From contig NC_045151.1 in the NCBI RefSeq assembly GCF_008831285.2, positions 8,445,682-8,509,681 on the forward strand: a DNA stretch of 64,000 nucleotides, written 5' to 3'. The translations under genes and the position numbers were made by a program. The notes beneath the pieces were generated by a model that saw nothing but the letters and a program-made list of their open reading frames with translations, did not search any database and was not told where the DNA came from. Shown piece by piece: positions 1-64,000 of the stretch. This DNA is from Nymphaea colorata. Its lineage: Eukaryota > Streptophyta > Magnoliopsida > Nymphaeales > Nymphaeaceae. The stretch's first letter is position 1; each line of letters opens with the position of its first letter.

Positions 1-533
1 TTGAGGGATCAACAAGCGGTGGTATCCCATGACAATGATGGTGGCCCAAGTGCACTTTCTCCTCTCCACTGCCCTCTGTTCTTCATTCCTCTTCTTAGCC
101 ACGTGAACCTGCAGACCGGTCAAAGCCCTATATGAGATCGAAGTTGCATGCACGTCCAATTATGCGGTACCATACGAAAAAAGATGGGGTTTTTGGTATT
201 TTAAATTTTTTTAACGAAGTAATGTTTATTTAAACTTTTTAACTTTTTAGTAACCTCTTTTCTACCCTTTTAAAAAGTTTTTTTTTTATTATATACAGGT
301 TAAAAGTATGGGGTTGGAGTACTTTTGAATTTTTGAGTGAAGTGATGCCTATTCTAGGCTTTTCCAATATTCTCTTTCAAGATATATCTTTTCTACAATA
401 CCTTTCCTTGGACCGGACACTCTCCTTTTTACCCTCGAGGTCGACTTTTTACCATCAAGTCTTTTCACGCGAAGAGTCCAACAATTGAAGACTTGATCGT
501 ATTCCTTCATTCCTCTCTGTCTCTCAAACGTCA

Positions 534-611
534 GACCTAATTGATGGAGTCCGTCGGACCTAATTGATGGAGTTCCTATGCACAGTAAAATCTCGGGCCC
601 TAAGTGATGGA
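534..611. repeat. Short triplicated motif
   Basis: The motif GACCTAATTGATGGAGT occurs at 534-550 and again exactly at 557-573. A third, diverged copy (CCCTAAGTGATGGAG) lies at about 597-611. Function is unknown. Confidence 0.6.
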
Positions 612-810
612 GCTCCACCGAGCTAGAGCCTTTCTGGTAGACTCAAGTCATTAAATTGGCCAGATCATGTGGCAACCCCAAGTATCAATATCCAAAGCGT
701 GGTGTATCACCTGGTGTATCTTTCATTAATCTCTCATACCACCCCTGTCACTCTCTTCCTTTCTGATGCCCCCCTTTCTCTCTACTATATAAATATAAAT
801 ATAAATATAC

Positions 811-814
<4 letters not shown>

Positions 815-856
<42 letters not shown>
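815..856. repeat. (AT)n microsatellite
   Basis: About 21 uninterrupted AT dinucleotides, preceded by an imperfect TAAATA run from about 787. An open frame crossing it is an artefact of the repeat. Confidence 0.95.
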
Positions 857-858
<2 letters not shown>

Positions 859-1657
859 TAAACAGGATCTATTGAACTCATAATTCATTAGATATCTTTT
901 TTTTTAATGTCAACTAAGTATCATAAGTAAATGGATCCTGATTGTTCAATCATTTAATAACCCGAGTCATTCTTTGAAATATATAAAAGCAGTGAGTTGC
1001 TTAGCTTTCTCTCCCTTCCTCTCTGTTGACCCTTGAAGCTTAAGAACTTGGATAGAAAATTGTTGCTTTTGCTATTAGCTGTAATTTCACATTTTGATCA
1101 ATGTAACATTTGAGTTTCTCTGCCAAATTGCATGGGTTACTTGTTCTACGAAGATTCCAGGCTAGCTTTAGTGGATCTTGATATCATAAATTTGATCAAA
1201 TTTGAACTGATTTTCGCCAGTTCCCCTAAGCTTGTGTTAATCTCCTTCCATCTGATCTGATGTTTCATGACACCCAATTGATTCTTCTGCCATGCTCCCG
1301 ACCATCGCCTTTGCCTCTACCACCTCACTCCACTCTAATTGTCCTGCAACTCCCTCTTGGGTGTGGTCTACCTTTCATCGGGCTCTTCTTGTTCGTATTC
1401 TTATCAGCTCCTTCTTCTTCATTGGATCCATAAGCACCATCCTTCCCCTAGATGCTGTCTCTGCTCCACCCACCCGTTCTGCGTCTGATCTTGTCCTCGG
1501 CCTCAAGCCTTCATGTGCCTTAAAGGAGAGTCCTCCCCTTCCGGCCTGGTCATTGTCTGGTTTTGAGTTCGTTGTCTCGTGTTTGCCAGGGGAAAATAGT
1601 ACTTCGAAGGGGTGGACAATTAAGTCTCCTTTCTTCCAAGAGTTGGAGTTCCTTTTT

Positions 1658-1835
1658 GGGTCCCTTAATTATAGACCCGAAAACATGTTTCTCAAAGAAT
1701 CTGCCAAAAATCTTCATTGAGATCAGTAAAAGCAAGCACTTTTGGGCTGTTGACTGAATTTAAAGGTTTGGGTCCCTTAATTATAGACTTGAAAACATGT
1801 TTCTCAAAAAATCTGCTAGAAATCTTCATTGAGAT
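1658..1835. repeat. 66-bp direct duplication inside the LINE remnant
   Basis: Positions 1658-1723 and 1770-1835 are near-identical 66-bp copies, both starting GGGTCCCTTAATTATAGAC and ending CTTCATTGAGAT, at a 112-bp offset with only a few mismatches. On the minus strand both encode the segment after the SISMKI block of the LINE RT, so a piece of the element was duplicated after or during decay. Confidence 0.9.
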
Positions 1836-2376
1836 AGAAAAGAGATGGGGAGACAAGGGACTACATTGTCCCACTCACCCTTCGGCTAAAAAACGAAACT
1901 CTCCTATTTGATTGTTGATACTACTGCTACCAATGAAGAAGAAACACATGTCATTAGTCTATCAGTCCCATGTAGCTGAGAGAATCCTAAGCGGCGAATG
2001 GCCTTGTGAAGAACTCCCAATTTACCATGTTTACATGCCTTTGCCAAATCCAGCCTTAAGCAAAAAGAACCATCTTTATAATAGGTTGTCATAGAACGAC
2101 TCACTTCAAGGGCAACAACGATATTATCAGATACTTTCCTTCCAGGCAAGAATACAACCAGTTCTTTGCCTAATATCCTACTGAGAATGGCTTACATATG
2201 ATAGACAAGACAACCACTTTTGAAATCACCTTGTGCATGAAGTTGCACATGCCAACCGGTCTAATGTATTGAACCTTGCAAGCATTCTCCACTTGAGGGA
2301 TTAAGACTATGATAGTCCTGTTCAAAGATCTCACCGTTCTAGCTTGCTTAAAGAAATTGTCCACCCTATTCAACAT
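1658..2376 (-). pseudogene. LINE (L1-type) reverse transcriptase remnant
   Basis: Read on the minus strand from 2376 downward, the pieces match successive blocks of a plant L1-type reverse transcriptase. First comes an RTIIVLIPQVE...RPVGMCN segment (usual family form: NRTIITLIPK...RPISLCN). Next is PGRKVSDNIVVALE (usual: PGR.I.DN...) followed by LRLDLAKA, the first catalytic block with its aspartate. Then a degraded CSPLSPHLFSISMK block (usual: QGDPLSP.LF...ME). Frame changes and stops separate the pieces, and the YADD catalytic block is not recognisable, so it cannot be functional. The end nearest 1658 carries a tandem duplication. No poly(A) tail or target duplication was found, so the boundaries are those of recognisable coding similarity only. 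Confidence 0.8.
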
Positions 2377-2705
2377 GTCCTAACCCACCAGTGACAAACA
2401 AATACTCTTTGAAAGCTGGACAATAAATTTTTAGGAATATGTTTTCTGAAGACAAAATTGGGTTAGATCCAAAACCTATTTATCTTAAAAGGTCTGTCAG
2501 AGGCATTTTGTCTTTCTCAAAAGTGTTCTATATGAATGTATGCGTAGTCCATTTCTCAAACTCCACTCATGTGGTGTTCGTTTGAAAAATGGGGAAAAAA
2601 AAAGTGAAACAGAATAAAGCCTATAAATGGCAAAATAAAAATATTTATGCTAACTATTATTAAGGTTACACTTAAAAGCCTAAGCGTAAAACTTAATACC
2701 AAAAG

Positions 2706-3125
2706 TACGGCTGTGCACATGAGCCGAGTCATGCTCGAGCTTGACTCAACTTAGAAAACTTGAGCTTGATAGAACAAACTTCAGTTCGACTCTATGATAC
2801 AACTTTCAGCTTGAACTCGACTCGTTTTAGTCATTTAAATCATTTGTATTAAGCATGTCTCGTTTATTTTAACTTGCTAACTCATTTAACTCAAGTAACT
2901 TGCTCAGTTGCTACTCGTTTAATTATTTTTTCATTATGATTTAACATTTAGAATGTAATCGACCTGAGTCAAGTTCTTAAAAACTGAAACTCAACTCGTT
3001 TAATATTGCATATATTTGAACTTGAATTAAACTCATTTATAAACAAATCAGGTTTTAGTAGGGTTTTGACAAAGAGTTCGAGTTTGAGCTCAAGTTGACT
3101 CAACTCAACTGCTTGTGCAGCCCTA
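2706..3125. mobile_element. hAT-type MITE with 8-bp target duplication
   Basis: The element is flanked by a perfect 8-bp direct repeat ACCAAAAG (2698-2705 and 3126-3133), the target length of hAT elements. The left end reads TACGGCTGTGCACA and the right end, reverse-complemented, reads TAGGGCTGCACAAGC, giving imperfect terminal inverted repeats around GGCTG.GCACA. The 420-bp interior is AT-rich with repeated ACTCAACT/GAGCTTGA-like segments and has no coding capacity. It is a non-autonomous element that would depend on a transposase elsewhere. The TSD is direct observation; the superfamily is inferred from TSD length and terminal type. Confidence 0.85.
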
Positions 3126-3133
3126 ACCAAAAG

Positions 3134-3820
3134 GAAACATAACAACACCCATTATAGATTTCTTCATGCTAGACAAAAAGAAAAACAATTATTTAAAAAA
3201 AAGGATATATCACAGCATTAGTGATCATACAATACACCAAAGGAAGGGAAGAAGGAAGAAGTGGCATTTTAAATTTTTTGAAAAGCTATGTGCATTTTAG
3301 TTTTTTAATATTTTTATAGTTCTCATCTTATCTTTCACAAAGTCTTCTTTTTCATTTTAACGAAGTATGTTAGTCATTATTTATACACTCATTTACTTAC
3401 CAATCAGTTTCTAGAAAAAATTAGTTTCTCCTCCACTCAATCCGACCCCTCCCCAAAAAAAAAAAAATCACTTGTGTTATAAACTAAATTTTCAATCAAT
3501 TTAACTTAAAAACACATAAATCTCCCAAAACAAAAATTGAGGTAAAAATCAATGAGAAAAGAGGTTGGCGCTTATGGTTGTGGGCCATTCATATATGATC
3601 AATTGGTTAATCGTACAGATTAACCATTCATCCACTTGGAATCCGTAAATCTATAGCACTATACAATCCTACAGCAATAAATAATAAAAAATCTCATAAA
3701 CACATCTCGAAAATCCATAGCCAAATATCTGAAAAATCACGTATATATGCCACTAGCGGTTCCTGAGTTTCAAATGGATTTTCCTGGCGAGAAATCGACG
3801 AATTTTGCGAGTTTTGGTTT
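3134..3820. other. AT-rich spacer, nothing recognised
   Basis: Homopolymer-rich intergenic DNA between the MITE target duplication and solo LTR A. No open frame, RNA gene or terminal repeat was recognised. The 321 bp between the LINE remnant and the MITE (2377-2697) are likewise empty. Confidence 0.5.
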
Positions 3821-3825
3821 GATTC

Positions 3826-6800
3826 TGATACGAGCCTTCCTAGAACTCGTACTTCCCACATTGGCACCTCCACAGAAGGCACTCGTATTGGTGGGGAGGC
3901 TAACTTTTTTTGTTTTAAGTTTTGCGGAAAACAGGTGGAGGCGGCTTCTATAGACGAAGGCGGACATTTTCATTGTGAGGTTAAGTCCTCAACGAAGGCA
4001 AAGAACGAGGTGGAGTCAAGCCGGGAGCGCGTGGAAATACTTAGTAAGGCTAAGGGAGCCTTGCGCGTAGAAGACCTAGGTGGGTTCGACCTAGGAGACC
4101 TAGACCCGCTCGGTCTAGGTGAGGAAGGCCTAGGCGCATCTAGCCTAGATGAAGAAGACCCGGACCCACTTAGTCTGGAAGAGGATGACTTAGGCACGTC
4201 TGGCCTAAAAGATGGTGGGCTCGGCTTGGAGAGGAGCATGTGTGATCCAGGCGTGGATCAAGGGCAGTGGACTCGGACCCACTTGGAGAATCAAGTTGAC
4301 GAAGCTCGGGTGGACCCGGGCGAGGTGGGGCCTTTGGCCCAATTCAGATCTGGACTTTTTACTTGATTTAATTTGCTTATGTACCGTTTTCTTTATTAGA
4401 CTCGACTTACTTTTCGTCTCATCTCGAGACACAACTTGGAACCGGTTCGGGCACTTGTATTTAAGCCCAAAATCGAGACACTTATTCATTATCGTTTAAT
4501 CAAATTGAAGTTTTCTCTCTCCGCGTGAGGAGTCCCTTGGACCTTAGGTCGTGGCTTCCATGGAAGCACTACATTGCAATGCTCACCAAGCCGTGAGATT
4601 AGTGGAGATTCAAGCTCCGTTAATGGCCACCGGCAGCCATTGACAACTTGGATTTGCATCGTTCCGAACCAAGAGATCCTTGGATAGGCAGCCGTGCCTT
4701 CTCCTTGATCATGAACGAGTTGAGAGGTGGCTGCACTAGAGGAAGTTGAAGGAGGCGCAGTCCGTGGTTCTGGCTCGTCTTCTTCAACATCGACATCCGG
4801 CGAGTTTCTCATTGTGAGCTAAGTATTCCGATCTTCCTAGTGCTTGGTGGATGGGATCTCGGTTCTCCCTTAACCACAACATGAACGCAGGCCCAAGCCT
4901 TGCATTTGGGGGATAAACTCCTCGTCTAACTAGGTCTGGACCAGCGGCATCGCGTGGAGAAGAAGACCTACCTTGGAGACGACTTGAGGATGATCGGGAG
5001 CATCCGGCTGGAGTTCTTCCAGCAGCCTAAATCCTGGTAATATTCTGTTGAATCTGAGATAGGTGAGGCGTCCCTAGTCTCTGTACGAATTCTGGACCAA
5101 AAGGAGAAGGCTAGGGCGAGGAAGGAGAAAGTCTGCGGAAGGAAAGAGCGCCATCGCGGAGGGAAAGAAGGAGAAGTGCGGAAGAGGCGACTCTCAGATT
5201 TCTGAAGGGCGTGTCAGAAACCACTTCTGCTAAAACAGCTGTATCTGGAGATTTACTGGGAGTTTTGAGGCAATCTATAGCTTGTTGGAAATCTCTCATC
5301 CTTAGGTACAACATACTAAAATTTCAGTGTGATCGGACCAGGGAGCGCTGGTCAAATCCGCCGCTGAAGTTTGCTGTTTCCGCCACCGCCGCTCAGGCGC
5401 AGTCCGCCGCAGAACTGCCACTTGCAGAGGCTGTTTCCGGCAATTCCGGTGGAGTTTTCAGGCGAGCCATATACCGTTGGATTCGTAATTAAAATTTCTA
5501 CAACATATCCAAAAATCAAGGTATTTGGACTTCATTTGACCATGAATCATCGACTGTAAGTTCTGGACGTTGAAGGACTGCTTGCTGGTTTTCATGGAGT
5601 AGGTCCGAATTCTGGATAATTTTCCGGCCAGATCTGGAAGCTTCCAGCCAGATCCGACCATTGGCTAATTAGTTCCAAGTCTGCCCTTGTTATATCTTGA
5701 TTTTACTTGAATTAATTCACATTTAGCATGGACAATTTGGTCACGAGAGGCGAGCTCAACCCTAGCGCATAAGTACATCAAAAAGGCAACATTTGGGTGC
5801 CGTCCAGCCCTTCCTTACCCTCTTGCGACAATTTTGGCAAGAGATCTGCAGCTGATTGACGAGGAGGACAGGTGGCAGCTCGGGGAGGAAGGCGCCATCC
5901 ATCTAGCCCACCAAATCAGTGACGGAAAAAGGGAAGGCGATCTCCTTCTACATCCGTCCCTATGACTTTGGAAAGGAGATTCCCGTGCCTTAGGTACATT
6001 GAATCTGGACCCTTCTCAAATAAGGCAGGTGCTAGGTGGCGCTACAAGGTGAGGACACGTGGCAAGAGGCAGCTCGCGTCATCCCCATAAGATCCTCCTT
6101 CCCGATTTGATCTCCAACAATCAAGGAAGGAGATCGGCCAGCCGATTAGGTGCATTGCACCTGGTCATTATCCAAATAAGACAAGATCTTGGCGCCATCC
6201 TTGGAGATTCTCAACGCATGATTGGAGGAGATTCTTCCACGATCCTAGGAGGGAGCCTCACATCAATCTTGGGGGAGGCCTCTTAGCCCTAGCTCATGTG
6301 AGGGAAAGGACGACCACTCTTTGAGAACTCGAGGAGCCGTGGAGAGCAAGGAGTGAGACACCGTGCCGGAGTCCGACCAGCATTCATCACCGGAGCTCTC
6401 CACTTCACCGGAGAAGAAGAAAGTCACGCGTGTATTGGCGCCTCCAACACTTGTTTCCCCCTATCTATGACACTTCCTAGGGGTTATTCGATTATCCGGT
6501 GAAGTGCATCCACGAACCCTCTTTCATTTCTTTTATCATTTGGATCGTGATTACTTGTGTTCGTGTGGTTCATTTGGGAGTCTTGCCCGTGAGTCCGTGG
6601 GAGATAGTAGGGGTCGGAAACGAAGGAGTAGGAGCGTAACTTGAGGATTGCCTCAACGTTTGCCGGCGCACCGGCGATTGCTTCCCCTCTAATTATAAAA
6701 GACCGGGGTTAAATTGGTCTTACGGGTGAAGGCTTTCCTCATCTTGAAGTTGATTTCTCTTTCACTTCTATTCTTGATACTTGCTGGTTTTGTTTCTCAA

Positions 6801-7611
6801 ATCCTCATTCCCGCAAAGAAACGTGTGGCTCAACCTCTTCCCGTGGGAGATTGGAACTCGAGAGAGAAAAGGAACCGCATCCATCGGGCGAAATCGACGA
6901 TAGCATCCCCCAATCGACGTTCCGTTCACTCTTGGGGTTGATTGAGAATCCGGTGACGATACTCCCTCTCTCTCTATCGTTTCTTCCTACATAGAACTTG
7001 ATTTCCTTCTCGTTATTGTGATTCAATCTGAGGAATATTGCTGCCCGGAGTTGAAGGGGAGCTGAATACCGAAGGGCAATCTTGCGCTGTTGGCCTTTAC
7101 CTTCGGTGAGCAAGAGGAGTCCCCAAGCGAGGCCTTGGGAGGTAACATCGGATCATCCTATAGATCCGGGGAAAGGGTGTATTTGCTTCCCAAACCGCCT
7201 ACGGCATTGACAACCGGCTGGAATCCCTCCAAGGCACCTTGTCAAGGACACGATTTCTGGGTTGTGGACCACCTAGGGATAAGGGTATGGTTTGTTCCGA
7301 CTAGGGATTGAATGACAGGATGGTTTGCATGGTTTGGTGGATGTTGAGTGAGATGAGTGCTTGATGTATTGCTACGCTTTGTATTAAGCCTCACACCTAT
7401 TCTAGACCATTGTAGTAGGCTCAAACCGGGATTGGGGAAGCCCTTCTTGTACTATCTTGACCTATTATTAAGCCGGGGTGACTGTCCGGCGGGAACCATT
7501 CATTGTATTGAAATTTTAAACCCTAAATCGGCAACCTCCTCCTAGATCTTGGAGAGGGTCTCGACGGCACCTTGGTGACTTTATTATCCGCATTCGGGTC
7601 AGACCCTACCA
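3826..7611 (+). mobile_element. Solo LTR A of a large-LTR retrotransposon family
   Basis: The block starts TGATACGAGCC, ends GACCCTACCA, and is flanked by a perfect 5-bp duplication GATTC (3821-3825, 7612-7616). TG...CA ends plus a 5-bp target duplication define an LTR, and no second copy, primer site or gag-pol lies inside or next to it, so it is a solo LTR. Its first 25 bases share TACGAGCC..CCTAG.ACTCG with block B at 35722. Other landmarks shared with B and C are TCGTCTCATCTCGAGAC...GAACCGGTTCGG (4414-4450), GCTGAATACCGA.GGGCA (7061-7078) and GAATGACAGGATGG (7310-7323); the last two are 249 bp apart here and 252 bp in B. Length is 3,786 bp, long for an LTR; long LTRs occur in some Ty3/Gypsy lineages, but without an internal region the clade is undetermined. 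Open frames inside (for example 3935-4366) lack homology and are not genes. Confidence 0.88.
4414..4465 (+). promoter_or_regulatory. Putative LTR core promoter (solo LTR A)
   Basis: The conserved block TCGTCTCATCTCGAGAC...GAACCGGTTCGG (4414-4450) is followed 8 bp later by a TATA-like TATTTAAG (4458-4465). The same order is seen in block B. I infer it is the U3 promoter; activity is not shown. Confidence 0.5.
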
Positions 7612-7616
7612 GATTC

Positions 7617-10192
7617 AGTGCTTGGAATCTTTGGAAATTTCTCAAACTAATGATTGCACAATAAAACCCCCAAAACTCTGCCTCAAATTCCAGTGAAACC
7701 AAGCGATTTGGAAGAAAATGCATGGCAGGAATAAGGAAGAACCTGATGTTTAATTTCTTCATCCAATCTGAGTTCGATCGGTGTTATTTTATGCCTCCCC
7801 GGAGTTTTTTGGAGTCGCCATCTCCCTCCTCACGGCCGTGGCTAGGTTCGTCCATGGCTGTTCGACGTTCATCCCAGAAGAAATGCCCCCAAACTTCTTC
7901 GGATTGTGATATCCTCCTTTCTTTTGCCCTTTCTCCTCTTTCTCTGTTAGGGTTTCCTTTGGCTGTGGGTTGCAACGACCATTCTCGGCAGCCAGCGACT
8001 GGCGAGTGTCAGCGAATCAAATGTCTATAAACCACTTACATCAATGTTTTGGATGATAAATGATTTGTAAAATGTAAGACAACTAAGGATATTTGAATGG
8101 TAACCCATTTTACTAAAGGTCCATTATACTTAGCTAGTTAAAACTGCTTACATCAATAAATTGAGTATTTGTTGTAATGACCGTAAATTTTTAAGCTTTT
8201 TTTTTTTAAACACACACATGCAGAAATAAACTTTAAGATTTAAACCTCTTAAAACATTCATAATCATTACAACACACCATCTATAACCACACCATAGTTA
8301 AGTAAAAGAATCCCAGTTAACAGGTTCAACCCTTAATATGAAAAGATAACAAAGAAATAAAATTTCTTACATCTAACTCCAGAATTCCGAGACCGACTTG
8401 GGGATCATCAGACTGTCATGACTGTGCAACATCTACATCACCATTCCCCTCTATCCACGGTCACTTGGAAAAGACATTGGGGTGAGAATTTGAAAAGTTC
8501 TCAGTAGGGTGACTACCCTAGATTCATTGGCTTATAATTAACATATTTGTAATCCAACTTGCACCAGGTCAAACATAGCTGCAATCAACTATTGTACATG
8601 ATAAGAGGATATCTAGTTATAATAAGAAATTGAACATATTAATATTCATCAACATATGCATGCTAGATGATAAGGAGCAATAACAATAACTTCTGCATAC
8701 AAAGAAGTCGATAGATTCATATGCTGCCGTACACACCCTTATTTATAATGTAGTGGCATGCTTGCAAACATAATTAAATTTCTCTTGTCAATTCACTACC
8801 GGCACTATGCATATGGTGTTTCAGCCCGCACTGGTATTTTCACACAACAGCTTTATTATAGTGCCTAAGAGAACAACCAATAACAACCACAATACAGGCT
8901 AGTGCTAGACTCATAGATTGAACGTTGTCTTCTTCCATTAAACCGCTCCTTCAAAAGGACATGTTAGAGGGTTGTTTTTCTATTCTCATGGCAAGGGAAC
9001 AGGTCACCCCATAATGGGCATGCTCAACACACACAGACCATACACAGTCATGCCAGATTATGCATTAATCCATGTGACCATCGTTCATTACTTCGAATAT
9101 CAATTTGCTCATATAATTTCTTTAACCACATGCATCAACACGTCTCAGCATAATGAATGACTGATTACAAGTGGATGAAATGATGAGAACATTTTTCAAG
9201 AACCTATTTTAAGTCTCACATGCATAAATTCATATATTTAGCATTTTGGATCTTGAAACTAGATAACAAAAACACATAATTAAATAACACATCTCAAAAT
9301 AGACAAGATTTAGATCCACCATGTATAACTATATGCGCATATATATTTTTATCCAACATGTTCCAAATGTAAAATTGACATGAACCATGCATATGCATAT
9401 GATCAAAACAACATAGACATAGTCATATCCAAGTTGAAAGAATATAATTTTCAGCACAAGTCCTTATGTATTTATTTATTTATTTATTTATTTTATTTAG
9501 TAATTTGACGATGAGAAGATCACCATGAGTTTTTTACTTAAAGAGTTTTCATTTAAATATGAAGAGAAACTAAATTGTGACTTTCATAAGAAAATATAGC
9601 TAAAGCCCTGTTTTAGCATTTTATCAAACATTAGTGTGAGAAAAAGTGACATTTTTAGCAATAAAAGACTGTTTTGGAATTTAGTAGGAAACTCCTAAAA
9701 CTTTGCAAAACAAAATCGAAAATCTCTCTTTCAGAGATTATTTCATAAGGAAAGGAGGTGGGATAAAAGCTTTTTCATTTTTAACAGTTTTTTCGGAAAA
9801 CTCAAAAAGAAGTGGACTTGAAAATCCCGTTGTAAAACATATGAGAGCTTCCCTTTTAACACGCCTGACCATTTCACTAAGTGACCCAAACAGACTTAAA
9901 AGAAAACCCAGAGGCCAGGGTTGACATGACTCAAGAGATGGACAGCAAGGACGGCTTCCTTTCTTAAATCAGTAAAAGAAGAAAAGGATGAAACATGGAA
10001 CTTCACTATGGCCTGATTGTCATCACCACTGAACCATATACAGGGAGCAGCCACTGCACTATAGCATCAATACACCTATATGGCATAGGTCCATTAACAT
10101 GAAATGGATATTCATTTCACCAAAAGAGAACATGTAGGAAGCATGAGAATGTACATAGATCATTCTAGGCAATGGCCATCTTATGCATGTAT

Positions 10193-10273
<81 letters not shown>

Positions 10274-11786
10274 GAACTATGTACATGCATATGATGATTT
10301 AAATATGGCATTTTGGCTCCTTTTTAGGTGATGCATAAATAATACATGCATAACCAATATGACGGCAACATGCGAAGCAGTCATTATCTACCATCAAGCC
10401 TACTCACATGCAACCGTGAAAGGAATAGAACAATTATTATGTATCAGTGTATGCCATTATTATAAGCTGGCTATCAAAGAATAGCCCTACCTGAAGATAT
10501 TGCACACAAGTACTCCTCTGGCCACACAGTTAACACCAGCCAAAAGAAAGGACTCACACATGCTGAGGAAGAAATTTAGCGGTTCCTTTAACAAAATGAT
10601 AAATGAAAATAAAAATGATAAAAATCAAAGTTTATCCATTTAAAATGGGTCGGGAAAAGAAATGAAAGAAAATGAAAGATGTGATTATAAAATTTGTTTG
10701 GATAAAAAAAAAAAGAAATGATAGAATTTATGTTACTTTATAATGATACCCTTAACATTCAATTCTAGAGGTGTACATGAAACACAATGAATAGCGGCAA
10801 CCCACTGTCTAACGGCAGCTATGGTAATTCCGGCGATGGTCGGTATGGTCTGAATGGGGAAGATTACCATCCAAGTCTCGAGCAATGGCAGGAAGAGAGA
10901 AAGAGATAGACCCGGCATCCATCGTAGTCTTGACCAGTGGCGGGAAGGGAAAGAAAAAACCACACAAGGTCGAGAGTATACATGGTAGAAAGGGATAGAC
11001 TTTCATTTCGTTCCCAATCCCTCTAATTTTGGAAAGATTGAATTTACATTAAAGCATCCTTTCCATTCCCTCACTTTCCTTTTCTTTTCTTTGCAACCAA
11101 ACAAATTTTTTACTTTCATTTTGTTTTTTTAATTAGTCAACCAAACACCCTTCCATCCAAACAGGGGTAAAGCAAAAATAACATACAGAAACACACCCAA
11201 CATGTGTTAGAATTGGCCTGTTTAGGGCTTCTCTAACGAATTATATACCTGCGTAAAGAAATCTGTCATCGGAGCTGCCTTTACCACCACCCCGACATTT
11301 TACATCGTATTCCTCTCCTTTTTCTTCTGCCTCTGCCTTAACCTCTCTCTTTTCCTCTAACCCTCACATTTATACTTCTGCCATTCTTCTGCTCTCACTG
11401 TCGTTCCTCGGGAATGGTCGGTAATAGACGGGCAGAGTTCTCGACTAGATGACGATCAGATGCATTTCACAGTGAAGGAGCATAAATTCAAAGTGTGTGG
11501 GCTCTTTCTTTGAGTCGGAATTGGTCTTGTGAAAGTTTGAGGAAGTGATTGGATCATAGTGAAGATTGATCTCGTTCTACAAGTGAACCATTTCTTTCTG
11601 CCTTTTTTCACTCTAAAAATATTTTCGTTGGTGTTGTCGTTGCTTTATTTTTCCTTGTCAAGTTGTTGAATTCTGGAGTCACAGCTGAATGATCCACTGC
11701 TTCTTGTCTTTAACATCTTGAGTATTAATAAATTCGTCTTCGGATGTGATTTTTTCTTTTAGGTCTCTTAAGTTTTTTAACTTTGC
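7617..11786. other. Intergenic stretch without a recognised gene
   Basis: No supported coding sequence. 7720-8030 is pyrimidine-rich and 5'UTR-like in composition (contains TAGGGTTTCC), but open frames there overlap on both strands and match nothing I know. 8,000-10,700 is AT-rich, with a (TTTA)n run near 9469-9499 and a compound microsatellite at 10195-10270. An inverted similarity joins about 10650-10720 with about 11080-11125. 11216-11790 is the direct left flank of Copia-1 and may be pre-insertion host DNA. Confidence 0.45.
10195..10270. repeat. Compound (AC)n(AT)n microsatellite
   Basis: About 21 AC units (10195-10236) directly followed by about 17 AT units (10237-10270). Open frames across it on both strands are repeat artefacts. 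Confidence 0.95.
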
Positions 11787-11791
11787 TCATG

Positions 11792-12152
11792 TGCTAAAGC
11801 CAGTTGCCCTTACTAATGAAAAGGGACAATAATCGACAGCACTAATGAATTATGAAGTTGCAAAAGTACTAGTCATCAATTGCGCACAATTAATGATTCC
11901 CTTTTCTAAATTCCGTTGCAAATATTTGTGGAGACGTCTCTTTCAAGCAGTTGCTAAAATATCCTCCACCGCATCCTTATAACAGATCTGTAACTAATTT
12001 CTCCCTTTCATCCTTTGTAACGATGTTGTATATATTCTTTTTGAAGGTTCAATTTATGGTGTGTAGTAGACACAATTCTTTCCGCGTTCCCTTCATATTT
12101 GAGCTCGGACATCTGTTTCTGTTCTATTGCCTTTTGTTGTCCCTTCTTCACA
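11792..12152 (+). repeat. Copia-1 5' LTR
   Basis: Starts TGCTAAAGCC and ends TTCTTCACA immediately before the primer-binding site. A TATA-like TGTATATATTC lies near 12026-12036. It pairs with 16960-17321. Confidence 0.95.
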
Positions 12153-12154
12153 TT

Positions 12155-12166
12155 TGGTATCAGAGC
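12155..12166 (+). other. Copia-1 primer-binding site (tRNA-Met)
   Basis: TGGTATCAGAGC lies two bases after the 5' LTR end. It is the canonical plant Copia site complementary to the 3' end of initiator tRNA-Met, where minus-strand DNA synthesis begins. Confidence 0.95.
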
Positions 12167-12173
12167 GATCGAA

Positions 12174-13248
12174 ATTTCTTCTCAAAATCAGCCTCAAGCA
12201 TCTACGCAAGGCAAGCCTTCTGCTGCTGCTGGTCTCAACTCAGCGTTTGATGCAACTGCCGCTGATCTAGCAAATCCATATTTCCTCCATCACTCGGACA
12301 ACCTTGGCTCCATTCTGGTGTCACAAGCGCTTAACGGTGACAACTACTCAACCTGGAGCAGAGCAATGACGATGGCATTGTCTGCAAAGAACAAAGTTGC
12401 CTTCATTGACGGTACATTGGTTCAACATGATACCTCATCCCCTGAATTTTTTGCTTGGAGGAGATGCAATGATATGATCCTCTCCTGGATCCTAAACTCA
12501 ATCTCGAAGGAACATGTGCAAAGCATCATTTATGCCACCACTGCTGCTGAAGTCTGGAATGATCTAAAGGAACGATTCACCCAGAGCTCTGCACGAAGGA
12601 AGTATCAGATAAAATGCGCCATTTGGTCATCTGTCCCAAATCACACTTTCTGTTGCAGCCTACTATACCCAACTGAAATCTTATTGGGATGAGCTCTCCT
12701 CATACGATGTTCTGCCTACCTGTTCATGTGGAGCCCTAAAGGAAATTTTGGAGAAACAACATGAAGACCAGGTCATCCAATTCCTGATGGGCCTGAACAA
12801 CTCCTTCAATACTGTGAGAGGTCAGATATTGCTGTTGGATTCCTTGCCCTCTGTCACCAAAGTCTACTCGCTGATTCTTCAGGAAGAAAAGCAAAGGGAG
12901 GCAAGAATGCAACCTCCCTCAAACGATCACATCAGCCTCTCTGCTGGTTATGGCAATCGCAACTTCAGGAATCGAAGTGTTAAGAAGCCAACATACTTTT
13001 GCAACCACTGCAATGTTACAGGTCATTCCAGAGACCGCTGCTTCAAACTGAATGGGTGCCCCCCAAACTTCAGAGAAGGCAGGATCAAAGGAGATAAAGT
13101 GCTAAAGCCAAACTGTGGTGACCAAAGCAAAACTGCCTTCATCGCTGCAACTCCCAATACCCAATCAAATGACTCTGGTAAGGAACCTGCTATTGCTTTC
13201 ACTGCTGAAGAGTTTTTACAGCTGAAGCAAATACTCAAGGACCGATGA
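12174..13248 (+). pseudogene. Copia-1 gag (decayed)
   Basis: Gag forms the virus-like particle and binds the element RNA. The UBN2/Copia-gag region is clear (LNGDNYSTWSRAMTMAL..., WNDLKERFTQ). Further on, from 12748, come VIQFLMGLNNSFNTVRGQILL and a zinc knuckle CNHCNVTGHSRDRC (C-x2-C-x4-H-x4-C) at about 13000-13042. The expected start codon position just after the primer site (12174) reads ATT before TCTTCTCAA, so I infer a lost ATG. A frameshift around 12610-12690 separates the UBN2 part from the rest. The frame then closes with TGA at 13246-13248, directly before the protease motif in the same frame. Confidence 0.9.
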
Positions 13249-14899
13249 ACACCACTTACCTCGATTGCAAGTCTGTCATCTTTATCTCCCTGCACATGGA
13301 TTGTCGACAGTGGTGCCAGTCACCACTTGTCATCTTCCTTGTTCAACATGTCTGAAGTTACATGCCTTTCAATTCCTTTTCCTATTAAACTTCCTGATAA
13401 TCGAATCGTCCAAGTGTCGCACATTGGACAAGTAGTTTTGTTATCTGATCTAGTTCTCAAAAATGTCTACTACATACCTGATTTTCACTTCAACCTTATC
13501 TCTATCTGTAAGTTGTTGAACCAAACTGATTACTGTCTTTGTTTCACTTCTACTTGTTGCTACTTGCAGAACCCGACCTTCAAGACAATGACTGGTCTGG
13601 CTGAACTGCGAGGTGGCCTTTACATCTACAAGTCCTCCTCGACACAACCAACAGCCTCAATCCTGAACTGCAACCATGACCCGACAGATCTGTGGCATAT
13701 TAGATTAGGACATCCTTCACCAACCAAAAATGCCTTGTTTTCTGAATATGATATAAACATCAAACAATCAAATAGTTTTTGTGATGTCTGCAAGTTGCCT
13801 CAATAGTCTAGACTTTCATTTGAATCCAATAAAGTGCGTTCTGTTGCTCCTCTTGAACTTCTTCACTGCGACATTTGGGGACCTTATTTGAAAGCTTCAT
13901 TCTCAGGTGCCCATTACTTCTTATCCATCGTCGACGACTACACTAGGTCTGTTTGGATCTACCTAATGAAGTTCAAAAGCGAAACTTACCTGCACTTGAA
14001 AAATTTCATTGCTCTAGCTGAAAGACAATACCATCACAGTGTCATCATGGTGAGAACCGACAATGGTGCAGAGTTCTTCTCTAACGAAATGAAAAATATT
14101 CTGTTGGAGCATGGAATTGACCATCAACACATCAGCACCTACACTCCTCAGCAAAACGGGGTTGTAGAGAGAAAGCATCAGCACATACTAAATGTGGCGA
14201 GAGACTTGAAAATTCAATCTGGATTGCCAATAACGTTTTGGGATGAATGCGTCCTCACTACCACTTACCTGATAAATAGGATGCCTTCAGCGAGTCTACA
14301 AAATAGAACTCCATACGAAATGATGTTTGGCAAAAAACCGTCTCTTGCTCACCTATGAGTTTTCGATTGTCTTTGCTTTGCTACCAACCTAAAATCCAAA
14401 CACAAATTTGACCAAAGAGCTGGAAAATGTGTATTTCTGGGGTATCCTTTTGGACAAAAAGCCTACAAACTCTACAGCCTTGAGAACCAAAGAATATTCA
14501 CAAGTCGTGAATCTTCAATGAAAAGTCGCTTCCCTTCAAACTGCTGAGTCATGAATCATCTCTGTTTGTGTTGCCCTTCACGTTTGATGAATATAACGTT
14601 TCAGAAAATAGTCCTTCATCAATGCCCCTTGACAGTCCTATTCATGAAGAAACAGACACCTTCCCAACTCAATGAGCCAACTATTAGTGAAAGAATTGAT
14701 GCCACAAATCTGCTAAACCCTGTAATACAGCAAACAACTGTTACTGAACTTCACCGACCGACTGAACCGATGCCATAGGTTCAGCCTCCTCACTTGAGAA
14801 GATCAACTCGCAAAAGCAAACCCTCAGTACTATTGAAGGACTTTTACTGTAACGTGGCCACTCAAGGATCACCAGACCCATCGTTGTTGAGAAGGAAAA

Positions 14900-15751
14900 A
14901 GGTCACCAGGTATCCTCTCTCTCAAGCTCTCTCTTTCAACTCCTTTTCCCAACCTCATAAAGCCTTCTTGCTGAATATCTCAAAATACACTGAGCCTACT
15001 TCATTTAGTGAAGCTGAGCAGGATCCAAACTGGAGGAAGGCAATGCAGTTAGAAATCGATGTGTTGGAAGAAAGCAAAACCTGGATGCTTGATGCTCCTC
15101 TGCCCAATGTGAAGCCTATACCCTGCAGATGGATTTACCACATCAAGTATAAAGCTAGTGGTGAAGTTGAGAGGTTTAAGGCCAGACTAGTGGCTAAGGG
15201 ATTTGCTCAAACTAAGGGACTAGATTATCAAGAAACCTATGCACTAGTCGCAAAGCTCGTCATGGTCCGATGTATGATTGCGGTCGCGGCCAAAAAGAAC
15301 TGGCTCATCCATCAAATGGATGTTTAGGTCACCAGGTATCCCCTCTCTCAAGCTCTCTCTTTCAACTCCTTTTCCCAACCTCATAAAGCCTTCTTGCTGA
15401 ATATCTCAAAATACACTGAGCCTACTTCATTTAGTGAAGCTGAGCAGGATCCAAACTGGAGGAAGGCAATGCAGTTAGAAATCGATGTGTTGGAAGAAAG
15501 CAAAACCTGGATGCTTGATGCTCCTCTGCCCAATGTGAAGCCTATACCCTGCAGATGGATTTACCACATCAAGTATAAAGCTAGTGGTGAAGTTGAGAGG
15601 TTTAAGGCCAGACTAGTGGCTAAGGGATTTGCTCAAACTAAGGGACTAGATTATCAAGAAACCTATGCACTAGTCGCAAAGCTCGTCATGGTCCGATGTC
15701 TGATTGCGGTCGCGGCCAAAAAGAACTGGCTCATCCATCAAATGGATGTTT
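14900..15751 (+). repeat. 426-bp tandem duplication within Copia-1 RT
   Basis: Positions 14900-15325 and 15326-15751 are the same sequence in direct tandem, with two differences seen (near 14916 and 15274). The unit is 142 codons, so the frame is kept, but the junction makes GTT-TAG and ends the frame at 15327. It covers the region upstream of the RT core and the first RT blocks up to LIHQMDV. Confidence 0.97.
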
Positions 15752-16949
15752 ACAATGCATTCTTAAATGGAAGCCTGGAGGAAGAGATTTATATGGCACT
15801 CCCACCTGGCTATGAAGAACGTAATAACATGATGGTCTGCAAATTAAATAAGTCCATCTATGGACTGAAGCAGTCACCCCGTTGTTGCTTTGTGAAACTT
15901 TCTGATGCAATTGTGTCCTATGGTTTCAACCAGTCCAGAGCTGATTATTCCCTGTTTACACTCACATCTGGAAATGTGTTCATAGCTGTACTGGTGTATG
16001 TGGATGACTTGATCATCTGTGGCAACAACCTGGAGGGTATCCAAAACTTCAAAGATTACTTGAGCAATTGCTTCAAGATGAAGGATCTAGGAGATTTGAA
16101 GTATTTTTTAGGTCTTGAACTCACTCGTACAAAAAAGGGTATTCTCCTCACTCAATGCAAGTATACATGTGACTTGTTAGATGAAGCCGGGCTGCTAGGC
16201 GCAAAGCCCATGGAAACCCCAATGAAATATTGACTCAACCTGTCAGCAACTGATGGACAGTCATTGAAGAATGCAACCATTATCGCCGATTGGTTGGTAA
16301 GCTGATTTACCTCACAATAAATCGTCCAGACATTATGTTTTATGTCCATGTCCTCAGTAGACATATGCAGCAACCAACTATAGCACATCTGGACTCAGCC
16401 ATGAAGGTGTTACGATATCTGTAGAAAAATCCTGGGCAAGGCTTACTGTTTTCTCAAAACTGTAACTATGAATTGAAAGCGTATTGTGATGCCGACTGAG
16501 CAGCCTGCAGGGATACTAGACGCTCAGTTTCAGGTTACTGCGTCTTCTTCGGTGGTAGTTTGATTCCATGGAAATAAAAAAAACATCCTACTGTATCACG
16601 ATCATCCACCGAAGCAGAGTATCATGCCATGGCTAATGTTTGCTGTGAAATATTGTGGCTGAAGTGCATACTAGCAGACCTCACAGTGCAACACTTAGAC
16701 TCAGTCCTGGTCTCCAGTGGCAGCAAGTCAGCCTTGCAGATGGCTGCCAATCCAGTGAAGCATGAACGAACCAAGCATGTGGAACTAGATTGCCATATGG
16801 TGAGAGATCTAGTGAGGAACAAAACGATTGAGACCAGATTTGTGTCATCCCAGTATCAAGTTGCTGACATGTTCACCAAATCCATTAGAATGGATCAGTT
16901 TCTCTCCTTGAAAGGCAAACTTGGCCTCTGTGATCCATATGCCCAGTTT

Positions 16950-16959
16950 GAGGATGGGG
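16950..16959 (+). other. Copia-1 polypurine tract
   Basis: GAGGATGGGG abuts the 3' LTR start (TGTTAATGCC), the expected position of the plus-strand primer. The T interrupts the purine run. Confidence 0.85.
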
Positions 16960-17321
16960 TGTTAATGCCAGTTGCCCTTACTAATGAAAAGGAACAATAA
17001 TCGACAGCACTAATGAATTATGAAGTTGCAGAAGTACTAGTCATCAATTGCGCACAATGGATGATTCCCTTTTCTAAATTCCGTTGCAAATATCTGTGGA
17101 GACGTCTCTTTCAAACAGTTGCTGAAATATCCTCCACCGCATCCTTGTAACAGATCTGTAACTAATTTCTCCCTTTCATCCTCTGTAATGATGCTGTATA
17201 TATTCTTTTTGGAGGTTCAATTTATGGTATGTAGACACAATTCTTTCCACGTTCCCTTCATATTTGAGCTCTGTCATATTTCTGTTTCTGTTTTGTTGCC
17301 TTTTGTTGTCCCTTCTTCTCA
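16960..17321 (+). repeat. Copia-1 3' LTR
   Basis: Starts TGTTAATGCC, ends CTTCTTCTCA, then the target duplication TCATG. About 94% identical to 11792-12152 by hand count. Confidence 0.95.
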
Positions 17322-17326
17322 TCATG

Positions 17327-20300
17327 AACCACCAAACTCGTGATCGTTTAGAGTTTATAGGAACAGGGGAACTTAGCATCCATTAATCTCGATCTTATCA
17401 AGCATAGGCTTCTGAGTCAGAGCACATCTCAAAAGCTTTATGGTTCTAAGCTTAGTCTTCTACATATGAAGGCACATCCCAAAACCTGTATGGTTCTATT
17501 GCGGCAAAAAACCCATAACCATACACAGCTCTTGAGAATAGAGGACAAATGAAGTCTAAACCTGATAATCTAACACTGAATCTATAAATATCAGCCTATA
17601 TTATATCTATATATTCTAATAAATACAAAAAACAAGATTAATTTATAAATGCATGTGCATAAGCTTGATTACAGGTGTATCACAGTTAATCACGATTTTG
17701 GCTTTGCTTCTCAATTCAGATCGTTTTCTTCATTGATCATATTAACTACTGATGATGAAATAATTTTTTAAGTCATTTAATTACTTACACATATCGCTTT
17801 CCATGTAGAACCAGCTTTTTTTGTTGCCTTGTTTGTATGCATGAGAATGAAGAGTTGCCGGTAACCATGAGATTCTACCCGGCAGCTAGTTTAATTATGA
17901 CAGTAGTGAAATCTCTACCTCTACCCTTTTTTATTTAATGTAATTTGGTTGGTTCATTACTTCTGTAATTCAGATCATTGCAGTCTTTTCTTTCCATTTC
18001 CTTATTCTGTGAATTTTCCTTACACCATATGATAGTTTTTGTTGTTTATACAGTATAATACTATTCTGGTAATAGATTTTAATTTAAGTGGGCTTAGTGG
18101 GTGCAGAAATTTATCAGGTCACACCTTGTCCCTCTTTTTCAAACATTCCCTGATTATTGGTCATACTTCTTTCCATACATTGGGGTGACAGTTTTTTTTT
18201 CTCTATTTTGTATTGGTCATTCCCTTATCCAATGCTTATGAGCTTTCACCAACACATACAAAACAAGCCTGGCCTACATAAAATTTGCAGTTAGATATAT
18301 GTTTGTTTCTTTTTGTGTTGCATGGGCGGGTAGAAGATTCAATGATTTGGTGATTCTTCTCATGTTTGCAGTGTGACTTTTGCATGAAGGGATGTGACAG
18401 GTCCTGGTAAATGACTTCTTTGTTGTAAGGTTCTTGGGTGATCCATCTTCTCGCATGCGTGGTTCCACATGTCCACAAGGACCTACAGCTTTCTAAAGCG
18501 TTGCCTGATATGATGGCAGCTTTAGTCAGAAAATCCATCACTATTCTAGCAATCTCTGTGAGAAAATCTATGTAAACCTTCTTCCAAGGATTGTATGCTA
18601 CGACAGTCTTTATGTGGATGTATACCAACTGGAAGCTAAGTGTGGTGACAAGTAATGCTAGTCTCACCTGAACCTAGGTGTGGGAACTGGCAGCCAGTCT
18701 GGACTGAGTCACTCAGGTTGGTTGGAAAATTTCACTTCAGAAAAGCCTCTATTGCAGCCCTGCTGTGATCAGCCAGCCCATTATGCAATAAGTATGAATT
18801 ACTTGACTTCATACCTGAAATGGGTCATGAAGTATGAGAGGTGGGCTTTGGACTTGGGATTTACTCTACTGATATAATTAGCACTGAGTTGCGATCAATG
18901 TGCATATGTGTATGTTTATGTTTGAGATGTTGTCACAAAAAACTTGAACGGGTATTATACGGCGAGAAATTTCTCAGGTATAATATGGTAAAGTTGTATA
19001 TCTCGAAAAAATCTCGGTAAATATTTTAAAAATTTAAAACATTTAATAAATCCTAAAAATAATAATAATAATGATAATACAAAAAAATGAGTATTATATG
19101 ATTTTTTCGTGTTTTTTATTTTTTGGCATTAAAAAAAAGTCTTTTTCACGATTTATACGGCTGACTTGTTTTTTTACGTTTTATACACGTTTTTTTGGAA
19201 TAAAACACCATCATGGAAGGGTGAGTTTGATGGAGAAAAATGACATTACAGACTTATTTATTGCCTATGTCTAGAGGACCATAGTATCAATAGAAATATA
19301 CAATAACCAAGTACATCAGACTGCGAACCATGAACAAGAAAGCTGATGTGCCCTTAAACATGCTGTTGATATGCAAAAATGAAAGGAAACGCTATTCTCT
19401 TTCTGGGAAATGGTAAATTAAACTTACCTAGTTAGCCCAGAACAGTGAAGTTGAGATAATCTTACAAAGAAATAATGAAGAACAAAAAAAATCACAAGAA
19501 TTGAAGAACATCGGCCAAAGCCCCAAGAACAGCAGATCTGATAAGCTCTTGAACACCATTTCTCGGGAAAGATGAAGCAACCTTCTGTCCATTTCAAAGA
19601 AAAATCTCTTACGCATCAAATTTAACTAATTTAATAGGTAATCATCTCTTTCCTTCTAGGTAGAGGTTGCCAAAGTGGTCGAGACTCGGCGCTATCTATC
19701 TGAAGGCCAAATTGGAACTGATTGGAAGACATCAGCAAGAGAACTTTTTATAAGGTCAAGGCAGGTAAAGAGAGCTATTGGATGTGTTGGCTATTGCCCC
19801 GCTACAGCATAGCTTTGCAAATCAACTTTTAAGTCGTAAGACACTTCATACTTTTGGAAGATGTATGTGGAACTATCAAACTTTAGTCGGCTGCTAGTTC
19901 ATCTGCTAATTCTAATTTTATTAATGTCGTCAAATTTTACTTTTGGTGGCTAATACATAGTGTTTTGGACGACTTCTTTTCTGGAGAATGTTTTTCGGGA
20001 AAAAAAAAACATGACTTGTAATTCGCACATTATCGTGGACATATAGGAAGTAAGTCTTCAATTGTATGTCCATGGAAATTTTGCAATATGTTACCACTTG
20101 GCAAATGTAGTTTTGCATTTTGAAGCGTTGTTGTATTTATTTACGGCACTGTATGTTCTCTCAAATCTGGATCACTTTGAAATAAGTGATACAACATTTT
20201 TGCCTGTGTGGCTCTTCTGATCTTGGGTGAGTTGATCTTGTGAGAAAATCTGGGGATTGTCATCAATTCTTTTCATGACAACAAAAGAGAAAGAAGTGAA

Positions 20301-20998
20301 AAATATAATGAATTAGTTCATAGATCAAGGAAACAAGACAGATCGATTAAATAGCTTGTGCCTTTGAAATGGAACCGAACCTTAACATTAGTTTCATCCT
20401 TTCATGCATGCTTTCTGGAATAGGCTAAGAGAGGTTGTTGCTTGATAGGCCTCTGAAATTCGTTCACCACATATCTGTGACATGGAATTGATTTTTCCTT
20501 CTATTGGGAGCGTACTTTAGTTTAAAAATGCATTCACATATCGACTAAATATGGCATTGCTAGCAGAAAAGGCGGCACCGAACCATGGAGATTGTTGGTG
20601 GACAAGTTCCTAAGTTAAGAGAAAACAACAAAGTAATATAGTAGTGATGAGATGTTTGTCGATAGACTTAAAATGCTTTAAGATTTGTCAGATTGAAAAT
20701 GTGGTGATTAATCACATCACTCAGCGCACTATTAGAAAGGTCCCTGTGGATCAAGCTTTTGTGAAGTACATTAATTGGTTCTAAGATCTAGCTTAACAAA
20801 ACGACTAAACCACCACAACTATTGCACAATGCCAATGCCTAACTCCCAACGGATTCCCTATGCCAATACCCGATACCCAAAATTCCCATGGCCACCCATG
20901 ACTGGATTTTGGATGCCCAAGCCCGACCACACCCAAGTGCTGCTAAATAAAAGTAGAGAGACACACCTAAGCAGGGGCGCAGGAAGGAGGGCTGGCAG
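17327..20998. other. Right flank of Copia-1; no TE or gene recognised
   Basis: Mostly AT-rich. A 27-bp imperfect repeat (17421-17447 and 17471-17497, ...TATGGTTCT) is present. 18900-19200 contains repeated TTATACGGC/TTTATAC motifs. An open frame on the minus strand at 18236-18667 has no recognisable domain. Two plus-strand exon-like segments at 19432-19812 are listed separately. From 19930 to 20998 I see nothing assignable. Confidence 0.4.
19432..19812 (+). other. Two exon-like open segments, gene not recognised
   Basis: Segment 1 (19432-19575) follows an acceptor-like ...CTTACCTAG and is open for 47 codons, with a charged, Gln/Lys/Ser-rich product (EEQKKSQELKNIGQSPKN). Segment 2 starts at 19660 after TTTCCTTCTAG and is open for 50 codons to TAG at 19810-19812, reading VEVAKVVETRRYLSEGQ..., SARELFIRSRQ. 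A strong donor-like CAG|GTAAAG at 19764/19765 would make it a 105-bp phase-0 internal exon (19660-19764). I do not recognise the protein. It may be a real exon of a gene split by Copia-1, a relic, or chance. Confidence 0.25.
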
Positions 20999-21006
20999 GG
21001 GCCATT

Positions 21007-21349
21007 TAAGTCAGGGCATCGGGCCGGCTCAGCCCAATAAAGGGTCGGGCTCGGTCTGACCTGATACCTGAAACCCATGCCGGGCCCGGCCCAACAACTA
21101 AAACCCAAGTCTAGCCTGACTAAATTAAAAATATATATTTTTAATATAAAATAATATATAAATATAGTCAATCATAATAAAATATTATTATATAAAAAAA
21201 TCAATAAAATATGTATTAAAAAAATTATCAGACCGAACCGGGATTAGTCAAGCCCACTGAGCTGGCCTGATACGTTTATCGGGCCGGCCCAATGCCTTTT
21301 TTTCGAGACCGAATCGGGCTGGGTACCCGATCTTGACGCCCAGCCTTAA
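21007..21349. mobile_element. hAT-type MITE with GGCCCGG-rich ends
   Basis: Perfect 8-bp duplication GGGCCATT at 20999-21006 and 21350-21357. The left terminus is TAAGTCAGGGCATCGGGCC. The right terminus, reverse-complemented, is TTAAGGCTGGGCGTCAAG, an imperfect inverted repeat. Both subterminal regions carry GGGCCGGCC/GGCCCGGCC motifs and the centre is very AT-rich (21120-21215). At 343 bp it is non-coding. Structure and termini resemble the MITE at 35338-35670 and the ends of the hAT element at 29124-34708. Confidence 0.87.
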
Positions 21350-21357
21350 GGGCCATT

Positions 21358-22557
21358 GCTTCTTTTTAAATGTACATGTAATTTTAAAAGAAGATCATTT
21401 AAGGCTATATAAAATTTTGAAAAACTATTTTTTGGCATCTGTCAAAATTTTGAAACTATACTACCATAGTCAGACCCCCCTTATTATAATTTTTAGCTCC
21501 ACCCTTGCACCTAAGAAGTGAGGAGTTTGCACTTTGCTGCCAAATGACATCACTAGAAGGAGATAAGGGGTTGAGTGGAGGCTTCAACCTCTTTTGGACA
21601 GTGAAAAAACTCTTTTAACTAATAAATGGAGCACTCGACAACCGAAGAACCAAAGAAGAACACTCTTCGGTATAGCGACTTGGTTCACTTGAAAACCGAG
21701 TATATGCACCAGTTTGTACCAAAATCGGCAAGTCAAACTATGAATAATCTCGTGCTTAACTCGGACGAGTGATATCAGACTCGGCGAACCAGCGATTTAG
21801 GTTTTGGTGTTTTGTTCATCTAGATCATAGAACCAAGGCGAAAGGTTGATGATTCGTTCTAGTTTTGATGACCGAGGTGCATTGCACACAAAGTGCTTGT
21901 TGAAATGCTTCAACAAGGTGCCCATGGGAACAACAAGAATGAAGGACTAATGATTTTTGAAGTATTTTGGCGTACTGTACTTAAAAGAAGCATTGGAACT
22001 TTTATATGCTTCCAATATGATGAGTAATTAGCATTGTTTTGTTTCATTCACTTTATTATTGATGATTTTATTGTCTGTTCAAGGTTGCATTTTCATTTTC
22101 CTTTTTCTTTTTCTTCCCAAGTTTGTGTGGTGATTGTTTTATAAGCATGTTTATGTGATGATGAAGTTGAGTAGCTTTTGCTTAATTTGTTGATATTCTT
22201 GTGTTTTGGTTGTTTTCTTCTTCTTAGTTTTGTTTTTATATGAAAAGGGAATTTATGGGTAGTTGTGATTTCAGCTTTTCCAAGATGAAGATTGTTTATG
22301 ATCAAAGAGTTGATTAGTTCAAGATTTTTCTCAATCAGTGTTGGTAGTAGACACACTTTCTTGTTGGTCTAGTTGTCTCTAATTATCAAATGCTAAACTT
22401 ATTTTGCAATGAAAATGAATGCATATTATATGTGCATTATGCAGTTGATTGTTGAAGTTTGATGTGCACTAGATGTGTTTAACTTCATCTACATGCAGTA
22501 AAAATACACCATAAAAATTTATGAGCTGACCAGGTCAAGTCACCTAGTCAACTTGCT
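21358..22557. other. Spacer, no gene recognised
   Basis: No domain-bearing open frame on either strand. A minus-strand open frame at 22093-22356 is low-complexity (Lys/Thr/His-rich) and unsupported. Confidence 0.45.
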
Positions 22558-22562
22558 GATCC

Positions 22563-22737
22563 TGTTACGACCAGAGAGGGAGAAGCTATAAAGATTCCTC
22601 ATTAATGTAACTCTAATTTCCTTTTAAAGAGATTAGGGCTCACGGTACAAAATTTACAAAAACAGTCCAACTACAATAAGAAAATATTCAAAGATCTCCT
22701 CTCTAACTTTTTAGTATTTCAAAAACACTCTTTAACA
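22563..22737 (-). repeat. Copia-2 3' LTR
   Basis: Reads TGTTACGACC...CTCTTTAACA on the + strand and is the mate of 25430-25603. The purine-tract complement CTCCCCCTCAAGCTGG starts at 22738. Confidence 0.93.
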
Positions 22738-22753
22738 CTCCCCCTCAAGCTGG

Positions 22754-23930
22754 AGCATATATATCAATCATGCTCAGTTTGTTACAACATCTCAGGAAAT
22801 CGCCTATGGGAAGATGCTTGGTAAGGATATCAGCTGCTTAATCTTCTGAAGAGACATGAATGGTGCTAACAATTCCTTTTTGAACCAAGTCCCGAACATG
22901 GTGGCAATACACTTCAATGTGTTTCGTCCTCTCATGGAAGACAACAATAGTAGCAATATAGGAGAATCACTAAAACACCCAACTCTAGAAGCAATGATTT
23001 TTTCCATGACATTTGAGCCGCAGTTTGAGCCATAGCCCTATATTCCGACTCAGCACTAGATCGAGCTACCACATTCTGCTTCTTGCTTCTCCAAGAAATA
23101 AGATTACCTCCCACAAAGACACAAAAACCTGTAGTAGACTTCCTGTCATCTACAGATCTTGCATAATCAGCATCACTATACGCTTAGATGTCAACACCTT
23201 TTCCCTTTTTGAACCATAACCCCTTTTTCAGGGCTGATTTCAAGTATCTGACAATCATTAGAGTAGCGTCCCAATGAACCTTCTAGGGTTTTCCCCTAAA
23301 CTGAGTTAGCTTATTCATAGCAAAACTAATGTCGGGGCGAGTGACAGTCAAATACAACAATTTTCCTATTAGAAATATGTAAGATCTAGAGTCAAAAGGA
23401 TCTTATTAATCATCATGTATATGAATGCAGGGATTCATGGGTATTGTGACAGGTTTAGCCCCCAATAAACATGTTTCCTATAGAAGATCAACAACATATT
23501 TTCTTTGAGACACTACAACTCCTTTACTACTACGAGCCACCTCGATACCAAGAAAATAACGGAGTTGTCCAAGGTCTTTTGTGACAAAGTGTTGTTGTAA
23601 AAACTCCTTTGTCTGAGCTATTTCTTGATTACTTTCTCCAGTGAGAACAATATCATCCACATATACATTCAATATCACTATACCAGATGTGCCTCGCTTG
23701 ATAAACAATGAGTGATCAAGCTGGGATCGTCGAAATCTACACTTAGATAAAACCTTACTTAGCTTACGGAACCACGAAGACTTTGTTTAAGACTATAAAT
23801 AGCCTTCTTTAATTTGTATACCTTGGAACACTCCTCCTGTTGCTCAAAACCAAGTGGTTGCTGCATATAGACAGTTTCAGACATGTCTCCGTACAGAAAA
23901 GCATTTTTCACATCCAGCTGAAATAGAGGC
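22754..23930 (-). pseudogene. Copia-2 RT and RNase H remnant
   Basis: On the minus strand the RT begins near 23930 with LDVKNAFLYGDMSE, followed by a GFEQQEECSKVYKLKKAIYSLKQS block and VYVDDIVLTGE (YVDD at 23652-23663), then LGQLRYFLGIEVA. RNase H follows with ISWRSKKQNVVARSSAESEYRAMAQ (about 23040-23110) and a degraded tail to about 22760. In-frame stops and frame changes occur between RT blocks and in the RNase H tail, so it is non-functional. The fusion of protease sequence to the RT at about 23930, with no integrase between, marks a large internal deletion. Confidence 0.88.
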
Positions 23931-24267
23931 CACTCTCGCTGGGATAGATATCACCGCTGCCCAACACAGGAGATAGTTTGCCATCAGCTAGTCTGACATA
24001 TTGTGGTGTAGAGAATCTGACTAAGGATGAAAAAATGTGTGATTGATTACAACAGTGCCTAGAGGTGCTAGAATCTAACATCCACATCATATCTGGGCTA
24101 TCGGTAGGAGCACCAACAGGGAAGGCTGAGTCTATTACAGTAGTATTGACATATGAGAAGGAATTTGCAGCCATCTTGTAGTCATTGGAACCCTCGAACA
24201 CATTATCATCAGCCATAGTAAAATTCCAATCAGAATTTTGCACACAATATGTATGTATAAGGTGCAA
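23931..24267 (-). pseudogene. Copia-2 gag-end/protease remnant
   Basis: Minus-strand frame with MMWMLDSSTSRHCCNQ, matching the Copia protease motif W.LDSG.S.H with Gly changed to Ser at the catalytic triad, followed by VRLADGKLSPVLGSGDI, the usual protease flap context. The upstream part (MADDNVFEGSNDYKMAAN...) may be the gag end. No zinc knuckle or UBN2 region is visible, so most of gag is missing. Confidence 0.75.
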
Positions 24268-24735
24268 CAGTCAACTTCAATCAAGAAATGTAGTTCTACG
24301 GATCACAAAAATCCAAAAAAGAATAATAATAAGCAGCCCCAATTCCAGTTGACCCACATGTGACTGCACGCACACCCAACAGTCCACAATTCTTCTCCAC
24401 CTGAATACTAGATGGCTGCTGCAACACCAGACTTAGTAACTTTGCACATGACTGCACATATGACTAGCAGTCTACCATTATTCTCCACATGAACTACGTG
24501 ATGGTCTGATCATGTCTTAATACCACCTACGTATGAACACAATATATAGGATACAACAGTTAGACACCACAAAGAAAAATATCTCTGCTATCCTCAAAGA
24601 TCATACGAATATCACATGCTATGCAATAAGGGAGAATCTGTAATCACAGAAACTAACCAAATCTGAACAGTATAAAAGGGAGTAGATAACAGATTACAGA
24701 GATTTGAGTCAACTGCTATGGATGATAGCAGACCC

Positions 24736-24825
24736 ACATACAAAACTCCAGAAAGTTGCTGCTGATTTCTGCTACTTACCACATACAAAACTCCAAAAAG
24801 CTACTGCTGATTTCTGCTACTTACG
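24736..24825. repeat. 45-bp tandem repeat, two copies
   Basis: ACATACAAAACTCCA... at 24736-24780 is repeated at 24781-24825 with few changes, in the leader of Copia-2. Looser repeats of ATAGCCT.CACGATCAGC and CCACGACCAGCA follow to about 25170. Confidence 0.85.
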
Positions 24826-25417
24826 ACTGACTTTTGTTGTTGCCCCCCACATATGATCAGTGTAGCACCATCCACGTCAAGAAATGGCTAAAATAGCCTC
24901 CACGATCAGCAGATAATTTCTGCTCCACATGCCAAATTGCACCCACAAACAACAACTAAAATAGCCTTCACGATCAGCGGATCATTTCTGCTCCACACGC
25001 CCAACAACAGCCTCATGATCGTCTGATTACTTCTTAACCAATGTCTTCATATAGCAGATCAACCCTGCTACAATACTTTAATCGTTACCCACGACCAGCA
25101 ACCCTGCTACAATACTCTAATAATCATCCACGACCAGCACATTCTGATTACGCCTGAACCTGCATCCACGACCAGCAGAAAATTATTTTTTTTTTCTCTA
25201 CATGATCCACATGAGGATCTGATCACACCTTCCACACAGGCGTGATTAGGTCCTCCTCCACGCAGCAGGGTCTATCCTCTTATCTCCTTTTTGCTGATTG
25301 ATAGGTGATAGAAGATAAGCGGAACAGAGATAAGATGATGTCGGAGAAGAAGGAAGAGGTCGCTGGAGAGAGGTGTGCCAGAAAAACTCCTTAGCTGCTG
25401 ATGTTAGGTCGTTCTTG

Positions 25418-25429
25418 GCTCTGATACCA
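25418..25429 (-). other. Copia-2 primer-binding site (tRNA-Met)
   Basis: GGCTCTGATACCA on the + strand is the complement of TGGTATCAGAGCC and lies directly against the 5' LTR (25430-25603). Confidence 0.93.
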
Positions 25430-25603
25430 TGTTACGACCAAAGAGGGAGAAGCTAAAAAGATTCCTCATTAACGTAACCCTAATCTCCTTTAAAGAGACT
25501 AGGGCTGGCAGTACAAACTTTACAAAAATAGTCTAACTACTATAAGAAAATATTTAAAGATCTCCTCTCTAATTTTTTAATATTTCCAAAACACTCTTTA
25601 ACA
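25430..25603 (-). repeat. Copia-2 5' LTR
   Basis: Reads TGTTACGACC...CTCTTTAACA on the + strand, followed by the target duplication GATCC. About 90% identical to 22563-22737. Confidence 0.93.
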
Positions 25604-25608
25604 GATCC

Positions 25609-26082
25609 GATGACTGGGTCATATGCCGATCTGAGTCTAAGTCATGAGTTTGCCGACCTTGATATGAAGAATCTCTTACAAACTGACATGAACTACAGGG
25701 TTCTTCCTTTGGAGAATTTCTTGAAATCCCAGCTCAATTTTCTTGGATTCCATCAAAACGTTAAACATACAGAACCCCATGGACAACCATTTGGACCTTC
25801 ATCTCTTCCTTTCCCTGAACATGTGTTAATGCTTCTGCTATATGCCTAACAAATGACTTGACAATCTTGTCCATCACCTCCCATCAACAATCTACACTCC
25901 ACAAGGTTAGCAACCCCTTAGCTACTTTTTCGGAATCAAACCAAGTATGAATTAATGTGTTTCTTAAATTCTTCAAGGTCTTCACTTATGGCCTTGTTGG
26001 ATCTCACTGCGGGACATGATACAAGTGCAAGAGACTTGAGGAAGAGAGCTTTTCTGAAATTAGCACTGCTAATTTAGCTTGC
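25609..26082. other. Spacer between Copia-2 and LINE remnant
   Basis: A plus-strand open frame starting next to the Copia-2 target duplication (25610-25849) has no recognisable domain. The rest may be degraded upstream LINE sequence. Confidence 0.35.
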
Positions 26083-26940
26083 TTGGCTTGTGTCGCTCTT
26101 ACTCATCCAAGTCTATGGGCAAGCTCGTGCCTGGAAAAATATTTTACCCGTAAAAGTGCATGGGACTCTCATCTTGGGGTTAATCTTTCCCCTTTCGGGC
26201 ATGACATTATGGTTGACTGGAAGAAGATAAAAAATGATGTTTGTTGGGTTGTTAACAATGGTGAGTTAGCTAAATTTTGGTCTAATCCATGACATGATGA
26301 TATCTTGGTAAATTTAGTCCCCCCTCAGGATTATGCCGACGTAGAATTCATTTGAGGTAAATGTATCAAGGAGGTTGTCTCAATAGACAGTAATATTAAA
26401 GAGCGGTGGAGACCTATTCAAAATATATATGATAGATTTTCCGTTTCTCTAACCCATGCTGCTGATGTTCTCAGTTGGAAATGCAATTTGGAGCCAATTA
26501 CAACTTGAAGACAAATATGGGGACATATCAGGGTGTGCAGGATGGAGGTAAGATGGAGATGCAATCTCTGGCATTCTAAGAAACTCCCTCGGGCATGCTG
26601 GTTTTCTTATGTTTGTAGCTTTCGTAGGCTCCCTACAGAAAAGCAGGGTCAGAGAACGGGTCTCTTGGTTGCATCCAAATGCAGGTTATGCAGCAAACAT
26701 ATGGAGGATGACACACATTTGTTCTTTTCTTGCTCGTTTGCCACTGGCATTTGGAAACATATTTTATCCTGCTTTAAGGGTATAGGATCCAATCCAAAAG
26801 AATATCGAAGGGCCTGGATTGATGGTGGCGTAAAAGATTTTGTTGTAAGGAATTTCGTCAATGCTGGATTTTGTGTTTTAATGTTGTTTTGTGGAAAATT
26901 TGGTGTTACAGAAACTCAGCTATTCATAAAGGCATAGTTA
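26083..26940 (+). pseudogene. LINE 3' coding remnant (after RT, zf-RVT domain)
   Basis: The frame SLWASSCLEKYFTRKSAWD...DWKKIKNDVCWVVNNGELAKFWSNP matches the region after the RT in plant L1-type LINEs (usual form LWA.VL..KY...W.W.SIL.G..L...G..W.IGDG..I..W.DPW). From 26533 follows a segment ending FRRLPTEKQ...SKCRLCSKHMEDDTHLFFSC, the zf-RVT zinc-binding domain with its C-x2-C...H...C pattern. Stops at 26290-26292 and near 26353, and a frame change near 26890, show decay. The RT itself is not recognisable upstream, so this is a 5'-truncated copy, as is usual for LINEs. Confidence 0.82.
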
Positions 26941-29115
26941 AATCTGTCAATGATGCGAAGAGGGAGGTTTGGCAATTGGCATTCATGTTGAGAACTGTTT
27001 CTCAAAATAGGACTGGCCAGATACGGTTAGGATAGCTATCCAACATTGCCTCACGATTAAAGTATTCTCCCCACACTAGAAAATCAAGGATATGTTGGGC
27101 TGCATAGCTGAAGTGGTGTTTAATGTTTCGTATGGTTTTAAACTTTGTGCTGAGATATTATGGTTAGGGGAGCGTCCATTTATTAAAGAGCAGATGACGA
27201 GAAGGAATTTCAAGGATCATCTTGAAGCCAAAGTTTTACATCTTGTGTTTCGTCAAATCCATCTTGGTGTAGCGTTGCTAAAAGTTCGCTCTCGAACTGG
27301 CATCTGCGGCGATTCTTGTATAGCTCTAATAATAGGTTCCCTTATCCCTTATTGAACTTTGCATTAAATGTTCATGTGTGTAATGTCTTTGTTTCAGAGA
27401 GTGCATATCTCTGCTCAAGGAGCAGACGGCCATCAGAGTCTCAGAGGTTCTGTTTTTTTTTTTTTTGGGGGGACATATGTTTCATTTTTGTATTCTTTTC
27501 CTGTTTAATGGAAGGGGTATCCCCCCAGCCCGTCTTCATCGGAAGTAAAACGTCCGAAGGCTCAACAAGAGGGGCAATGGCTTTAGCTGACAAGACAAGG
27601 AACAAGCCAACAATCAAGCTTGGTCAGAGAGAGTCATTCCTTAAACCGTTCTGAAGTTTTTATCTGCAAATCATGAAAAACTTAACGAAAGCCCATTTCT
27701 AAGTCTTTTGTCCACAAAGGTTGATTATTTCTTTAATTTTGCTGGTGCAACATCATTTTTGAGTACAAAAGTAGGCTTTCAGAATATTGGACAATGGTTG
27801 GAGACATGTATTTCTTTATAGTCCATGGTGGTGACTAGATGCGCTCTAACATCTCCAAGTGTTTTGGCTTTGCAAAAGAGAGGCATTTGCAGAAGAATCA
27901 ATTAATACAAGAAATCTCCTATTAAAGGCCAAGACTTATTAGACAAGGAATTTTGATCCCTATTAAGAGTAAATGTCATGCAGTTCTATAGTGCTAGTGA
28001 GGCAACCAATGCAATAACTCTCTCTCTCTCTCTCTTTATATATATATATATATATATATATAACACGCATGCATGCACACATAGAGTAATATGTCAATTT
28101 GTTTTTGGTGCATGTGGCATGAGAACAGTTGCAAGACACCAAAGACAAGTTGACCATTGATGTGTTTTTCCATTGAAATCCCTTTTATAAATGTAATTTT
28201 GGTTGCGAAATAATTGAGAATAGACACCATAATAATTTACCGAACTCCGCTATGATGGTGAGTACGGGTCGATCCACCGAGAAACGGGGTTTAATAATTT
28301 GATTTCCAACTAACTTTATTAATTGACTGAATAAATCTTCATAGAAAGATAATCACCAATGAAACATGTGGAACATTCAATCAATCAAAGAAAATAAAAT
28401 TCTAGATTAAAAAAGACTAAATTCCTAAAACTGTTGCTGAGAACTTCACTCCAGTGTTCAACTTGTGCTTTTTGCTATATTTGGAACACCGACCATGGGA
28501 GTAAAGCTCCAAACCCTGAAAACAAAACAAAGTTAATAAATCGCAAAAAAAGAATAATAATAATAATAATAATATGAAAAAATGACTGAAATACCTTGTA
28601 GATGCAGTCCAAATTTTACAAGACAGATTTATGTAATTTGCCTAAATTAGAGGGTTCAGAGTACCAAAACTTTAGTGAAAAAGAGTCCGTTTGAAAGCTG
28701 ACATACTCAGAAATCTGATCCATTTTGTAGAACTCGAAAATAATTTGTATTTTAAAAGATATAAGACATTTTAATGTGGAAAACAATAAGAAAAACAGGT
28801 TCCAAAAAGCTAGAGGGCAAAATGTTCATTAAAACTAAACTTGCTGATATTCAATTTCCAGAAAAATTGTTCTACCTAGAATATACATAAAGAACTTTAT
28901 ACCATTAAAACTTTTAGATCGAAACTCACTCAATTGCCCTATGAAATTGAATTTTTAAAATAGTGCAAATTCTGGTTTTTACTAAGTCAAAATTACTTTT
29001 ATAAGTCCATTTGCATGCTAGCAGGTGTAAACCTATGCAATGACTAACACAAGAGTTAACAAACATTAACTAATTTACCTAATATCTTATTTAACATCAA
29101 AACAACAGAGACAGC
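26941..29115. other. Probable LINE tail, then spacer with microsatellites
   Basis: 26941-27550 continues in LINE-like fashion, and TTTAATGGAAGGGGTATCCCCC at 27503-27524 is reminiscent of a LINE 3' region, but no poly(A) end or target duplication was found. 27660-29115 has no recognised gene. It holds (CT)n(TA)n at 28018-28062 and (AAT)n at 28553-28574. Confidence 0.4.
28018..28062. repeat. Compound (CT)n(TA)n microsatellite
   Basis: (CT)9 at 28018-28035 followed by (TA)13 at 28037-28062. Confidence 0.95.
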
Positions 29116-29137
29116 ACTAAAGAAGAGGCCTGGGCGT

Positions 29138-29209
29138 CGGGCCGGGACGCCGCTGGGCCGGCCCGGCCCAGTACGGGCCGGGACGCCGCTGGGCCGGCCC
29201 GGCCCAGTA
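29138..29209. repeat. 36-bp perfect tandem repeat in hAT left end
   Basis: The 36-bp unit beginning CGGGCCGGGACGCC and ending GGCCCAGTA occurs at 29138-29173 and identically at 29174-29209; a third unit starts at 29210 (CGGGCCGGG) and then diverges. Confidence 0.95.
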
Positions 29210-29340
29210 CGGGCCGGGTTTGGGCTGAGGAATTTGGTTATCGGGCCAAACTTTAGTGAGCCCGTCCCGGCCCGAGATCTTAACGGGCCGGGCCTGGTTA
29301 TCACTTCTCTGGCCCGGCCCGGCCCGACGGCCCATTAGGA

Positions 29341-31435
29341 AATTAGGTCAACAATCTTCCCGCGCGGCTCCCCTTGTTTCACTTTCACATTTTCCCCTTT
29401 TCGCTTTCGGTTTTCCTTTTCCTGTTTTCCATCGTCCATCGAGGATTCGAGGGAGGCAGACTCGCAGAGCCGCAGAGCCACAGTCGATACCTGAGCCCCT
29501 GATACCCAGCCACTCAGCCAGTCCACCACCGCCACTGTCTCCACTCCACCAGACCACCACTGGGCCACCGTCGCCCTTCGCCGCTCCGCCACTGGTCCAC
29601 TGTCGCCCTTTTGAAGGTACATGCTGCTCTTACACGATACAGGGATAATGGGGGATTGGGGGTTATTGCCTTTCGCCTAGATTGGGGGTACACGCTGCTC
29701 TTGCAAGTTGCAAAACTTAGTTAGGGCTTGGTCATTCTCTCGTCACTCTTTGTATCTTTGTATCCTTTCATATCAGTGATGATCGTTCTATAGTTGGCTG
29801 TGACGTGACTTACTTCCATATCAGTAATCCTGTTTTACCAATCAGTGTCAATTGCAGGATTCAATAAGAGGCCAAGAGGGCATGTTTCAGAGGTGATGAT
29901 GGCTGATGCCCACCGGTTGGTCTTTTTGTTTGGTTGTGGGAAAAACTTGTTTCCAATGATACTTTTTAAGATAAAAATGTGAAACATATGGGAAAGAAAC
30001 AGCATAGAACAATGCCAATACTTGCAACGAGCTGCACAGTCAATGATTTATTTGGTCTGAAAGTCGAATTGAAGTCATTTTCTGACATCATTATGGTGCC
30101 TTTGTTTAAAACTCCACATTTACGAGCAAATAGAAGAAATTGATGTCATGTAAAATTCTGACTATGGCCTTCCTAGAAAACATGCACATCTCAGAAATAC
30201 AAAATGAGTGAAACCGATACATACAATTCCATATAGTTGCACAAGTTGCTTGTTCAGCCATAATATGGTTCATGATTAAACATCTTAATCTTAATGGCTT
30301 TTCTGCTATACAATGTCCACTCTCTTCTGTCATTTGATGATTACTGTTACTACTGAATCTTCCTCTCCTTTTCATTTTATTTTCTGATTCAAAAAGTTGA
30401 AGAGAGGGGTGGAGGCTGCAGCTTGTCCAGGATCATGGTTTTCTAAGTTTGGAATTCATGTTTTTACAGCATGTTCCTGTTGATCTCATCTATTACATTA
30501 TTATTTGATGAAATTGATCTCCCTTCTCAATTGAAGCGCAGACTTGCATATATATTTTTCTGTATCTCGAGAAGCACACACATGCACATATATGTTCAAT
30601 AACTCAAGTTCAATTTTGCTATCATTTATACCTACCTAATAGGTGATATTGCAGGTTTCTGGAAACTCATTCCAAAAGAAGTTGCTGGTGCTGCTTGGAA
30701 CACCATCTCATTCCACTGAGGTAAAATTATTTCATTCATTTAGTTTTGAGGGCCTAAAATAGTGTCAATTATCAAACCATCAATAGTTTTACTGGTTTTT
30801 GTCCCATGATCTTTGGTTATTGTAATCTAATTGTTTATGCCATCTCTTTGGATGAACCATTTTAACTTGCAGAGCATGGCTGTTTAAGGAACAACACTTT
30901 TTGTCAATCTTCTTGAACTCTTTCCAGTTTTTTCCCTACCTTATCAGGTTGGAGAAGTAATGTATTGGAGGAAAGTTAATCTCATTTTTAACATTTATAT
31001 TGTATGATGAATGAAATATAAGGTCTTCTTATATTAGTATCTATGTCAAGGCTACCGTGCTTCTGAGTTTATGATTTAAGTAGCATCTTTAACTAACTTT
31101 ATGTGTCATTGTGAGTAAACTGGAAATTAGTATCTTATTATATGCTGAACCTAGTTCATGGAACTTTTTCTCTAATGTGATGACCTGCCTCTAGTCACAT
31201 GTACTGTTGTACATGGTTTGATTGCTAAAGTCTTTTCAGATGTCGGTTGTCCTATAATATGTCCATCCTTTTGGTAGTCCACAAGGTCATAAGTTTTCAA
31301 TTGCATTTCTCTTCTTATGAAGTGAATCTGCCACAGTTTTTTGATGCATGTCTATGAAACTTGTGAGAATTTTTGTAATTGGTTTCCCTATGACTCTATG
31401 TTTAGGTTGTTCGGATATCATTCAAATAGTAAGTC
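29341..31435 (+). other. hAT non-coding leader
   Basis: 2.1 kb between the GC-rich left end and the transposase start. The first 300 bp are pyrimidine/GC-rich with overlapping open frames on both strands and no domain. The rest is AT-rich with several AG|GTAA- and TGCAG-like sites (for example near 29605, 30653 and 30719), compatible with 5'UTR introns, as in some plant hAT genes. No coding sequence is supported. Confidence 0.5.
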
Positions 31436-33436
31436 ATGTCATCTAACATTGGGGATGAAGAATATCGTCCGATGGCAGATGTAGAGGAAGATGAATCTTT
31501 TACATGTACTGAAAAAGATGTTCAATCCAAGAGAAAAAGAACTTCGATAGTATAGAATGACTTCAAATTAGTAGAATTTAATGGAAAAGAGTGGGCGAAA
31601 TGCAAACATTGTGGTGAACGATTTACTGCACAAAGTAGCAGTGGTACGAGCCACTTAAAATGACATAGAGATACATGTGTCAGAAAACAAATACTTGATG
31701 GAAAACAAAAAATGTTGTCATTTGGAGTTGGTGAATCTGGAGCCTCAAATTTAAGTCTACACAAACTTGATATGGACAGTATAAGAAAAGGTTTGGCTAA
31801 GTTGGCAATAATGTATGCACTTCCTTTCAGTATTGCATAATATGAATATCTTAACGATCTTCTAAAGCTTTTAAATCCAAGGTTTGTGCCAATTTTTAGG
31901 AGAACACTTACAAAAGAGGTACAGTCAATGTTCTTGGCTGAAAAAAAGAGATATCAAGAACTTGTAAATAACCAAGTGCAACGGATATCATTGACATTTG
32001 ATATGTGGTCCTCACAATAGACGTTAGGGTTCTTATGCTTGACAGCCTCTTATATTGATACAGATTGGCAATTGCACTCTCACATACTTAATTATATACA
32101 TGTGCCTCCACCACATAATGCAATTTGCATATGTGAATCTGTGTTGGAGTGCATTACTACTAAGTGGGTAATTCATTTGAAGTTGTTTTCTGTCACTGCT
32201 GATAATTATTCAACAAATGATAGTGGAATAAGTTTGTTGACAAGGACCATAGAAAGGAAAAATAATATTTCATTTCCATTGAGAAGGGAGTACTTTCATA
32301 TTCGTTGTGGTGCACATATCATAAATCTGATAGTTAAAGATGGTATGAATGATATGGATGATACAATTTCAAAAGTTCGTGACAGTGTCAAATATATAAG
32401 GAGATCACCAAAACGACTACATGCTTTCAAAGAATGTGTAAAGACAATGGGTTTGGATGAGAAAAAAGGTTTAAACTTTGATGTTCATACTCGATGGAAT
32501 TCTACATTTATAATGTTGAGAGATGCATTATTATTCAAAGATGTCTTTCAATATTTGGCATCGTATGATCCTAGTTATACATGTTTGCCTTCTGAGGATG
32601 AGTCGTTTCATGCATCAGATTTATGTCAGTTCTTAAAGGTCTTCTATAAGCATTTGTATAGGCATCGTGGAGCATCAAATGAACATATAAGGGCATTGGC
32701 ATGCAAAATGCAAGAAAAATTTGACAAATACTTTAAGGGCTACAATATTCTCTTTGCAATTGCAGTTATTTTGGATCCTAGGTTCAAGTTGTCATACTTG
32801 AAGTATTTGCTTAGCAATTTAGATAAACCTGATGCAATAGTGAAATGTGGAATTATAGAGAGCACTCTTCATAAATTGTATGCTGAGTACAGAAATATGT
32901 ATGAGGATAGTGACATGTGTAAATAGGAAGGGCCAATGCATCCACTAGTACCGTGATTGCAATGGAAGAGTATAAAAGTGTGTCTAGATATGGGTTTAAA
33001 GCATATGTCAACTCTATATCTCCTGTAGTGGTTCACACAGATCTAGACAAATATTTGCTAGATCCAATGGAAGAAATTTCACCTACTGTAGAGTTCAACA
33101 TATTATCTTGGTGGAAGGCAAATGAAAGCAAATATAAAATTCTAGCAATGATGGCTCGAGATGTGTTAGCTATTCCTGTATCTACAGTTGCTTCAGAATC
33201 TGCATTCAGTACATCGGGAAGAATTATTAATGATTATCGATGTTCAACTACTCCCGAAAATGTAGAGTCATTAATCTGCACACAAAGCTGGATTCGTGAT
33301 GCAAGCAACTTGTGTAAAAGGTAAGATGTTCATGCTTCATAGTTTATACATATTAACTTAATAGTGTGCTTAAATTAATAAGTGTCTTTGTTACAGTTCT
33401 CATGATGCAGAGCACCATTATGACGAGGAATGTTAA
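31436..33436 (+). pseudogene. hAT transposase (BED finger, RNase-H fold, hATC), broken
   Basis: From ATG 31436 one frame runs to 32926, interrupted by TAG 31553, TGA 31661, TAA 31838, TAG 32018 and TAG 32924. It encodes a Lys/Arg stretch KRKRTS, then a BED zinc finger CKHCGERF...HLK*HRDTC (stop in the finger), then SLTFDMWSSQ...LCLTASYIDTDWQLH and CGAHIINLIVKDG plus DVHTRWNSTFIML of the RNase-H-like domain, and FAIAVILDPRFKLSYLKY of the DUF4413-like segment. After a frameshift between 32926 and 32953 comes the hATC dimerisation domain (DVLAIPVSTVASESAFSTSGR). A typical intron 33321-33396 (AG|GTAAGA...TTACAG) would add SSHDAEHHYDEEC and the stop at 33434-33436. Reconstructed length, about 640 residues, fits plant hAT transposases, so the loss is by point changes and a small indel, not truncation. 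Confidence 0.93.
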
Positions 33437-34507
33437 TCGAGTGCATGCTTATTATGGTAATTTTTGTAATTAATGTTTTGTATTCTATGTTGACAAGCAC
33501 ATGTTAATTTTTATTACCATTTCTTTTTCATGTTAAATTGCAGGTGGACATTTCAAGCTACAACCATGAATTCTCTACTGACGACTGACGTTATCATTTC
33601 TTTGCATTTTTTTGTTGCTCTCAGATATGGGTGTGACATCTATGTATAATATCTTGTGCAAAGTCTTGAAGTTCATGTCAAACTTAAACTATGTTGAACA
33701 TTATTGCCGTTTACAGGATCTATACATCGATGTTTGATAGGGTGTATTTCATGGTTTTTCTATGTTTGTTAACAAACACGTGTGTTCTCCTTTATTATAC
33801 ATCAAGGGTGACATTGTTATGTTGTACTGAAAGTTTTTATGGAAGAGATCTAGCTAGAGCTAGTTATTTCATTCAGTTTATTGGTTAGGCTACGAGTTAT
33901 GCTTCTGTTACTTTTTTTGTTGCACACTGGTTTCCTTATTCTATGTGTTATTTTCTGCAACTCAGCTGGCATATAAATGACATGCAGAATGTATCAAACA
34001 AACCTGCTGCTACACAGAAGGCTAACTACTTAGTGATATATGTTTGATTTTAGGTGGATACTTTCATGGGCTTAATAATTTGACTTATGGGGTCGACATA
34101 AGGCATATACGTTGGCTTGGTGTTTTACAGGTGATATCCTCGTTAATGGAAATATATAATTTGTATAACGGATCAAACAGATGTTACACTATGCAGCTTT
34201 TTCTTTCCATTTTTCCAGAACTTTAAGTTCTGGTTGTTTGTGCTAATCTTGAAATTAATTTATATGTTTTTTGTTTTATCCTGGTGTCTCTTTTTTCTTT
34301 TACTGCTTGAGAAATGGAGAAGTTTCCTTCCCTAGACCCCACAAGTCAGGTTATTTAGGTTACCTTTTTTGGGTAAATTAAGGTTATTTAATTGCCTTTG
34401 GTGACTGTTCTGAAGTCTGAATATCCAGTAGCTCTATAAATTTCTCAATCAGAGTTCACTGCCTGATATTTCTGTTTATGAAAAACCAAGCTTGATATCG
34501 CATTTTT
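33437..34507 (+). other. hAT 3' non-coding region
   Basis: AT-rich sequence between the transposase stop and the GC-rich right end. A TTGCAG acceptor-like site near 33538-33543 and several TTTGTTT stretches suggest 3'UTR. No protein domain. Confidence 0.5.
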
Positions 34508-34716
34508 TTCAAGGCCCGACCCGGCCCGACGGCCCGGCAAAACGGGCCGGGCTGGGCCTTGGTATGGTGGACCTGGCCCGGTACCCGGCCCGGCCCGGCC
34601 CGTCAATATTATCGGGCCGGGCCCAGGCCCAGGTTTGGGCCCGACGGGCCGACCTGGGCCGGGTCTAAACGGGTTGGGCCGGCCCGGCCTGGCATGATAC
34701 CCACCCCTACTAAAGA

Positions 34717-35329
34717 AACACATCCAATGACATAACTGACCTTGCTAACCCTACCCAACTCTTCCTGGAAAATAGAAGAACGTTAATATTAGATTGGAGC
34801 CATGATTACTACATATATGCATAGGAATGCTATGAAATGAATGGCACCTAAATTGTATGACATGTTGTATGCACCTGTGTGACCTTGCCATGATATGAGC
34901 ATGAGATGACATGCATCATGCATGACCATGATAGATAGAGACATCGTATGCATGAACCTAACTACTAAAGAATGACTTTTTATATATGCATTAATTGATG
35001 AGAATGCATGTGTAATGCGGCAGGTGAGGGTCACGACACGCACAACTAAACACTGAAATATGACATTATTCGATCTGAGACACAAGACAATGAGTTTGAC
35101 ACGTTAGCTGGTATAGACCATGTTAGTGTACAGTACATTATGTTAGCATTATGCCATATATTGTACGTTATACTATGCTAATTAATTAGTGTAACTACTT
35201 TTAATCAAAGTCTAAGTCCTTGGGTGGGACCCAGGTCTTGTCCACCTTGGATGCCATTTCTAATTAGTTATCCTAAGTCATATTAATTAATTTAAATTAT
35301 TTCTATGTGAGACACTTTTCTAGAAACTC
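34717..35329. other. Spacer between hAT element and MITE
   Basis: AT-rich, rich in ATGCAT/CATGATGCATG-type short palindromic words (34800-34990). No gene recognised. Confidence 0.45.
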
Positions 35330-35337
35330 CTCAAAGG

Positions 35338-35670
35338 TAGGCCTAGGCAACTGGCCGGGCCGCCGCCGGCCCGGCCCGATTGGGCCTGGGCTTGGGCCGG
35401 GCCCGGGCCCGATAGGTCGGCCCGACGGCAGCCGGCCCGGCACGTTTACATTAAAAATTTATTTTTTTAATTTTTTTGTTTTAAAAATATATATTTAGTA
35501 TTATTAAATACATTTTATATTTTAAAAAATATTTTATAATTACAAAAATAATTTTTAATTTCAAATGGGCCGGGCCGGGCCGAGACCCGGGCTATCGGGC
35601 CGGGCCGAGACTCGGGCTATCGGGCCGGGCCCGGGCCAGGCTCACTGGCCCGGCCCGATGCCCACCCTTA
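35338..35670. mobile_element. hAT-type MITE with GGCCCGG-rich ends
   Basis: Near-perfect 8-bp flanks CTCAAAGG (35330-35337) and CTCGAAGG (35671-35678), one mismatch. The left end is TAGGCCTAGGCAACTGGCC. The right end, reverse-complemented, is TAAGGGTGGGCATCGGGCC. Dense CCGGGCC/GGCCCGG arrays flank an AT-rich centre (35450-35560). The right terminus closely follows that of the 5.6-kb hAT (AAGGGTGGGCATC against AGGGGTGGGTATC), so that family is a plausible source of transposase. Confidence 0.85.
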
Positions 35671-36384
35671 CTCGAAGGTCGGCACAGATAATTCCTCTAG
35701 CTGGCATAGGATCTTACCTACTGTTACGAGCCAGCCTAGCACTCGGCCGACGCATGCCGACAGCACCGCCGACGGCAGCCAAGGCCTGCCAAGCTTGGCC
35801 GAGAACTCAGATGAAGGAGGGGCCAAAGGCGATGTTGAGTTCACAGATAGGTGGGGATTAGCGCTTAGTGAGGTTATCTTTCCCACCGAGTGCCGAGAAT
35901 TGCCGATGGATGTCGACGATGCTACCGAGGAGCAGCTAAAGGTGGTCGACGAGCGTCGAGAGAGACTACACACGAGAGACCAAAGGTGAGTGAGTTGTCG
36001 AGCAACAAAAAACAAAATGAGGCTAACACCCGAGGTGGGCTAGTTTAGGAGCATGGGCAGATTCAAAATGAGGCTAAAAGCGAGTGTGAAGGAGGAGTCG
36101 GGTTTGGACTCAGCACGCGACCAGGTGAAGGCTCAGCATGGGACCAAGGTGGACAGCGCCTAGTTGGTTCAGTAGAAGAGACAGGGTCGGGTCAAGGGCA
36201 GGTCAGATCTTCTTCAGCAGCCTAGGGCGAACCTAGGCAAGTGCAGGCAGGAACCCACTTTCCCTTTTCAACAGAACAAGGACGAGCTCAGGTGCAGCCT
36301 GGGCAGGTGCGAGCCAAGCGCTCGGTCCAAGTTTATTTCTTGTATCGGTTTTCTTGTTCTTTGTTTTGGTTCTTTCTTCTTGTA

Positions 36385-36436
36385 TCGTCTCATCTCGAGA
36401 CAGTGTTTGAACCGGTTCGGTCTAGCCATATAAAAG
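36385..36436 (+). promoter_or_regulatory. Putative LTR core promoter (solo LTR B)
   Basis: The block shared with A (36385-36420) is followed by the TATA-like ATATAAAAG (36428-36436). AGATTAATGAAAG near 36466-36478 may belong to the transcribed R region. Inferred only. Confidence 0.5.
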
Positions 36437-37514
36437 CTAAGATCGTGTAAACCCTGAACATTCGGAGATTAATGAAAGTTTTGAAGTTTCTTCTCCCATG
36501 TGGAATTTTGTCCTAAGTGGCGTGGCCATCTTGGCACTACACCCGAAAACTCACTTTCGTGAGTTCTATTGCCGGATTTTCCAGAGGAGCGGCGGTCCGT
36601 TGCCGCTACCGAAGGATTCCGACAGCATTTTTCCCACCCAAGGCATTCGACGGTAGATCTCGGTGCATTCTTCTCGACCACAAAGGAGTTTAAAGGCTGG
36701 GATTCCATCGGGAACCGTAGAGGAGGAGGACGATGCCCTGGCTCTAGCGGCGGCTTCCAAATCTGTACATCAACCATCGGCAAGCCTTCAATCGCAGCTA
36801 AATATATGTTTCTCCTTGGTACTTTCTATAGAGGACTTGGCTACATCCCAATCGGATTGACCTAACGTTGCTGACGCCCACACGACTCCGACTAGATCGG
36901 TTTAACGTGTAAGTAGATCGGACGATTTCAATCTCGATTGAAGATTAAGATCGATCAAGCGGTTTAGGTGTAAAACTGGTGCTTCCGATTGCCATTCTGG
37001 CAGTAATCAAACACCGGTTCTTCTTCTAACCGGTATCGAGCCTTGGTGCATCGGCCCTTGTTCATTTCCTATTAATTGATCAAATATTCATTTGGCGACG
37101 GGGACGGTGAAGATCGGAGGGAGAAAAAGAATGGCGGGTGATCGGGATTCGCCTCATCATATTCGGTTTAACCAAGAACCGAGACTGCAACTTTTGATCA
37201 GACGCCAGAATCCGGTGATCGGATGGTGATATGAGGACAGGGTACACTCTAGGAGAATTGGCCGGGCCTTAATTTCAATCTGTCCAAGTTTCAACCGATT
37301 TGGAGTTTATTCACCGGCACAATTCACCACGGCCAGAGTTCGGTAGAACACCAGCAACAAGCAAGGAGAATTCCACCAAGTGGCGACCGTGCCCCCAAAA
37401 TATTTCTAGATTTGGGTTTTCCATAAAATCCAGTGATGCTTTCATAATTATCCACTTGTTTTGAATTATTTACTTATTTGGAATTTGACTTGGCCATGCG
37501 TTTGTTGACCACAA

Positions 37515-37885
37515 TCCGGAAGGATATTGTGTGCCAAAATCGGAAGGAGATAGAAGGAGATATTGCCGAGGATATCGCACCAAACTCGGAAGGAGATAGG
37601 CACCACATCGGAAGGAGATGGAAGAAAACCTTGCCTCAAATTAGGAATGAGATCAATACATAGGAGGAGGAGTTGCTACGTGTAACTGGAAGGGGCCCTG
37701 TGCCAAAAGAGGAAGGAGATCCACAACCTAAGTCGGAAGGAGATGGAGCCAAGCATGTGCGCCTAATTTAGAGGGAGATCTTGCCAAGCCTAACCATCGG
37801 CATCGAAGGAGAGATTGACTAGATTAGCAACCAAAATCAAAGGAGGCTTGCTGGAGTTAGCCCAATGCACTTGGAAGGAGGGATT
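37515..37885 (+). repeat. Degenerate CGGAAGGAGAT repeats in solo LTR B
   Basis: CGGAAGGAGAT or close variants occur about ten times (for example 37541-37551, then near 37587, 37609, 37734) at irregular spacing of 10-60 bp. A similar but sparser set (GGAAGGAGATC, AAAGGAGATTC) is present in LTR A between 5900 and 6290, so it is a family trait. Confidence 0.7.
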
Positions 37886-39128
37886 GTCGGGCCGGAATCC
37901 TATAACTGGAATATATCACACTGCCGGCAAACAGGCGACTGCCTCCCCCAAGTCGTTCACAGCTTGGGGTCAACTTGAATTCCGGTGACACATTCTATCT
38001 TGGGCCATATTTGAATTTGACTTTTATCATTTAGTGACTACTATTTTGTGTCCTTGAGAGATGTATTGGTGGCAGAATGGTCGTGGTTTACTACAAGGAC
38101 TAGCGCAGACACAACAGTTGGTGCGAGAGAGTCGCCTACATTCGCCGGTGCTTACCAGCAACAGCTTCCCCCTATTCACTACAAGGACTGGGTTTAAACA
38201 GTCCCCAGGTGACGACTCTCTACACTTGACCAAATCACATTATTAATAATTGCTTTAACAGTAAATTTGCTATTTTTTTTAAAGACTTGATAAATTGGAC
38301 GACCGGACAAGCAAGGAGCAGCCGGCTATAACGCGCCGGGCATTTCAAGAGGAGAAGACGTTCACCGGTGATTGCTTTCCCCAAACATCTATCAACTTGG
38401 GGCTGACTATAGATCGAGTGACACATTTCCTCCTCTTGCCTTAAGCTCTTGCTGATTTAATAGAACATTTATTTGTCGTGTTCTTGTTTGAGCCGAGGTA
38501 AATCGGGAGTGGCCATTTAGCTATGGATGGGAGGTGTAGCTAAAGGAGACGGAAGGTCTGCTGAATACCGAGGGGCAGCTATAGTTGTGAACTTTCATAC
38601 TCTGTAACTTGCTTCGAGGAGTGCTGGGTTTGGCCCCAGCAGGTAAGATCAGAACCCCCTATAGAAATGGGGAGGGTGCATTTGTTTTCAGCCCGCCTAC
38701 TAGGCCCATAGCCGGTAGGAATTCTTCCAAAGCACTCTTGGCTAAGGACACAATCCCAACTTACATTGACCACCTAAAGGGTGTAGGGTGTGGTTTGCAT
38801 TGCTTAAGGGTTGTATGACAGGATGAGTGTGTATGGTTTGAATGAATGGCTGAGTGAGGAGTGAATTTTTGTATCGATCGCGGTTGTACTAGCCTGACAA
38901 ACTCATAGTTTTTGTAGTAGGCTGAAACCAGGTTGGGATAACCTCACTTGTAACCAGTCCTAAGGGTTGAATTTGTGCTGGGGTGTCTATCTGACCAGGG
39001 CTCAAATTTGTAAACCTTAACTTCTCAGTTTTATCAGACGCCTACCTCCTAGGATCTTGGGAGTAAGACAAGCCATCGACAACACTTTCAGCCATAGTAG
39101 GGTCGGGGCCTAACACCTATCCACCTAC

Positions 39129-40665
39129 CTAATTAATGAGCTGGTCAAATCTTTCTGAGAAACCCCAAAAGAAAAGGTGACTAACAAGAAAGACCTATGG
39201 CATCGGGCACTAATGTAAATAACATTAGCCATTAAATAAAATTGTAAACTAAAAACATATATGGAATATATAAAAAAAAACCTAACTAATGTAAGGACTT
39301 GGTTGAGCCAATCCAAAATGTTGACCTCTAATAGACAAGGTAAGATCATTAAGAACAACCTACCAAAAAATTCCAACAAAATTGAAAATTCCCTAACTTG
39401 CAAAATCAAATAAAGGAATTTCCTTTTCTGATTTTTCCTAAACGTCCTACAAATTAATATGTTACTCGTGGTGCCTAAGACGGGACTTCAATAACTAATT
39501 TGTTGTCTATCCTTCTGTTTGGATATGATGACTTCTAAAAATTAAGGCAATGTGGCAAATCTCTCTCACAATTGTGTGAAGCAAAACAGGTCACATAGCA
39601 CACATCAAACCTGCTATTATCTAGTTTGAATTCAATCGAACTGGCCAGTTTAGCTCGATCCAAACTGAATTGGTCAATTTTCACAAACCAAATTGGTGGT
39701 TTGATTGCCTAGACTTGAGTAAGACATGACATGCATGAATGTGACATGAAGACACATATTTGCATCCTAATTTTTTTTTTGGTTTTGGAGTGCTTCAAAA
39801 ATATAAAGTTTTATTTTTGAAGTGAGAGAGAATAGTGACTCTCCATTCGGTATGAATATTGGCTATTCCTAGCATCTTTACCGGTGGTAACCAATCCAAG
39901 AGCTATGCTTATTCATGATGCATTTTATTTTTACTTAAACATTTTTTCCATTTTAAATGTGGTCTGGTGCTTAAAAATAATGTTGAAGATTTATTGTTTC
40001 AAACTTTTGGATGATAAATTTTGAAGGATCATTTGATAATATAAACCATTTTGATTTGAGAGATTTTTGTGTCAAGAAATCTTTGCAAATTTTGATACAA
40101 GTCCTACAACTCAAGAGCCCACAATGACAACCAATAAGACTACAAGTAGGACCAAAAGGACCAGGTCCAACTATGATGAAGAGTATTACAATTTGTTGCA
40201 CGGTATTGCTGATGATATGCAGACCATGACACGTGCATGTAGAGGGGTTCAGTTTGTCACTTATTGCAACATACTTCAAGAGTTGGTTGAGACTGGACAA
40301 ATAAATTCTGATACACACGTGATAAGTATTGACATGTTAGCAGAGGGCACCAACCCCATGATCTTTGTCAACCTTTCACCTTCACAGTGGGTGTCAAGGT
40401 TGACATGTAAATTTTATGGTTCATAGGTAAGAGTTGATTGTCAATTATTTGTTTAATGGTTCTTTATTTGTATAATTTATGTATTCCAACATTCCTTGAT
40501 TGTTCATTATTCTTTGATGATGTTTGCAATGATTGTTACTTCTGTACGTCGGTGATGTTATTTCCATCAAACTAGTTCAATAGTTCTTTCAACATGCTTG
40601 TACATTTTTTTGACAAAAACTTCTTCAACATTTTTTGTTATTTTGGATCATGCAGTTTAGTTGAA
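39129..40665. other. Spacer with one unassigned open frame (40124-40426)
   Basis: Mostly AT-rich. On the + strand an open frame from about 40067 (ATG at 40124) to 40426 reads MTTNKTTSRTKRTRSNYDE... and is 240 bp upstream of the Harbinger transposase remnant in the same direction. It is basic at its start and ends next to a GTAAGAG donor-like site. It could be an upstream exon or accessory ORF of that element, but I recognise no domain. Confidence 0.35.
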
Positions 40666-41985
40666 ATGGTTGACATCGACATGTTTGATGACGATGAAGA
40701 ACAAGAGCGTATTTGATTCGATTTATGTTCGTCTTTATCTTTTTTTGGTTAAGACGGCTACCTCAAACTAGGAAGATTGTTCATACATTTAGAGAAGTTT
40801 GTCCTTCTTTTGTTGAACTCATGCTTCATGGTCATCCTAGAAATTGTCTGGACTTATTTCGTATGGATCGGCACACATATATGACATTATGTAATACTCT
40901 AAGAACTAGGAATTTATTAGAGGATGCTCATGACATTAGCATAGAAGAACAGGTAGAAATATTTTTATTGACCATTGGACATAATGAACACAATCATGCC
41001 ACTCAGAATACATTTTAACATTCTGGTCAAAGAATAAGTAAATAGGTCAACCTTGTCCTACGAGCGGTATGTGTATTGGGTAAGGATTACATCTGGCAGC
41101 CCAACAATGAGATGCCAAGTAGTATTCAACAATTTAAACAGTTCTTCCCATATTTTCAGGTAATTTCATAAACCTAATCTCACCTTGACACATGCAAGAT
41201 GTCTAACTTGCATATATGCATATAGGATTGTTTAGGAGCGATTGATGGCACCCATGTACCTGCATGAGTTTTAGCATCATATCACGCAAGATTTTGCAAT
41301 AGAAAAGGAGTCATCTCTCAAAATGTCATGGTTGTAGTTGGATTGACACTTGATTCCACTATGTCTTGGTAGGATGGAAGGAAATGTCATAGACTCAAGA
41401 GTATTATACAATGAACTTAATCATCCGACCGACCCATTTGTTGTGCCAGAAGGTATGTGCTTCCACCAAACATTGCATACGTTTTATAGGCAATTAACAA
41501 AGTTTTAAAATTTTGTTTTCACTTGTGGGAAAATATTATCTTGCTGATGGGGGATATCCAAACATTGTTGGTTTCCTAACACCTTATCGGGGGCATTGTT
41601 ATCATATGTCTGAGTTTAATGCACCTGGGGCACACACACCTAAAACTCCAAAATAATTATTCAACCATAAGCTCACTGTGAAATGCAGCAGAAAAAATTT
41701 TCGACATATTGAAAGGATGTTTTCTAATATTGAAAATACAAGTTCAATATCCATTCAAAAAACAAGTTCAAATTGCTCTTGCTACATGTGTATTATACAA
41801 CTTCATAATTGAACACAATCCAAATGCTGAACAATTTGATGATGAAGATGCTTCTTCGAAATGATAATTTTTTCTTAAATGAACTGGAAATTGCAAGACA
41901 AACACATAAGCACAGAAGCAACAATTCTTTGAAAGCAGCTATAACGACTCAAATGTTTATAGATTATCAATTGAATAGTAAGTTC
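40666..41985 (+). pseudogene. PIF/Harbinger transposase remnant
   Basis: Starts at ATG 40666 (MVDIDMFDDDEEQ) and shifts frame before 40713. The piece to 41018 (FVELMLHGHPRNCLDLFRMDRHTY...IGHNEHNHATQNTF, then HSGQRIS) is the conserved N-terminal region of plant Harbinger transposases. The DDE_Tnp_4 core follows: DCLGAIDGTH (first Asp, about 41224-41253), RFCNRKGVISQNVM, VIDSRVLYNEL (second Asp), ADGGYPNIVGFLTPYRG (about 41536-41590), IERMF (Glu) and ALATCVLYNFIIEHNP. An intron is implied from 41453 (GAAG|GTATGT) to 41528, but its acceptor reads TGG rather than CAG. The C-terminal TTQMFIDYQ motif lies near 41970 in another frame. At least three frameshifts and several stops disable it. Terminal repeats were not found. 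Confidence 0.87.
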
Positions 41986-47290
<5,305 letters not shown>

Positions 47291-47342
47291 TTAGATAAAC
47301 AATTGCAGCTCTAAAAATTTCAATGTTGCAAGGAAGCTGGAC

Positions 47343-49300
47343 ATGTATATAAGTACAAGTGGAGATGTTAGTTTGAAGAATGCCAATGAAATGATAATTT
47401 CAAATGTTAATAATATGATAGAAGATGAAAAGATTAATGTGGATAAAGCAAATGAGGCATTAAATGTTGCTATTGAACATTGTCTTGTGAGAATGAAATT
47501 AGTTCCAAATATTGACAATAAGTTAGTCTCATATGTTGGAATGGAGCACGACAGTATCAATAAGGCATATGAATTTTATAATATATATGTAAGAGTAGGT
47601 AGTTTTGATACATGGATACCTGATTCAAAAAAGAAGCGATAAGTTATATATTACAAATAGTTTGCATGCAAGCAGAATGGTTTCAAGAAACAAAAAGGAC
47701 ATTGAGAAAAAAGAACATGCAAATAGTAGATGTGGTTGCAACACATGGATGTCTATCAAATTTTTGTCAAATAGGAACAAATGATGTGCACATATATATT
47801 TTATTATATTTAATATGCATACAATCACTACTTGCATTTTCTGTCCAAAATGAATTTTCATAAGGAAATAAAAGATATGCACACCCCTGAAAAGATGAAG
47901 CAGATTGCATGGCTGGATCTGAAATATGCCCATCAAAGTCATGGATGTCATTGTTGGTGAGGCTGGTGGAATGGAATATGTTTCATTTAGTAAACAACCA
48001 TTGCATAAGTATCTTCATAAACTTATGAATATTTACTGTGGAAAAAATAGTTAGACAATGATAAACTATTTTCAAGAAACAAAAGTTGAAAGCCCGTAAT
48101 TTAATTTCAACATTCAAATTGATGACATTGGATAAATAAAAAATTGTTTTTGGGTAGATGCAATTAACCATGAAGATTATTATTACATTGGAGATGTGGT
48201 GACATTTGATACGCTTTACATGGAAAACAAATGTTATGTCATTTTCCGGTGTAAATCATTGCGGGCATAGCATAATTTTTTTGTTGAACACTATTAATTG
48301 ATGAAAAAAGAAAAAAATTAAGTGACTTTTTGAGTGGTAAAGCTCCAATGTCATTTTTTTACTTACCAAGATCTCACAATGAAGGCGATAGTAAAAGAAG
48401 TCATGTCAGACATTGTACATGGATGTTGTAAATTGACATATATTTATAAAAACACCAACATATATTGGAATATATACATAGAATAGTCAATTTCAACTTT
48501 TGTAGGACGTGTGGTTTTTCAAGTCATAAATAGTTCAAGAATTTGAAAATCAATGGAAAAACATTATTAATTTATATCTCAGCTGGAAACCATTAAATGA
48601 GCAACAAGCTTATAGAAAGAAATAGATAGATGAGTTGAACCATGTTCAAGAAACACTTTTATGGTAGGAATGTCTACAACCAAATGAAGTGAACACATGA
48701 ATAACTATTTTAAGAATAAGGTCAATTCATGTACACCTCTTAGTGTACTCGTTGTCAAATATGAAGAGGTAGTTAACAAACAACTATACCTAGAAAGTGA
48801 GCAGGACTTTAAGATTAACAATGAAGTTTAATCCACCAATCTCTCAAGTCCACAATTACTGCTAGAGTTGTTTTTTCGAGACATCTTTACTCCTAAAATA
48901 TTTAGAAAACACCTCACCAAAGAGTTTTTGGCTTGCATAGGTTGCTTATACATGGTCAAAGAACATGCATTTGAGGTGAGAGAATATAATATAAGCAATT
49001 CATCATATGGTAGTTCAGATGGTGTATATAAATATTATACAATTTCATTTGATTGTAGTTGTTAAAATTGTCAAGTTATCCATGCAAATTATGAGAATCA
49101 ATGGGTATTGTTTACCTTCATATGCTTACAAAATTAAAATGCAAACTGAATAAATGGTCTACCTCCTACTTATTACTTAAAAGATGGAGAAAACATGCTA
49201 CACATGTTCAAAAGTGTGGTTCAACTTCCCAAACAATGCCAAATGGTATAGTTCTCTTTATTAGTAAAGAAGAAATTTCTTCAAATGAAGGCAAATAAAT
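47343..49300 (+). pseudogene. FAR1/FHY3-like (MULE-derived) pseudogene
   Basis: FAR1/FHY3 proteins are plant transcription factors derived from Mutator-like transposases; related MULEs carry the same domains. The frame 47343-47642 ends LVSYVGMEHDSINKAYEFYNIYVRVGSF, the start of the FAR1 DNA-binding domain (usual P.VGM.F.S...AY.FYN.YA...GF). Further blocks follow in shifted frames: GSEICPSKVMDVIVGEAGGMEYV (about 47908-47980), TMINYFQ...FWVDAINHEDYYYIGDVVTFDTLY (48050-48225), the MULE-type catalytic region, SCTPLSVLVVKYEEVVNKQLYLESEQDF (48729-48815), KIF.KHLTKEFLACIGCLYMVKEH (48895-48970) and a SWIM-like CSC near 49056-49065, ending with STSYLLLKRW. There are many stops and frameshifts. No terminal inverted repeats or target duplication were recognised, so gene relic versus MULE is open. 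Confidence 0.82.
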
Positions 49301-52300
49301 TTGTTAGTGAAACATTATCAAATGATACATGTTATGGGAAAGTAGTAGATGTGTTTGAAGATTTGTCAGCAGTTTTAGAAGAATTGATGATTAAGGATAA
49401 ATAATTAGGTAAAGAGATGCATATAATGCACATTTGCCGCAATGCCGAAGACCAACATGATAATATTGCTAGATCATAAACCAGTTAGCTCCAAAGGACT
49501 GTAAAGTGATTTGTTTCAAGAATTGAGAAAAGTAGAATTAGGAGATAATGTGCAAATTGGAGATTTGGACGTGATTGCAATAGATGTAATCTACACATTA
49601 AAGCAAGGTAAAGTTGTATTATATTTGTATATTTGTAATGTGTGAACCATCAGTTTTGTTATAATTACACAATTATGCAGGAGTACTTCAACCATGGTGA
49701 TAGTGCAAAACAAAGATTGCATCATTCATGTAATGGAATGAGCCATGATAAGCTGGAACTTTGATTTTGTTTATCTAAGAATGACAAATATTGAAAGTTT
49801 ATGATATTTACTATAGTTGTTTGAAATCTGTAGGGTGCACTTATGCAAAATGTCATCAACAATTATATTTTTAACATCATATCTTGCTAAATTTTTGGTA
49901 TTCAATTGTTTGTTGTTTCGATAAAAAAGGTTTTTTTTATTATGTACACTTTATGAGTTACCATGCATTATCCACTTTATGTTCAATGGTAGTAGTTGTT
50001 TGTGAATATAATTGAAATTTTATACATGTACTATTGTTGCTACAGTATGTTGTTTTAGCCAGTTCTATATGTTGTATTTGGGATTTCCATCACTATGAAA
50101 TTTATTATGTCGACTTGTCATGTGGGTGCATGCTGTAATATTGTTTTTGAATTATAAAAAAGGGCAAAGTTTGATGCTTCCGCTACATGGGTGCAATTAG
50201 TGAGGGGTTGCATATTATTAGAGTGAAAGAAAAATAGCTTGTGAGTTCACATGATATGAGATCACATGATTGAGTAATGTAGAACTCTTTTCAATGTATG
50301 CATGTGGTGGTAGGCTATTGTAAACTCATTCATTTTGCTTGATTGATGGTAAAAAACACTTTGTGGTAGTCATGAAAGGATTATAGTGTCATGCTACCAA
50401 TTTGTTTAAGCAAGGAACTTATTTGGTTTTTTGCATTCAAAGTTTCATATTCCAATAGCTTCTAGCTACTCATGCTTAGTAGGTTGCTTTAAAATGTAAA
50501 TAGAGGCTTTAAAAACTTAGAAACATGTTTATATCTTTCTCTAGTCTATGCTTCTAATTGTGGTAATCTTGTTCAACTTTTAGAGATATTTTTATTGAAC
50601 GAATAACTTTGGGTTTGACAATGTTCAGTTTGAACTTTTGTGCTTGAATAAATAATTGAAAAAAATCAGATTGTAGCTTTCATGTCTGTTTGTACCTTAA
50701 CAAGACTTTGGAGGATGCTCTAATCAGAAATTTTCACAATTATTGAATGTCACCCTTTCTCGTAAAACGTTCAACTAATTTTATATATATATAGACACAC
50801 ACACACACACAAAGAGAGATCACAATCTCTAGATCTACTCGAAAATGAGAAATTCAAGTACAAAAAACCAACAATCTTGGACAAAGAAGAGATCACAATC
50901 TCTCTATATCTTTTCTCGAGAGAATCTCTATATCTCAATCCAGTCTATTAAGCAAGTGCATGAAGACACTTAGGCTGAAGGCACCTTTCAGTATAGGTCT
51001 TCATTCTTCAAATGTTTCTTATCATCTTGGACAAAGAAGCATATGTAGAGTTTACATAATTGATGGATGTAATTGTAAATTGCAAGGAGCTACCACAAGA
51101 AAGGGAAAGAGGAGCTACTGATGCACCTCAATACTCCCACATAAGCATGCATTGGGATGAATATATCACGTGTCAGTATTCATATATGGGCAAAATTCTT
51201 CTACTTTTACACCCATCATAAAGACTAAGGAGGATAACAACAACGTTTGGTGTAGAACCATAGAGGCACACATTTGATGGTGATGCTAAATTCTTTAATT
51301 TTGTTCATACTTCTTATGCAGTCATCGATTATCATGATATCTTGGTTCAAAATTTCATGAATATAGCCCCTGAAAAGGAGAACGTTACCACCCAAAGTGG
51401 TTTTAGTAGAGAAACCAATTATAGAACAAATGATCCAACATCAGCATCAACATCTTTTCCCTATATTTTTTCTCTTCCCCTTCATATACTCCTTCTGGTG
51501 GCAGTTTGTTTCTTCTAGGAAATTGAATGACTTCAAAACAATACACAAACAAAAACTGAGAAATAATAGAAACATTGAAGAAACAAGAACAAAAACACAA
51601 TAGAAAGAGAGAACGGTGATGCTATGTGCATCAACGTTTCACTCCAAACCAAGGAAGTCTGCAAAGCCCCTCCACCACCTAAGTAAAATGGAGCACTACC
51701 TTTTTATTGTAAAAAAACTCAAAAAACTTGTTTGAAGGACCTCCTTTGGCCAACTTTATATCTACTAAAACAATTCATTGCACTTGAGCACCAACCTGCC
51801 CTTCTCGGCAAGAATTGGTCACATCATTAGATTTAGTTTTCTATTTAAGTGGGAATATGATTTTCAAGGGACAGGTTGGTTAGATCAGATAAGAATGAGG
51901 GTGGTCCTTCTAAATTCTCTAGAAATGCTGTCTTGAGAAGTTGAAATGATAAGAATATTCGTTTCATCCTAAATTTATAGTTCCCAAACAAAGCACCATG
52001 AAGAAAAGAGCAAAAAACTAAATAGGATGTCCACTTCATGAAGCCTTTCTAGTGATCCCCATAATCATGAAACACCCCAAGCATTGCCATTATACATACA
52101 ACACCATAAAGAACCCAAATCTATAACAGAAGAAACAAGTCAAACAGACAAATCTCAACATCGATTAGTTGCAAATACAAAAAGAAGTCAAACATAAATA
52201 AAAAAAAATGAAGCTGAAGGGCTGTCATGTACATGATTTTTGTTAAAACAAGAAAGCGAAAACAAACTGAAGTGTGCATTGAACCATTGTCAGCAAACTT

Positions 52301-52364
52301 AGTAAGTTGACTCAAGAATCATCCAAGTCGGCTCGAGATCATCCTCTTATTGGGCTACCAGTCA
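49301..52364. other. AT-rich spacer, no gene recognised
   Basis: No supported coding sequence. A (TA)n(AC)n run lies at 50782-50811. Overlapping open frames on both strands at 51397-51603 lack domains. Confidence 0.45.
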
Positions 52365-52369
52365 GGACC

Positions 52370-55300
52370 TGATGCGTGCCTACTTTTGACTTTGTCAGAG
52401 ATGGCAGAGGGAGAGGCTGAGGCGAGACCAAAGGCACCTAACATGGGCCTTAGACTAGGCGAGGCAGGTCGGAAGCCGGCTGCCGAGCAAGAGAGCCTAA
52501 GGCCAAAGGAGGCCACGGCACGGCGCATGGCCAACGATGGAAACCAGCCAAAGAAAAGAGGCGTGCACAAGGTCGGCAGTGCCAAGAGACACTCGGCCAA
52601 GAAGGGCTGAGCTTTGAAGGTCAACTCCGAGTTGGAGGTGTTGGCATAGACAGCCAGGAGCATAGGGAGAATGTCTCCCAAGACTCGCAGGGACGTGAAA
52701 GTGCTGACAAAAGAATGCGAGCTTAGTGAAGTTAGCAAAGTACTTGGAGGTGCTACAGTGAGCGGTGTGGGTGGAGCATCAATGGTCAAGTACAGGCAAC
52801 ACATAGCAAACACCGAAAGGAGCTTCAATAGATTAGGGGATGTTAACACGAGGCAGAGATGTCAACATCTAGAGAAGACGAAGGGGGGCAGATCAGAACA
52901 GAAGACCAGGACCGGTTATACCAGACCAAGCCAAGTGCCGCATCCCAACCCAGTTCGACATGAGCAGCCTAAGGTAAGCCAAGGTAAGTGTCGGCCGCAA
53001 GGCTAACAAGATGAAGAGCCTGGGCGTAACCTAGGCGTGTTACCCCTCAGACTTACAAGTCTGAGAATTCAGATAGCGAGCGCAACGAGTCATCGCCGAC
53101 GCTCATTTACTTAAGTTCTAGTTTGCTTTTGCATATGTTTTAGCTTCGTCTCTGTTTGAGATGTTTTAGTATTGTTTTGCTTTTAATGTTTTGTACCGTC
53201 TCGGTAAGACTTAGAACTGAGATACTATCTAGTATATATGCTTTGTAATCGTATGAAACTTTATGCTTTTGGAGAAATGAAATATTGAAGTTCGTTTGAG
53301 AGTCTCTCTCCTCTCCCCGAGTGTGAATCATTTTCTCCACTCGTCCTCAACCAGCGGGCTGCTGGATCTCTTCTCCACTCGTCCTCAACCAGCGTGGCAG
53401 GAATTTCTTTATTACAACCAGCGGTCTCCAAGGCCGATTGGATAAAAGATTGAAGAAGAACGCGAAGTTGCTACCAGCGGCATCTTCCTCGACTTCAACC
53501 TTAGCAATACCCCGACCTGCAAGTCAGCTTCCTCAAGGTGCAATTCTCTTTAAACACAAAGGAGAATTAGAGGCCGGCTGAAGTCTCGAGAAGGCTACAA
53601 GAGAACAGATTTACCCGTGGTTCTGGTGAATCTCGCATCGGCTGTAGCAAGTGACGCCCGGCTGATCAACGTGAAAGATCGGCTACCAGAGTGCCAACAG
53701 ATCACAAACGAATCCCTGGTTGTGGCGCCAAGCAACAGAGATGAATTCCAGCAAGCCGACATCAAATTCGTGCAAGAAACAGCCCACGGCTTGACCGAGA
53801 AATCAAGAAGAGCGGGCGGAACTTTCTATTGAAATCTGAAGGAAACTACGAAATTCAGCTGGTTATAACATTAACATCGCCCAGTAGAGAGCTTCTTCCT
53901 GGCCAAATTTGAGTTCAATCGAGCGAGAGACGGCTGAGTTACAGCCCACAGCCAGAATCCGTAAATTGAGCACCGGCCGCATCCACCGCTGCACTCTTTC
54001 CGGCGATTATTCCAGCCACTCGACCAGCGTCATACATATTTTGCCCATGGTCAATTAATTAATTGATTGATTATTAGCTTAGTGGGGAAGGGCAGTTCGG
54101 TACATTCAAAGAGGATAACGCTCAGAACTTCAAAAGCCCAAACCGTGTGCGCCTTCTCTTCCTCACCTCTTTGGTTCCCCTCATCAAAACGAAAATTACA
54201 AGTGTCAATCTCATTTAACCTCCACCCTTGCCACGTGCCATCCATCCAATGCCCCAAGGCCTACTCGCTCCAAACGTTTGCACAATAGCTTGTGCCAAGT
54301 GTCCCTCACCTCCACTCGTTGGGCTCCCCTCCTCTTGAAACCGTTCCTAAAACCCCATGAGCTAGAGTCATCCTCATAGCTCGCCACCTAGCATCACCTC
54401 ATCATTAATACCATTCCACTCATAATTCCCACTTCCATCTCGTGAGTCCCTTGGCTGCCCATATTAGGTAACCGACCACTCCTCCTTGGCAGCAACTACC
54501 ATTAATTAACCCACTACCTCATCCACATGACCCTTAGCCCATTCTCCAGGCTTAACGGATACCCTCTTTAAGTGCTCCACTCCTCACACACTTAACTCCA
54601 TAGACACTACCGCATCACTCGTCATTATTATTAGCCTCACTCGTCATTAACCCATTCACTCGCCTAAGCCATCTCTTGGCTTTTCCTAAGCATAACCGAC
54701 CCTCATCATTAGTGACCACCTCTCTAAAGACGTAACCCCCTTCGTTAGCTCGACCGAGTCCTAACTCACTTAGGCCTAGACCTATCATATCTCACCAGCT
54801 TAGCCTAGCCCACCTTGACCCTAATACTATCCACGCCCACTTAGTCCATCCGAGCTCACGTTACCTCATAGCCGAGCTCATCCTTTTCCCTTGAAGCCCT
54901 AGTTAGGTTACTCTCATCCGAGCTCTAGACCGAGCTCCTTACCATCATCAAGGCGTCCATCAGTCGAAGACCAGCCATCGTACGTGTACCGTTGTTTGTG
55001 CTCAATTGCTCGAGAAGGCTGTCCGTGATCAACTTCCAGGCAACGCATCATCAAGGCAATCGACTTCCTTCAAATGACCAACATTGCTGCAACTTGAAGT
55101 CGACGGCTCCTTCCAGCTCCGGAGGCATTCCAAGGCGACCTCGGCCAGGCGGGCCGAACACTTCTCCTCATCCGTAGTTGAGATATCCGAGGGCAGCACC
55201 CGCTGCCGGTATTCACCTCGGATCCCTTGCTGCTTGGCTGAATACTCTCCACCCGATAACACTCTTAACCCTCTTTAGCTGCGAGGGATTGAGTGTTAAT

Positions 55301-55681
55301 TTGTTTTTCCAAACCAGGCTTTTGCCTTTACATTCGTCGGCAGTCCCTCTGAGGCTCACGAGCCAAGGACACGACTGCAAGAGCACTTGACTACCTACGG
55401 GCGGGACATGGTTTGGCCGACTCTAGGAATGAATGACAGGATGGAATGAATGTGAATGGTTTGAATGGTTTGTTGAGTGAGACGAGAACTTTTCTGTATC
55501 GCACGCGATTGTAATAGCCTCACAACCATTGTCCTAGGAAATTTTTAGCCGGGGTTCCTGGCAAGACTTTTTATTGTAGAGACTTATTTTTGGATTTGTC
55601 CAACGGCTGACTCAAGAGATCTTGGGGAGGGATCCGCATCTGGCAGAGGTCTTGGTTGACGCCGGGTCCAGGTTCCTACCA
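52370..55681 (+). mobile_element. Solo LTR C of the same large-LTR family
   Basis: Starts TGATGCGTGCC, ends GGTTCCTACCA, flanked by a perfect 5-bp duplication GGACC (52365-52369, 55682-55686). GAATGACAGGATGG (55431-55444) is shared with A, 250 bp before the end (A 301, B 311). GCGATTGTAATAGCCTCACAA and AGCCGGGGTT in the last 200 bp match landmarks in A. A TATA-like GTATATATG lies at 53232-53240, after TGTACCGTCTCGG. Length 3,312 bp. An imperfect CTCCACTCGTCCTCAACCAG duplication occurs at 53334 and 53373. No internal region or second LTR. This is the most diverged of the three at its 5' end. Confidence 0.85.
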
Positions 55682-55686
55682 GGACC

Positions 55687-55964
55687 TAAGTGAGTTACCA
55701 CAAAAACTTGGGTGTCTTGGTTAAGAATAAGGTAACTCAATGGATCGGTGACTCAGATTAAAATCATTCGAGTTTAGTTCTAATTGCTTTAAGGTATAAA
55801 ACTTCATCTTGATTCTTAAGTTCTTAATTATTTTTTGCTTTTTTTTTCTCTCATAAAATCTTTTATCATGGACATAAAAGGAATGCTAGCTCAACTTTTT
55901 ACAAATATATTCTCACCAACAATCTTTAAACATCCAGTGACCCTTGGACAACCATATGGTTGTT

Positions 55965-55999
<35 letters not shown>

Positions 56000-56002
56000 G
56001 AA

Positions 56003-56033
<31 letters not shown>

Positions 56034-56068
56034 TACAAAGCAAGCAAGTTTCTTAGACCTCACAAATT
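55687..56068. other. Spacer with (AC)n(AT)n(AG)n microsatellite
   Basis: Between the target duplications of solo LTR C and Copia-3. It contains (AC)10 55965-55984, (AT)7 55985-55999 and an (AG)-rich run to 56031. No gene. Confidence 0.85.
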
Positions 56069-56073
56069 GTTAA

Positions 56074-56548
56074 TGTTGGGATTTCTCCCTATAACGCATA
56101 TACAAAACCAAACGTATATACCCTAAAATAGGATCATGCTCATGCTAAATCATTGAAATAAACGAAACCTTAAACTGAAGCGGAAGCGTACCTGAATCCA
56201 TCTGATCTGGTGCACGAGAAGATCGCAGCAGGGTCTTTCAGGGTACGTGCGGCGCGCTTGAGGTCTCTCTCAGATGGGGAAGAGGAAAACCCTAGAAACC
56301 AATGTTTCAGGCAACCATTTCACGACCCCAGGGACCACTACCATTTTATAATAAGGACAATTACGGATTCAACCCATCAAAGAGTTCGTAATTCCGTACT
56401 GGTATCTATACATTTCAAAATTACCCCATACCATCTAAAATGACGTAATATCCCAAAACGCAATCACTTAAGCGAAAATTTACGTTAAGACAGCCATAAT
56501 GTCTGAAATTCCTCATAGACATATGCCGGCCCACCAAATGATCTTACA
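56074..56548 (-). repeat. Copia-3 3' LTR
   Basis: Reads TGTTGGGATTTC...GATCTTACA on the + strand, the mate of 61520-61994. The open frame at 56210-56443 is LTR sequence, repeated at 61638-61889, and is not a gene. Confidence 0.95.
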
Positions 56549-56564
56549 ATCTCCCACTTGGGCC
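56549..56564 (-). other. Copia-3 polypurine tract
   Basis: ATCTCCCACTTGGGCC on the + strand, i.e. GGCCCAAGTGGGAGAT on the element strand, directly before the 3' LTR. Confidence 0.85.
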
Positions 56565-56948
56565 AAATATGTCTTAATACATTCAGACATTACATAAAAC
56601 CTTAGGAGCTCATAATTGCTATCTTATAAACGTCATTTTCACCAATCTCGTCAATGACCATATCAACACAGAACCAAAGCGGCTTTCGCTATAATAAAAT
56701 TAGCTAAACCTTCAATGATCACAAATGTTAACATAATCAATGACATAGATCTGATAAGGATGTATAGCATTAGAATTACATGTAATGTGATTACAACATG
56801 TCTATTCTCAACTGGTCCAACTTTAAAACCTTATGGAGATCAAAACCTAACACATAAACACAGAATTGAACCAAAAAACTTTAAACTTTATTCTGCAGAA
56901 AACTGAATATGTGTCCATACATAAGAGCAAACAAAATACAAACTCCCA

Positions 56949-58440
56949 CTAAACCAGTACATCATCCAAGGATAACACCCCCATATGAACAACATGTTCG
57001 TAAAAGACCTTATGTGTTAAACCCTTGGTAAGCGAATCCGCAATCATAGAGTTTGTCCCAATATGCTCTAAAGACACCTGACTATTCTGTATCCCCTCTT
57101 TAACAGCCCAAAAACTTAATGTCGATGTGCTTCGACTTTGACAAATTGTGGCTGTTATAAGAGTACATGACTGCTGAATTATTATCACACAACAACCTTA
57201 GTGGTATTTCTATACCATACATAATGCGCAGCCTCGTGACAAAATTCTGCAATCACAAAACCTGATTGGATGTCATTATCTTGGCACTCAGCAAAGTCAG
57301 AATCTGAATACCCAATGATCTCCCACTGGTCTGACTTCCTGTATGTGAGCATAAAATCTTATGTTCTTTTTAAGTACCTCAAAACTCTTTTGGCTGCTTT
57401 CCAATGACCCATACCAGAATCACTTAAGTATCTGCCTAACATTCCAATAATAAATGCAATATCCAAACGAGTACAAACCTGAACATACATAAGACAAATA
57501 GGGAATCATTTCCATTACTTTAGATTCGATTTTACTTTTAGGGCACTGTTTGAGACTAAACTTGTCTCCTTTAGCAACTGGAGTCTTTCATGGTTTACAA
57601 TCCTTCATGTCATATCGCTGAAGTACCTTATCAATGTAGGCCTTTTGTGATGATCCAAGAATACCCCGAGAACGATCTCGAAATATTTGGATCCCTAATA
57701 CAAAAGATGCACAACCAAGATCCTTCATGTCAAACTTTGTTGACTAAAAATCTTAGTTTCATGCAATATGCCAACATCATTACTTGTCAACAATATATCA
57801 TCGACATATAAAACCAGAAAGATAAATTTGCCCCCACTGAACTTTTGGTATACACATTCATCAACCATATTAATTTCGAAACCAAATGAAACTATAACTT
57901 GATGAAGTTTGTAATATCATTGACTGGAAAACTTGCTTTAGTCCATATATGGATTTCCTATGTGACACCTCTACTTAATTTTCTTGAGGTTGTTGAGTTT
58001 GTTCTTCAGTATGGAGATCGACATCATTGCCTTCTTCTGAATAGAGTGGACTCATGTCCCTCTTCAAAAGCAATGTTCATAACCTGATCACCTCCTAAAC
58101 TCAATATCCTCAAAGAAATGGGTGTTTCCCTTTCAAAGAAAGACTTACTGAATGGATTAAAAAAATACTTATAACTCCTTAATGTTTGTTCATTTTCCCT
58201 TTATACATTCAGTACAGACATTAAAGTTTGCAAAATCAAGGGACTCAAGAATTCCTTTTGACATAAGTCTTTATATTCTCTTTTCAGAGATATGTCCTAA
58301 GCGCCAATGTCATAACATAGCAGAATTCTCTTTGGCTAATTTTCTTTTAGTACCACTAAACGTAACATGCAAGGTTTCATTATATGAAGCAATCGTATCA
58401 AGCAAATAAAGGTTATCGCTACTAGACAAAGAACCAGTGG
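56949..58440 (-). pseudogene. Copia-3 pol remnant (pre-integrase, RT, RNase H)
   Basis: From 58440 downward on the minus strand, a degraded GAG-pre-integrase zinc region (ALRTYL..., REYKDLCQKEF, ...VLNV) is followed after about 200 bp by RT sequence: SIYGLKQ-like near 57935, LVLYVDDILLTSND (YVDD at 57797-57808) and then GSKYFEI...ILGSSQKAYIDKVLQRYDMKDC in shifted frames. RNase H follows (RVLRYLKRT, IIGYSDSDFAECQDN) and ends at 57188-56949 with SLEHIGTNSMIADSLTKGL. No D-D-E integrase core is present between the pre-integrase and RT parts. Several stops and frame changes occur, so it is non-functional despite the young LTRs. Confidence 0.85.
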
Positions 58441-58621
58441 AATTCAAATTTGAATGCAGAAACTACTTAAATTTATTTCTTCCAAATGAACAATAATAAC
58501 CAAATTTGTTCAGTAAGGAAATAACAACCAAATTCCGTCTAAAAGGCGGTATTACATAAGTTTCTATCAAATTCAAATAACAACCAGTCTTTAACAATAA
58601 CTCAAAAAAACTGCTATGGCT

Positions 58622-59577
58622 TCAATCTTCGCCCTCATAGATGAATCTTTTAGCATCAATTGGCGTCCGACAATTTAGGCAGCCCTGCACAGAAACACTT
58701 ATGTGAGTAGTAGCAACTGAATCTACCCACAAGTGCCTTGGTACTGAAATTAAATTAACCTCAGAATAAACCAAAGTAAGAATCGTACCTTTCTTTTCAC
58801 GCCATGCGTGATACTTAGTACAATCCTTCTTCATATGACCTTCATCCTTGCAAAAGAAGCAGCTTGATTTGCCTTCCTTATGTTTCTTCTGTTTCTTAAT
58901 GGATGCGTGATCAACTGCAATTTCCTTAATAGCCTTCCTTTTCTTACTTTTAGGCGTAGTAGCCAAGTGAGCACTTTCTATCCTATCATGCTTCAATCTT
59001 TCCTCTTCTTCCAGTGCGAAATGAGCTCATTAAGAGTCCATTTCTCCTTCTGATAGTTATAACTAACTTTAAACTGTCCAAACTGTGGTGGAAGAGAAAG
59101 AAGAACCATATGCACTATAAAGTCTTCGGGTAACCTCAAACCTAGCGCCTGTAATTTTGATGCAAGATGAGACATTTCCATAATGTGCTCCCGTATGTTC
59201 CCCTTACTTTTATACTTCAGCGTCACAAGTTTACTCAAAAGAGTGCTTGTTTCAGCCTTTTCATTTTTAGCAAAACGTTTTTCAATCTCTTCAAGGAATG
59301 CCTTGGCACTAGCCTTTTCAGTAATAGATCCCCGAAAGTTTTCTGAGATTGATCTTTTCATGATCATTAGACACATGCGGTTTGAGCGTTTCCACCATTC
59401 AAAGTACTGCTTATCCTCATGGGAACTTTGATCTGTTGGATGAGGTGGGCACAACTCCCTAAATGCAAGGTCTAGATCCATACAACCCAGAACAATCATA
59501 ACAGTTTCTTTCCAGTCCTTAAAATTTGAACCATTTAACTCAGGAACAGTAATCAAATTTACAAAGTGAAACAACAA
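58622..59577 (-). pseudogene. Copia-3 gag and protease start, nearly open
   Basis: Two adjoining frames. 59577-58993 (194 codons): VPELNGSNFKDWKETVMIVLG...LDLAF, the Copia gag N-terminal region; WWKRSNRMCLMIMKRSI; TLLSKLVTLKYKSKGNIREHIMEMSHLASKL, the UBN2 domain; ending LISHWKKRKD. 58996-58622 overlaps it by four bases in another frame and carries a Lys-rich stretch, a zinc knuckle CFFCKDEGHMKKDC (C-x2-C-x4-H-x4-C) and a protease motif LWVDSVATTHIS, where family members have DSGATTHIS, so the catalytic-loop Gly is Val. One frameshift near 58993 separates gag halves that should be continuous. Without it gag would be intact, consistent with a recent insertion. Confidence 0.88.
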
Positions 59578-60330
59578 ATATAAATGAATTTAAATACAAT
59601 GGCCTAAATCCCATCACAAGGTATCGGTGCAACGTTAATATCCAATCTTTGGATTGAAATACTAACTGCAAGTGGTATTCTTGGTCAACAATGAATATAA
59701 ATAATTAACCCTGTCAAACAACGAGCCTATCTTTGGATTGACTCGCTATTCACATGGAAACCTGAAAAATTATCACATATTCATTGCCCTGTATACTTAA
59801 ACCTGACCAAACAACAATCTTCCTTTGGGTTGATTATTGCCCGCATGGATCAAGTATACTATCATCTAATGTTCAAAACAAGCAAATTCGTACAACAGAG
59901 GTCACTTTGGCGACATAAAGTACAAACGTACTCATTTCAAACAACAGACATGACCAAATATCAAAATTCATAATTCAAACATTCATCTAAAGTACACCCA
60001 TAATTTTAATAATATGCAAAACATGATACATGAATTAAAATTTACATACAAAATTTGTCATTCATTGAATCCAAAACGTGATCCATAAACCAAATTACCA
60101 TACACGTATGCCCTACATTAAATCCAAAACCAAAATGATTCAATGAAATGGGCCCAAAAAAGTCCAAAATTTATAAACCGGTATCATAATCGTGCTTAAG
60201 AGGGTCAAGAACTACTGAATCGGCCTTAAAATGGCCCGTATCGTTCTTAAACCACAATTAGAACACCCACATACCCCTACATAGGGCTTAACCAGTCTAA
60301 AAATTAGACGTATCGATCAAAATATCAAGT

Positions 60331-60628
60331 GAACCGGTCTGAAAATGCCCGAATCGGTTCGAAAATCAACTTAATCGGTTCTAAAATGCTAGAATCAGTT
60401 CCAAAACTGAATGAACCGGTTCTGAAAGCCCTGAATTGGTTCTAAAACTGAATGAACCGGTCCCAAAAATGGTCCGAATCGGGTTTAAAAGGTCTGAACC
60501 GGTCCCTAGAAGGTCCAAACCGGTCTGAATCGGACCGAATCGGTTCTGAATCGTATTGAACCGGTCTGAAACCGAATGAACCGGTTCGAGTCTTTTCTAA
60601 AACCGGTTTTAAAAAATGAACCGATTTA
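60331..60628. repeat. Degenerate GAACCGGTTCTGAA array in Copia-3 leader
   Basis: About a dozen degenerate units of GAACCGGT.CTGAA / GAATCGGTTC recur every 20-30 bp. Many contain the palindrome AACCGGTT. It lies in the element's 5' leader, about 0.9-1.2 kb from the primer site. Confidence 0.75.
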
Positions 60629-60689
60629 CATAACTTAAACCAAATGGATACGGGTCGGGTCCGACGAGACCCGACCCGATTCGAAAAAT

Positions 60690-61428
60690 TAACATAAACG
60701 CGCTCGAGCGGGCGGCGGCAAATTTTTTTTTTTTTTTAAATCACGATGGATCCGGATCGGGTCTGTCGAGAACCGACCCGGTCCACCCGGTCCGCCCGAC
60801 CGCACAATCGCTCGCGGGCGTTGCCTCCACCGCTCGCCTGCCGAACGGCAGGCGGGCGGTGAAGCTCCACCGGCAAGCCACCCATCACCGTGGGTGGCCG
60901 CCGGCGGGTGCCGCCAGCGTCGCCGGACGTCGGCTACCACGATGGCATGCCAACGCCCAACGGAAACCGACCGATTCTGGCCGGTTTCCCCACATCGTCA
61001 TTCTGCCCTATTTGCAGTTCTTTCAGAAAAAACGAAATAAAGGAAACGAGCCGGACGGAGGTGGGTGGGCGCCGGCCGTCGCCCGAACCGACGGTCGCAG
61101 CCCGCTGTGCCGCCATAACGGCCGGCCCCGGCCGCTGCCCCTATCGCCAGCCGGTGCTCCTCCGTCGCCCCTCCCTGCCGTCCCCGTTTCCTTCCTTTTG
61201 TGTCTTCTTCTTCTTTCGTGGCTGCGACAGGAGCCCGACGGCTTCTGTCGCCCACGACGGAGGCTCAACAGCCGGGTCACACCGCCCCTTCCGGCGACAG
61301 CGACCTCGCCGGCCGTTTCCCCTCCCTTTGTCCCTTTCTCCGGTTGCGACGGAAGCCGACGGCTTCCATCGCCTACGCGATGGAGGCCGTCTCCCCCTGT
61401 CTTTTTTTTTTTTTTTTTTTTTTTTTTT
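60690..61428. other. GC-rich leader segment ending in T27
   Basis: Strikingly GC-rich against the AT-rich surroundings, with long overlapping open frames in several frames of both strands (for example 60859-61512 + and 61023-61457 -), which is what high GC content alone produces. Products are Arg/Pro/Gly-rich low-complexity with no domain. An imperfect internal repeat (CCGACGGCTTC.. near 61237 and 61357) is visible. A 27-T run at 61402-61428 is poly(A) on the element strand. It may be acquired host sequence or ordinary element leader. Confidence 0.5.
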
Positions 61429-61504
61429 GAAAACTTGCAGCCGAAGAACAGGAACATTCAAATGAGAAGAACGCCAAAAGATCAACGATTTAACGAAGAA
61501 CAAA

Positions 61505-61517
61505 GGCTCTGATACTA
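61505..61517 (-). other. Copia-3 primer-binding site (tRNA-Met)
   Basis: GGCTCTGATACTA is the complement of TAGTATCAGAGCC, two bases from the 5' LTR. It differs at one position from the canonical TGGTATCAGAGCC. Confidence 0.88.
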
Positions 61518-61519
61518 AA

Positions 61520-61994
61520 TGTTGGGATTTCTCCCCATAACGCATATACAAAACCAAACGTATATACCCTAAAACAGGATCATGCTCATGCTAAATCATT
61601 GAAATAAACGAAACCTTAAACTGAAGCGGAAGCGTACATGAATCCATCTGATCTGGTGCACGGGAAGATCGCAGCAAGGTCTTCCAGGGTACGTGCGGCG
61701 CGCTTGAGGTCTCTCTCAGATGGGGAAGAGGAAAACCCTAGAAACCAATGTTTCAGGCAACCATTTCACGACCCCAGGGACTACTACCATTTTATAATAA
61801 GGACAATTACGGATTCAACCCATCAAAGAGTCCGTAATTCCGTACTGGTATTTATACATTTCAAAATTACCTCATACCATCTAAAATGACGTAATATCCC
61901 AAAATGCAATCACTTAAGCAGATATTTACGTTAAGACAGCCATAATGTCTGAAATTCCTCATAGACATATGCCGGCCCACCAAATGATCTTACA
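61520..61994 (-). repeat. Copia-3 5' LTR
   Basis: 475 bp, the same length as its mate, with about 97% identity by hand count, followed by the target duplication GTTAA. Confidence 0.95.
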
Positions 61995-61999
61995 GTTAA

Positions 62000-62843
62000 G
62001 AGTTGTCGATAAATCATAATCAAGATCATGCTTTATTTTAGATAGTGGGTACTAGATTACAATAAAAATACAATACAAAATTTATGAACTGACTCAGACA
62101 AGTTGTGAAGCCAACTCGCTGACCCATTAACCCGGTCGTCTTCGGGTCTAAGTCCAAGTCCATTTCTCAGTTTTGCTAACTATGGGTGGGACAATTGGAA
62201 GGAGCTAGGTAGTGCTGGGCTTCTGGAGGGATGCTCAGAGCTAAGAGACACGATGGAGAGGGCAAAAAGCAAAATAACTGGCAAAGAAAAATGATTGGGA
62301 ATGAGAGGATTCTGACTTGAATTAACAGTAGGCGTACACAACAGGAGATGATAATATTCAGGGCAATGCACTGACCAGGCGGTAAGAGGGAGCTCCTGCG
62401 ACCACAATGGCTGAGAGAGGGGTAGGTCCGGCAACAATCGAACAAAAGATGCAGGAATATCAAGCCAGTGGATTGGGCTTTGATAGCAGTAATCAGAAAG
62501 AAAGAGAAGAGTCTGGCCAACGGTGGAGAGGGGCCCGGTAGCCTCTCTGTATGAGAGGGAGAAAGGGTAAACAGGAAAGAACCTTAACCCATCAGAGTGG
62601 GGTACGCCGGCTTGCCATGGTTGCGAAAGATGGGACAGTTGTGCTTTGACGGGCATTCAGGCGAATAGGTGCTAGACATGCTGAAATTGAGGAGAGTGAG
62701 AGGAGAGAGATGAGGGGTGGGAGGGCATACCTGTAGGTTTAACAAAAAATTTAAAAAAATATTCTCACTGTTCGATATTGCAACATTGAACAACTTGAGA
62801 CAACTGACAATCATCTCGCTGAGGAAGTATGTCACTCACACAC

Positions 62844-62897
<54 letters not shown>

Positions 62898-64000
62898 AAA
62901 CCGTCAAAGATAAAACTTAGATCTTTTAATTTTTTGCTGAGAAGTTCTTTTAAACAAAATATAAACATCCTAATATATTTTTAAAAACTATTTTGATATA
63001 AAACCAGTTTTGAATCAAATTGTTTTTATGAAAAATGTTAATTTTTCTATTATCAAATTGTTGACGTTATGAGAGACATTCATTTTTACTTATTATAAAA
63101 CACTATTAAAATCTAAAAAATGGTCAACTGAATATATAAAATTCAAAAAATAAAAATCATATTCAAAGGGTCTAAGTTTGGTTTCCATCAATCACTATAT
63201 ATATATATAATCACTATATATATATATATATATATGCAAACTGCGCGGATTTCAGCTTCTACGTCCATCCGTCCGAACGACATACGCACCTCATAACTGC
63301 GGATTTCAGCTTCTCATATATACATACGTCGCACATACGTGGCCGGCCGGAGCATTTATATTAACAAGTCATTGCCGTGTAAATACGAGGATAGAACGGT
63401 CACTTACCTAGCAACGCAAGGGGAGTCGTAAGGGGATGTTCTCGCACACACATACGCACTCACGCACGGGCGAGCGCGCGCGCACACACGTCACCTTTTG
63501 ATTTCATCCTCTCTCAACCTCAAACTGCCTTTTACCGCGACCGCTTTCCCTCCTCCTGTCTGTTTCTCCTTTTTCTCTTTTTGCTGCGAGGGGGAGATCA
63601 GCGTCGTCCTCGTCGTCTCCCTGAAGCATAGAAGGTTTATACGGGAGGAAGGGAGGTCTGTTTCTGTTTTTTTCTTCTGTTTGATAAGGTACGAGAGGGA
63701 CCTGCAGAGTCGTCCTCGTCTCTCCCAGAAGTATAAAAAGGTTAGACGAGAGGATGAGAGCCGGGAAAAAATTAAAAGGTGTTGGAAAAAGGGAGAAGAG
63801 GGAGGTGGTTGGTAAGGAGGCAAGGGCGTGTTTATTTCGTGAACAACTCCAGATTTTGATTTGATCGGGGAAAAGTGACGCACCGTCATCTCTGTCACTC
63901 TCTCTTTCTCTCTCTCTCACAATTAAATGTGAAAGGGTGGTCTCTCTCTCCCTGAGGGTTGCGGTGAGGTGGGTTTGGATGCACCCACAATCGGCCTAGA
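62000..64000. other. Right-end stretch, no gene confirmed
   Basis: 62176-62656 is open in two minus-strand frames without a recognisable domain. A (CT)n(AT)n microsatellite lies at 62847-62897 and duplicated AATCACTATATATA runs at 63189-63234. GCGGATTTCAGCTTCT is repeated at 63245 and 63300. 63430-64000 is GC- and pyrimidine-rich, with (CA)/(CG) runs and an imperfect 55-bp repeat (63604-63655 and 63710-63761, TCGTCCTCGTC...). It resembles a promoter or 5'UTR, but no start codon with a protein-like frame is seen before the window ends. Confidence 0.4.

Follow-up and report, generated by a model that had tools for sequence, protein, structure and literature searches.

The length of long terminal repeats (LTRs) tends to follow lineage, with Reina elements carrying short and Tekay elements long ones. 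Published Reina LTRs measure 293-503 bp in beet (PMC3605345, Table 1) and 328+-51 bp in Setaria (PMC6527191, Table 1). For Del/Tekay, PMC4029996 gives a range of 1.1-4.4 kb and PMC6527191 a value of 3005+-902 bp in Setaria. The two groups are also described by other characters, namely a GGG or TTC motif at -8 to -10 of the U5 end in Tekay/Del (PMC4029996), and a gag-pol frame that runs through the polypurine tract (PPT) into the 3' LTR in five of seven beet Reina families (PMC3605345). Here, a window of 64,000 nucleotides from Nymphaea colorata (the whole stretch of DNA that was analysed) was investigated, in which a sequence-only reading had proposed three solo LTRs of one large-LTR retrotransposon family, termed blocks A, B and C below.

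Structure of the three blocks

The proposed TG and CCA ends and the private, perfect 5-bp target duplications were exact for all three pairs of coordinates, and the + orientation of all blocks was confirmed (Table 1). In each of the three, the sequence flanking the block is neither a primer binding site (PBS) nor a PPT; for block A, a PPT is absent upstream and a PBS downstream. Scanning the + strand of the window with the head motif TG[AT]T[AG]CG[AT]GCC gave three matches, which are the three block starts. The claim that the window holds no internal domain was borne out by tblastn, as four lineage queries found no coding match in the window (best E 0.079). Short repeats were seen in the middle of block B and short palindromes in block C. 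The TATA-like sites of the three blocks may serve as promoters.

Table 1. Positions of the annotated features within the window.
Feature	Position	Strand	Remarks
Block A, probable solo LTR, family A	3826..7611	+	3786 bp, TG...CCA, target duplication
Target duplication GATTC, 5' of block A	3821..3825	+	
Target duplication GATTC, 3' of block A	7612..7616	+	
Block A, TATA-like TATTTAA (+633)	4458..4464	+	putative promoter
Block A, open codons in U3	3827..4363	+	179 codons, frame that carries on gag-pol across the PPT in full-length copies; putative integrase C-terminal tail
Block A, share of common 3' region	7140..7436	+	310-column match to block B
Block B, probable solo LTR, family B	35722..39123	+	3402 bp, TG...CCA, target duplication
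Target duplication CCTAC, 5' of block B	35717..35721	+	
Target duplication CCTAC, 3' of block B	39124..39128	+	
Block B, TATA-like TATAAA (+708)	36429..36434	+	putative role
Block B, open codons	35723..35986	+	88 codons, same gag-pol-continuing frame
Block B, share of common 3' region	38641..38937	+	
Block C, probable solo LTR, family C	52370..55681	+	3312 bp, TG...CCA, target duplication
Target duplication GGACC, 5' of block C	52365..52369	+	
Target duplication GGACC, 3' of block C	55682..55686	+	
Block C, TATA-like TATATA (+864)	53233..53238	+	putative role
Block C, open codons	52371..52607	+	79 codons, same gag-pol-continuing frame
Block C, share of common 3' region	55408..55530	+	

Full-length relatives in the genome

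A search of the genome (407.8 Mb) with block A retrieved full-length copies with the same ends, and the fetched copies stop at the proposed TG and CCA termini. Their LTRs are mostly 3.3-4.1 kb long (the exception being one truncated LTR of 2.4 kb) and enclose an internal region of approximately 5.2 kb between 5-bp duplications; the LTR of L032 is approximately 3.9 kb. The copy at C1:23.98 Mb has LTRs of 3539 and 3536 bp (98.25% identical), the duplication TGCTG and an internal region of 5212 bp, and the one at C2:24.80 Mb has LTRs of 3996 and 4044 bp (94.1% identical), the duplication GTCGG and 5177 bp between them. A third copy at C1:8.68-8.70 Mb combines LTRs of 3711 and 3814 bp (94.6%) with the duplication CTCTC, which lies inside a CT repeat; approximately 5 kb of extra sequence was observed between its LTRs. 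In the copy on C11, the duplication matches at four of five bases only.

A tRNA-Met-type PBS, TGGTATCAGAGC, begins 2 nt past the LTR in five of six family A copies and is one base short in the copy on C8. Directly upstream of the family A LTR lies a PPT, e.g. GGAGGGTGGGGT, which abuts TGATACGAGCC. The PPT-LTR junction occurred at 57 genome places, the LTR head at 39, and the LTR-PBS junction at 453, which may include other tRNA-Met-primed elements; the reversed-pattern controls gave 0 in each case. Open frames between the LTRs (L016, L018, L013) contained Retrotrans_gag, RVP_2, RVT_1, RNase H, H2C2, rve and SH3_Tf2-1, i.e., gag, PR, RT, RH and INT in Ty3 order. They end in a diverged chromodomain-like tail, which scored 15.2 bits with Pfam Chromo, below the cut-off of 25.1, and gave a profile-profile match of 94.2% to the Tekay- and Reina-type chromodomains of this genome. 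Reading the domains between two family A LTRs pointed to a Ty3/gypsy chromovirus. At L031, open frames were seen in all three frames at 7969-9601, the locus reading N from 8078, and for an rDNA link of the relative on C3, L031 alone gave no Rfam match at gathering scores.

Each block is a single LTR between perfect duplications, and the relatives of family A share termini, PBS, PPT and domains. Since full-length copies with these features exist, the blocks can be read as solo LTRs that stem from an autonomous chromovirus of the Ty3/gypsy group, and the proposal of solo LTRs from a retrotransposon with LTRs of 3.3-3.8 kb gains support from family A. Very probably, A, B and C go back to three separate insertion events, one from each of three families, and each was reduced by LTR-LTR recombination. 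In such a course of events, the integrase of a full-length chromovirus, in which two several-kb LTRs flank about 5.2 kb of gag-pol, would insert the element and create the 5-bp target duplication. Unequal homologous recombination between the two direct LTRs would then remove the internal domain together with one LTR and leave the other between the original duplications.

The sequence-only reading had also considered a non-autonomous element that inserts as a whole. Such an element would resemble a LARD or TRIM but have no LTRs of its own. The window without internal domain and the single state of all three copies would suit this, as would blocks without domain-coding sequence. However, elsewhere in the genome the A unit lies on either side of a coding internal domain: two copies form the LTRs of a gag-pol element, and PBS and PPT adjoin the ends that correspond to those of the block. 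This refutes the explanation for A. Self-comparison found no terminal repeats within A, B or C, and so the blocks, unlike LARDs and TRIMs, lack LTRs of their own around a non-coding centre. The block B relative L043 also carries a PBS directly after its LTR. For the three blocks together, a non-autonomous unit is thus extremely improbable.

L043 (C2:21.17 Mb) is 72-77% identical to block B over parts of the LTR and holds gag-pol pieces of the same lineage as A. The nearest relatives of block C, L041 and L042, are also solo (approximately 3.89 kb, duplication GGATG) and represent one segmental duplication; the genome search found no coding copy linked to block C. When the 300-bp tail of each block was compared with the rest of the genome, the top-scoring match was 98% identical for A, 76% for B (253 bp matched) and only 74% for C, so that full-length copies of the own families of B and C were not found in this search.

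Relatedness of the blocks

Global alignments were scored against dinucleotide shuffles (30 each for whole blocks, 60 each for the last 600 bp). For A-B, A-C and B-C, respectively, the z values were 28.0, 9.2 and 7.3 over whole blocks, 17.9, 13.4 and 8.5 over the last 600 bp, and 5.3, 1.2 and 3.8 over the first 100 bp; over the first 600 bp they reached only 3.8, 2.3 and 0.3. Local similarity between A and B falls into two extended collinear segments (positions 462-1320 and 2627-3786 of A, approximately 53% of A) with 57-59% identity and a best core of 70% over 310 columns. C matches A and B locally only towards the 3' end, over 282-362 columns with 62-68% identity. Of the proposed single family, the relationship stands, as roughly half of A, together with the ends, can be aligned collinearly with B. 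The divergence is too great for one family, and judged from these alignments, A, B and C are three related families of one lineage. Block C probably belongs to it, as its ends and 3' sequence suggest.

Frequency of solo LTRs in family A

For 25 of the 39 family A heads, the matching end was located; the other 14 lay outside the classification. These 25 LTRs comprise six solos, 18 LTRs next to a PPT or PBS and one 5' LTR of a damaged element. Twelve LTRs are PPT-headed, a sign of an element that has its internal domain; at least one of them probably represents another of the twelve assembled a second time (C174 and C8:2.91 Mb). The ratio is approximately 0.5 solo per element. This is lower than the intercept of 2.69 given in a figure legend of PMC7251063. 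Five of the solos lie beyond block A, three of them with perfect duplications (AACTG, CAGTA, CCAAC). The flanks of all six solos were inspected, and two have imperfect duplications (CAATT/CCATT at C8:7.70 Mb and CTCCT/CTCGC at C1:8.25 Mb). With six solos among 25 LTRs against 12 PPT-headed ones, the strong LTR-LTR recombination loss suggested earlier is not supported in family A.

The gag-pol frame extends into U3

In A, B, C and most family A copies, the gag-pol frame continues through the PPT into U3 for 79-187 codons. The frame is open for at least 142 codons in 11 of 17 LTRs (one of these frame-shifted, two identical) and for at least 79 in 14 of 17; the remaining three have 33, 35 and 60. 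The fractions of variable columns at the three codon positions were 0.27/0.30/0.38 in the U3 tail (4 copies) versus 0.12/0.10/0.37 in pol, and 0.36/0.38/0.41 over 8 copies, which suggests that purifying selection on the tail is at most weak. By manual count, with two adjacent gaps taken as one, four of five distinct indel events keep the frame. In a script-based count, in which shared events enter more than once, 5 of 12 were in frame, and other parts of the LTR gave 2 of 54 and 3 of 62. It is the open frame and the frame-keeping indels that speak for coding, and the stretch is predicted to be a C-terminal tail of the integrase.

Clade placement

In RT trees, the lineage groups with the short-LTR Reina-type elements of this genome (UFBoot 99-100) and forms a branch of its own with 100% support. 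Family A and the nearest relative of B are thereby placed, by sequence comparison, on the Reina side of the chromovirus tree of this genome, in which clade names rest on features of its own elements and not on named reference sequences. Identity to the Reina-type L049 across RT-RNase H was 55-59% in seven of eight representatives and 48% in L018. Among the best 150 matches to the Reina-type RT, 10 were at 70-100% and 140 at 58-64%; by identity and place, the 140 look like this lineage, and five were fetched and placed.

With regards to described Reina elements such as the beet Bingo families (PMC3605345), the lineage shares the nearest RT-RNase H, a tRNA-Met PBS, 5-bp duplications, an internal region of about 5 kb and the frame running through the PPT into the 3' LTR, and its gag finger is spaced as in the Reina-type L048. 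It differs in LTRs of 3.3-4.1 kb versus 0.3-0.5 kb, roughly a tenfold difference, an element size of approximately 12-13 kb versus 5.2-5.8 kb, and 79-187 in-frame U3 codons in most copies versus about 27 in L049, as well as in the chromodomain under the Pfam cut-off and the separate branch.

These LTRs are outside the published Reina sizes and fit those given in PMC4029996 and PMC6527191 for Tekay/Del, the plant clade for which such long LTRs are described. The lineage might therefore be a Tekay/Del chromovirus with an artefactual Reina-like placement. With Retrosat2, Bongo and Peabody it has in common LTRs of several kb, a tRNA-Met PBS and a chromodomain, here a diverged one. However, the RT-RNase H tree and AU test rejected grouping with the Tekay-type L044/L045 (p 0.007), and the GGG or TTC motif described in PMC4029996 is absent at -8 to -10 of the lineage LTR ends; on these two grounds, Tekay membership was rejected. 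The gag finger is CFNCEEKWHAGHKC and not CxxCGxxGHxxxxC, the gag-pol frame enters the LTR, and the 140 lineage-like RT matches likewise speak against it, making this explanation very improbable.

Alternatively, the lineage could already be catalogued as an ordinary subgroup, either within Reina or among unclassified chromoviruses, with the length of its LTRs simply passed over in the papers covered here. The RT grouping with Reina-type elements agrees with this, and we give it nearly an even chance, despite the short Reina LTRs published in PMC3605345 and PMC6527191 and a literature search over paper listings and text passages that found no Reina element with kb-long LTRs. More tentatively, and at somewhat below even chance, we propose a hitherto undescribed clade of chromoviruses that is either the sister of Reina or branches deeply within it. 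This clade would have gained its giant LTRs (3.3-4.1 kb) independently, lengthened the integrase frame into U3 by between tens and nearly two hundred codons, and multiplied strongly in this genome, chiefly at one end of one chromosome.

Implications

As single LTRs between intact 5-bp duplications, A, B and C show no differences from plant solo LTRs in general and reflect ordinary genome turnover; what would be new is a sister or branch of Reina with large LTRs. If true, a Reina-side lineage with LTRs of approximately 4 kb would break the rule that links LTR length to lineage and would mislead length-based classifiers. It would also allow LTR length to be compared within one genome as a driver of solo-LTR formation.

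Three related solo LTRs

Coordinates, TG...CCA ends and private 5-bp duplications from the sequence-only reading proved exact for all three blocks. Each block start carries the 11-bp motif TG[AT]T[AG]CG[AT]GCC, which has no further match on the + strand of the window. No terminal repeats were found inside the blocks and, as had been claimed, no trace of the lineage's internal domain within the window (best E 0.079).

In whole-block alignments scored against shuffles, homology was clear for A and B (z = 28.0), their similarity consisting of two long collinear stretches over approximately 53% of A with 57-59% identity (best core 70%). Block C reached z = 9.2 with A and 7.3 with B, its homology lying mainly within a 3' stretch of 282-362 columns. 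The first 600 bp scored weakly against shuffles (A-B 3.8, A-C 2.3, B-C 0.3). The proposed relatedness was upheld, for C via the 3' stretch, but the single family was not: the blocks are to be read as three families of one lineage. Other features of the window are included in the table.

Features of the window and copies of the large-LTR lineage in the genome
Feature	Position	Flanking letters	Details
Block A, A-family solo LTR	window 3826-7611, +	perfect 5-bp duplication both sides	TG...CCA
Block B	window 35722-39123, +	perfect 5-bp duplication both sides	TG...CCA
Block C	window 52370-55681, +	perfect 5-bp duplication both sides	TG...CCA
Antisense frame over block C start	window 52355-52849, minus		164 codons, no Pfam match; probably chance in GC-rich U3
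Ty1/copia element	window 11791-17322		~365-bp end repeats 92% identical; gag, integrase, RT domains
Tandem duplication in its pol	window 14900-15752		427 bp, 99.5% identical
Likely copia-type element	window 56072-61994		477-bp direct repeats, 97.1%; copia-type gag frame 58993-59577, minus
Frame with hAT-like transposase RNase-H fold	window 32039-32926		PF14372
Direct repeat, possibly a small non-autonomous LTR element	window 22563-22737 / 25430-25603		175 bp, 89.7% identical, 2.9 kb apart
Nearest relatives of block C, solo LTR	C14:8140300-8144900 (L042), C14:8160400-8164900 (L041)	GGATG/GGATG	~3.89 kb; within segmental duplication 99.3% identical
Full-length A copy	C1:23.98 Mb	TGCTG/TGCTG	LTRs 3539/3536 bp, 98.25% identical; internal 5212 bp
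Full-length A copy	C2:24.80 Mb	GTCGG/GTCGG	LTRs 3996/4044 bp, 94.1%; internal 5177 bp
Full-length A copy	C1:8.68-8.70 Mb	CTCTC/CTCTC in CT repeat	LTRs 3711/3814 bp, 94.6%; ~5 kb above usual spacing between LTRs
Full-length A copy	C11:19.6 Mb	matching at 4/5 bases	
A-family solo LTR	C9:8.34 Mb	AACTG	
A-family solo LTR	C1:8.25 Mb	CTCCT/CTCGC	
A-family solo LTR	C7:12.36 Mb	CAGTA	
A-family solo LTR	C1:13.3 Mb	CCAAC	
A-family solo LTR	C8:7.70 Mb	CAATT/CCATT	

Full-length copies and element structure

The window corresponds to C14:8445682-8509681 within the 407.8 Mb genome, whose elements are of plant type. The last 300 bp of block A had 111 candidate places, and the best 40, which were scored, contained several same-strand pairs spaced 8.6-9.2 kb; the 20 stretches fetched included full-length elements. 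The full-length copies with the same ends that the sequence-only reading had envisaged were found, and the domains between their LTRs could be read from gag to integrase (Retrotrans_gag, RVP_2, RVT_1, RT_RNaseH, Integrase_H2C2, rve, SH3_Tf2-1). The frame ends in a chromodomain-like stretch (94.2% in a profile comparison to own-genome Tekay-/Reina-type chromodomains, below the Pfam cut-off). The primer binding site (PBS) TGGTATCAGAGC lies 2 nt past the LTR in five of six copies, the C8 copy being one base short, and polypurine tracts (PPT) such as GGAGGGTGGGGT end exactly at the LTR start TGATACGAGCC. Contig C174 (L013-L015) carries a tandem array, LTR-internal-LTR-internal-LTR, with adjacent LTRs 98.6% identical; its last LTR and the next 15 bases recur without a difference at C8:2.91 Mb, which makes independence of the two unlikely. 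The LTR distances, converted by T=K/2r at r=1.3e-8 (the rate of PMC7251063, not calibrated for this host), correspond to ages of ~0.7 My (C1:23.98 Mb), 2.4 My (C2:24.80 Mb) and 2.2 My (C1:8.68-8.70 Mb).

The gag-pol frame of the lineage crosses the PPT into U3, where it remains open for 179, 88 and 79 codons in blocks A, B and C, for 142-187 in 10 of the 15 family A LTRs compared (block A counted) and for ~93-97 in the lineage members L032 and L031, but for ~27 in the Reina-type element L049. Indels in this tail mostly preserve the frame, while constraint on its amino acids is weak at best, in contrast to gag, pol and chromodomain. We read it as a predicted, fast-changing C-terminal integrase tail.

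Numerous copies of L031 (71-73% pol identity) have long frames. Among the best 50 scored places of its search, 46 are L031-type (42 without a stop in the match); C3 holds 20 of the 46 (16 in its final 2.3 Mb), small unplaced contigs hold 25 and C6 one. The packing on C3 (28.6-30.7 Mb and 0.04-0.13 Mb) may point to a region of centromere-like, subtelomeric or non-recombining character.

Clade placement and LTR length

A tree built from 32 RT-RNase H sequences recovered the large-LTR lineage as monophyletic (UFBoot 100), and its split with the Reina-type L048/L049 was supported at 99-100. By motifs only, we take L050-L055, L057, L058, L060, L063, L065 and L069 to be Galadriel-like; L068 carried no clade label. 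Constrained trees grouping the lineage with Tekay-type (p-AU 0.007) or Galadriel-like elements (p-AU 0.0003) were rejected; grouping with L068 was rejected by p-AU (0.008) but not by p-SH (0.205). From these and a second, shorter alignment with five more RTs and L043, the sequences L011, L057, L058 and L060 (203-264 of 380 columns) were removed by hand, and L068 (271 columns) was retained. L043 (C2:21.17 Mb), the best-scoring relative of block B and under the coverage limit of the 32-sequence tree, fell within the lineage in the second alignment; a PBS directly follows its LTR, and its gag-pol pieces belong to that lineage too. Among the best 150 of 3341 candidates for the Reina-type RT, two classes stood out, 10 places with 70-100% identity and a set of 140 with 58-64% that looks like the large-LTR lineage by identity and place; of five fetched matches, three were assigned to the lineage and two to Reina. 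Judged against the Reina-type elements of this one genome, the lineage may be either a branch within Reina or the sister group.

The Tekay-type label was given to L044 and L045 (gag finger CxxCGxxGHxxxxC), the 5' LTR end of L045, GGGTGTGACA, carrying the Del U5 motif of PMC4029996. L048 and L049, labelled Reina-type, resemble the elements of PMC3605345 in their short LTRs (303-324 bp), total length of ~5.2 kb and a frame entering the LTR. Reina LTRs measure 293-503 bp in beet (PMC3605345 Table 1) and 328 ± 51 bp in Setaria (PMC6527191 Table 1), yet those of families A, B and C and of the relative of C span 3.3-4.1 kb (one truncated A copy, 2.4 kb) and that of the more distant L032 ~3.9 kb; the LTR of L031 runs into Ns. 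Such lengths fall inside the 1.1-4.4 kb of Del/Tekay, described with the largest LTRs (PMC4029996), although the tree grouping was rejected. In the covered portions of the open literature (PMC3605345, PMC6317226 as the main survey, PMC4029996, PMC6527191, PMC3485330, PMC3350952, PMC7251063, PMC6696364, PMC6523491 and PMC8127270 included), no Reina-side element with kilobase LTRs was found; the lineage may already sit in REXdb.

Solo and complete LTRs

Genome-wide pattern searches gave 57 PPT-LTR junctions, 39 A-type LTR heads and 453 LTR-PBS junctions, the last of which may include other tRNA-Met-primed elements; each reversed-pattern control gave 0. Ends from the block A tail search paired with 25 of the 39 heads (14 without an end found), comprising nine PPT-headed 3' LTRs, six PBS-tailed 5' LTRs, three with both and seven with neither. 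One of the seven (C1:9056185) is followed three bases later by a PBS; it is the 5' LTR of a damaged element (L020, C1:9048300-9057000). The partner LTR survives as a 3' fragment just 4 kb off, and most of the inside of this copy is gone, a loss of the kind seen with illegitimate recombination. The remaining six are solo LTRs, judged by their flanking letters. With 12 PPT-headed LTRs (9+3, of which at least one is probably a duplicate), the six solos amount to ~0.5 solo per element, compared with an intercept of 2.69 per full-length element across fifteen species (PMC7251063). The strong LTR-LTR recombination loss initially suggested is therefore not borne out: the three window solos do not point to unusual loss in this family, and as solo LTRs, A, B and C are themselves ordinary.
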